Shown here: piece by piece, positions 1 through 64,000 of the stretch
Layout: each line of letters starts with the position of its first letter
How positions within the stretch are numbered: the stretch's first letter is position 1
Origin: Asterochloris sp. CNOR1
Lineage: Eukaryota; Chlorophyta; Trebouxiophyceae; Trebouxiales; Trebouxiaceae
Reading direction: 5' to 3'
Assembly: GCA_963969365.1 (NCBI GenBank)
Contig: OZ017756.1
Span: forward strand, 1,302,001-1,366,000
DNA length: 64,000 nucleotides
Made by a program: the position numbers and the translations under genes
Notes under the pieces: generated by a model
What the model saw: only the letters and a program-made list of their open reading frames with translations
Told to the model about the DNA's origin: nothing
Databases searched by the model: none

Positions 1-37
1 ATGCAGTCTAGCAAGCGCTGCAGGCGCATCCCTGCAC

Positions 38-133
38 CTCGTCAATGCGCTCGCCATGGCGCATGACCACCAGATACTGCCGCCGTACTGGAGGCCCAGA
101 GGGCTGCCGCTCTTCGCGATCCTGCTCCTGCAT
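38..133 (-). CDS. Histidine-phosphatase-superfamily protein, first coding exon only (gene runs off the left edge)
   Basis: One exon of 32 codons is visible. It starts with ATG at 133 and ends in GAG at 38, just before a GT donor (complement of 36-37), in phase 0. The translation ends in YLVVMRHGERIDE, which carries the RHGE signature of the histidine phosphatase (phosphoglycerate-mutase-like) superfamily, where the histidine accepts the phosphate. The residues before it (MQEQDREERQPSG) are polar and show no signal peptide. The RHGER-D form resembles the eukaryotic UBASH3/TULA-like and plant 'phosphoglycerate mutase family' proteins, but too little is visible to choose. The rest of the gene lies left of the window. 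An earlier coding exon to the right of 133 cannot be excluded. Confidence 0.55.
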
Positions 134-1513
134 GCCCAGCTCAGCCTGCAGGGGAGCGTGGCACCCTGTCAGGTTCCGTCTTGGTGCCTGGCAAAGCCTT
201 GGGCTCCAGCGTGTGCAGTCTGCATGCTACCGGCACTGATTGTGTGAGGCTCTGGGCAAGCCAACAGGGTCTTGCTCTGCCCCAGCTCTGCCTGCAGTCC
301 AGCAGAGCAGCGTGTCAGATCCCAGGTCCAGTGACCCCCCTGCAGACACCAAGCTCGTCATAACGTCGTTATGGGAGGCAGAGGAATGCTGCACTGAAGC
401 AGCACAGCAGTAGGTCAGCAGCGGCTCAGTCAGGCCCCTCTCTTCAGGCCCAAGGTGTGGCACAGATTGTTGGAAAGCCAATGGCAGTGAACATGGCACC
501 CTGTGAATGCTTTGGGACAGCCTTGGTAATTCATCAAGTGCAAAAGCACTCAGACCGCTCTTGTCCAGCATGTGTGTGCCAGCCAGTGCGTGGTAATGCA
601 GTCTCTGCCTGCTCAAAGGCTGGCAGTTCGTCAGGCCCTAGCACATGGTGATGCATCGGGCCGCAAAGCAGCAACCTACAGGTGGCCCCTGTCAGGGCCA
701 AGGTGAAGGGAGGACTGCACAGCAGGCTACATAGACCCATTCTGTGGAGCGACTTAGTGCTCCAGCCGCACGAATGTCACAATTCAGCGGCTGAAAGTGC
801 AGACTAGTGCTTGCCTGTGTCTGAAGCTGCTCCACAGCTCCAGGCTCAGGAGAGTCCTCTGCTCCCTGCCCAGACTCTCCTGAGCCAGGAGCATTGTTCT
901 GGTTCCTACACAGCAGAAAGCGCATGTAGGAGTGGCACCTTTGTGAACAGCCATTAGGCCTAGGCAAGGCTCATCCTGGCCTACCCCTCAGCGGATGCTG
1001 GCTTGCTTGATGATGCCATTATGGGAATGGAGGCAGCAGCAGAGAACAGGACCAATCTTCTGGTGGGGCCTGATGACTTTTGACAGGCAATTTGCAGTGC
1101 AGCAGGGAGTTTCCTGAAGGGACGCAGGCAAATTTGAGTTTGAGCTCTTTGAAAAATTATATGGCGCATGAGTCTGGCTGTCAGGGGTAAATCAGGCCGC
1201 CAGACAAGACAGGGCGCTGTCCTGCTGATTCGGTGCTGCAGCTTTAGAATTCTCTGACCTGCCCTGAAGCTGAGCCTCATTTATTGCAGTGACAGCCGAG
1301 GTGCTGGCGTATAGAGTTATCTCCTTTGAACAGATAGATCGGTGTCTGCTTTGGATCAGCCTTGACCCTCTATGCACAAAACATTGCTGCCTCAGTCCGG
1401 ATGCAAGGGCCAACTGTCAGCCCCTGGAGCAGCACAACATAGAGGCAGTCTGTTGAACAGGTGCGTCAGCAGACCTGCCTCAAGGCCCCTGCAGCAGCTG
1501 GGGCGAGACACGC
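134..1513. other. Intergenic region between divergent genes
   Basis: About 1.4 kb between the left-edge phosphatase exon (minus) and the kinase-like gene (plus). Open frames here (for example 227-616 minus and 1192-1413 minus) have no recognisable domain, no consistent splice pattern and no phase continuity with either neighbour. It should contain both promoters and 5' leaders, but no TATA-like element stands out. It could hide a further 5' exon of either gene. Confidence 0.4.
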
Positions 1514-4500
1514 ATGGCACCCTGTCAGTCCTTGCAGAAGAACACTTGGCCAGTCCGGAAGCATTGCTTTCCACCATGCAGGCCGCTGCGGCAGCCATGC
1601 CGCAGCACACACCAGCCACAGTGGCAAGTGGCTCGCCTGTCCAGGCAGCAGGCAATACGTGTGGCACATGCCGCGTCCACAGAGTCACCTTCAGTGGATG
1701 AGGCCCTGGAGGACGCAGCCAAAAAGGCCGACAAGGGGGCGGATGGGCTCCAGCAGAGCGTGCAGGACGCAATTGAGAACGCCAAGTCTGCCCTGTCCAA
1801 TAGCTTTGATAGCCCTCTCCCAGAAGGCCCTGTTGGCAAATATGAGGAGGCAGAGCTGTCTGACGAGCTGAAGGGAGAGGTGATTCAGTCATTGTGACAC
1901 TGGACACTGAGGCCTCCGTGAAGAGGTCCTGCCTGTGAGGCGCAGCAGTTTGCTGGGGGACGGCAGTGGCAGTCGCGCTTTCATGCACAGCTGCTTGCTA
2001 AGCAGTTGACACCAGGCCAACAGCTCAGTCAGGATGGCCTCCTGCGAGGTGGTGTCGCAGAGCGCGGCTGGCCTGTTCTGACTTTGCTGCACTTGCATGC
2101 ATGTCCTGATTGCTCCCTGCCAGCTGCTGCCAGCCTGTGCAGCTGCCAAGGCAGCAGGCTGTAGTGCTGAATGAACCGATGCAGTGCACTGACCAGCCAC
2201 TTTGGACTGATCCCTGTGTACTGCAGATCATCCGGGTACCCTCCAACTTTGAGGCCAGGCCAGGGCTGCAGCTGACAGAGGACCTGGTTGTGGGCAAGGA
2301 GCTGGGAGAGGGGGTGCAGGGGAGAGTGTTCTGCCTTGACCGCCCTGATGGGGAGGGGACAACTCAACTGCTCAAGGCAGGGCACAGCCTGTCTCCCTCT
2401 GTCTTGCTGTCTGAGGCTTGTTTGCCATCAAGCAGAGGGTCAATTATTGTCTGCAATCGCATAGGGGATCAGCATGGGCTCACCAATGCAGCTCCTGCCT
2501 GTAGTGGCAGCTGTGTCCAAATAGGAACCTCTCCTCAATGCAGGGTAGCCTGCCTCATGATTATTTCTTCCTAGACTTGGCTTATCTTTGCTGGCTTGAG
2601 ACATCAGGACATGTAGCTCTCCAGCAGACAGCATTGGCAGCATGCTGCTTTGCTGTGCTCCATGGTGCCCTTCCCATGCTGTCCCTAGCAGCCCTCACAA
2701 ACCCTGTCAATGGCCTGTGTTGCTGTGCCGCAGGTGATGAAGTACAAGACTCTGACCCCAGTCACTGGCATCGACGTGGGCATGCAGCGGGAGTGGCTCA
2801 TTGGGCAGCAGCTCAACACGCTGAAGGGAGAGGATGGCAAGTTGCATGGTGCGCGCTGCGTGGAGTGTTTGCTGTCTGGAAGTGCCCCCAGCTGCCACTC
2901 CTCGTGTCTTGTGACCTGGCTGGATGCCCTCGCCCCTGCAGGCACTGGCACAGCCTTTGTGCTTACAGAGCAGCAAGCAGCTTGCAGCAGTGGCCTGCAC
3001 TGAGAGGCTGAGCCTGGTGCATCTTCTCACCCTGTCACTCTTGCAGGCTTCATGGCTACGGGCGCAGCCATCATCCAGGAGGACGACATGCTGGTGGGCC
3101 TGCTGATTGAGCGCGTCAATGGGTGGCCTGTGGAGAAGAGGTTGACCAAGGATGAGAGCTTCACTGACATCAACTACCTCCTTGAGTGCCTCCGCCAGGT
3201 AACAAGTCAGGGTGTGCGTCTCCCTGCCCATGCTGGCAGGCCCAGCTGCTGACCCAGTGGTGTGCTGCTGCTCTTGCTCAGCTGCGGCGCCTGCCTGGAG
3301 AGCAGGAAGTCAGCCATGCGGAGCTTGAGCAGGTGTGTGTACTCGTTCATTACAGCATGGTCTTGCACATGCTAGGCCATGAAAGGAAGCACAAGTAGCC
3401 TCCTCGCCTTCATGTGGCATCCAGGTGTTCAGCAGTCAGGGTTTGTCCCCACCTGCCCTGGATGAAGCTGCTGGCCTGCGCTTTGACCCAGCTTGATCCC
3501 AGTCAGGCGGGTGGGGTCACAGCTGATGTGACAAGCAATACACACACGTAGTGCAGCCACCTGGCTGTAGGTGTTCAGCTACCTGGACCGTGCTTACAAC
3601 GAGATTGGTTTCACACATGGTGACCTGATGACCGGCAACATCATGGAGCACAGGTGAGCGACCTGGGAACCCCGTGGGTGGCACCCTGCGGGTTCCACCG
3701 CATGTGCTCTTACTCATCTTGGGGCCCTGAGGCCTGGGTCCCTGCCCCCCCCACCTAGGTGAAGAGCTGATCTAGGGGGCCGTGGTCTGCCATGCTGCCT
3801 ACGCAGCACACAGCTGATAGCTGCTTGGGAGCCCACAGGGACCGCCCTGCTCCACTCCTGCTGCCATCACAACCATTTGTGCCCTGCTGCCAAGACCTGC
3901 ACATCTGGCCAGCTTCATTAGCTGGGTCGCCTGCCTAGCCAGGCGCTTGTGCCGGCCAAGTCATGCTGTAGAGGCAGACATCACTTTATATGAAGGTCTG
4001 TATGAGCCTGATGCCCTGCTTTCGTGAGCCCGGCAGCAGCTTGCTCTCTCTCTCTCCGCTGGGTCCAGCTCCAAAGCTATCCTGCCTTGCCTTCATGCCA
4101 TCAAGAGCAGGACAGGTTGCAGGGGCAAACATGCAGTCCTTTCAGGACTGAAGCCTCACAAAGAGCCGAGTCAGGATCTGGTGCCCTGCTGCCATGCTGT
4201 ATGCCCCCTGCTCATGCACAGCCGGTCCTGCTCTGGTGCCTGTGTGGCAGCAATTGGCAGCTGTCCAAGCCTGCTCTCTGGCGCAGGACTGAGGCGCGCA
4301 CATTCCTGCCCAAGGGCTTTGTGGATGAGGAGAACACCATGACGGGGTTGGTGGACCAGGAGAACAATGTCTTCAAGCTAGCAGGTGGGGTTCCTTGTTG
4401 TTTTGCAAAGCAGGCCAGGCTGTCTGTGCTGCTGTCGGCTGGCCGTCCAGAATGATCACACTGCTGGTTGCCAGGTGGGTACACACACTCTCTTCCAAGC

Positions 4501-6198
4501 TGCCTGCAGCAAACAGTAAGCCATAAGAATCATGTGGGGCAGCACCCTGCAGCATCTGGTCCTGCAGAAGGCACAGGTACACATGCACCTCTCCAAACAG
4601 CAGGTGACCAGCGCACAAAGAACCACCCTGACCTGCTCGAGCAGGCACCAGCACCACCAAGATAGATCAGAGATGCTGAATCTTGTGACACAGATGCTGT
4701 GTTGAAGCTGACGTGCAGTGGCTGGCTAGCTTATACTTGCTCAGCATTAGCATGCGTCTCTTCACATCCGCATGCGAGGCATGTGCCAACGTGCTGAGCT
4801 AAATGAATGAACAGATCTGCCTGCTGCAGATGATGACGCTCCCCGGGAGCTGGAGTTCAGGCTGCTGGACTACGGCCACGCCAGGCTGAATCGCAGCAAG
4901 GCGCTGCAGCAGCTGCCCAAGGCACACAACTTCGAGAAAATCGGTTACCGTCAGTGAGTGCTGCCATGATTCGCTGTCACTCAGCAGTCCTGGTGGGTGT
5001 GGGGCATGCTCCCTCTGGGGCATGCAATGCTCTGCAGGGCACCACCCAGAGAGCATATGAGTAATGAGCCATGCCCTGGTGACCTGAGGACGACTCCCTG
5101 TGGCGGCAGCTTTCTGACAACTGACAACTTCTCTCTGTGTAGGATCTGGAAGAACAAGGGGGATGTGTGGAGGCTTCTGCAGGACGTTGCTGTCATCATT
5201 GATGGCAGGACATGGAACGCCCGCGACGAGCCTGAGGTGCAGCTTCTGCTGCAGATTCCTGCTGCTCTGAGGCGTGGCTGCAGATCTTGACGATGTGCTG
5301 ATTTCTTGAGCCTGATCACATGCCTTGCCGTAGACTCCCCTCTACTCATGCTGCAGGCTTTGCCTGTGCCTTTTGCTGGACCCCTGGCTGTGCCAGATGT
5401 TCACCTTGCTATGATCTTTACAGTATTGTATAGGATGACCACATGCTTACTTTCTGCTGCTGATGCTAAGTCTCTCTTGCAGGTGCGGCTGCTCATTGGC
5501 CTGCTGCGCAAGGTGACAGGCGTCACTGTTGCAGCATTCTTCCGGTCAGACAAGGTGCGGCCCAGACTGGACAGCGTGTGCGTCACAATTATCTGTTGGC
5601 AGGCCTGGCCTTTGCGGCAATGGAGTGCATGCCTTGTCAGCTCAGTATGTGCGGCTCAGCAGAGGAGGCTGTGCTCAGCATACACCGCTCTGCTGCAGGT
5701 TGGGGCCATCAGGTACAGTGGAAAGCAGGCAGAGATGCCCTGGCACCAGAGCGGTGGCTTCGGCCACGACATCCGCATGTGGCGCATGAGGTGAGAGCAC
5801 CAGCTGCGGTCAGCGCATAACCCCTTGCCACTCTGCTTTGTGTCCATTGCTGTCAGCTCAAGCAGTATGTTCCAGGATGCCCCAGTTAGGTCGCCTCCCA
5901 CATGCTGCCCGGTCCTGGCCTGTCAGGTCTTCAGGCCTCTGACAATCCCCTGCCACTGAGCTGTGCTACTGTGAGCAGGCCTCTGACAATCCCCTGCCAC
6001 CGAGCTGTGCTACTGTGAGCAGGCTAACAGAAGCTCTGCGCACTCAAGCAGTACCTGCTACTACCTGCCAGGTTCTGGGCCTTCAGCTTTGAGCGCAACA
6101 CCAAAATCCTTCCCGGGGAGGCCCTTCAGTGGTTGAACGACAAGGAGGAGTACTACCAACAGAAATATGCAGGCGCCCGTCCATCCTCTGCAAAATGA
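1514..6198 (+). CDS. Protein-kinase-like protein with predicted chloroplast transit peptide
   Basis: Twelve exons join in phase: 1514-1879, 2227-2376, 2734-2848, 3047-3198, 3282-3332, 3571-3653, 4287-4384, 4830-4953, 5143-5236, 5483-5554, 5699-5790, 6072-6198 (507 residues, TGA). Residues 1 to about 45 are Arg/Ser-rich and nearly free of acidic residues, ending near RVAHAAS, like a plastid transit peptide; an acidic helical stretch follows to about 122. The kinase fold begins with LGEGVQG (149-154), then a beta-3 lysine near K172 or K175, the catalytic loop THGDLMTGN (H294, D296, N301) and LDYGHAR (352-354) in place of DFG. Catalytic residues are present, so it may be active, but it matches no classical Ser/Thr kinase subfamily I know. 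A short insert follows the catalytic loop. Intron 2 uses a GC donor at 2377. The substrate is unknown. An extra upstream exon is possible. Confidence 0.8.
3421..3436 (+). repeat. Weak copy of the acceptor edge of the next kinase exon
   Basis: CCAG followed by GTGTTCAGCA matches the first bases of the true exon that starts at 3571 (GTAG then GTGTTCAGCT). It lies upstream of that exon inside the intron. It is only about 14 bases long and could be chance, but it fits the exon-edge copy pattern seen across the window. Confidence 0.35.
5932..6019 (+). repeat. 44-bp perfect-unit tandem duplication inside kinase intron 11
   Basis: Two head-to-tail 44-bp copies (5932-5975 and 5976-6019) differ by one base (CCACTGAG against CCACCGAG). 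They lie in the intron between the exons ending at 5790 and starting at 6072. The near identity implies a recent duplication. Each copy contains GTGAGCAG, a donor-like string. Confidence 0.9.
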
Positions 6199-6673
6199 GC
6201 CAATGCCTGCTACTTTACCAGGCACTGTCAGCAGAAGGGTTTCCAATAGTACACCAGACTCCCACCTGGCACTGCTGAAAGACAGTGTCTGGTCCACCAT
6301 TAGATGGCTTCTGATAACAAGTGCCTGTAGTTTTGTGGGACATAAACCCTTGCAGGCCGCAATTCTTTACACAGCCGCAGGATGTTGAGTCGCTTGGCAA
6401 TGTGTGCCACCCGGCCTGGGCAGCCATCCCATGACATTGCTGTGGAGTTTGCTCAGTGCAACCCCACACATTGCAAGACGGCTGCTTCTCATCGACCCCA
6501 GTACTTGCTGGATGAGCAGAAATGTTCAGAATCCTGTGTAAGCTTTCAGACACTGTCACTAGGTGTCAGACCAGTTGGCATGCGTATAGTGCTCTGTGCA
6601 AGGGCTGCAATCTGGGGCTTGCAGCACGCAAGCAGCAAAGGCATCAGCCCAGCTGCAGATGTTGATGTACATG
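6199..6673. other. Convergent 3' intergenic region
   Basis: The kinase-like gene (plus) and AP-2 mu (minus) end tail to tail here. A TGTAA at about 6535 on the plus strand could be the kinase polyadenylation signal. TTACA at about 6365 (TGTAA on the minus strand) could serve AP-2 mu. The two 3' untranslated regions would then overlap. No coding potential is supported. Confidence 0.45.
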
Positions 6674-9600
6674 TCAAACTCGAACATTGTAGTCTCCTGA
6701 CTTGCAGACCTTCCGCACCCACTTATCGACCTTGTAATTGCTCTTCTCCCATACCTTCAAGTACTGCACCCGCAGGCCACTTGCACTGAACATGGGCACC
6801 TGCACACAAGAGGCTGATGCTTTGTGCATGCCACAAGGTCAGCATCAGAGTAAAGGAGAGCGCCGCCTGTGGGTCTGTGTGGCCAGAGGAGCAGAGCTGG
6901 GAGGAGCATGCACTATGATCAAGCTCTGGCAGCAGGGCTCACCTGGAAGGCCATCTGGATGGGTGGTCGTGCCCAGGGCTTCTTTTCTCTGGTGGTAGCT
7001 ATGAGCTCAACAGAGGCTACCAGAGCGCTCTCTGTCTGCCCTGTAAAGCGCTTGATTTTCCAGACCAGGCAGTGCTTCTTGCTGTCGTACTTGGCCTTGC
7101 CTGCAGGACCACCGCAATATGAAAATCACATTAGAAAGAGAATCATGGTGAACATTGCAGGGCAACAGCGGCCACCACATGACAGGTGATTTGGACACAG
7201 CTCTGGACCTGAATACCATTGTGCAAGGGAGAAGTAAGAACCCCGTGCCTGTAAACAGCAGCAGCGAGCTGGCACATGCAAAGCAGCAAGTAGCTGACCT
7301 TGTGAAGTCTGGATGTCTGCCTTTGCTGTGTTGTCAGGCACAGGGATGTTGACCACCACGTTCAGCGCAAACAGCTTGTTGTTGAATGCGCTTTTGACTT
7401 TTACATTAACCTGCAGGGGAGGCATCGCTAGAGTTGCAAGCCATGACAAGCCACTGGGACAGCGATCTCCAAAGCATGAGACCTCCTGACCGGCAGCTTG
7501 GCTTCCGAACCCAGATGCAGGGCCCCTTGGCATAAGACAGCAACCAGGGGTGAGCATCCTGGCACAGCTTTCGTTCCTTCAGCCCCCATACGCAGCACAA
7601 GAAGGCAAGACCCAGCCCTAGCAGCGCATCTTTTGTCAAGCCACTCCCCTCACGCCCCACCTGCACTCTCTCACACATGCACTGGTCACCTCTGCAGCAC
7701 CACAGCCCCCCCAAACTTGCATGCATGGCACATGCAGCATGTCTGCTAGAAAGGAAGCCATGGAGCATACTCGGAAAAGCTCCCACAAAAGCAGCACACA
7801 GCCCACACTGCAATATATCTGTGCGTCTAGTTGCATGTTAGATACACAGCCACCCTCTGAAAAGGCCTCAACCCATCGCAGATGCCCAGCAGAGGTCCAG
7901 CCCTTGTACATCTCCTCACCCACCTCCATGCGAGTCCGGCCCATCTCATTGATGATAGGCAGGACGCGGAAGGGCAGGCTGATGCCCTCCTGGCACCGGT
8001 ACTTCATCAGGTCAAACTCCCCGTCGGGTGGCACGAAGCTGACCACCTTCTCCGTGTTGAAGCGCCCCAGGTTCACGCACTGGTGGAAGGTCACGTCCTG
8101 CAGGCACATGGGGCACCGTGAGTGATTGGAGCAGTCAGGGACTACCCACAGAAAAGAGGCAGCATGCTGCATGTGAGGTTGACAAGTGAGGGCCTGCTGG
8201 CTGACCCACTTGTGAGGGGCACCTGCCATCCTCACAAACTGAGCAGTGCGCGTAGATGCAGGCAACTGTGTGCACACATCCGGCACGACACCACAGGCAG
8301 AGTCAGGCAGCTCGGCTCCGGCAGCGCCGCAGAAAGCAGGTGCAAACCAATTGACTGCCGTCTTACAGCTTACTAGGCAGCTGCCATACCATCAGCACAA
8401 CCCATCCCCCACCTGCACCCACCTCCAGCTTGTTGTTCAGTTCCAGTGTGGCATCAGGCATGCCGCTACATAGCAAGCTGCATGGCGCGGCCATAGCTGT
8501 CTCTACCCACTCTTACTTCCAGTGCATCACATAGGCTGGCACCTAATGAACATACTTACACCTGCAGTGCTGCAGGCAGTTGAGGGACCGACCACCATGA
8601 GCGCACCTCCCACCAGAAGATTGTGATCCTGGTCAAGGCTTGATCCTCACCTCCAACTTATCGTTCAGGCCCAACTTGACATCAGGCATGCCACTGAGGA
8701 AGACTTTCATCACGATGCGCCCATTGACATCTGCCCGCAGCACCGTGCCCTTGTTGCTCATCAGCATGTTCACCTGCGGGAGCCGGGTGAGCCTGTCAGG
8801 GCATAGGAGCTGCGGCCCTGTGTCAATTTCTGGACTTCTCAGCCTTCTGACTAGTCAGGTGGGCCGGGGGCTGCCTGTCCATGCTCAGAACTGCAGGCGA
8901 GCTTTCAATGCCCTAGCTGCTGACGGCATGTACAGCCCCAGGAGCCAGCCGTGGATGCTCAGAAGTCCACATGCAGGGCCCTATAGCCTCCTTTCCTGCT
9001 GTCCAGGGGATGCCGGCAATTGCACAAGAATGCGGGCACCAGCTCAGCCGGACCATCACTGCTTCTGCAAGTCACCGACCTGCTCCACAATGTCCAAAAA
9101 AATCTCATTCTTCTTGTACTTCAAGCTGTCTTTGCGCCACCCCACAGCGCCAGTCACCTGCAGGAAGCAGCTCATGACTGAGCTCACTGCTGCAACGCTG
9201 CACAGCCAGGTCAGCCCAGGCTGTCATGACAGCACAGCAGGGACTGCACTGCCGAGAGACAGCTTCAGCACAGCTGAAACACATCAGGGCAATGGGTAGC
9301 AGGTGAGCTGCAAGCTCTTGATATGCAGCTCCGCCAGCACAGTTGCAGCTCCTCCAGCACGGCTCTCTGAAACCAGGCGCAACATCTCCACACCAAGCAG
9401 ACAGCATGGTGCTGTATCCTTCTCACCGGCAGCCTGACTGGAGGCTGCCTCCTGCACCCTCCTCGACTTGACACAGCCAGAAGACAGGGCGGGTTGTCAA
9501 AAAATTGCCAGCAGACAGCATGGCTCAGGTGTGGCCCACCTGCAGGGTGGCTGAGGCTGCCTCCTGCTCCCTCTTCAGCTTGGCTGACTCTGTGATGAAA

Positions 9601-10834
9601 CCCTTCTGGAAGATGTACTGCTTCAGTATGTTTGGGTCGATCACCTGCACGGAGTTGCATGACACAAACCTCCCTTCAGCACTGGCGTGTTGTCTACGGC
9701 AGCACACCACTGCTGTTCCAACGGAACGCAGCATGGTGCATTGGCAGCATGAGCCTGGCACTTGTGTGTACAGCAGTCCGCAGCAAGCAGGCCTCGCACG
9801 TGCACTGGCCTGCACAGCACAGGCTGCATAATGCACTGAATGACAGGCTGATATAAAGCTCACGGGGCATGAGTCACGTGAAGGTGTGAGGAAGGGTGTC
9901 TGATGTGGCCTGTTTCAGGCAGCGAGCATTCACGCATGGCAGGCACAACTTACAGCAGAAGCTCCCTGCTTGACAGCTTCAAGCAAGACTGACCTGTGGG
10001 TAGCCAAAGTCAAGAATCTCATCAAGCAGCTCATAGATGAGCACAAAGTTGGACTTGATGCTCTGCTCGCTGAACTCCCCTCCAAAGTAGCTCTTGAACA
10101 GCGTCACCAGCTGCATGGAAACAGGTGGATGGTCAGGGGCTGTTGGTCAGCACATGAGCTGTTGCTGGGCTGCCCATGTCAGTCGCAGGGAGGAAGGCAG
10201 GCGAGGACCTCCTGGCAATTTCTGCTTCGCACCACACCAGTCAGCGGTGGTGCAGTCGAGTCCAGAAGCATGCACAGCAGTCACAGAAGCCCCTTGGACA
10301 AGTTTGCAGACCAAGGCAGGCTGCCCCTCTGCAGGCAAGTAGCCACTCGACAGCCCAATGACAGGGTTGGGGGAAGCACGCGCACCTGTGTCATGAACTG
10401 GAAGGCCAGCATGACATTGGCGTTGTTCTTGGTGACGGCCAGCAAGTAAACGTCATTGTGCCTCATGTACATGAAGCTGCAGGAGCCCATGACACGCACA
10501 GGGGACTGCAGCGCCAGCGACTCTGTCTCCTTGGGGGAGTTAATGATGTGAGTGCGGAAGGCTGATGCCAAATTCCGCCTGCAATGTAAGAGGGAACAAC
10601 GCTTGAGTCGGCTGAGGACAGGCACTGTATCTGTAAAGAAGGGACTCACAATTTTGAGCAGCAGCAGGTGCAGCTGCAATCTGCGCTGGATGCCAACACA
10701 CGCAAAATGCGTTTGATGTCGGCAGCTTCATGGTGTTGTTCCACTCACTCTACATCATCTCTGTAGGTCCTCTGAATCAGAATGTCCCCCTTCAGGTTGA
10801 GGAGGTACAGCGCAGCACAGGCACATGAAGACAT
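6674..10834 (-). CDS. AP2M: AP-2 complex subunit mu (clathrin adaptor medium chain)
   Basis: Ten exons on the minus strand: 10834-10749, 10578-10386, 10110-9994, 9644-9540, 9157-9080, 8773-8651, 8097-7924, 7410-7299, 7100-6943, 6799-6674 (423 residues, TGA at 6674). All phases agree. The N-terminal longin-like domain has [13 protein letters not shown], then SYFGGEF and [19 protein letters not shown]. The mu-homology domain has [42 protein letters not shown] and [19 protein letters not shown], closely matching plant AP-2 mu. It recognises tyrosine-based cargo signals and phosphoinositide at the plasma membrane during clathrin endocytosis. Length is near the plant 438; the shortfall is the variable linker before DVTFHQ, which I could not place between 8098 and 8650. 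That linker may be lost or lie in an exon I missed. It is head-to-head with the gamma-carbonic anhydrase gene. Confidence 0.93.
8421..8465 (-). repeat. Copy of the 3' edge and donor of AP2M exon 8651-8773
   Basis: The complement reads GCATGCCTGATG, then diverged bases, then AAGCTGGAGGTGGG. It matches the end of the exon at 8651-8773 (GCATGCCTGATG ... AAGTTGGAGGTGAG), including the donor. Translated it gives [15 protein letters not shown] against [15 protein letters not shown]. It lies about 190 bases downstream in the following intron. The only acceptor-like site before it (TGTAG) would put it in the wrong phase, so it is unlikely to be an exon. Confidence 0.85.
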
Positions 10835-11344
10835 GCTCAGGTCCTGCTGATGCCTCCCTGACGCGCTCTGAAGCTGGTCCTCCTGATTGGTATGGGTCTT
10901 ACGAGTTCACCAAAGTGGGCACTGCCCTGAACGCAAAACTTCTGCTGCAAATTCACTGCTTTGCACAGCGTGCTGTGATATCGAATGGCAGGACTTGATT
11001 CACTGGCCAGCTCCAGCTGGGGAAAGTCACTGGTATCAGCTAGGGTCAGGAATCTGGAGCTGCTTAGATTGCAGGCTTTGCTGCACTGCTGATTGTGGTC
11101 GAGCTGCAGGGAGCACCCTCTGGATTGAGCACGACCTTTGGCAGCTCGGCTGCTGTAGATCTGGAGGTCAGGGCATGCCTGAATGCATCTAGCCAAAGCA
11201 CATGCTGAGCATTGACAAGTGGCATGGCCATGCCATTCTGATGGCAGCTATGCTGTTTGTGATGAAGTCTTCACTGCCATGCAGTGAATGCCTCTGGAAG
11301 AGTTCTACTTCGACTTGCAGGGGTGACGCAGCCAGTGGCCTGCC
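10835..11344. promoter_or_regulatory. Head-to-head promoter region of AP2M and gamma-CA
   Basis: About 510 bp separate the AP2M start codon (10834, minus) from the gamma-carbonic anhydrase start (11345, plus). Short ORFs on both strands have no domain. It is expected to hold both promoters and 5' leaders; no TATA box, riboswitch or other motif is evident. Confidence 0.5.
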
Positions 11345-13680
11345 ATGGCTGCCACGCTGCTCAGGTCTGTGGGCAGCGTCCTCAAGGGAGCAGGGTCAGC
11401 TCTTGACAGTGCAGGAGCCGCGCTGCAGGGCAGATATGCTTACCGCGAAGCATGTGAGTCTTTGCTCCAAAGCTTCGTTGCTGCCTTCCCATACAGTCAT
11501 TTCCCTTGTAAAGCAGTGTACAGCAGAGGCGAACTGCTGTTCTGTTGAGACTTGGATGTTGCTTGTGCAGTGCCCCTGCACCAGACACTTCAGGCCTTTG
11601 CTGGCAAGCGGCCCACGCTGGGGGAGCAGACCTTTGTGGCACCCAACGCTTCAGTGATTGGGGACGTTACCATCGGGAACAGGGCTTCTGTGTGGTACGG
11701 GGCTGTGCTCAGAGGTGAGACCAGAGTGCCCGTTCAGGAGCACTGCATCTGCTGCCTGCAGATGCAGCTGAGCAGCTGCTGGCTGGTGCCCATGACCTGC
11801 CTTTCAGAACACCACTTTTTCTTTTCAGACTTCAGCTGACTCAGGTTGGCCCCTCCTGCTCACCTCAGTCTGCCATCTGATCATGATGGTGCTTGTGATG
11901 CTCTCCATGTAGTCAGGCAGCCTCCATGTGGCCCGCTTAACCAGCTTCTTGCGAAACTGTGCCCACCCACTGACCATGCTATTGCATCCTGCAGGTGATG
12001 TGCAGAGCATAAAAGTGGGTGAGAACACCAACATCCAGGACAATGTGATCATCCACGTGGCCAAGCACAACCCCAAGAACAATAGACTGCCCACCACAAT
12101 AGGCAGCAATGTCACCATTGGTGAGGCAGTCGGCCCCAGAGCCTCTGAGGCACAGCTTTGTGGTACGTACAACCTGGCTGCCATCCAGCTGCAGGCTGGA
12201 CACAGGCCTTCCAGCGCACTTCGATGGCATGCCTGTCTGTGCATTGGCTGGAAGAGGCCGCTCAGCATCTCACCCATCGGCTGGCCACAGGCATCTTGTG
12301 CGATGCAGGGCATGGGGCCACCATTCACGCCTGCACTGTGGAGGACGGCTCACTGGTGGGCATGGGGGCAACAGTGCTGGACGGAGCCACTGTGAGTGTC
12401 TGCAGTGCTTAGCACCCCGCAACAACATGGGGCCCGCTGTCCCTCAGCACTTGCCGGCAGCACCTCCTGGCGGCTCAACAGTGCCAACATCAGAATGAGT
12501 GGCAAGAAGAATGAAAGTTCCTGGCACCACCTGCTTGACACTGCGTGACCTCTGCCCTTCAGGCCTACAAGACCACCGCTGTGGCAGCCGGCAGACACAT
12601 CTCATGCACTGCCCTGCAGGTGCAGATGTGCGATACAGTGACAGTTGCACAAAATTTCTCATATTCTGTGCCTACTGCCATGCAGGTCCAGAACAATTTG
12701 ATCTAGACATTTGGCAGAGACTTAGTCTCTGCCCTGCAGGTCCGGTGGCAGTTGGCTGGCACCTCCTGACGTCGTGCACACGTTCCCCTGCAGGTCCAGA
12801 AGTGCTCCATCGTGGCAGCGGGCTCCCTGGTGTCCCCAGGCACCACAGTGCCCACTGGCGAGATCTGGGCCGGCAACCCAGCCAAGATGCTGCGCAAGCT
12901 GGATGCTGATGAGCGGGAATTCATCAAGCAAAGCGCTGCCAATTATGCCCTGCTAGCAGACATCCATGCCTCGGAGAATGCCAAGACGCCAGAGGAGATC
13001 GAGGTGAGCAGTGCTGCTCTTGAGCTATCAAACCCCATTACCATGCCATAAAGTTGCGTGGCGTCCCTGGCATGATGATTGACGTGTTTCTGAGCTGGAC
13101 TGCTCAGGCATCTGGCAGTGCCTGGGGCTTCAAATGGCAGCATTTCCTCTTACAAAACCCTGGGCTGCTCATGCTCATGGTGGAACTTGTGTTGCAGCGC
13201 AGCACACATGGGGAGGTGTATCTCTCTGGGATGTTGTGCCTCAAGCTGCTGACTGCGCTCGGCCCTCCTGCAGCGGCGTGTCAGGAGGGGAGGCCTCTAG
13301 AATGGTTTTCATGTTCTTGGGTGCTTGTGTGCTCTTTCAACCATCGCAACCTGTGCAGGTGTTCAATGCAGACAACAGCGCTGAGGCTGTTTGTCCAGCA
13401 AGCCACTGAAGTTGCACACTTCTGGCAGTGCAGCACTGACACAAATCTTGAGGAGTCCCTTGCTGGCTGCAGAAAGACAATGATCTTAGGTTGGATGGTC
13501 GCATGCGCACAGCAGATTACGATAGCCACCTAGGCATTGTGCGGGACCCGGTGACGCGTGAAATCGTAAGTGCACCATCAACTGCTTCTGCCTGTCATTC
13601 TCCATGTGGAGTGCAACAAGCCTCTTGACTCTACTGTATGATGCTGCTACTTGCAGGTCCTGACAGCAAAGAGCACCTGA
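11345..13680 (+). CDS. Gamma-carbonic anhydrase (mitochondrial complex I matrix-arm domain)
   Basis: Seven exons: 11345-11453, 11571-11714, 11995-12120, 12309-12391, 12794-13003, 13473-13565, 13657-13680 (262 residues, TGA). The start ATG opens MAATLLRSVGSVLKGAG, very like plant gamma-CA N-termini. A left-handed beta-helix with hexapeptide repeats follows: FVAPNASVIGDVTIG, SVWYGAVLRGD, NIQDNVIIHVAKHN, GHGATIHACTVED, GMGATVLDGA, IVAAGSLV and GEIWAGNPAKMLRKL. Metal-ligand positions seem present: HVAKH supplies the first histidine and GHGATIH the two later ones. In plants and algae these trimers form the extra matrix domain of complex I. The end differs from plant CA1-3: KDNDLRLDGRMRTADYDSHLG and a 24-base last exon. 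An extra small exon between 13004 and 13472 is possible. The intron before 12794 holds three decoy acceptors. Confidence 0.92.
12611..12750 (+). repeat. Three decoy copies of the acceptor edge of gamma-CA exon 5
   Basis: CTGCAGGTGCAG (about 12615), ATGCAGGTCCAGAA (about 12680) and CCCTGCAGGTCCGG (about 12733) precede the real acceptor CCCCTGCAGGTCCAGAAG at 12788-12799 in one intron, spaced about 55-65 bases apart. Only the last joins in frame to the conserved protein. Confidence 0.7.
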
Positions 13681-14595
13681 GGGCCTGCATCACTCTGCGC
13701 GCCTCCCACAATAACAGCCTGGCTCTTCTGAAAGTGCTCTGGGATACCGCTGCTGCTGTTAGGCGTGGGAACTGAGAAGGCCTCTGAGATGCTGCATCCC
13801 GTTCCTGCACCCAGCGTTCAGACAGGATGATCAAATACACGGTGTACAGTGGGCGAGTGCCACTGCATAATGCAAGCAGGAGCAGAGGGTCAACCTGAAG
13901 TGGTCAAGACATGAACAGTTATGAGGGTGCACTGCAGGGCACGCAGTGATCCATGCGCCTTCTCAGGCCAATAATACACCGGCAGCCGCCAGGCTCCAAA
14001 CAGCACCGACATGCGCGGTCAAGGTCCGAGGCAGCCTGCCTCTTTTCGCCAGACAGGTACGAGACAGTTTGCGATCTGACATTCCACATGTGTTCAAGGC
14101 TGCAGCTGCTGCCTGTGCAGTACCATGGCCCATACTTCTGTATGGCGCTTTGTTGGCCATCTTCTTCCACTGGCAGCTCGTCCAGAACAAGCAGAGATTG
14201 GCGGAGACAGACAAGTTTGCACTGCATGTGATCTGGCTGCGAGCAGCTTTTGAAGCCTTCAAAACATCAGCTCTGGCAGGCATCCTCGCATACATGACAA
14301 TATTTCGCTATTTTGTCCGCCAGAGGCCCCCACCGACGTCAGCACAGCACCACTGATGCTGAACAAGTGTGTCGCCAGCAATCTCAGCAATGTACATGTG
14401 GCTGTTAGGCCAGGTCTCTCTCATCAAATTGTACTGTGTCTGTGAGCACTATTCCTGCTAGCTTGCAGCAGTAGTTGATGCTGCGCACACTGAAAGCAAC
14501 AGGGCTGCCAGGGTTCAAATGGGTGAAAGGGCAGCTGAGCCTAGCCATATTTCATGCTCTGAACTATACAAACTGCTGACGGTTGAGGAGGGATG
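13681..14595. other. Convergent interval between gamma-CA and the glucose transporter
   Basis: Both flanking genes end here. Apart from the doubtful ORF at 13946-14356 nothing is recognisable. I saw no clear TGTAA signal close to either stop codon. Confidence 0.4.
13946..14356 (+). CDS. Doubtful unspliced ORF with a hydrophobic segment
   Basis: An ATG-initiated 136-residue frame with no introns, lying in the convergent gap between gamma-CA and the transporter. Residues about 60-80 (WPILLYGALLAIFFHWQLV) could form a membrane helix, followed by a charged region and a second partly hydrophobic stretch (SALAGILAYMTIFRYFV). I do not recognise the family. Against it: almost every other gene here is spliced, the first 40 residues look random, and it may simply be 3' untranslated sequence. 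For it: the amphipathic, evenly composed C-terminal two thirds. A GT donor-like site at about 14054 could instead make it part of a spliced gene. Confidence 0.3.
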   Translation: MIHAPSQANNTPAAARLQTAPTCAVKVRGSLPLFARQVRDSLRSDIPHVFKAAAAACAVPWPILLYGALLAIFFHWQLVQNKQRLAETDKFALHVIWLRAAFEAFKTSALAGILAYMTIFRYFVRQRPPPTSAQHH

Positions 14596-17500
14596 CTATG
14601 CAGCAATCAGGCGCTCGATCTCCTCCAGGGTCTTGCCCTTGGTCTCTGGCAGGTAGCTGGACTTTGCAAAGAGCACAGCCGCGACACAAACTGCTGCGAA
14701 GAAGCTATACACTGTGCTCTGTCCGACTGCCAGCAGAGTGGGCTCGAAGAACTGGCCAATGGAGAAATTGCAGATCCAGTGGACTGCCATCGCCAGAGAC
14801 ACAGCAGGGGCTGCAGGCAGGGGCAAGTAAAACAGCTCAGGCATTTGCACCTATTGACCACATCGATTCCGCAGCGTGAGCTGCGCACACAAGTCATGCA
14901 AGGCGGCTGCTAAGGAGGGGTCATGTACAACTCAGCCTAGAGATGATGCTGTCAGGCATGTGTGGGGTTGGCCCCAGGGTGCTGCCAGCCAGAAAAATAC
15001 GCAGAGTTGCAATTGCATTAAGCATAGGTCCCCACCCAGCACATAGTTGACAAGCTTGTGCAGCCTGACTGAGGAGGTACAGCAGCATGCAACGCAATAA
15101 TGGCATCAGCAAAGGGCGCCCACTCACCACGCAGCCTCTCAGGGTTGACCTCGGGCACCATCAGGCCGGTCACAGCCCCAGCGCCCAGGGAGAAAGAGAT
15201 GATGTAGCCAAGGATGCCAACAAATGCAATGGTGCCTGTACATGGACAGGTTGTGATCAGCCCAGATTCAAAAATGGAGGGGGACAGAGGAGATGCCCAT
15301 GAGGGCTGGCGCGCAGCCTGCAGGTGTGCAAGACTGCAGCAAGACGGCCTGAAAGTCTGCAGCTATCAAACGGCAGCCAGCCCACCAGCTGAGCTTGCCA
15401 GGGCAGCCATGCTGCTGCCAGCTGCCAGGGCCAGCATGGCAACCGCCCTGCCTGAGGAGGTGAAGGCAAACACAAGCACATGTTCATGCCCCCATCAGCA
15501 TGCTGCCGTCGTTACACCCAGGGCATCATGCACAATCATTGCTCACCTGCGGAGCTTGCCAGGGCAGGCACACTGCTGCCAGCTGCCAGGGCCAGCATGG
15601 CCACCGCCATGCCTGAGTAGGAGATGGTCAGCAGCTGCTTGCGGCCAGCCTTCTCAATGATGCTGCCGGCAATGATGGTGCCAATCACGTTGGTCACGCC
15701 CACTGCTGCACTGGACAGCTGGGCGTTCTGGATGCCAGCCTGCATTGCAATCAAAGCAGAGATTGAACATGTCGGCATGGGGCGTGCCCACGGCGGCGCT
15801 GGACAGCTGGCGCCAGCAACGCTGCCTTTCCAAGCACCCCCAGGTTCTGGTCAATGTGCTGCAGGTGTCACCAGGCGGCCAGACATGTTAGAGAATGCAG
15901 TTAGGGTTGCACGCCCCTGCAGGCTGAGGACAGCGTCGCTGCACGCTGCAGCCAGCCGCCTATTGGCAGCCAAGCATGAGCATGAGCAGCAGTGTGCATG
16001 CAGGGGGCCACTGACCACCGAGCATAGACATTGCGTTGACAAAGGAACAAAGTGACAGCATTGATGACAACACTTCGCTGGAGGTAGAGAGGTGCAAGTG
16101 CCCCCCTCCACCTGTCCAAGGGCCTTGGTGCAGGACATGCGCACAAGACAATGGAGAGTTTTGTACTTTTGGGTAGGGGACCTGCCCCTGGCCCAGTAGC
16201 AGGCCACAGAAGTGAATGCGCAGTGGTGCTCACCTGGGCAAAGACCTTGGTGGAGAAGTAGATGACAGCGTTGATGCCAGAGAACTGCTGGAGCAAGAAC
16301 AGGATCACGCCAATTCGGGCGCCACGGAAGCTAAGCAGCTCCGACAGGCTGACCTTGGAGGAGTGGGTGCTGGCAGCCTCAGGCTTGCCACCTGCAGGAT
16401 GCTGTGGTGACAGGGTCAAGGAAGGAGGAGGCCTCGTCGTGCAGGCTGTGGTTGCTGAGAGCCAGCTGCTTGTAGCCTGGCAGCTGCCAAGCGGGTGCTG
16501 AAGGGATGGGCAGACATGCGGTGCTTTACAGACCACTCACGACTCATCAGCAGGAGAGTGTTGTCACTGGCATCGCATAGTGTGCCTCAGGCAGTAGCAG
16601 TGCTGTGGAGGGGAGATCAGCAGCAAAGGTCATGTCGCTTTGTGTGTGTGTCATAGGGCCTGCTGCAAGGCACTCACTGTCAAGCTGGGAGGCGCCGCTG
16701 GGGCCCCAGAGCTTCTTGGCGGCGCTGTCAGCCTCAGACTTCTTGCCAACCTGGCTCAGCCACCTGGGGCTCTCTGGGCAGGTCAGCATGCCTGCACCAG
16801 GAGGGCAGGGACATCAGCTGCTTGCCATGTGGGGGCACAGCTGGTGGGGTGCAATGCAGGCCATGCACTGCCACGGTCAGGCACACACCCCTGGACCAGC
16901 AGGCGCTGGATGCAGCTTGCTGCTGACGTAGCAGCACTGAGGCCGCTGGAGGCCAGTACAAGCCTCGCGGCCAGCAGCATGTGCTTGGCTGCTCTGTACA
17001 GCAGCCGACCCCGTCCCCAAAGCCCAGGCAGGGTCACGCAGGCAGAGCTGACTGCACCTGGCAGGCATCCTGGGTCTGGTCAGCAGGTCAGCACAGCCAG
17101 CAGTCATCCCTTTGCAGAGCTTGCACCACTGGCAAACAGGTAGCACTGGGCTGATATCCACAGGCAGTGACTGCGGGGCACCTGGCTGATGGCAGTCAAT
17201 GTCCCCAGGGCAGCAGCCAGGTTTCATGTTCACTCACCAAAACCCAGCAGGACAGCGGGGCCCATCGTCATCCAGAAGAGCTTGCGCCACTGGGCAGCGG
17301 GGACATAGATGTTGGCCACCAGGGCAAACAGGATGCCCAGGCAGATGACCAGCTGGTTGACAGAGCCCAGGGCGCCGCGGATCTCAGTGGGGGCGATCTA
17401 CACAGCAGCGTAGTGGGGGTGAGTGACACAAGGGGCCTGCATGTCTCGCCGCCTGCTGCAGGCATGTGCAGACCCCTCAGCCAGCTGGAATGCTGGTATG

Positions 17501-19168
17501 CAGGGACGTGGTCCCTGGTGGCCCTCTTGCAGGGGAGCTGCTGATGCAACTTGGCCCTGTGGTTCCACATCTTCAGGACTGCCCCACCAACAGCTGCACC
17601 CGGCGCATGCTGCACGCACCACTCAGGCACATGATGACCCCTGCCGCTCCAGAGCACATCAAAGTCTTCACTCACACTGGATGCGGATCAGCAATTGCAA
17701 ACCTCTGAGATGTAGAGGGGCACCAGTGCAGAGGACAGGCCGATGCCCACTCCGGCGAAGAAGCGCCCAGCCAGCATGGACTGGGCGGAGGTGGCCGAGG
17801 CGCACAGGAAGCTGCCCAAGACCAGGGGCAGGCACGCGATCAGAAAGGACTTCTTGCGGCCCAGCTTGTCTGCCAGGCTGCTCCCTGTGATGGAGCCGGC
17901 GGTTGCGCCTAGAAGGGCAGAGGACACCACCTGCAGCAGGACAGGGAAGATATCTGCAGGTGACCACGCCAGCGGATATGGCCCTCGGTACACGCAGGAG
18001 GTGAGACAGTCCTGCTGATGGACTCCGCATTGAGTTGGCCAACTACGATGTCCAGCACTGCATGAGGAAACTACCTGCAGAAACAGTTGGTGCAGTCTTG
18101 AGTGCACATGGCGACTTCTGGCACCCAGCAGCACCAACACACCACCTGCAGCATATATGACAGGCAGGTGGAAGTTTGGTGCAGGCCACAGCAGTGTTGG
18201 TCAGCTTCCGGATCCAACACAGGTGACACACCTGCAGCATGGGTGACAGACAGCGAAGGTGGCCAGGGCACGGCGACATCTTGTGCAGCGCAGGGCAGAC
18301 AATGTACTCACATGCTTACTTCTACTCCACAAACAATGCCCGTCTATGCTGCAAAATGCTGTGCATGGTGGTCCACGCTGAATACGGTGTCTGGAAGCCC
18401 ACGCGATGGAACGGTGCACAGGCTATGCAATGCAGCACTTTGATGATTTTGCTCACCGCGCCCTTCAGCTGAGCGTTGGCTGCAAAGCCGAGGTCAGCAG
18501 CGATGGCGTCCAGGGGGCCATTGACGATGCCGAGGTGCAGGCCGAACAGCATGGCTCCCAGGGAGCACACAAACACACTGAACAGAACTGCATTGTAGGA
18601 CACCTGCAGCATCCGAGGGAGGGTGCTTTGGAGCAGGCACATCGTTGAAAAGAGTAGGTGTGTGGGATGCCCATGGCAGGGATTGGCAGGCATGTCAAGG
18701 GGCTGCGAGGGAGCCGACACAGGGCTGAACAGAGTTGTGTCGAGCAACACCCTCACAGCAGTCATCGCCCGATTCCCTGTATGCTGCAAGGGAGCAGGCC
18801 AGCTTGCCAAGAGCACTGCGATGAAGGGTGCAGCCAGGCACAATTGGAGGGGCGAGGGGAGCGGTTGAGGTTGGTGTTTCTGCATGTATGGCGATGCACA
18901 AACGCAGCATCCAACTTACGCTGGCAGGTATGGCCCAATCAGCAGGAAAAGACACCCACAACCTGCGCACCTGGCTTCTGCCTGAGGCACCCACAGATGA
19001 TGCTGCTGCTGTTGCATTGATGCGGATGCCGTTGCTTTTCTGTGACCGCTGCATCTTCCTGTGCAGCTTGGTCAGCCTCGATGTGTTGCCAGCAAACAGC
19101 CCCCCAGAGTCCTTTGCCATCCTCCGAACTGGGGCAGCCCCCCTTGTGTGCGGCAGTGAGGCTGCCAT
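14596..19168 (-). CDS. pGlcT: Plastidic glucose transporter (MFS sugar porter)
   Basis: Nine exons on the minus strand: 19168-18971, 18603-18457, 17930-17703, 17397-17238, 16791-16678, 16391-16234, 15739-15547, 15235-15128, 14810-14596 (506 residues, TAG). All junctions are in phase. Sugar-porter signatures are clear: LADKLGRKKSF, GRFFAGVGIGLSSALVP, ISEIAPTEIRGALGSVNQL, CPESPRWLSQ, LLQQFSGINAVIYFSTKVF, EKAGRKQLL and the terminal LPETKGKTLEEIE. IAPTEIRGALGSVNQL and the MHWISNF-like VHWICNF point to the plastid-envelope glucose transporter clade rather than plasma-membrane hexose/H+ symporters. Exon 1 is a basic, Ser/Ala-rich leader of about 66 residues (MAASLPHTRGAAPVRR...), consistent with a transit peptide. 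A second in-frame ATG at 19243 would lengthen it by 25 residues. It probably exports glucose from starch breakdown. Confidence 0.9.
15380..15457 (-). repeat. Copy of the 3' edge of glucose-transporter exon 15547-15739
   Basis: Plus-strand GAGCTTGCCAGGGCAG, GCTGCTGCCAGCTGCCAGGG and CCAGCATGGC repeat 15552-15600 with about 85 percent agreement. The copy lies in the intron downstream (in transcription) of that exon. It is the expected place for a duplicated 3' edge. Confidence 0.85.
15779..15815 (-). repeat. Copy of the 5' edge of glucose-transporter exon 15547-15739
   Basis: GCGCTGGACAGCTGG with its flank (GTGCCCACGGCG) matches the exon's first part at about 15693-15726 (ACGCCCACTGCTG, CACTGGACAGCTGGG). 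It sits in the upstream intron. This exon is therefore flanked by a 5' copy on one side and a 3' copy on the other. Confidence 0.75.
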
Positions 19169-19738
19169 GTGGGTCTTGGGTATTGCATGGGCCCTGCACA
19201 CCCTAGCGCCGGTCTGCAGCATGGGTCCGACTGGCATGTTCACAGCGTTTGTGATGATGAAACGAGGCAGTTCTCAATGAATGGCAATCGCTGGTGAAGG
19301 CATTTCGAAGCTTGAAAATCAGGATCTTTCAGAGCGGGAGGTTTAGGGTTTGATGCATGATCTGCAGGGAGCATCCCGGGTGGTGTGAGAAAGCACCATG
19401 AAGGCATCAGATGGTGGATCCTGGCTGCCACATACCTCAAGAATCCAGCTGGGGTGCATGCACACGAGCAGGAACACACCAATCTTGATAGAAATGTTCC
19501 TACCCAAGTGCTGCCAATGCTACCAGCCTCTTTAATCTGCCCACTGCACACATTGATGATGAGTCTCAGCTGAGGTAAGGGAACTTACATGCCTCGAGCA
19601 GCGCTGCCTCCATCTCTGCACACCCTGGCGGACCAGCAGTCATTGACAGGATGCACACCATGGATGATAAAAAGGTTGGGATGAGAAGAGCCATTCTGTT
19701 CATTCGAAAGTGGGACTGAGGGACAAACTTTGGTCTTT
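19169..19738. other. Intergenic region between transporter 5' end and COPB2 3' end
   Basis: Holds the transporter promoter (with an alternative in-frame ATG at 19243) and the COPB2 3' untranslated region. TTACA at about 19585 (TGTAA on the minus strand), roughly 150 bases past the COPB2 stop, is a likely polyadenylation signal. No gene is supported. Confidence 0.5.
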
Positions 19739-22700
19739 TCACTTATCATCATCTAGGCCCCAGTCATCAATATCAATGTCGTCACCACCCTCAGGGCCCT
19801 CTCCTGCATCGCCTGCACCCCAGAACCGGGCGAACATCAGACACAGCAATTACAGAGCCTGATCGCAGTCACATGCAAGCTGCACAGTGGTGCACCACTG
19901 CAAAACATGTCAGGGCTGGCAGCCTTAAACCTGCTTGCACATCAGCAAGCAGCAGAAGCCTCAAGTCCAGCTGGGTAGCTATTACCAAAGAGCTCAGAAT
20001 GGCTGGCAGCCTCGGTGCCTGGTGGCGCATCAGCAAACAGGTCCTCCTTGTCGTCAAAGGCAGCAGGGCTGGCACTGTCTCCGACAGCAACAGCAGCAGA
20101 AGCCTGGGAGGCTGCTTCCTGGCCCCCGCTCAACGCTCCACCAAAGGCGTCAAAGCCCCCAGCCTGCAGCACAGCAGGGCCATACACATGAACAGGGCGC
20201 CCATCAGCAGAGGTGCTGGCACCACACACAGCTGCATGCATGTCGCATGGACAGGGGCATTGCAGTGCACCTAACAGCATGCACGCACTGGGCCTGCAGA
20301 TGCACTAGAGCTTTGCCCCAGATGCGCATGCATCCCATCTCTGCCTGCAGGTGCTGATCAGATTGTACGGGCTGTGTCGCAACCAACAGCATAACCTGCT
20401 AGGTCTGTGCAAGCTTGTGCAGGCTCAGACAGTCTGCTCAATGCTGCCCAGCACGCTGCACCCACAGCTGCAGGGCACTGCCTGTGCGGCCTGCGGTGTT
20501 TGTGCCTGTGGAGAACAGGTTGCCCAGCCGTGGGGGCCTCACACTGCTCAGTGCTGCACCTGTGTGGCCTGTGGCGGTATCTGTGTCTGTGTCTGTGGGG
20601 AGCTGGCTGGGGAGAAGGGCGCCGCTGAAGGGAGCGCAGAGGGTGACTGCGGGAGCTCGTCATCGTCCAACAGGTTGGGCGTCTCTGCCGGGGCCTGGGC
20701 GGTCCGCCGAACCTCTGGGGCCGCTTGCTCTTCTGCAGCAGCAGCAGTCGGGGAGGAGGCTCAGCTTCTGAGGCAAGCCAGAGGGGGCATGCAAGCTGGC
20801 GGGCAGGCAGTGCTGTCAGGCACCGGCAGCTCCACTTGGGTGTCGCCCAGGTGCACAACATGCAGGCGCAATGGCTGAGCAGTCTGCATGCTGTTCTGCA
20901 GCTGCCAGGCTCAGGGGCAGCACCTGGAGCAGACTGAAACGCGTCAGGCAGCAGCAGGCAGCCCACCAGAGTGAGGATGGTCCCCCGCATCCCCATTCGC
21001 CATGGGCACATCCCCACCCTCTCCAAGGTTCAGCCCTGCACCCACACAACAAAGCCTTCAGCTTGAAGATCATCAAGGGACTCAGATAGCACAATGGAGC
21101 AGCAGGACCACCACAGCAAGTTTCGATGCAGTGGCTGCTGGCATCGTTTGACGCTGGATCCAGCACGAAAGGGGGGCTGCCCAAATCTAATCAGCATGGC
21201 GCAGGCCAGGCTCAGCCGACAAAAGCACGGCATGCCTGAAGGGTGTTGTGTATGACTGACCTCTAACCTCTTCGATCAGATCTCTGAGCATGGATCCCTC
21301 ACGGTCTGGGTAGTGTGCTGCAGGGGGGAGGCTCGCACGCTGCTTGCGCTCCGCCTGCAGCAAGGCAGCTGACATCTTGAGCGCCAGCACACACAGGGAG
21401 GCAGCACGTCTTGCTGCTCTTTGCACATGCACAAGGGCGCCTGCATGCAGCAAAGTCTTGTGCCATTGCATACAGATTAGATCCTGAGGGACATGAATCC
21501 CACCACCTGCTTTGCCTTCAGGGTAGAACAGCAGGCAGGGCAGAGCCTCAGCGACCTGATGCAACAGCATCACTCAACGCACAGCAGGGACACAGGGGCG
21601 CATCTCCAGCAATCCTCCCAGCCCAGCAGCCGCACAGCAAAAAGCCCTGGCCCACCTGCTCAGCCTTCAGGGCAAGGTCCATGTCAGGGAAGAGGTTGGC
21701 ATACTGTGCAGGGTCTGCTAGGGACTCGGCTGCCTTGGGATTGATCTTGGCCAAGTCCGTACGCCACAACTGCACCACCTGTAGGCAGCAGTCAGAGATA
21801 GGCAACCAAGCAGCTGTACCCCAGCGTCATGCACCCAACAAACATTCCACCCCTTTCCAAAGTGGCCCCTCTGCAGGCAGAGTTGCACAGCGGGTCCTGT
21901 CAGGCCTGGCCTGCTGCGGCAACTGAGCAGCATGCACCAGCCTCAAGAACCTCGTCAGCAGAACAACTACGCATCCTTGATTGGGCCCGTGTGCCTCAGC
22001 ACACTGCAAGCACAAGACCCCACACCCTGGCCCAGTGCAAGCAGCACAGATACACCCAGGAGATGCAGTGACTGCGCCATAGCCAGACCCACCTCTGAAA
22101 CCCTGGAGGGCACATATGTGCGCGCCAGGAAGGCGGCCTCAGGCACCCGCCCTGAGGCCACCAGCAGGTCCACACACTCGTCCAGCCTGCCCATCAGGAA
22201 CAGGCCCAGGAAAGCCACATTGGCTTTGCCCTGCGCCTGGCTGTCCGCCACCAGCTGCCCCATTCCAGGGGCACTGCCCTTGGCTGAGTGCAGGAGCAGC
22301 AGGCCCGACAGGTCCTTGGCACGCTGCAAGCACTTAGCCGCCACCTGCAGGCAAGGGTGGGGACGGGTCTTCAGAAATGACAGGGCTCAGCAATGAAGGC
22401 TGGCAGGCAGGGGTGTCCTTATGAGCTCCTGATACAGGCGTGCACAAACTATCATGATGTAGGTCTGCCAAGCCCACGCCACAGCGACTGCTCTCGTCGA
22501 ATCTGCAGAGTCTGGCTGCCGAACTGTGCTGTTGATCGCAGGCTGTGAGGAGTACCACACACCTGCACCACATCAGGCCTGCGTGGCATGTATCCCCCAT
22601 GTAGATCGACTGCCCATAAATTCACAAGACATTCAGCAGGCCCTTCAGCTGTTCCAGGGCCAAGTGGGCTTGTTGCCTGCAGCTGGAGCATGCAGCAAGG

Positions 22701-25700
22701 GGCCGCCTTGGGGTTCCAATTCCCCAGCCGCCCTTTCCCATGGTAAGGCAGCCAGAATCCTGCAGCTGGGCAGATGGATGACTGAAACTCACTTCCAGCT
22801 TCCCTGTGCTCATGGCCAACTCGCTTAGCTGGCGCCACTTGCCCTCGCTGTCGGCGCTTTCAGCAATGTCCAGGGCAACTTCAAGCTCTCCTAGCTGCAC
22901 AGCCAGCTCAAACCTGCAGGCAACATACAGTGTGTTACAGCATCATGCAAAGAGCAGCAGCACATGAGCCTGCAGGCTTATTTGACCTGCAAGCAGGACA
23001 GATCATATTGCAGCGTGACGAGAGTGTGCACCAGCACCTGTGGGGGGCGTGCACAGATGCAGGAAGATATGCTCTGCTTGCAAGAAATGACTTCAGCCAG
23101 CGGAAAAGCAATGTTAGCAATGTGATATCGCAACATGCAGAGCAGTTGTCAGCACCTTGGACAACTGTCAGCTTGGCCTGGCACCCAGGGTCTTGCCGCT
23201 TCTGGGCAGAGCTGTGCCACAGCAGCTGCATCGCATGTCACCGGCAAGAAGGTGAACCTGAGCAATGGAGATGCTAGCGTTCAGTGAGCGCAAACCTGTA
23301 GTCGGAGTCTGTGGCAACCTCCAATGCCTCGGCGACCAGGCCCCGGCCCTCCAGGAACCTGGCCACGCTGTTCATCTGGTCCTGCACCACAGCAACACAG
23401 TTGGGAATCTAGCAAAAAGCACTTGAAGTTGGGGCTGCTGTTGCTGGTAGCTGCACAGGCATGTGTAACGGGGAAACGAGCGAATCGAGGTCAGCTGCAA
23501 CATGCTAGAGGCCAACAGCTGGGTGGCACAGGCATTTTTGGAACATGCTAAAGTCAGAACTGGACCCTGATCTTGCAACTTGCAAGGTGGGCAGCTTAGA
23601 CGTCGCATCAGTCCGATGCATGCCTCCTTTTTATGGAGGACAGGGATAGTGTTGCCACTGCAGAGCCTTACCTTAGGAATGGATGGCAGCAGCTGGTTGG
23701 CAGCCTTCATATCCCCCCGCATGACCAGAGTCTTGTATTCAATGAGACTAAGCCCCAACACATAGCACACCACACCAAATTCCTGCAGCAGGGCAGTCAT
23801 GGTAATGACGTGAGCTTACAGAGTAGGTTTGCAGCGCAGCATGCAAGCTTTGAAAGCAATCGCAAAAAGAGCTGTCTGTCCGTCCCAGCCCAGCATGGCG
23901 CAGGAATCACCGCAGGCGCAGGGATGGTGTTGGGCTGCGCGCTATGCTGGGCTGCCAGCATACTGGGACAGCTGTGTTGTAGCACAGGCTTGGGCAGCAG
24001 GTGCTGCTGCTTGGGCACCCATGCAAAAGGTCATAAGACAATTGTCTCACCTTGTCAATCAGATAGACCTTGGCTTGAGAAGCCAGGTAGCCCAGCAGGT
24101 ACATGGGGCGGTCCAAGTGGTACATTGTGGTTACCTCCCCACCCACACAGTAGTTCAGACGCCATGCACTGTTGTTGTAGATGAAGCAGTCACCCACCCA
24201 CAGGCCTGCACCACAGGTGACAGTGTCAGGCAGGACAGTCATCACTGCTTGTTTGGAGGACGCATGTCCCCAACGCGGACAGGTCGGGACATAGACAGGA
24301 CAGGCACACTTTGCTGCATGGAGCGCTCCCGGAGAGTGTGCCCAGGGGCCCAGTCATGCTTGCAGATCAAGACACTAAGGATTGAGAATGGTGCACACAC
24401 AGCTTACATTTTCCACCATGCGCCTTGGATCAACAGGGAGACAACATGGCCCCAACTAGGTGTCTGAACCCAGAGCTATTCGGACAGGCTGCCAGCCTTC
24501 CTCAGAGGTATCAGTCTTCATGCATGCACGCACCTGTACAAACATATCTGGTGACCCCATTGAATGGCTCCTCAACCCTGCGCTCTGCTGGCAACTTCCA
24601 GAGCACAACCGGACCACAGAAAGTTAACCCTCTGCACGCCTCCACACTGATTGCATATGCAGAAGCACACCTGGCTATCACCATTGCATATGCAGAAGCC
24701 ACATGGCCATCAACATCAGGAAGCCATATGGGCACACATGCTGTCAGCAGCTCAAGAATACTCATCCAATTCATCGCCAGCGCCCGTTAGGTTTACTTTC
24801 TCTTTGCATGGAATCCAGAATTTGCTCAAATGCAAACCACAAACCCAGACGCCTTGCTGAGCACCCCTGCCAACTCAGCTTGTCAACAGTGGCTCACCTG
24901 TGCGCACACGCTCAGTGACCTCGCTCAGCAGCTCAAAGGCCTCCTCAATACCGTCCTCCTCATTTGCAGTGCCTTCTTCACGTGCCTGTTCCACTGCCCC
25001 ACTGTCATAGCGCAGGATGTAGAAGCTGGACTCAGCCAGGATGGCAACTAGCTCGCCACTGTCAGACCACCTCACGTCGCGCACCGTGACATCGATGCGC
25101 CGCACAAGCTGCAGCAGAGGCATGCAAGGCTGGGCAGCAGCACAGTGCCTTGGTCTGCGCCTGTCCAGTGCAGACAGCGGAGGTTGCCAGCCAACATGGT
25201 GAGCTGAATTCATACCTTACTGGGACAAGCATTGCACATGCAGAAGCTGCTTGCAGCCAGCTGCTGCCCACAGACTCTGCAATCCAATTTGATGACAAAC
25301 CCAGCTGTTTGACAACTGCCCTGTGGGCACAGGCAAGTGCCAGATCCTGGGTCGCAGAGGTTGTGGAAGCAGACCTCACTGTCACTTCTGGGCACAATGG
25401 CAAAGCCCACCACGATGTGCCCCAGGACCCCCGTGCACCCAGTACGGGAGGCGGAAGTGTAGGAGTGCAGCCAGGCTTCAAGCCCCTCACCTCGGCAGTG
25501 CCCCAGTCATAGAAAGCCACAAAATCTTGCCCACGGACAGCCAGCAGGGCGCCGCCATGGATGCCCTCAATGGTGAAGGGAGTCCGGATGCTACTGGTTT
25601 CCCGAAAGTTCTTGAATAGCTTGATGGAGGAGCCTGACTCCCTGCAGGTGCAGGGTTTGGCACATCCAGGGGTGTAAGAGGGCCATGCTGCTTCCCAGAG

Positions 25701-28700
25701 GCTCTTCAAGGTATTTGGAGGGGCACAGCTCCCTGCACAGCCAAGGATTGCACACTCAAGAGTGCGTATGGCTGACATACAAGGGGTACGACAAAGCCCA
25801 ATCGTTAGGAAGGAATGAGGGGCAGGGGGTCCTTCTGGGGTGTTATTGCCTGACCTGAACGCCCACAGCCTGGGCTGAGATGCCGTGTTGCGCATGGAGG
25901 CTCAAGCCAGCCTTCTTGCATGACTCAGCAGGCCAGATGTCAGCCCTGGCCATTCTAGCCCAGAAAGTGCATGCCTTTCAGGCAATGCAACTGGGCCTGG
26001 AGCTGCGACACAGGCTGGCCCACAGAGGCCAGTGCTATGCTAAAGCTGCAGCAACCTATGGCATTTCGCCAAATTGCCTGCGGCCAAAGCTTTACCTGAC
26101 AGCGTAGTCATTTGACTCACTGCCCCACACAAACTCCAGGGCAGTGCCAAAGCTTTTGTTCCTCCAGGCCAGCGCTGTGTAGATGATGTACTCTCCATCA
26201 CCACACACAGTCACAAAGCGCCCAGCGGCATTGTGCTGTAGAGACTGGGGGTAGAGGTCGCAGCTGCCCAGGTCCTTCACGGCCAAGGGCAGGCGCTCAC
26301 CATCAGCCTGCAGCACAGACAGCAAGCTAACATACAGGCCTGCTGCCTGCCTGCTGCAGAGACCGCTGCATCTGCCAGCTGCACACCTCTGCCAGGGGTA
26401 GCACCGATGGAGTACAGGCTTCCTACTCTATCATTCAGACTGTAGGAATGTACAGCCGACCCAATCAACCACCAGGACATAGTGCTGGGCTGCAAACCTG
26501 GACTGCAGGCGCCTCGACATGCTGGCGAGAGGCCCTTTCAGGCATGGCAGCTGCCCCACATGACAGCCTCAGCAGCCCACCTCGCCGCTGTCTGCCCCCA
26601 GGGACTTGACATTAACGGTCTGGATCTCATTATGGCGGGCCCAGATGATCTTGCCACTGCTCTCCATGGAGGCAACTGGCTCCTCGCGCCCAATCTTGAC
26701 AAGAGTGGTGCCCTCATCGTATCCCAGGGCCACACTGCACAGCAAGGAGGGATGTCGGAGGCCCGGGCGCAGCCAATTTATTTTAGATGGGTAGCTGCAG
26801 GGCCAAGCAGGGCTGGATGCTTACGCAGACAAGACCATGCGCAACTGGCAGCAGAGGCACATGGCGCAACTGCCTCTGGCTGAGGAGCAGTGCCGTCCAC
26901 AAGTGGGGAGGTGACTCAGGCCAGGACCGCCTGATCAACTTGCAGGGTTAGGAACGATGCATAGGTGGGTCTGTGCGGCCCAGGTGACACACTCTTCAGC
27001 AAACTGGTGCGCCATGTGAGCAGTACACAGAAGGGCACCCTGGGGGGCAGGCAGCGCTCCAGACTTTCCTGCCAGCCTGAACATTCCATCTGCCATCCAG
27101 CAGATGGGGCTGGCTGAGAACCCAGCACTCGGCAATTATGCCCGCATGGGGCCAAGTCCAGCACGGCTGCAGCCAGGCCAGGGGCAGGCCAATGCAGCAC
27201 TCCATTCAGCCCGCCCGAACAGAGGCAGGTCACCCTGGTGGCTCACTTGTTAGAGCCCTTGATGGCTGACACAGTCCAGCAGCGCTCCAGCCCGTAATTG
27301 AGGGTGTTCTCCAGCCGGTAGGTGGTACTGTGCCAGATGCGCACAGTGCCATCCTCAGAGCCTGCAGGCAGCCCATGAGCTAAGACATGCATGCTGGCCA
27401 GTGGTGCTGTGCCAGGTTTGCCTTGCTTCACAAATTTTGGGCTGTTTGAGGCCGTGACACGAGTAGATGTCCCGGCCTGGCATTCCTCCCTTCCAGCTTA
27501 GCAGACGCAGCCCTCATGCTGTGCAAGCGCAGCTGCTGCAATGCCAGGTTCTGCACCTGAGATGATGACGGGCAGCTCTGGGTGGAAGCTGACAGCCGAC
27601 ACATTGTGGGCGTGCCCCTCCAGTGTCTGCACGCAGGCCTTGGTCTGGTAGTCCCACACCTTGACCAGCTTGTCATCTGCTCCACTGACCAGGTAGGGGC
27701 GGTCACCTGCAGGCAGGCAGCCAAGGCAGCTTTTGGTCTTAGTGCGTACTCATGTATGCGAGAGCCACGCAGGACACTGCGCGTCGGATGCTGACAGAGT
27801 GTGCCAGCTGGCCGGTGCCAGGGCTTGCTGATAGGCATCCAGGCCAGTCCCTGCCAGACAGCACAGACCTCCAGCATAAGGGTTCCATCAATCATGCACG
27901 CTGACTGACCTCCTGTAAAATAGTCCAGACAGTTGACTCCCTTCTCGTGGCCCTCTAGCGTGTAACTGGGGGTGGGCTGGGACAGGGTCCACACCTGCAA
28001 GAATTGCAAGGCTTGAGGCCAGATGACAGGACTCGAGAGGGTCATTGGGCACAGCTGCTGGTCTCTGCCGCCCACCGCGGTCCATGCCATCCAGCTTGTC
28101 ACGTCACTGAGTGGGCACATGCTGCAGTTGATCAGCTGATGCTTCCCAACATGTTTTGGAGACTTTGAGAAAGCTGCTTCTGTATAGTGGCAGGCATGGC
28201 TGCATGCAGTCCCTCCAGCCTCACCTTGACAGTCCTGTCCAGGGAGGCACTGGCAAAGGTGTTAGTGTCCTTGGGGTTGAGCGCGACTTGCATGACATAG
28301 TGGCTGTGCCCCTCAAACACCTGGGTGCAGCTCCAGCCCTGCAGGGACAATTTGGAAGCGCTAGGCGCTGCCTAGATCGCCATCATACAGGACTTCAACT
28401 TTGCTGCAATTCGCCCAGGTCTGTCTGCAAGGTCCTGGTGCCCATGGCAGCCATGACGCAGCCAGCCAAGGAAGCTGCGCATGCAGCATGGCATGGCTGG
28501 TGGAAGGCTGCCCAGGGAGGACAGTAATGCCACTGATGCAGCAGCACAGGTTGCCAGCAGCCAGGCTTGCCAACTACACCAGCCACAGAGCCTGATAAGT
28601 TTGTCTCCAGATGGTGTAGGGCAGCACAGCCTGGCAAAAGCACAGCAGCTGACGCAAGATTGCCCCAATGGCAGAACTTGAGGTGCAGAAATGCTTGACA

Positions 28701-30115
28701 GCACCCCAGGCCTGCAATCACAACCCACCCACCTTGTCCCAGTCCCACAGCTTGATCAGCATGTCATCTGAGCTGGTCAGTAAATAGGGCAGCGTGGGGT
28801 GCACCGTGATGCTGCGAATGTAGTCAGTGTGCGCCTCGAAGGCCTTGACCTTGTCCATCGTGTTGTAGTTGTACACCCGTACAAACATGTCGTCCGCTCC
28901 GCAGGCAATCCACTGCTTGCGGGCCACAAACTTTGCTGTGCGCACTGCATGCAGGAATGCAGTTGAGAAATTAGCTGCCACATGGCTGCTGGCCCGTCTG
29001 CCAGCAGGGCACCCACTGCTTGCTGTCTGTGTGCTGAGCCATGTGGTGGGGCTGTGAGCAGTGTGAAAGGTGTCAACACATGCACAATCACGTTGTCCAC
29101 GCCGCAGGCATTCCATGCCTAAGGTCTGCAGTCTTGGCTGTGCGCGCTGCAGACAAGGTCGTGCGTGAGTGAGCTCTGTTGCCCTGTGCAGGTCTTGGGG
29201 CTTGAGCAATTGTGCAGCCTCCTGCACGTTTCGCTAGGCCAGGACAGGAGTAGTCCTGCTGCATGCTTTGCAGCCTGGTGCTGCACTGCTCCTTCCAGCA
29301 GCGTGGGGCCGCATCGCCTGGGTAACCCCTTTTCTGCCTGCCAGCTGCTGGTGCGTCTGGCTGCTGTGCCCTGCCACTGGGCCAGCGGCCCGCATTGTGC
29401 AGAAGTGGTGGAGGGCAGCCTCTCACCTGGCAGGTCTGTGACCTCGAAAGACTTGACAAGAGACTGCACAGCAGGCAGGACATGTTCAGCAGCTTGAACC
29501 CAACATCAGCAACGCACGCACTCATGCTGGCTACAAGACTTTGGGTAACAGCCAGCAGCTCTGCCTAAGCCCAAGCGAGTACCTGGTCATTGATGTTCCA
29601 GAGATAAATATGGCCATTATACAGATTTGTGAGCAGCCTGCACAGGTACACCAGGTGCAGCATTCAAGTTTCCAGCCGGCTCCAGGAAAGCTATTACAGA
29701 GGGAGCAGGCCTGTGAAGCTCTGTAGCAAGCACCCACCAGGGCTCAGTGGGATGGAGGTCCACACCCTTCACCCTGTCTGATCGTTGGGAGAATAATCTC
29801 TGCATGCGGCAAGCATCTCAAGCGTTGGCAGTCTGTCTTTAAAGGCATGTGCCAATGGTACCAGCTCCTTCCTGTGCAGGTCTGGAGCAAAACGCAGGCT
29901 AGCTTAGGCAGACAGAGCTGATGGCGCCGCCAGCTGGGTGATGCCCATGAACCAGCAATGCTGGGTGGCCCGCCTTTGGCCTCACCTTGATGTCCAGCTG
30001 AAGAGGCTGCAGAGCATGGAATGGCAGATGTGAGTGCTGGATCTCATTGGGGGGTACAAGGTCCAACGCTGGTGTATCGCACATGTGGCAGGGAGTGTGA
30101 TGCCGTGCTCACCAT
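19739..30115 (-). CDS. COPB2: Coatomer subunit beta-prime (COPI coat)
   Basis: Twenty-four exons, all in phase, 982 residues: 30115-30113, 30006-29986, 29799-29738, 29637-29583, 29463-29427, 28944-28733, 28338-28225, 27994-27910, 27706-27557, 27361-27247, 26734-26581, 26307-26096, 25641-25491, 25108-24898, 24205-24051, 23782-23672, 23381-23296, 22913-22793, 22344-22093, 21778-21656, 21354-21261, 20732-20560, 20163-19986, 19812-19739. The inferred exon 1 codes only for ATG. WD40 propellers include [46 protein letters not shown] and [11 protein letters not shown]; the alpha-solenoid has [31 protein letters not shown] and [11 protein letters not shown]. It scaffolds COPI vesicles for Golgi-to-ER retrieval and binds dilysine cargo tails. 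The last three exons are a low-complexity extension ending in an acidic tail with one tryptophan ([13 protein letters not shown]). The splice model in the tail (19739-20732) is less certain than in the WD40 and solenoid parts. Confidence 0.94.
24650..24712. repeat. About 33-bp tandem duplication in a COPB2 intron
   Basis: ATTGCATATGCAGAAGC followed by a similar tail occurs at 24650 and again at 24683, in the long intron between exons 24898-25108 and 24051-24205. The second unit has a few changes. It is not an obvious exon-edge copy. Confidence 0.75.
29089..29157 (-). repeat. Copy of the 5' edge and acceptor of COPB2 exon 28733-28944
   Basis: The complement gives CTGCAGCGCGCACAGCCAAG, coding [13 protein letters not shown]..., against the real exon start TGCGCACAGCAAAG, coding [19 protein letters not shown]. 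Plus-strand CCGCAGGCATTCCATGC matches CCGCAGGCAATCCACTGC. It lies about 150 bases upstream (in transcription) of the exon it copies. Confidence 0.8.
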
Positions 30116-30359
30116 TGCTGCTCACACGAAGGCCTGCTCCACAGGCCAGATCGGGGGTCCAGGTCAGGCAACGACACCCCAAAGGAAGTGTTCAGCCTTA
30201 TGCACCTAGCTGATCAGGGCCTGGCAGCCTTGTCCAGATTAAGGTGAAAGCTACTTGTGTGGTCGTGGCCACCGCTGGCGGTGGTCTCAGCTCACAAACT
30301 CTCACCTCCCCTGCACAGCCTTTGCCTGGCACCACAGCACCCTCACACTTTAGCTGTTT
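30116..30359. promoter_or_regulatory. Short head-to-head promoter of COPB2 and eIF1
   Basis: Only about 244 bp separate the inferred COPB2 start codon (30115, minus) from the eIF1 start codon (30360, plus). Both encode housekeeping proteins, so a shared bidirectional promoter is likely. No specific factor site was identified. Confidence 0.5.
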
Positions 30360-31370
30360 ATGACTGACGTTGCTCCTCCAGCAAGCGCTGCCCCTACCAA
30401 CTTTGGCGGTTTTGGTGAGTCCTGAGGGGTGCTGCCTGTATGATGCAGCAGCCCAAGGCCCTGCAGGGCGGGCCAGGCCACCCAGAGGGGCATTCTGTTG
30501 CCAGCAGTGTTGCCGAGCAGCTGAGAGCAGCTCTGTAGCCTGTCCCATCGCCCGCACACGGCTGACGTCGCGCTAATGTGTCCCCGTTTCTGCAGATCCT
30601 TTTGCAGACGCCGAGAGGGACGAGGACAGCGGGGGAGGCAACAGCAAGGATTATGTGCACATCCGCATCCAGCAGCGCAACGGCAAGAAGAGTCTGACGA
30701 CCGTGCAGGTGAAGAGTCAGGGATGGTGTCATGTGCAGGGGGAAGCTGGAAATGGTGCACAGACTCGGTGCCGCACAGCTTCCAGTGACTGGTCGCTGGC
30801 AGTGCCGCAAAGTGGGCTAGGCTGGCTGCATGCTTTGAAAGTTTGCAGGGTTTGGCGCCAGGCTGTGCAGCAAGCTGGCAGGGTCGTATTGCAGCCCTTC
30901 AACAGAGCAGAGGCGCTAACTGCACAAGCCCCCTGCAGGGCCTGGAGAAGGGCATTGACTACAAAAAGGTGCTGAAGGCCTTCAAGAAGGATTTCTGCTG
31001 CAACGGGACAGTTGTGGATGACCCTGAGCTGGGACAGGTGAGGCAGCAGAGGGTTGTCTGTATGGATGCATGTTTAGAGACTTCCTGTGCAGCAGCAACG
31101 TCCCTGATGCAGCTGCATGGTCAAGAGTCGCTGTGGCGTGATGCACACTGCGTCAGATCCGCTGAAGTCCCGGCAAACATCTGCTGCATGTTGAGCTGCA
31201 AGAGTCGTGAGCTGCCTGCAGCGCATAGCAATGTCCACGACTGACCCCACATCCCGTTTCCTGCTGTGCAGATCATTCAGCTGCAGGGCGACCAGCGCAA
31301 GAATGTGTCAACATTCCTAGCCTCCAACAAGATTGCCAAGAAGGAGCAGATCAAGATTCACGGGTTCTGA
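30360..31370 (+). CDS. SUI1: Translation initiation factor eIF1 (SUI1)
   Basis: Four exons: 30360-30414, 30596-30708, 30939-31037, 31272-31370 (121 residues, TGA). The start is the first ATG of the exon (MTDVAPPASAAP). The SUI1 fold follows: YVHIRIQQRNGKKSLTTVQG, GIDYKKVLKAFKKDFCCNG, TVVDDPELGQIIQLQGDQR and KKEQIKIHGF at the end, essentially as in plants. eIF1 sits on the 40S subunit and guards start-codon selection during scanning. Length matches the family (about 110-115) plus a slightly longer N-terminus. A TGTAA at about 31565 is a good polyadenylation signal. Confidence 0.96.
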
Positions 31371-31562
31371 GCGTCACTGCGTGGGCAGCAGCAGGGTTGG
31401 CAGTTGAGAGCCAGCATTTGAGTTGAAGGCTTCAAAGCTCCCAGGCTGCTGCCTTGTCAAGGCACATGCTCCTTGCGCCGACAGCCCTGACATGCTATGG
31501 CTGAACTGCATGATGCTTTCTCATCATCGGCGTCGAGTATTGCCAACAATGCTTGCATCTCA

Positions 31563-31569
31563 CTTGTAA
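31563..31569 (+). terminator. TGTAA polyadenylation signal of eIF1
   Basis: CTTGTAAC lies about 195 bases after the eIF1 stop codon and just before the convergent stop codon at 31602. TGTAA is the usual chlorophyte near-upstream element. Assignment is by position and motif only. Confidence 0.5.
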
Positions 31570-31601
31570 CATGGAGCTTTCAAATGATAAAATTGTAGCC
31601 A

Positions 31602-32754
31602 TCAGAAGACATGCGCTAACAGGACCAGCACAAGCCAGCCTGCAAGCACGGTCCAGGTGGTCCTCTCCACAAAATTCTTAGTTTCCCTATAGCTGGGCTT
31701 GAACTGCCATTCAGACAGAGTGTCTATCAGTGAATTGGAGCCTGCTGATTGGGTTACCACGAGAATGATGACCAGGAGGGAGGCAACAGACAGCAGAAAT
31801 GAGAGGGGCCTGAGTAGCTTACACACCAACCAGAACCCAAATGACAAGAGTGTCCCGGACACCAACAGCGGGCCAGGAGGAGGCCGGCTGTGCCAGGCTA
31901 TTGCTGCACGGTCTTTCATATAGGCTGCGACATTGGCCAGGCTGGATCCCTCCATCCTCCGGCCGACACGTGCCTGGCGGCCTCCCAGATCATCTTCTGC
32001 CTGCACATAAAGCACTGGGGTGCGTGGCAGGGGCCAGCACTGGACATGCTGGTCACATTCAATATGGTAAGCTGTGGCACCACACCTTGGCTTCCATACT
32101 GCTGGCTCCATCAGCACCTCTGTAATACGCTGCTGCCTGCACACATCACTAGTGCGTAGTCAAACACAAAGCAGGCCTGCCAGCCGCACATGTGCAGATG
32201 GGTTGCTCCAGACCTTTTCATCTGAGATTTTGGCATACACTGCATCAAATTCATCTGGTGGGACACCGCCAGGCCACTGTGGCAGCAGGTCCTGCTTGAA
32301 GCTGTGCTCTGTGGCCTGGGGGCCTGCAGCAAATCGAAACTCATACGCAAGGCGTCAAGCTTGATTATGATGTGCGACGAACAGTTCGTCCTCATGATCA
32401 CCTGAGGGAGACCTGCTTTCCTGATGGGCAGAGCACCTGATGCTCCAGTCTCCGATCAGCCTACAGCAATGCCTCTTCCTGTGCAGCTGCTGCCGCCTTC
32501 GAGCAACAGCTGAACAGAGTAGCCTCAAGCCCGGTTCACAGCCTCTGCCAGTCTTGCAGTGCAAGCGTGTCAGTTGCATCATGCAATGGGTGTGAACTCG
32601 AAATTGGCTTGGAGTACTGGTATCCGGTTGACATTCCATTTAGGTTAGCAGCCACTGTCTGACAACACAAGTATCGTCAGTGAACCATGGAGGTCTACTT
32701 ACTCATAGCATAGCCCTGACGAAGGGCTTGATGCAGATGAGCTGCACGATGCAT
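31602..32754 (-). CDS. Uncharacterised small membrane protein (about three transmembrane helices)
   Basis: Three exons on the minus strand join in phase: 32754-32703, 32323-32214, 32000-31602 (186 residues, TGA). The soluble N-terminal half has LLPQWPGGVPPDEFDAVYAK and RRMEGSSLANVAAYMKD. Two adjacent hydrophobic helices follow (PLLVSGTLLSFGFWLVCKLL and SFLLSVASLLVIILVV), then a polar loop, and a last helix (WTVLAGWLVLVLLAHVF) reaching the C-terminus. The layout is that of a small endomembrane protein, somewhat like PRA1 or reticulon-type topology, but I recognise no signature and assign no function. The last two exons are well supported; exon 1 (MHRAAHLHQALRQGYAM) is an inference from phase and splice consensus. 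It converges with eIF1. Confidence 0.6.
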
Positions 32755-33801
32755 GACCTGGTCAGAACAGGCTGATTTGAGGCGCGTTCTGGCTGAGCCT
32801 GAGGGCAAGACTGGGGGCAGTTGCCAGGACGCGGGGAAGGTATTGTGTGCACTCATGCTGACAGCAGTGTTACAGATCGACTAAACGTCAGGACGGGGAG
32901 AGGGACTGTCCTTTCTGGCATTGATCCTGAGGAACACACCTTAGTCGCATTGCATCCCAGTCTGCGATGAACCAGGCGCACACAGGCGCACACAGGCTTT
33001 GAAGCCAGTGATGACATCCTCAGGGGATGCGCCTGCACCGAAACGACCCTGCCAGTGGTGCACCAGGAAGACTGTTACTCGCAGTAATGCGGCCAAAACT
33101 TTGGCCGAGGCTGCAGCCGTACAGCTTGGAAAAGTCCTGCCTGCTGAACCCAGGCTATGTTTTGAAGGAAACAAATAGCTGCAGGTGCTGCTCACTGCCA
33201 CAACTGCCAAGAGTGCCTGTCTGGTTCAGGTCCAAAACCTGCCTGCTCACCCCGTCCTCCGCCTCAGCTTGTGCTTCACTCTACAGAGGCCTGATGACGA
33301 GTGCCACTGCAAAACAACTGCTTACGGGGACAGCGGCAACTAATGCATCAGCTGATGTGTTGCTTTGCTGGTGTCAATGTGAGCAGCCATCACCCATTCC
33401 TACACAGCTCTGAGCGCCTTCCATGCATTGAGCAGGGGGCTGAGCGGCCTGAGGGTGGTGCATCTGCTGCCAGGGGCTCTGCTGGACCTCTTGCTGCGCT
33501 GCCTGCAACAAGGTAGCAGCAAGATGACACCCACATGTTCCTGCTGCATGCTTCACAGGCTGCCCCAGGACTGGCTCATCCTTTCTGGTCCAGTTCCGTC
33601 CAGAGGCCTGCTTCTACCACACCGCTTCAATTTGTGCTGCAGCTCTACATGTGACAACATCATGAAATTCATGCAAATTGTTGCTGCATGCCAATACATC
33701 CATGCAATGGGCTCCTGCGGTGGCTGCTTGTCATGTAGGTGCAAAGTTTCAATTTCCACTCAATGTTGTTCAAACTCGTTCATGTTTTACTCCTTCTGCT
33801 C
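32755..33801. other. Intergenic region, about 1 kb, no supported gene
   Basis: Between the 5' end of the small membrane protein gene and the 3' end of the SIL1-like gene, both on the minus strand. Open frames such as 33027-33413 (plus) are rich in Cys, Leu and Pro and show no domain. A short GGCGCACACA triplet repeat is present at about 32970-32997. It should contain the promoter of the membrane protein gene. Confidence 0.4.
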
Positions 33802-36800
33802 CTAGAGCTCTGCAGTCTTCGAACTTCCCAGCATGTGTGCAGGCGCTAGCTTCTTGGCCTGCCCTTTCAGAAGGCCCAGCACCTTGCGCACGCCGTTCTT
33901 GAGCCCCAACCCATCGCCCTGATCATCCTGCTGCGGCTCCTGCACCGATGCATCAAACTCCTGAGTGTAGTTCCTGTGAAGCAGGTCAGTGCAGGTGTGA
34001 GCATGGGCATCTGCTGACCAGCAGGAAGCAGATGGGAGCGCCAGAATGAAAACAACGTACAGCACCAACAGGGACTCCCTGAGCTTCAACAGCTGCGGTG
34101 CCTCAATGGAACAGCTCTGCAGCATGTGAATGCGCACAGCAGACCACTCATCTACCTCACCTGGCAACCGTTCTGACCCTCCATTGCCTCCCAGCTGCCA
34201 CTGCAGGCTGCCAGCCTTGCACACAACCATCAGAGACACACCTGCACCCCGCAGCCACCCACCTGCCCAGCCACCTCATCATTCTGTCAGCTGCCTCCGC
34301 AGGGGTGACCACCTTGACCACAGCCTTCATCCTTGGGGCGCTCACCTCGTCACTCTCCATCGCCTCCATTGCCTCCAGCCGCCGCTGCAGGCTGCCAGCC
34401 TTGCACACAGGCACCAGGGAGGCATCTGCTGCCAGCAGGTTAAGGAGAGCCTCCAGCGCTTTGTCCTGAATGTCCAGGTCAGCCACCTCCAGCAGCTGCT
34501 CCACCTGGTGCAGCAGGGCCAGGGGCTCCCAGTTCAGCGCCATGGGAGCCTGCAGGCAGCCACAGTGGCCAGCACTGTCAGCCAGGCACCACAGTGGGCA
34601 CATGTCAGGCCACAAACCACAGAAGACTGCAGCCCTGTCGAGGGTGGGGGCTCCCACCCTGGCACTGTTTGACACTGCAGCGACAAGGGGACAGTGGTGA
34701 TTTGGTGTGCTGGAGTGGCATACTGCAGGGCAGCTTCTGGCACCCAGCTCACAGGAGAGGTCAGTCCTGCCTGGCAGGGCTCATCTGCACACTGCAACCT
34801 GGCTGCAGCTGCTCCACCTGCTGCAGCAGGGCCAATATAACAAAACTTACAAACTGGCTGCAGCTGCTCCACCTGCTGCAGCAGGGCCAATCAGAAATTG
34901 AGACTGCAACCTGGCTGCAGCTGCTCCACCTGCTGCAGCAGGGCCAACCAAAAATTGACACTGCAATCTGGCTGCAGCTGCTCCACCTGCTGCAGCAGGG
35001 CCAGGGGCTCCCATCCCAGTCCTGCAGGTGGTTGCAGTGATGGTAGAGGGCAGGTGGCTCCCACACCGATGCTGCGTGAGACTGCAGCAATGCAGAGGAC
35101 ATCACTTGGCCTGAATGTGGCCTGACAGCAGCTGCTCCACCAGCTGCGGTGAGGCCAAGGGTTCTTAGCCCAGTCCTGCAGGTGCTTGCAGTGATGTAGA
35201 GGGCAGATGACTCCCATGCCAATGTTGTGTGAGACTGCAGCAATGCAGAGGACACCACTTGGCCTGAATGCGGCCGGACAGCAGCTGCTTCACCTGCTGT
35301 GGGGAGGGCCAAGGGCTTCAGCAAGGTGCTGCAGGCGACTGCGAGAAAGGAGACCCTTGCCTTAGCACAGGGCTGCCTGAGCTGACAGCTGAAGCAGGGC
35401 CAGGGACAGCCCAACCCGAGCCCCCATGCTGCAGGCATCCACAGCCTGGGTGGCAACATTGCTGAAATGTAACGCTACCATGGCCACCCAACCAACCAAG
35501 GCCAGCAAGCTGAAGCTCTCAACTGTGGCGTTGCAGGTCGCCTGGCTGGCTGCCAGGCCCCCCTTCGGCGCAACAGCCTTCCTGATCAGAGGCAGTGGGA
35601 ACCCATGCGACAGTAAATAAGCAAGCACCACACCACGTGCTAGCAATCACAGCAGCTCACCGCAGTGCTGCATGTCGCCTGGATGCCTGCCAGGTCCCCT
35701 GCCAAAGCCACAGCCTTCCTCCTGACAGGCAGCGGGCAGTCCTCACCCAGCATGCGCGCAAGCTGGCGCCAGCCGTCTGCCTGGGCAAAGGCCACCCTGG
35801 CGGCAGGGCTGGTGCGCACAAGGTTGCCCAGAGCGTACAGGGCCTTCCCAGCAGCTAATGAGTTGCACTCCGCTGCGATCTGCAGGGCACCAGAGATTGG
35901 AGATGGGTAGTGGGTGGGTTTGCCGGATCAAGACAGGTCACCTGTGGTGTGCATGGGGCTACCTGGGCGCACGAGGCTGCCAAGACGCTGTCTTGCACTT
36001 TAGCTGACTGACAACTTGCTCGGGTGTTGCATTGCTGAGCATTTACATGCAGCAGCGGCAGGCACTTTGGGCCAGGGCAGGCTTGGCCGGCACACACAAC
36101 AGAGCGGCAGGGTACTTCTAGCAGGCTGCAATGTCCCGGAGTGCACATGGTCTGCTGGCCTGCAGCATCATCAGGCAGCAAGGAGCAGCCCTCCCATCTG
36201 CACTAGCGACTTGCCTCCACAAGAGTGGGCACAGTGGAGCCATCTTCCTCCAGCAGGGCTGCCTGGAATGTAGGGTTGTTAGCTGCTGCCACCCCCAGCA
36301 CATGAGCGGCAGCTGCCTGCAGCTTGACTGCCTCCTGCTTCAGGGCATCCAGCAGGGGCACAAGGGCGCCAGTCTTGGGCAGATCTGCATAGCACGGCGG
36401 TGCGGCACTCTCACAGCAGCTCTAGTCAATGATGAGTGTGGTATGAGGGCCAGCGCCTGGCGGCACTCCCTGCCTGTCCCCAAGTACAGCAATTGCCAAT
36501 GTTGCTTGTACAGGCACGACTCTGCCTAAGCATGCTGGTAGAGTCAGTCTTAGCCTGCAACAGTGACAGTCTGTGCACCGCTGCTCACCATTTGCATTCT
36601 CAGTGCTCCACAAGCATGGCTTGGTCCCCAGCATGGGCTCGAGTAAAGTCGTGAAGGAGATTGATCTGCTACGTTGCTGCTCACAGTTGCGCTGTCAATG
36701 TGCTGCACCAGCATGGCCAGTGCCCCCAGCCTGGTCTCGCGCAAGTACGCTTTGCTGTGCTGCTGCTATCCACATCTGCATGATAGGTGGCCCCAACAGC

Positions 36801-38101
36801 TATAAAGTCTAGGGATCATATGCGGCCGCACACGAGTTGCGCTGAGTGTGGGTCAGCTCCATCAGCATGAGCACCAGACCACACAGATGTCTATGGCATG
36901 CAGTTTAGCACCTGCTGCTCACCATTCGCATTGTCGATGGGCTCCACCAGCATGGCCAGCGCCTCTAGAGCCTCCAGCTGGTCAGCTGCAGAGGCCTCGG
37001 AGTCATTCAGGGTCACCACACACTCCACCATCAGCTCGTACTCCGTGGGCATGCCCGCAAACTCGTCCAGCATCTGCTACGCAGCACTGTGTTATCAGAA
37101 GGGGCCATGATCACTGCACAATGGAAAGATGTAGGCTGGCAAGCAGGACTTTCACAGACTGTACTGAACTCCTGCACTGCAGCAGAGCCCCTTGAGAGGC
37201 AGCTTGTGCCATGAGCCACCCCACCATCAGCTCCTGGTGCAAAGGCATGCCCGCAAAGTTGTCCCTGCAGCAACAGTGCTGCCTGGAAGCGCCCACACCA
37301 GTGCAGCAGGCAGACCACCTCTCATGGCACAGGGCCCCTGACTTGTGTGCCATTTGCGACGCAGCAGCGGTGCTGTCTAGAAGCCCACAGAGGAAGTCAC
37401 GCCCGGCACCTGCCGCACATTGCCTGAGGCAGGCAGGTCATGTGCCCCATCTGGCTTCTGCATCGCTGGCGGTGAAGATGCTCCCCTTTCTGGCACATGC
37501 ATTGCTGGAGGTTGAGATGCATGTCTCCCTGCTGCAGGCCAGCGAGATGCTTGCCGTACGCGCACGGCAAGGGCAGCCAGGCAACGCATGAAACGGGTTG
37601 TCACATTGTTGCTGTTGGCAGACTGCCTGCCATGTTGTTGAGCCACCGCCAGGTAGGCTGGTGCAGCCATCATGGCAAGCAAGAGGCCTCCTCTGAGCAT
37701 TGATACAAAGGGAGGAAGCTGCAGGAAGGAGGTCTCTCACTGTCACCTGCTTCACTTTGTGCTGCTTTTCCAGCAAAGTGCCTGCATCCTGCACGGCCGC
37801 AGCGTGCTGCTGAAGCTCTGAGTGGTTGCTGTGGGCTGCGGGCAGGCAGATCCTTGTGTAAGCACCAGTCGAAAGGCCAGACTTGTGGGTTATGCACAGG
37901 GTGACAAGGACACGCCTCACCAATCGCCCAATGCAGCAGACGCTCAAGGTCACCCTTAGAGGTGTTGGAGGCCAGCTTGGCAGCATCAGCGGGATCCAGC
38001 TGGCTGTCAGGGGCACCTGCCATCTGTGCGGCAGCAGGTGCCCCTCCTGAGCAGGCCCAGAGGCCCAATACCAGCAGCAAAGCCCAGGATTTGAGAGACA
38101 T
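33802..38101 (-). CDS. SIL1: SIL1/Fes1-type Hsp70 (BiP) nucleotide exchange factor, ER-targeted
   Basis: Eight exons on the minus strand: 38101-37921, 37835-37741, 37076-36923, 36384-36215, 35879-35661, 34549-34346, 34116-34061, 33973-33802 (416 residues, TAG). Residues 1-26 (MSLKSWALLLVLGLWACSGG...) form a clear secretory signal peptide. The Fes1/HspBP1/SIL1 armadillo fold follows: LERLLHWAIG, HSNHSELQQHAAAVQDAG, SAADQLEALEALAMLVEPID, GALVPLLDALKQEAVKLQAA, AALLEEDGSTVPTLVE, GKALYALGNLVRTSPAAR and DIQDKALEALLNLLAADASL. The family opens the nucleotide cleft of Hsp70; with a signal peptide the partner should be lumenal BiP. The protein ends in KTAEL, not a canonical HDEL. The intron after 36215 uses a GC donor (GAG then GCAAGT). 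Donor choice at 37741/37747 and the adjacent acceptor at 37076/37073 are ambiguous by one or two codons. Introns are unusually long and full of exon-edge copies. Confidence 0.85.
34155..34232 (-). repeat. Copy of the 3' edge of SIL1-like exon 34346-34549
   Basis: Plus-strand CCTCCATTGCCTCC and GCAGGCTGCCAGCCTTGCAC match the exon at about 34365-34410. The complement codes CKAGSLQWQLGGNGG against CKAGSLQRRLEAMEA and ends in a GTGAGG donor. It sits in the downstream intron. Confidence 0.88.
34640..35330. repeat. Two nested tandem arrays derived from a SIL1-like exon 5' edge
   Basis: Array A: four copies of GGCTGCAGCTGCTCCACCTG plus CTGCAGCAGGGCCA, starting at 34801, 34856, 34913 and 34970 (period 55-57 bp). 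The core matches the exon at 34494-34525 (AGCTGCTCCACCTGGTGCAG, CAGGGCCAGGGGCTCCC). Array B: two clear copies and one degenerate copy (about 34645, 35000 and 35154) of a unit of about 154 bp containing CCCAGTCCTGCAGGTG and GACTGCAGCAATGCAGAGGA. Both lie in the intron upstream (in transcription) of exon 34346-34549, where 5'-edge copies are expected. Confidence 0.9.
35528..35606 (-). repeat. Copy of the 3' edge of SIL1-like exon 35661-35879
   Basis: GGTCGCCTGGCTGGCTGCCA and ACAGCCTTCCTGATCAGAGG match exon bases at about 35680-35735 (GTCGCCTGGATGCCTGCCAG, ACAGCCTTCCTCCTGACAGG). The complement codes PLPLIRKAVAPKGG...QATC against PLPVRRKAVALAGD...QATC. It is in the downstream intron. Confidence 0.88.
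36580..36736 (-). repeat. Two copies of the 3' edge and donor of SIL1-like exon 36923-37076
   Basis: Copy 1 at about 36676-36736 (GCTGTCAATGTGCTGCACCA, GCATGGCCAGTGCCCCCAGC) and copy 2 at about 36580-36640 (GCTGCTCACCATTTGCATTC, CAAGCATGGCTTGG) both match 36913-36975 (CTGCTCACCATTCGCATTG, CACCAGCATGGCCAGCGCC). Copy 1 in complement codes LGALAMLVQHIDSAT against LEALAMLVEPIDNAN. Both are in the downstream intron. Confidence 0.85.
37214..37266 (-). repeat. Copy of the 5' edge of SIL1-like exon 36923-37076
   Basis: Plus-strand CCACCATCAGCTCCTGGTGC and GGCATGCCCGCAAAGTTGTC match the exon start at about 37025-37068 (CCACCATCAGCTCGTACTCC, GGCATGCCCGCAAACTCGTC). The complement codes DNFAGMPLHQELMV against DEFAGMPTEYELMV. 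It lies in the upstream intron. Confidence 0.9.
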
Positions 38102-38297
38102 GGTGCTTTGTCGAATGCTTGTCAGATCTGGCCTCTCATTGGCCAAGAGAATGACCTACACATTTGCTTTATTCGCAAGGCGTCCAACGCAGCACGCATG
38201 CTGTGAATGATCTATCACAGTGGAGCTGTGTGGCACTATCTGAGTGGAGCCACACATATCAGAAGCCAAAGCAGCTGTTCTGCAGCCACCCAAGGCG
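38102..38297. promoter_or_regulatory. Very short head-to-head promoter of SIL1-like gene and ERCC1
   Basis: Only about 196 bp lie between the SIL1-like start codon (38101, minus) and the ERCC1 start codon (38298, plus). The two promoters and both 5' leaders must overlap. No motif is obvious. Confidence 0.55.
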
Positions 38298-41200
38298 ATG
38301 GCTGATTTCAGCTTCCTGGACGACTCTGGCCTCAAACGCAAGACACCTACCAAGTGAAGATCAGCAGCTCACCACATGTCCAGGTGCTTGGCCACATCTT
38401 GTATCATGCTGATGTTGCTGCAGGAATGCTGGAGCAGCCCAGGACAAGGGCAAGGCGCCTGCCAAGGTTCACATTCCAACATTGGCAGAGGTGAGCATGC
38501 CTGGTCCCTATCAGTGCGAGAGTCAAATGCCATGCTGGGCAGTGCTCACTTCTGCAGCAAATGGGCCCTGCACCCTCATCTTTGCGGCACTTACATTGTT
38601 TGCTGTTTTCTGCAGGTGAAGGCAGCTGAGAGGCAGAGGCAGGCCTCTGCGGGTTTGGATATGTTTCGACCATCCCGCGCTGGGGCAGCTACAGGCACTG
38701 CTCCTGTCCCATACAATGCTGCACCTGCTGCTGCGCCAGCAATGCGAGCCACTCCACCAAGTGGCCAGACGCCGGCACAGCAACCTGGCCCAGCCACCTC
38801 TGGGGCGGTACCCGGACCGAAGGCAACCCAGCGCACCAGCACAGGAGTGTTTGACCTCAGCTCACCGCGGAGCTCTGGTGCCGCAGGTCCCAGCGAGCAG
38901 CATGGCAGCAGGTGTAGATCTGCTGACCCCTCTGCCTTCCACAATTCATCTTGATGAGGCACTGGCTAGCCCATTGAGGCTGACACCAATGCTCGGTCAG
39001 GCTACCTGCATTCCTGCACTGCCGCCGTTGACAAGCTGCCTGCATGAGCCTTCTTCCAGCCTCAAATCTTTGAACCGCTTGGAGTTTGCAAGAACACTGC
39101 CGAGGTACAGATGCACATCGCTGCTGGTCTCACCCCTTATGACTAGGAACAGGCAGACCCAAACTGCGGAGCTACACAGCTGCTGTGGCTGACACACTGC
39201 CTGCAGCTGCATCACAGAAGCTCCGCCTCCTGCTGGACTGTGACCTTTTGCACCCTCCAGCACGCGCACTGGGCCCCTGCGCAACGCTTGTGCTCGCTCC
39301 TTGCAGGAGCCTGTCTGCACACACGGCAGCCTACAGCTCTAAGGCCTGGGGAGGGTCCATGGTGCCCGCCGGCGTCACCTTTGACCCTGTGGTGAGTGCG
39401 CCGCAAGCCTGTCTGCGCAAAGCCAGCGAGTCATGCTGACAGAGGGTGTTCAAGGCAGCCAGATGCTGTCTGGCCACTGTGGCCAATCAAGAGGCAAAGC
39501 CTGTACCTGCACAACTGCGGAGAGGTGCTGATCTGCAGAGGTGCCTTGCATGTCCAGCCTGAAGGTGTCTCTCCAGCGAATCCTGGAAACGCCGCTGCAG
39601 CTTCAAGGCAGATGCTGTTTGTGAACGGCAATTGCTCAGCCCCTGCTTGCCAGCACACACTTCCCCTCCCTTGCTGCAGGCAAGCTCCAATGCGGTCGTC
39701 TACAACGCATCGCGCCAGCACAAGAACCCTGTGCTGAAGCACATCATCAACCTGTCGGTGCTGCCTGCTGACATCGTCCCTGATTTCCAGCTGGGCCAGC
39801 AGGCCTGTGTGCTCTTCCTGAGTCTGAAGTGAGATGTGATCTGAGTGCATGCACGGACAAGCAGCAGCCAGCAAGCCTATGCACAGTGACGCGCAAGAAG
39901 CAAGCCTGTGCACAGAGACACCCACGCACTGCTGCCACCAAAGCCCCTGTCTGTTTTCCTGAGCAACAAGTAAGCCCTACAGGAAGAGCTGCACAGCTTT
40001 GCTTGACAGGTTGATGTCCACTCGATCAGCTGCAGCGTTCATAAACCTGCAGCTGGCTGCCTGCCGAGTGACGCCGCTGCACCCTGAGCTCATCGGGTCC
40101 CATGAAGGAGGGCAGGTGCAGCTTGTGCTTGCATTCCCAGTGTGTAGATGCTTGCACTTATGTGTAGACCAGGACATACAGCCGCCTCTTGATACACAGA
40201 ATATGCTGGTGCAGACTCGTATCTGGCTGCAGGTACCACCGCCTGCACCCTGAGTACATCGTGTCCCGCATGAAGGAGATCCTGCGGAGCTTCCGCCTGC
40301 GAGTGGTGTTGTGCCACGTGGACGTGGAGGATCCCAAGGAGCCCCTGGGGCAGGTCAACAAGCTGGCCGCGCTCAATGGGTTCACGCTGCTCTGCGGGTT
40401 CAGCCAGAAGGTCAGGCTGGCCTTCTTGCATGCACACTGTCCTCATATGGCCCTGCTGAAGTTGCCAGATGGCTCTGCTGTGGGAGCTGGGGCAGGTAAC
40501 AAATTGGCCGCGCTCAACATGCCATGCTGCTTTGCAGGGGGAGCCAGAAGGCAATAACTCACCTTGCTTCAGGGCTGCACGCTGGCTAATCCATGCTGTA
40601 GGGGCGGGGGAGGAAAGGGGGAGGGGGGATGGAGGTCACAGAGGGGGGCCCAGCACTGATGGTCGCCTGGGCATGACCTCCCCCGCTCCTCCCACAATAC
40701 CCAAACCGCACCATGTTATCTGCCTGAGGCGGGTCAACAAGCAAGCCTTGCTGAGGCTTACCCGTGCCTGTGCATTGCAGGAGTGTGCCAGGTATTTAGA
40801 GACCCTGCGTGCATATGAGCAGCGGCCAGCAGATGCCATCCAGGGGCGCACCGAGGCAGATTACCTCTCACGATTGACAGCGGTGCTGACAACAGTGCGT
40901 GGAGTCAATAAAACAGACGTGTTGACCCTGGGCAACAAGTTTGGCACCGCAGCAGATATGTTTGCAGCCACGCCTGAGGTGGGGACATGGTGCTGTGCAG
41001 CTGCTGCGAGGGCTTGACCGCTGTTCTCAAACTCTCAACATGGGTCAGATGGCTGGCAACTGCAAATGGCAAGTTTCTTTCTCTTTGTTCCATGGTCATG
41101 CCAGAGAGGGGAGTAAGTATGATCTGCTGCTCACAAGAGGTGGCTCTGATTAAGTGAGAAATGGCCATGCAAGTCAGTGTTACAGTGTCTCGGCTCCTGT

Positions 41201-41495
41201 GCTTGTCGCTTGTGACAATGTCGCTGAGCCTCCTGCACAACAAGCTATAGGTGGCACAGCAGACCCATGCGGCAATGCAACAAGCTTTTTCCTGCCTGGA
41301 CTGCAGGAGCTGGCAGAGTGTCCAGGGCTGGGGCCCACTAAGATTCGGCGACTGCAGGAGGCTTTCAGGGAGCCATTCCGCAGATCCCTGGCCCCAGGCG
41401 CTGGCACTGGCAGTGCCGCCGCACAGACTGCCAGTCCGCCTGCTTCGGCTGCAACTGGCCAGGACTCGGACTCTGGCAGTGATGAGAGCCTCTAG
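38298..41495 (+). CDS. ERCC1: DNA excision repair protein ERCC1
   Basis: Eight exons: 38298-38353, 38424-38490, 38616-38911, 39307-39391, 39680-39828, 40233-40410, 40781-40978, 41307-41495 (405 residues, TAG). A Pro/Ala-rich disordered N-terminus (about 1-165) precedes the conserved core: NPVLKHIINLSVLPADIVPD, LGQQACVLFLSLKYHRLHPE, LRVVLCHVDVEDPKEPL, ECARYLETLRAYEQRPAD and VRGVNKTDVLTLGNKFG, then the helix-hairpin-helix ELAECPGLGPTKIRRLQEAF. ERCC1 is the non-catalytic partner of the XPF endonuclease and makes the 5' incision in nucleotide excision repair; it also acts in crosslink repair and single-strand annealing. A Ser/Asp-rich tail (GQDSDSGSDESL) ends the protein. The long exon 3 is the least constrained part of the model. 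Confidence 0.93.
40071..40110 (+). repeat. Copy of the 5' edge of ERCC1 exon 40233-40410
   Basis: CGCTGCACCCTGAGCTCATC and GGGTCCCATGAAGGAG match the exon start (CGCCTGCACCCTGAGTACAT, CGTGTCCCGCATGAAGGAG). It is about 160 bases upstream, in the preceding intron. Confidence 0.88.
40488..40552 (+). repeat. Copy of the 3' edge of ERCC1 exon 40233-40410
   Basis: GGGGCAGGTAACAAATTGGC, CGCGCTCAACATG and GAGCCAGAAGG match exon bases from about 40347 (GGGGCAGGTCAACAAGCTGG, CGCGCTCAATGGG, CAGCCAGAAGG). It is about 80-140 bases downstream, in the following intron. Confidence 0.88.
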
Positions 41496-42129
41496 TTGAG
41501 GATGCGCTGCTCACCTACACGTGTCTGGCGGGCAGAGTCTGTTGTGACAGACAGATGTAGAACAGAGAGGCTGCCACAGCAGCATATCACCTGCGGGAGC
41601 ACTGGTGCTGTCAGAAGCTCCTTCCCAAGGTTAGCCAGCTCAGCAATAAGTAATGTGTTGCAGGATGCTGCCGAGATTCTCATGGTTGTCCGCTGTTTGC
41701 AGAGGGACAGAGAGGCACAGGCGGCCATGCGGAGACTGTGACAGATTGATGGGCCAAAATGTGTGTTCAAGGCACGCCTGGCTTGGCGGTCCTTTCATCT
41801 GAACTTGCATTCTGAGAATCTGTGCCTCTTTGATTTCACTGAGCTTAATTTCACTGAACTAGCAAACCAACTCAAGTAGCACAAGTCTTTGTTACCCTGG
41901 TGCTGAGATCAGCAGAGCTGCAAGAAGCATAGGTCATGAACCGATGACTAACGGTTTCCAGAGTTGGAGGCATCGAAAAGAGCCGACAATCATGGGGCTG
42001 GCAATACAATGATCGCACAACATGTCAGGTGGCAGCTCCAACGGCTCTGTGAAATGTGCCAAGGTGGCCCCCTGACATGATTTCAGCTGCTTCACCAAGC
42101 TTCAACAGGAGCTTAAAGCTGTGGAACAA
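41496..42129. other. Intergenic region between ERCC1 and the DEP/DUF1769 gene
   Basis: Tandem (same-strand) gap of about 630 bp with the ERCC1 3' untranslated region and the next promoter. A frame at 41496-41741 ends in NVLQDAAEIL...REAQAAMRRL but has no domain and no conserved link to ERCC1. An acceptor-like TTTCAG at 42081-42086, in frame with 42130, suggests an unseen 5' exon of the next gene may lie here. Confidence 0.4.
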
Positions 42130-45100
42130 ATGCAGGACTTGACCAATGTTGCGCGGCTTATGCAACAGGAGCTGGATGTCAAAGACAGGTTCGTAGTATA
42201 TGACCTCCATGTGCATTTCACAGTCAGGCATCACAGCAGGCAAACACTGATCGTTATTGCTACTGCCTGCAGGTCCTATCATTTCAAAACCTACCGCCAG
42301 TGCTTTGTGGGCAGCACTGCTGTGCAGTGGCTGCTCTCAGCAGGGTATGCAGACGACGCTGCAGAAGCCGTCCAGATGGGCAACGATATGCTGAACCTGG
42401 GGCTGCTGCACCATGTCAAGCATGAGCACGCCTTCGAAAACAGGTTTGGCTGTCTTTTAGCAGATCTGACCGCACTGCACCAGGTCCTCTGCTGTTGTCA
42501 ACCAGGGTGGCTTGCTGCAGGTACCTTTTCTACAGGTGGGCCTGCTGGAGCAGCACTCATTGTAGGCGGTAGCAGCCTGGCAAATACCTGCCACAGATTG
42601 CCCCCAAAGAGGGCAGGGTTAGCCTCCCCAGCAATGGGCCCAAAATTGCAGCACAGAGAGCCTCAAGAGCTCCCGAGCATACTGTGGCCGCCTGGCCTGT
42701 CCACATGATGCCAGGGTTGCAATGCAGAGCACACTGCTGAGCTGAGCCAGCACACGGTGCAGGTTCCACAACCTACCAGAAGGAGTTGAGGCAGATGAGG
42801 GCGGAGATGTAGATGAGACCTATGAGAGGTGCTTGCTAATGCATACAATGCTATTATTGCAGGCTGGGGTTTCTCTGCCTGCATGCACATTGTGGGCTGC
42901 ACATCATGACCAGGAGCAATGGCTTGGCTGCTTCAATGTCAGCTGCTGCATCCCTGGCACCAACTGATCCTGGGAAAGTACAGGCGTGATCACATGACCT
43001 GCACAAATCTTACTGGAGACAGTCTCTCATGGGGCCTAAGCGTGTCCAGCACAGAAGGGAGGCTTGAAGCACCAAGGCAACAGATTGCTCAGCCTGACCG
43101 CTGACTTACTCCCTGTAGCCTGGACATAGTGACAGGCTCCATGCCTAGCACGCCTGGCACTGCTCTGGAGGCAAGCAGAGATGCAGACACCTCTCAGCAC
43201 TCAGACCATCGGGACTCCCAGTCAGAGAATGTGCAGGGCATCAGCTTCAAGTCTCTGCAGGCATCCTTGACGGCTGGACAGGTGAGGCTGTTCTTAGGAG
43301 CAGCACAGCTCATCAACAGGTCCTTGCTGGCTGCACCGCATTGCTGGCTCTGAATGGTTTGGGTGTGGATGGTGCCTGGCCACCGCCTATGCCCGCTCTG
43401 CACCCTCTGCTGGGCTGCACCAGTCCTGCTGTCACTGTCGGCAAGCATGTTCCCAGTCACCCAGTTTCTGCAGGCTGTGCAGTGAGGCCGAGGCGGCAGC
43501 TCGCATTCCTGCTGGCACAGGCCACGTGTCTGGGCGATGACATGACGCATTCAAAATGCCCTCACCTCATGCAGGCTCTGCAGCCCTCTGGTGCGCTGCA
43601 CCGGGCCAGCCTACCATCCTGTCAAAGCAGTGACAGCACGCCTACAGTGCATGGCAGGGACAAGTCCAAGGCCAAGATATCCCTGCGCGGCACCAACACG
43701 GGGGAGAGCTACAGCCTGGCTCAGGATGTTACTCGGACCAAGCGGCGCCTGGGCGAGGTCTCGACTGCACTGGCGGTGAGGATTTGTGTCAGTGTCTGCT
43801 TGATTAGCCTGCAAGCAGCACAGGCCATGGTGCTGCTGCTCACAAGGGCACCTCATGCGTGCTGAGGTGAGGCAGCTCCAGCTGAGTGAGGCAGCTCCTC
43901 AGCCATGCACCTCTGTTGGGCACAGCAGGCACCTCATCATTGCTTTAAGGTCGGCTGGTGTGCCCACTGCAATTAATGCTGGACAGCAAGGGTGCTGTAG
44001 TGACTGGTTGCTCTGATGTCTTCTCCTGCCTCATGCAGGACCACACCCAGCTCAGCGAGTCCATGTTCGACACCGTCGTGAGGCAGCTGCGTCTCCAGCA
44101 GCGCGAGATGGAGCTTGTCAGGTCAAGTGCTGAGCAGGTGACGTTGAGGTGCACCATGCCAACTGCTACAGAAACCGTCTTCAGGCCGGGGACCTGACAG
44201 TGTCCCATGTGCGTTGCAGGCTACCAGTGCCCAGGGCCAGCTGGCTGCTCAGATCCAGCTTCTGGTCCTGGCTCAAGTGCTGACAGTGGGCCTGCTGCTG
44301 CTCCTACTGCTGCTTCAATCCCAGCTCATGGCTGGCTGGGCAGTGGCAGTTGCAGTAGCACTCAGCCTGCCAGCTGTAGGGCTCACTGGGCTGCTGGCTG
44401 TGAGCCTGAGTCGGCAGCCAGTGGTGAGACATGCAGGTCATGCAGTTCTGCACCTCATGGCAGCTTTTGTCCAGCACGAGGTGGCGTGGTGCTGCAGTCG
44501 CATCGTTCAAGCATTGCAGGCTCTCAAGCTCCTGTGCTGATGGTGTCACATCAACTTGGGGTGGTGTGGTTGCACACCCTGATCTAGCTTGGCTCTGTGG
44601 GGCTTGTGTGCCTGCAATATGCCAGCAGGCAGCTGCGGCACTCTGAGAGCAGGCTCTGCCCAGTACGCATTGACAGATTGCTGTGCAGCAAGCTCTTGCT
44701 GTGTCCTGCCTGCAGGCAGCCCCTCGGCCGCACCTGCAAAGCATGCTGTCCGGCAGTTTGCAGCGGCGTGCAAGCCTCCCAGTGCCGCCACCCACTGCTG
44801 CTTCAGAGTCATCAGAGGAGGACTGGGACGCCTCAGAGAGTGCAGGCGCATCCCCCAGACCATCTGCCAGTGGGTCCCCGGCAGCAGCCGCAGCTGAGGA
44901 TGATGGGTGCGCTGCTCCTGCCTGGGGCTGGGCCAAGACAGTACGGGTGCAAACACAGCTGAGAGCAGGATGCAGGCAGCAGCTGCAGCTGCAGCTGAGA
45001 ATGTCCATTGGGCTGCAGTTCTGGGGCTGCTGTGCTTGGGTGCCAAAATTTCTGAGACAGGTCAAGCCAAGAAGCCAGGGAGGCTGCACTGTTTCAGGTG

Positions 45101-48100
45101 GCAGCCCGCAACAAAAGCTGCTGCTCTGACGGAGGCTGGCCCATTGCACTGAGGTGCAGCAGGCTGCCAACACCACATCAGGTACCCCCCGCTTCCATGG
45201 TCAGAAGTGCTTCAGGCTGTTGGACTGAACTTGAAGGTAGCTGCGCATGTTGTGCAGATGGGTTGAAACAGGAAGTGAGTCCTGCAGCTGCCAATCAGCT
45301 GTTATGTCAGCTCAGGTTGCCCTATCCTCCAGCTTCAGCAGAGCGATGGGCAGCCCACTCACGAAGTATCACTTTGCAGACGTTTGACTAGAAGCTCGCT
45401 CAGGTTCATCCAGGGCAGCAGAGTTGCCTCAGACACTGCCAGCAGGCCAGCTCCCACTCAGTTTTGCCGTTGTTACCTGCAGTCTGATTGAGGGCTCAGA
45501 CTTGCCCCAAGCAGCGGACTTTGAGGGGTGGCGGGACGCCCCAGTCTTGCTGAGGCTCAAACCTGGCCTGCAGCAGCGCTGCAGCAGCCAGGACAAGCTG
45601 GGGCGTATTCCTCTCAACTCTGACCAGTGAGTGGCAGCAGCTTGACTTGGCGTTGACACGGCCACTGGTCCCCTGCTGCACCTCCAGGTGTCATGCACAG
45701 GCCCAGCAGCAACTCGCCATCTGGCCTTGTCCCACTCTCGATGACACTAAACTCTATGTCCTACATGGCAGCTGTTTGGATGACTGGCGTGTGGCTCTGC
45801 AGGGGTCAGGTGCAGAACCAACTAGCCTCTGCACACTCCTCTGCACAGCTTCAGCAACGCACAGTCAACTTGACAGGCCAAACTGCTGGATGCGATGCCA
45901 TCACGCCCATTGAGACTGACCTCAGTCAATGCAAAGGGCGCGCCTTGTTCTGAAGCCAGCTGGCAAGCTGCATCTGCTGCCTGCTGTGCTCAAGGCCAGG
46001 TTGGGACGCCTCTGTCAGAAGGCAGGCCTGTACCCAACAATTTCAGCAATTGCTGGCACAACATCAGCAGACCTGCTTGATAAGCTTGTGGCCAATGCGC
46101 TGCAGGCCTGTCCAGTTGAGGCTGACCTGTACAGTGACCACTCATGACGATGTTCTGGCTCTGCATGCAATCTGGGTCCACTGTTTGCATCGACCATGAC
46201 CCCTCGATCAGCCTTGTGCCAGACGTCTAGATGCACTGCCACGCAGGCCCATCGAGTTCGAGACTGACCTGTTCAAGGGGCAGGCCTGCATCTGGATCCA
46301 GGGCCTGCCCTCCACGCCACCCGGCCTTTTCAAGGGCAAGCAGCGGAAGAGCATGATCACAGTGCAGGGGCGCTTCAAGCAGCGCGTGGCCTTTGAGGAC
46401 TGCCTCTCGGGGCAGGAGTTTGCACGTCCAGCCAGGGACCTGCCCCCCCGCTGGCTGGTCGAGTCTGTGCTCATCAAGGTGGGGTGGGACAGCCCAGGGA
46501 GGGTCCACTCTGCCCTGGCTGGTGTTCTCATCAAGGTGGAAGCTGGCTTCCCGGGGTCAATGGTCGGAGTCGTACCTGCCAAAGGACCTGCCCTTCTGCT
46601 GGCTGGTGGAGTCTGCACTCACCAACATGAGCTGTCACCAGTCCTGTTCAGTTTTGCAAGCGATGGCTTGCTCAGATACTTGGTACTCTGCTGGCTGGTG
46701 GAGTCTGGATTCATCACAGGAAGCTGGTGTAGTGAGCTGATGACAACGCAACAGGGGTCAAGACAACAGCTGATATGAACTGACCTGCCTGCAGCACCGC
46801 CAAAATCCAGCTTTTTACCAAGGTTGGTCATCACACTGCTCGCCCTCACTTCTCTTCCTGCATCCCAGGCATGTCCTGTCTGCCGTGCAGCTGGCTCAAC
46901 GCATCTCTCCATCGATGGAGATCGGGCCCCTGTCTGCCCCATTTGTCCTAGCTCCAGTGGTCGCTTTGGCGCAAAGCATACATGTGAGCACATTCCTGCG
47001 CTGTTGTATGCTGCCCTGCCACATCACCTCCTGCTGATGATTAGCCCTGTGCAACACAGCCCAGTCTCCTTTGAGCGCCACATGAAGGACCATGGTGCTC
47101 AGTACTCATGTCCCCACACACAAGCCTACCAAGGCAGCCCTGCACTGCCACATACGTAGGGCTTCAGCTGCATATGGAGCTCAGACACGCTTCCAGCAGA
47201 GGCCCTGTTGCTGTGGTAGCTCTGCCATAATACAGCCCAAGGAGCTCTGCGCCATACCCTGCTGCAAGGATTTCACGACTGCCTGCGGGGACAAGGCGGG
47301 CAGCAGTGCCATGCATGCTTGTGTGCCTGTGGCTCATGCCATCTGGCCCCCTGCTGCAGGTGGCAGCTGGTGAAGAGAGTGCGCCAGACATTGCATCTCT
47401 GGAGCCTGAGGAGGATATGACTTTGCTTGACAAGAAGCTTGTTGACAAGAGTGGTGCGCTTGGTGGTCTTGGTTCTTATGCCCACCTGAGCTGCATCCCT
47501 ACTTGTCTGGGCTGGTGTCGTGAAAATGTGCCAATCATGTGGACAGGGGAGAAACAACAGCTTCAAGCGCACCAGTATGCATACCTGTGCTACTGCTGGG
47601 GGTGGCCTGCTGAGTAGTGACTGGCAATGGTGCTGCAGGTAAGGCGCTGTCAGGGGCGAAGCGCAAGAAACTCTTCTGGAGCAAGGCTAACAGGGCAGGA
47701 CGCAGCTTCACCCCTGAGCACGTCTGGACCATCTGCATGTATCAGGTGTGCTGTGCCTGTGCCTGTGCTCCGCACTTGCCCTTGCGCTTGCAGTGACAGA
47801 CCCCAGCAGGATGGCTGCGTCAGGGTCCTGGGAGGTGGGGCAACAAGCATGCACACAGTATGCGGCGAAGTCCCCACAGTGGCTCTGGTGCCTGCAGCAC
47901 TTTGTCGACCTCAGCACCTATGAGCTGGACATGGTTAGACGCTTTGATCTGAGCTGTCACCTGGATAGCCAGCCCCTGCAGTTCATGATGAAGGACAGGT
48001 AAGTAGGTCTTCAGTTGCTCATCAGTGATAGCTGTGCAGAGCAGCGCTAGCATTCTTGAACTGCAACCTGTCCATGCAGGTCAAGAGGTGCTTACTGCTA

Positions 48101-48137
48101 TAACCTGGAGATTGCGCACAAACACCTCCTGAGATAG
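42130..48137 (+). CDS. DEP domain - transmembrane - DUF1769 fusion protein
   Basis: Fifteen exons join in phase: 42130-42188, 42273-42443, 42521-42535, 43119-43281, 43575-43775, 44039-44137, 44220-44423, 44716-44940, 45451-45626, 46247-46478, 46891-46983, 47360-47453, 47639-47745, 47898-47998, 48080-48137 (665 residues, TAG). The DEP fold (about 18-85) shows FKTYRQCFVGSTAVQWLL, MGNDMLNLGLLHHV and, from a 15-base microexon, YLFY. A Ser/Arg-rich stretch, a short coiled coil and two hydrophobic helices (LLVLAQVLTVGLLLLLLLL; VAVAVALSLPAVGLTGLLAV) follow, then an acidic linker. The C-terminal half is DUF1769-like: IEGSDLP, PIEFETDLFKGQACIWIQGL, VQGRFKQRVAFEDCLSGQEF, RDLPPRWLVES, PLSAPFVLAPVVALAQ, STYELDMVRRFDL. 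DEP domains bind membranes or GPCR/Rho partners; DUF1769 has no known function. It could be two genes, split near 44424-44715 with a start at M in QSMLSGSLQRR. An optional in-phase exon is 42863-42937. The true 5' end may be upstream. Confidence 0.7.
42521..42535 (+). other. 15-nucleotide microexon completing the DEP domain
   Basis: Between CTGCAG and a GTGGGC donor lie 15 bases that add Y-L-F-Y and restore phase 2 on both sides. The segment completes the conserved end of the DEP fold (family pattern YLFYRF), which supports it as a real exon. Confidence 0.75.
45888..45950 (+). repeat. Copy of the 5' edge of DUF1769 exon 46247-46478
   Basis: GGATGCGATGCCATCACGCC, CATTGAGACTGACCTC and AAAGGGCGCGCC match the exon start region (TAGATGCACTGCCACGCAGG, CGAGACTGACCTGTTC, AAGGGGCAGGCC). 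It codes PIETDL-KGRA then a stop, against PIEFETDLFKGQA. It is about 300 bases upstream. Confidence 0.82.
46509..46716 (+). repeat. Three copies of the 3' edge of DUF1769 exon 46247-46478
   Basis: The exon end (GACCTGCCCC, CTGGCTGGTCGAGTCTGTGC, TCATCAAGGTGG) recurs at 46509-46540 (CTGGCTGGTGTTCTCATCAA), 46582-46625 (GGACCTGCCCTTCTGCTGGC, TGGTGGAGTCTGCACTCACC) and 46683-46716 (CTGCTGGCTGGTGGAGTCTG). All lie in the downstream intron at roughly 75-100 bp spacing. Confidence 0.88.
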
Positions 48138-48308
48138 CCCAGCACTGAAATTGCTTTGGATTCCTCAGTCATTTCATGATTTAAGTCATAAGTGTGGTCA
48201 TCTTATACGAAGTGCAAGTAGTCGCTGCATGCAGTGCATCCTGAAGTGAGTGCCCATGACGGCCATGAATTTAGTTTTTGCATTAAATGATGTACTTGGG
48301 GCTGGACG

Positions 48309-50405
48309 TCAATCCAGCGCCCACAGTTCTACCTTGCCTATGATAAAGTCCTGACTGCCTGCCAAACAGGGGCTGCCAAAAGTCTCGCTGATGCCACTGA
48401 CCCCCCTATCTAGCTCTGCATCTAGTCTCAGTGCACAGACAGGAGCGCCGCCCATGCAGAGGGCTTCACCGGTGCTGAACTGGAAAAAGTCGTTCCGCTT
48501 TTGCGCATTTTTGCGCTGCCACCACTTCCACATCAGGCGCTGGGGCTGCAACTGAAAGACAAAGCACTCGCCAGTGCCAAAGTACCTGCAGGGCAGCTCA
48601 TGGGGTGAGTGGGCTATGCAGGCAGCTTGTGGGGTGAACGATGTGTCCGACATAGGCTGCTCTTTGTGCCAGCTCCACCGTTGCAAGCAGGCCACACCAG
48701 ATCAGATGCCAGATGCTGGCTTGTTGGAATTGGTGAGCCTGCTAACAGCAGAGCGGGCAGAACAGTATCAATGCTCACCTTGGAGCCACTTTCCATGTCT
48801 CTGACGCAAAGCAGCCAAAGACACACTGTTGAGCATCCCTAACAACCAGCAGGGTTGCCTTGTGCCCTGCTGCTCGCCTGTACAGCGTTTTAAGGCTGAT
48901 GCCATCTCTGCATCACATCACCATTGTCAGCACGGGAGGCACCAGGCAGCAGGCTGCAGCATCACCCAGCCAGGCTGCAGAGTGACAGCACAAGCCTCTC
49001 CCCTACCTGCTGGTGCTGTACAGCAACTGCCAATCGCGCCACTTGTGTCTCATGGGGACAGCAGCAGTCAGTGCCATGATGTCAGTCGGGGTGAGCAGAT
49101 CACTCTGTTCGCTGAGGTTGGGAAGATGCTGGCCTGGGTCGAGGGGCACAGCTGCTGTTGTGGATCCCAGCTCAACTTCCTGTGAGCCTGCAGAGCATGG
49201 GCTGCTGGCATCTGATTCTGGCCACTCGTAGGCCTGGTAGTCTTCCTCGTCGCTAAACTCCCCATCCGGGCCAGCAGGGGTGTAACCTCCTGTTGCGAGC
49301 TGCTTCAACGAGCTGTAGGCTCCCCACAGCAAGCTGCTGGATCCGTTGTATGCATTCTCAGCAGTTTCACCCAACATCGAGCATGCCAGCTGCCAGGTGA
49401 TTCCGCGAGAGAGGACCAACATATAAGGAAAGTAATTATTTCCTTGGCCAAGCAGCAGTCCCTCACCAATTGACAGGGGGAGAGCATCCTTGAAGGCATC
49501 TGAACCCTTGAGTCTGCAGGCAGAGCACTAGGCCAACTTGAAGTCAACTTGAAGGTGTGGCAATCAAACTGCATGATTGCTGCACAAACATGGGGCCTGC
49601 CTCACTTGGGGGGCTCCTCATCTTCTTTGACTCTACCTTTAGGATGTACACACCTGCAAAGGCGCAGATGTGGGCTTGATGGGTACAACACTCTGGTGCT
49701 GAGCATCGCAGGCTGATGAAACAAAGTCCAGCCTCAAATGCTGAGCATGCCAGGCTGTATAAATTTGATGAAGTCCATAATGTGTGCTGTGGTCGCCACC
49801 TTTGGTGTTGCCATCGCAACTCACCCCATGTCCTCCTCTACCGCGTCTGGCTCTGACTCAGCGCCTGTCACGGGCTGTGTGACAGGAGGCTCTGGCGCGA
49901 TGGGCACTTCAAAAAAGCTGAGGCCGTAGACGTCCTCAATGATGCTGCTCTGGTGGCAAAGTCCTGAGGTTCACACAACCAGCTGCTGAGCCTGCTGGGC
50001 AGGGCTAGATGCCGCTGGAACCAGGGCGCCGCGCATAGAGCTGGCCCTCAGGCTGCCCCAGCGGGCAATGGCTGCTGCCCTCGATAGGTGCTGCCTGACA
50101 GGCGCGCCAGCAGCATGCACCTGGCTCCTGTGGCTCTGCTTGTGAATCTGCAACCAGTCCATGGCCACTGAAGCCTTGTGCTTCATGAAAATCAGTTTAG
50201 AACAGGGTGCAGAACATTCTGCTTCAAGCTTCAGCAGATGGCCCAGGTCACGATCAATGAGCTGCTGGCCCAAGCGAAGGTCAGCAATGATGCAGCACCC
50301 GTGGTGTTACCTCAACAGCCCCTCTGAAGTTCACAGCAGCAAATCGTTGACAATGGTCTCGTCGGGCCGGTACACTAAAGCATCCAAAATCTCCAAGCCG
50401 GAAGC
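48309..50405 (-). CDS. TLDc-domain protein (OXR1/TBC1D24-type)
   Basis: Well supported minus-strand exons: 49513-49007, 48907-48779, 48585-48309 (TGA). Probable upstream exons: 49949-49825 and 50261-50121, in phase; a further one at 50405-50352 (LEILDALVYRPDETI) is tentative and the start codon is not resolved. The TLDc domain fills the C-terminus: LLTPTDIMALTAAVPMRHKW, LLYSTSRDGISLKTLYRR, ATLLVVRDAQQCVFGCFASE, YFGTGECFVFQLQP, NDFFQFSTGEALCMGG and GISETFGSPCLA, ending KVELWALD. TLDc proteins protect against oxidative stress and bind and regulate V-ATPase. The N-terminal part has an acidic linker (FSDEEDYQAYEWPESDASSP) and a stretch like plant TLD proteins (IIEDVYGLSFFEVP). Its 5' end almost touches FAM185A. 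Confidence 0.82.
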
Positions 50406-50498
50406 CTGATGGTATGCAGTGGCTCTCCTGCAAAGCCTCAAGTTGATGTCTGAGCTGCTCTATCTGATACATGCAACACTTGCACACTGATAACCTCA

Positions 50499-53400
50499 AT
50501 GTTGGCGGGGCTGTGCAACATCAAAACATGCTGTCACCTAGGTAATTACTTGGCTGGTGCATGCCAAGGACATAGTGAGTGGGCCAGGCCTCTGTCCCGT
50601 CTTCAACGCCTGTCTGATGGCACAGATACTTTTACACTCAGCAGTGCAAGACAATTAGTCTGGTCAGCCTTGGTTCAGCAAAGTCATGGAGACAATTGCA
50701 GACAGCTTGCCTCCTTCAGCAGCGCCACATGCACAGCAGCGCCCGCCTGGCACAAGGCCTTTCACGTGGACCCGCCATCCACACTCAACATATCAGCAGC
50801 CTGTGATGTGGCTGTGCTCCTTAACAGGCACCCTGGTGGGTACGAGCAGATCAGGCTTGAGGTAAGCGGCGCCAATCCACACTGTTGCCACTTCCGCTGC
50901 ACGTGTGAGGATCCGTGCTTGGTCACGCATATCATGCCCACCGCTGCAGGGTACTGAGGAACATGAGCTAGAGGACCTTGCCGTGCGGCAGGATGGCAAC
51001 AGCATAGGTGAGTGCACACGGCCACCCTTGATTTGGGCTGCGCCACAGGGCTTCTGCTTGCGTGGCCCCAGGGCTGCAAGATGCTGCTAGTCCCCTCTGA
51101 CAAAGTTCCCCTGCATCTCAGATGCTGTCACCCTGCCTGCTGCAGACGTGAGGCTTGACGCCGCACCCGAAGGCCTGAGGCTTACCTGCTGCATCCCTGA
51201 GCGCTACTGCAGCGTGAGGGTGCGCGCCAATGGTGAGGTGCGCCCATGAGCCAGCTGCTGAGATCTCGTGTCACCACTCCAGCAACGGGCCATTTCTGTT
51301 CAGGGTTTCCTGGCCAGCAGCTGCAGAGGATTGTGTCCCATGCCACAGTCCAGTTTTGGAGATGTAGCTCATGCTGACTCCCAGCAGCCACTGTGCAGGC
51401 ACTGCCTAGCCAGGGTCGGCTGTCTCTGAGGCGAAAGTCATGTTCCTGACCGTGCTGGTGCAGTACCAGGTATCCTGCCCTGGACTCCAGCAGAGGTTTG
51501 CTTCAGTCTTTGACAGTGGCAGACAGGTGCTGCACACATCAGTAGGACATGGGGCATCATGTCTCATCTATGCATGCTCCCCTGGGTGCAGGAGACATTG
51601 AGGTGCAGACTATCAATGAGGGAGCGCTGCACCTCCAAAGCGCAGGAGGGGCCGTGAAGATGGGCAGCATCAAAGCCAGCGACATCTCTGTCGCCACTGC
51701 AGGTGTGCAGCGACGTGGGCCCCTCCTGTGAGCTGCCCCTGTCCTGCCAGCCAGGCCGCATTGCAGCACATTCTCCAAAGCAGTGCTGATCGAGGTGTCG
51801 AGAGCACCCAGATCGTTTGCTGTGGACTCCTGTACAGTGTGCGCCCCTCCTGTGCGCCGAAACTAGTTCGCCCCCACGCTGGCCGTGCAGACTGGGTTCA
51901 GGCTTGCGGCATGTCTGCTTCAGGGCCCTGCCATGCTTGTCCAGCACTGCCTGCCTGCAGGTGGCCCCATTGAGGCTGGCACCCTCACAGCTTCTTCAGT
52001 AGACCTGTCCAGCCGCGGCGGCAGCATCACAGTGAGGAAGATGATGGGGTTGGACGTCAATGTGGCTGCAGGCACTGCAGGGGAGCACTCTGAGCGGTGA
52101 GCTGCGCTGCTGCCCCGCAAGGCACCAGCCAGGCAGCTCAGGCACAGCACCTCTGCACCTCTGCAGAGACCCAGCAAGGAACTGCTCCTGCTGACCCTGC
52201 CTCACAGCTGGTGCCAAGGCAGAACACAGCACATCAGCTCACTGCATGTTGCGATGTGCAGGTGACTGGATGGTGGGACCCACTCTGACACTCTGAGCAG
52301 ATGCTGTGCTGTGCAGGGCGGCGGGAGACGTCAGCCTCCACACAGTCTATACCCAGAAGCACCTGGGAGTGGAGGCAGGGCACCTCAGCATGGGCTTCCT
52401 TGACACCACTGATGGGGCAGCCAGCTTGAGAGCTGGTGCCGATGCTGAGATCAAGGGGCTGGATGGGGACGCTTCTCTGCACATCCAGCAGGGCAGGGCC
52501 CAGGTGAGGCTGGAGCAGTCTGCTGGGCATGCTGCTGCCGGGCAGGCCACAGCTCAAGAGATGCCTGAGACGGCCCTGAGCAGCATGCTGCAGATGCGAG
52601 CCCAGGTGATGCAGACATGGTGGCCCCCCACAGCTGGAGGGCAGAGCACAGGTGAGGCCTGGGCAGTCTGCTGTGCACCCTGCTGCGGGGCACCCTGTCT
52701 GAGCTGGCTGCAGCGCCACTTGCAGCTGGCCTGGGGCGGCTGCAGAGCAGGAGTTGAGCAGTCTGCCGTGCAGCTGCACCGGCGTGGGAGGTGGTGATGC
52801 CTGCGAGAGCCCTTGCACCACATGGTGTGGGTCACAGCGCGGGTGAAGCATGAGCAGAGTGATGCGCCGTGTGTTGCCCCACCATTGTTGCGGGACACTG
52901 GCCAGCTAGTGCCTGGGCAGCCTGCTGTGCCACCTTGCATCTCCTGCAGGGCACATATTACTGGAGCCGGCTGCGAAACACGTTGCAGCTGGACCCATGC
53001 AGCTGCCGGGCAGAGGCTAAATGGTGACACCGCAGCCCATTGCGCCTCTGTGCCAAGGATACGGCACAAGCACTGCCTGTGCAACTCGCTGTGTGCAGCT
53101 GTGCTTGCAGGCATGATTGCAGTGGCTGTGGACAAAGTCCACACCACACTTCTATCACTCTCCCACTGCACAAGCGCAGCCTGCCTGAGCAATGTCTCGC
53201 TGCAGGTCAACCTGCAAGAGAAGCTCAGGAGGCTGCGGGTAGCTGGCAAGGATGCAAGCCGTGTAACCATTACTGTGCCGCCGTCGCTCAGGCGAATCAA
53301 AACCTTTCTGAAGACAGGCAGCCTGACTCTCCAAGAGGGCATTGTATATGAGGTGCGCAGCGGCTGTACTGAAGGACAAGGCTCTGGCAACAAAACCCTG

Positions 53401-53656
53401 CATCATCTTGATTAGGAAAAGTATGCTGTCCATGCAATCTTCTGTTCCAGCATTGCAGGGACATCCTCCAACAGCAGCAGCAGCATCTGTTGGAATGCTG
53501 AGGAGTGTGGCAGTACTGGGGCGGAAGGCATCAGCATCAATTTGCAGCCAAGCTCAGCCTGAAGTTCCACAGCTGGAAGTGGATGCTGGAAGCTGTGCAG
53601 TAGGCCTCAGATCCTGGCTGGATGGTGTGCTCTCAAACATGAAACAGCGTCAGTAG
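50499..53656 (+). CDS. FAM185A-like protein (DUF4097 beta-strand repeat)
   Basis: Eight exons: 50499-50861, 50950-51007, 51122-51232, 51592-51702, 51961-52096, 52317-52503, 53206-53352, 53459-53656 (436 residues, TAG). The start is the first ATG of the long exon 1 and is uncertain; residues 1 to about 85 are low-complexity and may be a mitochondrial leader or untranslated. The conserved part is a right-handed parallel beta-solenoid of the DUF4097 type: VDPPSTLNISAACDVAVLL, GDIEVQTINEGALHLQSAGG, GPIEAGTLTASSVDLSSRGG, GDVSLHTVYTQKHLGVEAG, DGAASLRAGADAEIKGLDGD and VTITVPPSLR. Domain order and the closing EVDAGSCAVGLRSWLDG resemble animal FAM185A, whose function is unknown. A TGTAA at about 53745 follows the stop. 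An unseen exon between 51233 and 51591 is possible. Confidence 0.78.
52586..52935 (+). repeat. Copies of the 3' edge and donor of FAM185A exon 52317-52503
   Basis: The exon end plus donor (GGGCAGGGCCCAGGTGAGGC, GGAGCAGTCTGCTGGGC) recurs at 52636-52675 (GGGCAGAGCACAGGTGAGGC, GGGCAGTCTGCTGTGC), partly at 52590-52612 (GAGCCCAGGTGATGC), 52743-52772 (GTTGAGCAGTCTGCCGTGC) and 52908-52932 (CCTGGGCAGCCTGCTGTGC). All are in the downstream intron. Confidence 0.8.
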
Positions 53657-54262
53657 CTTCACTGTCAGATAGGAGATGTCTTCCATGGCTTTGGGCTGTG
53701 CCTCAAAAGGATGAAGTGACAACCCTAGCTCGTACAGGATCATGTAACATCTATGCTACCGCCCCACATCGAGGCCAGCAGCAGATGAGCAACTGCATGG
53801 CACAACACCATGCTGGGGTACATGTTCAGTCTACACAGCAGCCTGTGCTGGGGGCATGTAGCAGCCTGATGCAGGCCCTGGCAGCTTAGCAAAACAGCTT
53901 TTCATTCAGCGTACAGCACTTAGTCTCTAGACCTAGCGAGGGGACTGATTGTTCATACCAGTGTGAGTAGAGGCAAAAAAACTTGGGGCACTTCCCCAGT
54001 ATACTTTTCCTGGCAAGGTGGGGGTCAGAGGAGGACAGGAGGCGGGCCCGCTGTCCTCCAGTCCCTGCTCTCAATCTATGTGCACAGCAGAGGGCAGACG
54101 CACGAGTGTCCAGCTGCCGCGGGGAAGGGATGGCCGGCTGCCCATAGGGGCAGCTGCGCGCATGGAAGAACTGCTGCTGCCGCTGTGGCTGGCTGGCAGC
54201 GCGGCACACGCGGCCCCTCTCCAACCCAGCAGAAGTGGTGTCACCGCCGCCTGGATGCACCC
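53657..54262. other. Convergent 3' region between FAM185A and Pumilio
   Basis: About 600 bp. TGTAA at about 53745 is a likely FAM185A polyadenylation signal, 90 bases after its stop. No matching TTACA was found for the Pumilio side. Frames in this interval have no domain. Confidence 0.5.
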
Positions 54263-57200
54263 TCAGATTTTGACTTGGATCTTGGACAGGATGCGCTTGC
54301 CATGAGGCGTCCCACGCAGGGAGGGCAGGTAGGGCCGGATCGCGTCCACCAGCTGCTGGTGCAGGCCCTGGCTGGACACTGTCAGCGCGCTCTGCAGCAC
54401 GTAGTTGGCGTATGGGTCCTGCAGCAATGGCAGATGTGGTGTTAGCAACTTACATTCTTCACAAGAGGGCAAAGCCTGGCAGGACATGGTCAGCATGCTC
54501 TGCATCCTTCACAACGCCTGCACCCACGCCAGATCTTTGGATGGGCATGCAGCCTGCCTCAAATGTCACCACAGCACACGCTCCCCAGCGCGCTGCCCGG
54601 TCAAAGGCAGGGCTTGAAAGCACATTCCCAGACTCCCATCTCGAGCAAGCAGCCTACATGAAGGAGCCGTGACAGTTGGCAGCCCCCTGCAGACACATAC
54701 AAAGAGCAGGCCCCACCTGCAGCAGGCGCGGCAGCTGCGGCGACAGCATGAGCTCCCGTATGACGCGCTCCCGGCACTCTGCCAGCCCCGGTCCCCCAAG
54801 CTTGAGGCACTTCTCAACCACGTTGGAGCTGAATTTCTGCTGCGCCAGGTCGGGGTAGTGGTCATACAGCTGCTTCATGATGGTGGCTGTGGCCTCCACA
54901 TGCCCCAGCTCCAGGACATACTGCACTACGTAGTTGCCAAAAGGGTCCTGCAGGCGACAAGCAGTAGTCATCAGCCATCAACAATCCTCATATGCCCCGC
55001 AGTGGGGACATGCAGCCTGCAGGCCACAGAGCCTGCATCACTGAGAGGGTTCTGCATGGGGAGGAGACAAGGTCCAGACAGGTGTTCTGAGCCCCGCCAT
55101 GCAAACGGCTGATCGGGACTGCGCCCAGAGGCTGGACAGCATGACTGCTCATGCAGCGATGCAGGACAGGGGAGCAGTGCTGCATGACGCGCTCTGTGGG
55201 CACTGCAGATGCCCACCTGACTGCACAACCACTGCAGGCACAGCACAACCCTGCCTGGCCACATGGGGCCTCCAGGGTGGACTGTACAGATGTGAGGTGC
55301 CCGGACACTGTGCACCCACACTAGCCTCCCCATCACGCACTACCTGGCTGCATGCAAGCAGGTCTGCGGCATTCGGCTGCCAGCACAAACATGCATCCAG
55401 CAGCGCAGATCAGGTTTGTGGCAGTCCCAGCCTCCAGAAGTAAACACATGCCCAGCAGCAGGCGCCTACCTGGCTGAGCGCAAGCGCATTGGCAGCGATC
55501 TCAGCGACCAGCATACGCTTCTGCACAGGAGTGGCGAAATCGATGCACCGCTGCAGGACGCAGCACCCGTGGCGGTGGGTGGCGATCTCCATGGTGTGGG
55601 AGCAGGCGGCGTCGTACACAAACTGGGAGTCCTCAGGACCCAGGCGTTGCAGACAGCGCTGGATGACGTGGTTGCCGTTAAGGTCGCGAATCAGGGCGAC
55701 CACGCCCTCGCGCAGGGTCTGCACCACTAGCTGCCTCTGCAGGTGACGGAGGCAGGGGAGTCAGGTGTGGTACAAGGGGGAATCGAGCATCAGCCTCTGC
55801 AGGCAGCGGTGATGAATCGACACAGAAGGTTGAGCGTGCCCAGGTTCTCTTGCATAGCCTGCATAGCCAACTGCATCTCTGCACTGCTGGAGCCAGCTGC
55901 AGAAGCAGTTTCACCGCCATCCCAACCCCGCCCTGCAGCCTTTCAGGCCCGACCCGAAATGCAGCAGTGGCAGCATCTGTGCAGAGCCTGGTTTCACCCA
56001 GATGTGTCCACTGTGCAGTGCTGGTGGGACAGACTGGCACGCACCTGCTCCCGCGTGGCCAATGTCTCGATCAGTTTCTGCACTGCACGTGTGCCGTGCG
56101 TGTTCAGCGCCGCGGTGACCAGCCGGTCCTGCTCCGCAGCTCGCTGGAGCACCTGCACAGCGGGCAAGGGCAGACACTGTCAGACACCCTGTGAGGGGCA
56201 GGCTGCAACTGTCTGCTCAACACTGCTAACCCTACGCAGCAGGCAGGGGTCACAACAGTGGGGCACAAGGTGTCGTTCTGCTCTACTTTACTCTCACAAT
56301 CCTACGGGCAGGCAGGATGAACTTATTTGAGGCCCTGCATGGGGCAAACTGCACCATCAGCCACTCTGCAGGGGCACAAAGTCCTCAAAGTACACGATGC
56401 CTTTGCCTTTGGCAACTTGTCAAGGAATTACCTAGCAATGTGAACTGCAGCTGGCGTTGTGCACAGACACACGCGAGGGCAAGATGCGGGTCCATCCCAG
56501 CAATGCGTCTAGCACTGTCCAGGGCAGCACACCTGTCCTCACATTCACAGTGGTGGCCAGACTGCACATTGACAACTGGGACTAGTACATACGCCGCTTT
56601 CACCTGCAGCCTCTGTTCCTCTGAGCATCTGTCCAGCAGCTTCTGGATGAGATAATTGCCAAAGGGGTCAACCATCAGCTCGATCAGGTTGTCCAGGATC
56701 TCAGGGAACACTGCTGCGATGGCTGCCGCACCCCCCTCCTCAAACTTGCGCTGGAGGAAGCGGCACCCGTTCTGGTCCTTGGCAACGCCCACAACCTGCA
56801 GCCACCCAAGCACATGCGCTGAGCTCTGCACAAATTATACATATACGTAGAGAGATGCAGGCAATGCAGGGGATTGCTTGCACAGGAGGCAGCGCAACCT
56901 GTTCCAATACTTTGCAATGCTCTCCACATGCAGGCAAGTTGCACAATGGCGCTCAGCCTGCACTTGCACGAGTGACAGGTGGGTGCAAGCTCGGCTGTCT
57001 GGTCATTGCAGGGCCTCGGCAGTCCTGACTGCCTCACCTGCAGGCTGCAGAACCTGCAGCACTTAGGTACAGCAATGGCATCAAGAATGCCAGGTGATGC
57101 AGCCTCCTCAAGGCGGAAACACTCTCTGGAGGGTTGTGCTGCAGCCGTCCCGCAACTGGCCCTGATGACCCCATCTCGGGAAGAGCCTTGGACAGCTGGA

Positions 57201-60200
57201 GGAGCTGCTCACATCAGTCACGGTAAGCAACATTGTAAGGCATGCCAAATATGACTGACCTTGCCCACGACCTCATCGATGCCATGGTAGCGGTTGTTGT
57301 TGGCGTACTCGTCCAGATCTTCGTCAAAGCCCGACAACTTGGTGTGGCGCTCGCGCCGCCGCCCGCGGGTCATGCCCCCACCGCCGCCGTGCAGGCCACG
57401 ATCGTACCGCGATTCCCGTGCAGCTGCTCCCCCTGCACAGAGGGGTGCAGGAACTGTCAGTGATGCCCTCACTGCAGCCTGCCAGACCTTGCTCTGTGAG
57501 ATGATCCAGGGCAGCAAACCAGTGGCGCAACTGCCATGCAGCGCTCCTTCCGCTGCACACATTGATCGCATGCTGCGTGAGAATGTGAAGCCCAGGCACC
57601 CTGGTGTGCAGCCAGTGCTGTGCCGGCCAAGGAGTGACTTGTGCAGCAGCGATGTGCAAAGGGTGACCTGCTGCCACACCTCCATTCATGACTGCAGCCG
57701 CCGCCGCAGCTGCAGCAGCAGCTGCCGCAGCTGTGTGAGGGTTCGAAATTTGGGGCGCTCCATAAGCGCTCTGGCCCACCGCCAGCTGAGCTGCCTGCGC
57801 AGCGGCGTGCATCATGCGCCCCTGCACCATAGTGTCAAGCTGCTCACAAGCATGCTGGGCAGCATGAGCAGGTCTACACCTGTTTGGGCATGCACTGAGG
57901 CACAGACGGGGGTTGGTGGTAAGCAGGGCTGCATGCGAGCATGACAGGCTGCGCAAGCACCTGGCTGAGCATCTTTGTGCAAGATGGGCAGCAACAAACC
58001 ACAGCTGCTGGCATACGTCAGGCAGCCAAAGCAGGTCTGAGTGATGCCAAAGCTTCAAGCACAATGCAATCAGAATGGCCAAGCCAGGTGCTGGGAGGGT
58101 TTCTTCTCTAGGATGGTGTTTGAAACCAACACACACTGGTCACCTGCTGGGGGAACTGCCCCATCACATAGGACGGCACACTGCCCTGGGGCACCTGCCC
58201 TGGGGCGCCCATTAGCATGGACTGTGCGGAGACAGCCTGCTGGGACAGGGCGGCCTGGTAGGCGGCCTGGTAGGCTGCCTGGTACTCCACGCTCTCCCGC
58301 AGGTGCGGCGGCACCTGGGCGCCCCCCGCTGGCGGTGGGTTGTACGCACCTGCACAGGAGGGGAGCGCTGAGTCCCAGACAGCACATCGACCTAGCATTG
58401 ACCTACCAGAGTCAGGTCGTGCCAACATGTTCTGGTCAGAGGTGCCAGCCCGGGCTGCTGATTGTGCCACCAGAGCAGAAGCACGAATCAGTGGGCGGGA
58501 CTCCTGCTGGTGCACAGAGCTGAATGGCCAATGGGCGGGAGCAGCCGTGTGGGCTGCTGCAGACAGCGTACAAGCTGGATGTCATACTATGACACCTTTG
58601 ACAGCACAAAAGCTGCTCCTGAGCGCACGAAGTTGCATCATACATGGCCGACTCTTGAAGCGCCTGCCAATGTCTGGCAGCGCGGCTGCCTCCAGATTGG
58701 GGACGGCAGGGGTGGCAGCAGGTTCTGCTGCTGCGAAGTGGCTTGAGATACGAGTAACAGGCACCGGACGCCCACTGGGCCACAGGCCCTGCCGTGGGCA
58801 AGCTGCACAAGCCACCCTGGTGACACGTCATCTGCAGCAGGTTGCACAGCCCAGGCAGGACAGCAGCACCGCAAAGCCCTGATGTTCAGAAAGAACGCTA
58901 TGATGCTGTGGAGGGGCTCACCGCCTGGCCCCCCAGAATGGGAATAGCTGGGCCCGTAGTCACTGCCGCGCAGGTCTGGCCCTGCGTGCCTCTGGCCCCC
59001 TCCGTACCCTCTGTCATGCGCCTGCAAGTGCAGCATGCGACGGGTGGCCCCAGCAGGTACATGCGCCTTTCCTCCTTGCAGACAGTGCAGCCTTGGAACA
59101 GGAGGGCCATTCTGCAGACCCATCTGCACCCTGCAAACACCCAATAAGCCATCCAGCAAGCGTGTGGCCAGCACGTAGAGGGTGTCCAACCGTAGTCTCC
59201 AGACGGTACAGCAGCAATCAGCCAGAAAGGGCTATTGTTGGCACCACAAGAGACAACAGCGCTTGCAGGTGTTGAAGTAGCAAGCCTGCAGGCACCGCCA
59301 GCAGGCGGGGCCTCCCACCTGCCCATGATGCTGCTGCGGTGCGCCTGCTCCATGCTGGCTCAGATTGACCTGCTGCATGGCAGCAGCCAGTGCATTGGCA
59401 GCGGCCTCCTGCTGCAGCAGGTCCTGCTGCGAGGCCTGGTGCTGATGCTGCTGCTGACCCATCAGCGCTGGGGAGGCAGACTGGGACAGCGTGGGCGTGG
59501 AGTTCAGGGAGCGGTTCAGCTGCGCCAGGGCTGCAGGCAGGCAGGATTACTCAATCAGCTGGCAAGGACAGCAAGGGTGGTCAAAAAGTGAGCACACACA
59601 GCGTTGCAGGAAAGGCACAGCTCTTAGTACTGCATCAGCATGCGGCCACTGCTTGGACCCATGCATCACTGCTCAAGCACTCACAGTCCTGCTGGAAGGC
59701 TGCCAGCTGCTGAAGCAACTCTGCCCGGTCCTGCTGCTGCTGCTGCATCTGAGGCGCGGGGGAATGTTCCTCAGCCTGTCGCTGTTGCAGCGCTGCAGCA
59801 GGGAAACAACTGAAGTGAGGCATGCCCAGCCTGGAGTGAGACTTCGTTCACCCTTCTGTGCAGATGTGCAAGCCAGCAGCAACCATTCCTGAGGCGGCTG
59901 TCAGCATTCACAAACTAGGACACTGCTGCTGCCAGCACACCAAGCTGCAGCGCATATGCGCCCAGCTGCTCCGTCCAGAGAATGCCAAGCGCAGCTCTGT
60001 GGCTCACCGATCTGGCCCAGGGTCTGCAACATGGCTGAGTCATAGCCATTGGCGGGGCTGTGGTCTCGTTGCAGGTGCTCCAGCCCTGCACAGGCAAGGG
60101 CGCCTGGTAAGGCTGGCACACCCAGGTCAGCACCAAAGTCCATCTCAGCGGTGGGCAGCACTTCATCTCGTTAACAACAAATCATCTCAGATTTCTGTCT

Positions 60201-61656
60201 AGAGTGCTACTACCCAGCAGGCTCCTCTGCACTTGTAAAAGTCTTGATACGCCAGGCGCCAAAGGCAACTCAGGCAGCACAGCCATCTGGGCCTCTCCAG
60301 CTGGCAGGTGTGCAGAGGTTATTCTTGTCTTGGCTGTGCCGATGCAGCTCACACAGGCAGGCAGCCCAAAAGGATTGCCCCAGGCGCCGTGCCTTGCCAT
60401 CCAGGCAGTCTGTCTCATCTGGCAGGTGCCGAACCTGACCTGGCGGCCGCCATGGCCGCCTGCTGCCTCCCCGGCAGGCCCCTGCAGGAGCAAAGCAGCC
60501 AGCACGGCGATTTGCAGTCTGACCTGCGCTCGCCATGGCCGCCTGCCGCCGCTGCTGCAGCTGATTGTACACGCTGGCGCTGGCCAGCGGCGGGGGCAGC
60601 TTGGTGCCCGAGCCCGCGTGGGCTCGGTAGAAGCGCTCATAGTCTTCATCGCAGCGGATGTCTGCATACCCATCCATGGGCGTCCACCTTCCGTCTCGCT
60701 GCCCTGTGGCTGCCTGCAGCCAGCAGCAGCAGGGCTGGTGAGCATGGGGAGCCCACAAAAAGGCCAGGGCAAGCATGACAGGGCGACTGCTGCTTCCTCA
60801 TTACCACTGCTGGCCGCTTGTGTGCAGAAGCCTCTGTGCCTGGAGACACGACCCATCTGTAAGCGTCCATCCTGCTGCCCTGTGGCCGTGTAAAGGGAGC
60901 AGCTGGCGTTTTTTTCTCCAACTGGCTGCCTGCCTTGCACTGTATGCTAGCTGATCAGCCAAGCTTTGTGCCTGCTGCTATTCCCTGTGGAGTTAAGCAG
61001 CAATGATGTGAAGTCGCTTAGGCAGTCTATTGCTACAATGCCAGTGTTGGACCTGCTGACCCAATCCACAATTCTGACGTTTGTCAGACTGATCACAGGA
61101 CCTCCTTTGCCGGCAATGGACCTCCTGAGCGCACTGCCGCCAATTCCCTTAACAGAAACGGCCTCAACTGGACTGACTTGCAAGCACCCTTGATCTTGGA
61201 TGGCAGTTTGACCCGCATAACAACCAATGACAGGCGCTCTGATGGCTGCCGAGCAGGTGCTGAACCTCTGTGGCCAGCACAATGCACCGTTGGAGATTTG
61301 CAGGTGGACATGCACGCTGCTAAGGGAAGCCCTTCCCCGCCAAACCCAGAAAGCCTGCACTTCTCCACCTGCAACCATGCACATGCAGCCGAGGGGGCAG
61401 GCAAGCTGCAGGTTTATGGCAAAAGTCCTGTGCCGCCTGAGAGCATTGACTTTGTAGACTGCCTCACCAAGTGTGCTGCCCAGTGATCCTCCAGGTGCGG
61501 CGGCGCCGAGGTACTGCGGGGCTCGAAGTCATCTATCAGGCTGGCAACATTCTTGTCTATCTGGCGCCTGCGGGCAGCCACCATGAGATGGGCATAGATT
61601 CGACCTCCCGAGGACTGGCAGCTGTGTGCAATCGTAGAGACCTGCCGCTGCCGCAT
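54263..61656 (-). CDS. PUM: Pumilio (PUF) RNA-binding protein
   Basis: Fourteen exons on the minus strand, all in phase: 61656-61468, 60713-60524, 60085-60008, 59792-59685, 59530-59319, 59021-58922, 58349-58144, 57839-57680, 57432-57260, 56795-56604, 56152-56045, 55736-55470, 54947-54717, 54418-54263 (789 residues, TGA). The first ATG follows an in-frame stop; a second candidate is at 61584. The N-terminal 450 residues are Gln/Ala/Gly-rich and disordered, with RSTSAPPHLEDHWAA, a motif conserved in plant and animal Pumilio. The C-terminal PUF domain has eight repeats with cores CRFLQ, NYLIQ, TRAVQ, NHVIQ, CCVLQ, NYVVQ, SNVVE and NYVLQ. By the PUF code this should bind UGUA-type elements in 3' untranslated regions and repress or destabilise the mRNAs. 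Splicing of the Gln/Ala-rich part is less certain than that of the PUF domain. Confidence 0.92.
60431..60470 (-). repeat. Copy of the 3' edge of Pumilio exon 60524-60713
   Basis: CTGACCTGGCGGCCGCCATG and GCCGCCTGCTGCC match the exon end and donor (TCTGACCTGCGCTCGCCATG, GCCGCCTGCCGCC at about 60519-60550). It lies in the downstream intron, about 70 bases away. Confidence 0.75.
60852..60890 (-). repeat. Copy of the 5' edge of Pumilio exon 60524-60713
   Basis: CCATCTGTAAGCGTCCATCC and TGCTGCCCTGTGGCCGTG match the exon start (CCATGGGCGTCCACCTTCC, CGCTGCCCTGTGGCTGCCTG at 60675-60716). It is in the upstream intron, so this exon too has a copy on each side. Confidence 0.72.
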
Positions 61657-62135
61657 GCAAGACGGTCAGCCCAGGGCCTTACCAGTTTGGGCTGCTGCTG
61701 AGCTGCTGCTGGTTCTCCCTGATGGGCTCCGGCTGGGCATACATCTCAGCTGGCCAGCTGCTCAACTGAGACGGCTTGCACAGGACAAAAAGAAGGAAAC
61801 TAACAGACGAAAGAACATCTCCAGCTGCAGAGCCCTGGACAGCTGCCAGCTTGATTCTTATACAACCAAAGAGAGAGATCAGGAGAGACTTGCATTAGCT
61901 CTGAGGCCAGGTCACGTTGGACCAGACCTTTCCCTGGAAGCCTCCAGGTAAGCTCAGCTTCACCCGTCTGATTGCATGGACACGGCACCACCAGCTGCTC
62001 TGCAGCCTGTAAGCTGGGGAGAGGGGTTTCGTTACTGAGGCAGTTGGCCCGAAATCTGAAGCACGGCAGGCTTCGGTCAGCACGCACTGAGAGCCGCCTG
62101 AACCCTTGCTGAGGCCGTTTTGGTCCTTGGTTGTC
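61657..62135. promoter_or_regulatory. Head-to-head interval of Pumilio and the right-edge gene
   Basis: About 480 bp between the Pumilio start (61656, minus) and the ATG at 62136 (plus). It should hold both promoters. No ORF with a domain and no clear core-promoter motif was seen. Confidence 0.45.
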
Positions 62136-63504
62136 ATGAGTCTGCCGGGGCAGGGCCAGAGCAGCACCCAGTTGTGTTCCAGGGGACCCCCTCCAGCCCT
62201 GGCCGCTTTGCTGCAAGCCAACTTGCCCATGCAGGCCACGAGGGGTCCGGCAGGCAAAGGCCTGCTGCCAGGCTCAGGAAAATCAAGTATACACATCATG
62301 TCCAGCATGAGAGTCAACGAGGGCGCAGGTCCCAGCGCATCACCCTTGCTGGACCCATCTGGCCTCACCAGCAGCCGTGGCCGTGTGGTGAAGCCCAGGC
62401 AGTGGGATGATGGCACGGAGACAGCCCCACCTAGCGGTGAGCCCATATATGGGCTGCTCCTGCACACCATGCACACCTGCTTTGCTCATTAGTGGTCGGG
62501 CCTTGGAATGGCCTTTTCTTGAAGTCTGGGCCTCAGAGCCACTCCTGCTGAGTGCTCAGACCAGTCGATGTGCAGAAGCTTCGCCACTGCACAACCTTCC
62601 CTGGGGGTGCAGCACAGCTCTGCAGATGCATTGCTCAGCCTGCTGCCTGGTGTAGCTGGCCTGGGAAGCATGAGGCTCCCCAAGGGTGTCGGCCAGCAAG
62701 CTGGAGCTGCTGTTTGCCTGTTGCCGCCTGGGAGGTCTGGTGCTTCCATTCCGCAGGTGTGGCCGGCCCGGGAGGCAGTGGCGGAGCAGGAAGGAGTAAG
62801 CTCCCGCGGCGCAGGGACGAGAACTCAGAGTCGGAGCAGGACGACCAGCAGCCGAGGCAGCGCAAGTGAGCTTCATGCTGCGACGTTGGTGGCATTGAAG
62901 CCTCCTGGTGCCCCGTGCCATGTTGCACACTTACAATGGGGCTGAGTGGTGCTGTCTGCAGTGCATGCTGCGCACGTCGCGGGCTGCACATTGCCAATCG
63001 ACCTTGAGAGCTACGATGTGGGTACGTGCAGCATGCTTTCGTAGAGCAACCTACTCTGAGTGGGTTCAAGGGGCTGCTGGCCTGCCTGCAGACACTGCAT
63101 CAACCGCACCACAGCCAGGTGGCCATGCATGTGCCATGCGGCGTGCACCTCCCCCCAGGCCGCCAGCTCTGACGCCACTCCTCAGCACTTACCTGCAGCT
63201 CCTCGCAGTGGCAAGCTGACTTTGCAATCCGCCTGGCCAGGCACGACCCCTGCAGATGATATGCTGCGTACCCAGTCAGGTTTGCAATACAGTCCTCTGA
63301 CTTGCTGCAGGCGCCGCGCCAACTATGCGATCAGCCTGGCTAAGCGCGGCAGCGTGCCGATCCGGGACGAGACTGGCCGCTTCATTGGCGTGCGCCCCAA
63401 GACGGCGGCCGAGCGGGCCATGAAGCAGCCTCTGGGGAGCGGTGGCATCTTCAAGAGCGCTGCTGTGGAGGTGCTGCGGCAAGAGAAGCGCCTGATGTCC
63501 ACTG
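62136..63504 (+). CDS. Nuclear-type protein with HARE-HTH-like segment, 3' part outside window
   Basis: Three exons in phase are visible: 62136-62436, 62757-62865 and 63311-63504; the last ends at a GT donor in phase 1, so the gene continues past the right edge. The N-terminus (MSLPGQGQSS...) is Pro/Gly/Ser-rich. Exon 2 is strongly basic then acidic (SKLPRRRDENSESEQDDQQ), like a nuclear localisation region. Exon 3 has RRANYAISLAKRGSVPIRD, then GGIFKSAAVEVLRQEKRLMS, which resembles the opening helices of the HARE-HTH domain (a winged helix of chromatin and restriction proteins, as in ASXL). The rest of that domain is missing, so the call is tentative. The role may be chromatin-related. The start codon is the first in-frame ATG. 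Confidence 0.55.
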
Positions 63505-64000
63505 GTGAGCCCTGGCAGGGGGTGCCTGTGGCCAGGCGGGTGAGGGCATGAAAGTCAGGTGGGGCACTGTAGTGACTCTCCTGCTGGGAGCAGGTACAGC
63601 AGTGCAGCTCTTACAGCAGAGAAACGCCTGGTGTCTGCCCGGTGGGACCTTGGGGCTGTGTCGCACTCAAAGGGCGCATGGTCCAGGATCAGGTGTGAGG
63701 TGCAAGGTGGCGCCTGATGCCCACTGGCAGGACCTTCGTTTTTGATGTACCACAGTGAGGAATGGGGAAGGGGGGCTGCTGCCAGATACTGCTTTGCGGG
63801 GCAGTTGCTGAGAGACTGCTGCAGTGAAGGTGCAGCAAGGTATTTCGCCTGCTGTTCATGGGAGAGGCTGACTGGCATTTAGTGGTATGGCGGTGGCGCC
63901 TGTGACGTCTGGGCAGAGGGAGTTGCCTGCAAGGCGGTGCTGCAGCAACACATGTGAGGTCTGGGGCTTTGTTTGCCACAGGCACCCAGGGCACCTGTGC
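63505..64000 (+). other. Intron sequence of the right-edge gene, with an exon-edge copy
   Basis: About 500 bp after the last visible donor. It contains a copy of the preceding exon's end at 63616-63650 and no acceptor that continues the HARE-HTH-like domain convincingly. A phase-1 candidate acceptor at 63727-63730 leads to a frame with no resemblance to the domain. Confidence 0.4.
63616..63650 (+). repeat. Copy of the 3' edge of exon 63311-63504
   Basis: AGCAGAGAAACGCCTGGTGT and CTGCCCGGTGGGACC match the exon end and donor (GCAAGAGAAGCGCCTGATGT, CCACTGGTGAGCCC at 63480-63508). It is about 110 bases downstream, in the intron. Confidence 0.75.

Follow-up and report, generated by a model that had tools for sequence, protein, structure and literature searches.

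The window, the whole 64,000-nucleotide stretch of Asterochloris sp. CNOR1 DNA analysed here, carries genes for AP2M, a gamma-CA-like hexapeptide protein, a sugar transporter, eIF1, a Fes1-like protein, ERCC1/Rad10, Duc1, a DUF4097 protein and Pumilio. Of the eight window proteins submitted to Pfam, seven matched a fitting family and one, a kinase-like protein, matched none. COPB2 and the gene at the right edge lie outside this set, and the putative COPB2 gene is so called after an earlier note on this DNA. In the PDB, the gamma-CA protein matched mitochondrial complex I carbonic anhydrase subunits best; these are plant proteins and, like the gene content, would fit a green alga. No tRNA gene was detected in the window, and an Rfam search of the window and of one further stretch (L007) gave no match.

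The base sample comprises the window and 18 further stretches, each 10 kb long, on contigs C1-C18 (19 places, 244 kb). A 60 kb stretch of C3 was held out; it was fetched after the base sample, with the gene model and all settings fixed beforehand, and brings the whole sample to 20 loci and 392 introns in 304 kb of a 56.4 Mb genome (21 contigs). Genes were predicted ab initio with a gene finder of our own, trained without labels on the 19 places and seeded with a synthetic GC3-biased codon table. In these 244 kb it predicted 34 genes and 312 introns (median intron length 400 bp), with AG|GTGAG-like donors and TGCAG|G-like acceptors. Some window models are merged, COPB2 being joined to pGlcT, and ERCC1 to Duc1 and the FAM185A-like gene.

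Copies of exon edges in the window

According to the earlier note, the introns of at least ten genes contain degenerate copies of the edge of a neighbouring exon. In our edge test, 40 bp exon windows, minus the splice signal, were compared with introns by Smith-Waterman alignment at a score of at least 28, with introns of other genes as controls; about 4 chance matches are expected at this cut-off among the 78 copies catalogued. Six of nine window gene models contained a copy, which, after we split two merged models, amounts to eight genes: AP2M, COPB2, pGlcT, SIL1/Fes1-like, ERCC1, Duc1 (DUF1769), Pumilio and the right-edge gene (score 30 only). The presence of such copies is confirmed, in the window for these eight genes. 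Among the other genes named, FAM185A was detected by a junction scan only, gamma-CA is weak, and the kinase-like gene is not supported, with 0/20 edges copied and a match near 3421 that scores 23, a value often reached by controls. In the window, 28/190 junction queries reached a score of at least 30 (control 2.7), and all 15 pairs found by self-BLAST lie at most 450 bp apart.

Several pairs lie in genes on the reverse strand. A pGlcT-like 3' exon edge of 81 bp, together with 6 intron bases (15541..15627), is copied in the downstream intron at 15380..15466 (87 bp, 87% identity). This is not a plain head-to-tail tandem, since the 74 bp spacer between the two is unlike the sequence that follows the copy. 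A pGlcT-like 5' edge at 15698..15722 recurs in the upstream intron at 15786-15810 (edge score 36), and another at 16749..16788 has a weak copy at 17056-17093 (edge score 29). A further match, at 16268, which scores 29 and extends by just 7 bp, is likely to be due to chance and is not counted among these pairs. In AP2M, a 3' edge plus 30 intron bases (9510..9582) is copied in the downstream intron at 9396-9470 (edge score 47, 76% identity), and a second 3' edge, at 8648..8695, at 8420-8467 (edge score 42). COPB2 has a 5' edge at 28873..28949 copied in the upstream intron at 29076-29151 (edge score 33, 74% identity) and a weak 5' copy (24167..24204 at 24243-24283, edge score 28). In the SIL1/Fes1-like gene, the 3' edge at 36913..36963 has two copies in the downstream intron, at 36675-36724 and 36567-36620 (edge score 48, junction-scan score 62), and that at 34363..34438 has one at 34178-34254 (83% identity). 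One Pumilio exon is copied at both ends, its 3' edge (60519..60550) at 60435-60467 (edge score 40) and its 5' edge (60690..60710) at 60866-60886 (edge score 30); a further Pumilio 5' edge with 36 intron bases (56745..56831) has a weak copy at 56877-56963 (edge score 29, 70% identity).

The remaining pairs are on the forward strand. In ERCC1, whose protein has a Rad10 domain, the exon whose 3' edge (40345..40411) is copied in the downstream intron at 40487-40551, with 79% identity over 67 bp, also has its 5' edge (40223..40278) copied in the upstream intron at 40057-40110 (edge score 40). Similarly, a Duc1 exon has its 3' edge (46436..46477) copied at 46584-46625 (edge score 52, residual spacer similarity 26) and its 5' edge (46243..46275) at 46102-46133 (edge score 29, junction-scan score 41). 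The FAM185A/DUF4097-like donor junction at 52480..52528 is copied at 52629-52676 (junction-scan score 55) and is absent from the edge catalogue. The gamma-CA 5' junction at 12772..12818 has a weak copy in the upstream intron at 12602-12644 (junction-scan score 35), with 0/10 edges in the stricter edge test, and a 5' edge of the right-edge gene (63322..63348) has a weak copy at 63219-63245 (edge score 30).

Exon-edge copies are widespread and ordered

Across the 19 places, a copy was found for 40/287 3' edges in the downstream intron (control 2.2) and for 38/288 5' edges in the upstream intron (control 1.9). Over the 392 introns, a degraded copy of about one exon edge in seven (∼14%) lies in the adjoining intron. 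The null from dinucleotide-shuffled introns was comparable, at 3.4 and 1.1 matches in the two expected orders, and edges compared with the introns of other genes gave 2.7 and 3.1 matches, which is the level of shuffled introns. Exon interiors used as queries showed little or no excess (4/133, control 1.45; 5/135, control 2.1), and exon windows starting at least 60 bp from the junction were near background, with one exception at 140 bp on the 3' side (2/54 versus 0.4). Reverse-complemented edges showed no excess (3/286, control 2.7; 2/288, control 2.2), and the copies are thus in direct orientation only.

In the opposite order, 3' edges gave no clear excess in the upstream intron (3/288, control 2.4) and 5' edges gave little in the downstream intron (6/287, control 1.7). 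The held-out 60 kb replicated this pattern, with 17/71 and 6/72 copies in the expected 3' and 5' orders (0.7 expected for each), 3/72 and 0/71 in the opposite orders (0.75 and 0.55 expected), and 1/44 and 1/46 for exon interiors. At a score of at least 32, all 20 loci together gave 37/358 and 26/360 copies in the expected orders and 0/360 and 2/358 in the opposite ones. The strict order described in the earlier note is therefore borne out by the counts; such an order would largely follow from tandem duplication with an intact reading frame.

Copies were present in 18/19 places at a score of at least 28, the exception being L010, and L014 was also without at 32 or more; outside the window, this corresponds to 17/18 places at 28 and 16/18 at 32. 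At these two cut-offs, 74/312 and 49/312 introns contained a copy. The 49 introns with a copy of at least 32 had a median length of 502 bp versus 364 bp for introns without (P = 1e-4), in line with the earlier suggestion of intron growth. Copies were commoner on exons of higher coding score (43/208 edges in the top quartile, 13/121 in the lowest), and hence false exons are not the source of the signal. Coding score also goes up with exon length.

A proposed model of tandem duplication across splice junctions

In our view, these copies are likely to be relics of short tandem duplications, in direct orientation, that have occurred repeatedly in the nuclear DNA of gene bodies, some of them across exon-intron junctions. 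In such an event, a unit of ∼40-150 bp of gene-body DNA would be duplicated directly and in tandem, and a unit spanning a junction would place a second exon edge and splice site inside the intron. The protein would stay intact only if splicing continued at the exon-proximal site, and because that site must stay in use, the observed order would be forced. Each event would lengthen the intron by one unit and leave the protein unchanged. The intronic copy would then decay neutrally, while the exon stays conserved. The gene models, in which the exon-proximal site is the predicted one, support the earlier proposal of duplication across junctions with that site retained.

A probable junction preference

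Duplications within introns are also common. When introns were tiled into 40-mers, 502/4404 (11.4%) had a copy nearby, compared to 2.0% in the control. One example is an intron-only 44 bp tandem duplication with 97% matches in the kinase-like gene (5932..6024, forward strand), the same type of event away from a junction. Hence, the duplication process extends beyond junctions, and a process confined to junctions is not supported; the bias towards them is probably about 2-fold.

It could be argued that even this bias is apparent, that is, that tandem duplication is uniform and neutral and junctions are not special. With the exon conserved and the intronic copy decaying, an exon-edge pair stays visible longer than a wholly intronic one, and in simulations of neutral duplication this one-sided decay alone lifted the visible ratio of exon-edge to deep-intron copies to means of 1.1-1.45. 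The observed ratio is 3.07 (95% CI 2.25-4.20, 392 introns), however, beyond the maximum of 1.92 over 98 replicates (48 + 50). An earlier definition of the ratio gave 2.31, versus at most 1.98 in 40 replicates, and a small simulation with two replicates per setting gave mean ratios of 0.84-1.99. The background was fixed in the two-replicate, 40-replicate and 48-replicate sets and measured in the 50-replicate set. Intron flanks, in which both copies decay alike, gave a near/deep ratio of 1.39 (CI 1.03-1.83), compared to simulated means of 0.8-1.0 and single replicates up to 1.14. This near-junction excess was seen on the donor side and not on the acceptor side, a point in favor of uniform placement.

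Young tandem arrays offer a further comparison. With a period cut-off of 40 bp (n = 33), their median unit is 72 bp and the 95th percentile 150. Junctions were hit by 10/27 young arrays versus 21% expected (P = 0.037); four other cut-offs gave P = 0.011-0.073, three of them above 0.05, such that the excess falls below 0.05 at just 2/5 cut-offs, as a proponent of uniform duplication would point out. In this count, 91/434 exons were classed as short or weak, and two minisatellite-like arrays in the SIL1/Fes1-like gene (window 34791-35335, periods of 57 and 153 bp), where a doubtful short exon is predicted, were set aside as they overlap weak predicted exons. A null that places whole arrays was rejected; it gives 25 observed versus 24.9 expected at junctions and hides the excess. 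Since only one unit lands at random, the right null places one unit. Taken together with the exon-length dependence described below, these data make the uniform reading rather unlikely, and junctions probably have about double the number of copies expected from neutral duplication placed uniformly, a figure whose size depends on the model.

Exon length

Among internal exons of all 20 loci, a copy was found for 7/187 edges of exons of 43-99 bp, 30/242 of 100-159 bp and 55/232 of at least 160 bp, or 4%, 12% and 24% (short versus long, P = 1.9e-9). The effect is present in both the high and the low coding-density half. It also persists when coding density, splice strength and intron length enter a regression, in which the coefficients per SD were 0.67 (0.43-0.93) for exon length and 0.58 (0.38-0.80) for intron length. 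At strong splice sites, the rise with exon length levels off (1/42, 9/50, 14/72). Neutral simulation of uniform duplication did not reproduce the rise and was nearly flat across the three classes: units of 75 bp gave 5.7, 7.8 and 7.2%, units of 110 bp gave 5.6, 7.3 and 8.9%, and the top replicate for long exons reached 13%.

Exon definition would fit this trend. A long exon may tolerate extension to the distal site poorly, in which case the original site would win and the duplication would be harmless; in a short exon the distal site would compete, and the duplication would be lost. We infer that exon definition keeps splicing at the original site where duplications survive. A mutational cause of the rise with exon length is possible as well. 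As a tentative extension of the model, less probable than the duplications themselves, junctions, above all those of long exons, may be the preferred sites of surviving duplication, and this bias, filtered by exon definition, may be a major engine of intron growth in the lineage.

Architecture of the pairs

Among the 12 best-scoring copies, the spacer between copy and source measures 0-6 bp in five, resembles the sequence on the far side of the copy in another five, and is unique in the remaining two. The spacer similarity in the middle group is 26 to 38, compared to a 95% control level of 24 obtained with pieces cut at 120 bp, slightly shorter than some spacers. Over the whole catalogue, 7/78 pairs are head-to-tail, and below the top 12 many spacers lack similarity. 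The copied unit takes in intron DNA past the junction: 14/67 usable copies extend at least 15 bp into the intron, and among the other 53 the intron flanks are still similar more often than expected by chance (17/53 at 24 or more versus 3.5 expected, P = 6.5e-9, against a conservative control that included the pair's own partner).

Three pairs have unique spacers despite good preservation, namely 15541/15380 in the pGlcT gene of the window (87%, 74 bp), 7615/7485 in L007 (90%, 50 bp) and 6032/5940 in L004 (93%, 38 bp). A plain tandem should not leave such a spacer. To account for these pairs, one has to assume filler DNA, an insertion or deletion at a later time, or a different way of copying, and a tandem origin is in these cases a supposition. 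The L007 pair (7485-7695), in a gene that we take from its protein sequence to be ThiC-like, is an 81 bp acceptor-plus-exon copy. Simple decay would predict that offset and tandem completeness track proxies of age, and neither does: offset is not predicted by copy score (rho –0.07, n = 50), nor tandem completeness by exon identity (rho –0.07, n = 71).

Unique-spacer pairs fit templated insertion, in which a break in the intron would be filled during repair from a nearby exon edge, at a distance, better than plain tandem duplication. This route might also account for the blurred order in exons of 43-79 bp, where 5/63 and 2/59 copies are in the expected orders and 2/59 and 3/63 in the opposite ones (0.2 and 0.4 expected for the latter), except that the two 40 bp windows overlap in such exons and one copy can therefore be counted for both edges. 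Longer exons are almost without opposite-order copies, inverted copies were not seen, and 10/12 of the best-scoring pairs are either head-to-tail or show spacer similarity. On balance, we consider templated insertion unlikely as the source of the copies.

Decay of the copies

Among copies scoring at least 32 on exons of known frame, mismatches fell at codon positions 1, 2 and 3 in 83/656, 105/651 and 137/650 cases (12.7, 16.1 and 21.1%). The 22 gaps in copies of at least 32 are all of 1 bp, and there are 3 stops in 620 codons. The coding score per base of the copies, –0.03, lies above that of random intron (–0.09) and below that of exon parts (0.14). The copies decay as non-coding DNA, as one would expect if a conserved exon had been copied into sequence that does not code.

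The earlier note held that the process keeps adding decoy splice sites. Splice dinucleotides were kept in 16/29 and 19/29 of the copies that reach the junction, versus 19.2 and 19.2 expected under neutral decay (18/40 and 21/38 over all copies), and hence there is no sign of clear retention or purging, and that claim is not supported. Functional alternative exons or splice-regulatory decoys under selection could explain why 6/7 mismatches in the ThiC-like copy of L007 are at third codon positions; given the substantial mismatch at positions 1 and 2, the single-base gaps, the intermediate coding score and the neutral loss of splice dinucleotides, we regard such functions as very improbable. That the copies mark newborn introns, created by tandem duplication of an AGGT segment, would presumably yield the same order, yet is hardly credible because this model requires offsets equal to intron length, and the two agree within 12 bp in just 1/78 cases, a weak match (offset 571, intron 574).

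Relation to known processes

Introner elements are a source of genome-wide gain of intron-related sequence in algae, and introners are alike across genes. The exon-edge copies share with introners the genome-wide gain of intron-related sequence in an alga, but resemble their own neighbouring exon only; with other-gene matches at the shuffled-intron level, similarity across unrelated genes was not found.

Of the processes that we found described, tandem genomic duplication comes nearest; PMC3443670 presents it as a genuine route to new introns (Rogers 1989, as cited there). As in that model, a short direct duplication of gene DNA doubles splice-site sequence and the protein can stay unchanged. 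In the model, however, the duplicated segment is exonic and contains AGGT, and what lies in between turns into a new intron, whereas here an existing junction would be crossed and an existing intron lengthened. A single duplication crossing an intron-exon boundary has been described for the potato RdRp gene (PMC4974935); there, a new intron arose and exon sequence was inserted, whereas the Asterochloris copies lie inside the intron, and it is one case, compared to ∼14% of edges. In PMC2809761, which also cites Daphnia, novel introns of Drosophila have direct repeats of ∼8-18 bp linked to break repair. The likeness lies in direct repeats that flank splice sites and enclose sequence of unknown origin; the Drosophila repeats are at new introns, whereas the exon-edge copies are 20-100 bp long and at old junctions. 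Thus, the earlier statement that no named element fits is not supported; what sets the Asterochloris copies apart from tandem genomic duplication is growth of existing introns, and its frequency. Among the literature matches listed, none reports exon-edge copies as intron growth, which is weak evidence of absence. Overall, the earlier interpretation is partly supported.

Intron growth that does not involve transposons is difficult to follow, since the sequence of an intron soon decays beyond the point at which its origin could be recognized. At conserved exon edges, intronic copies preserve the source, such that duplication rate, unit length and survival become measurable from one genome. If junctions are indeed favored, each exon edge would record events, and both intron growth and splice-site competition could be deduced from a single genome. 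Should RNA data confirm the rise with exon length, exon definition could be put to an evolutionary test in a unicellular organism.

Two observations on tandem arrays may be added. In the window and L002-L019, arrays with a unit of at least 30 bp appear to be scarcer between genes (7/69 versus 13.4 expected), which hints at a link to transcription, though some of this 'intergenic' DNA may be missed genes. L013 has, at 7158-7554, an array of 4.8 repeats that runs into the intron; its 82 bp unit contains an exon edge and donor, and one splice junction is thus present in several copies.
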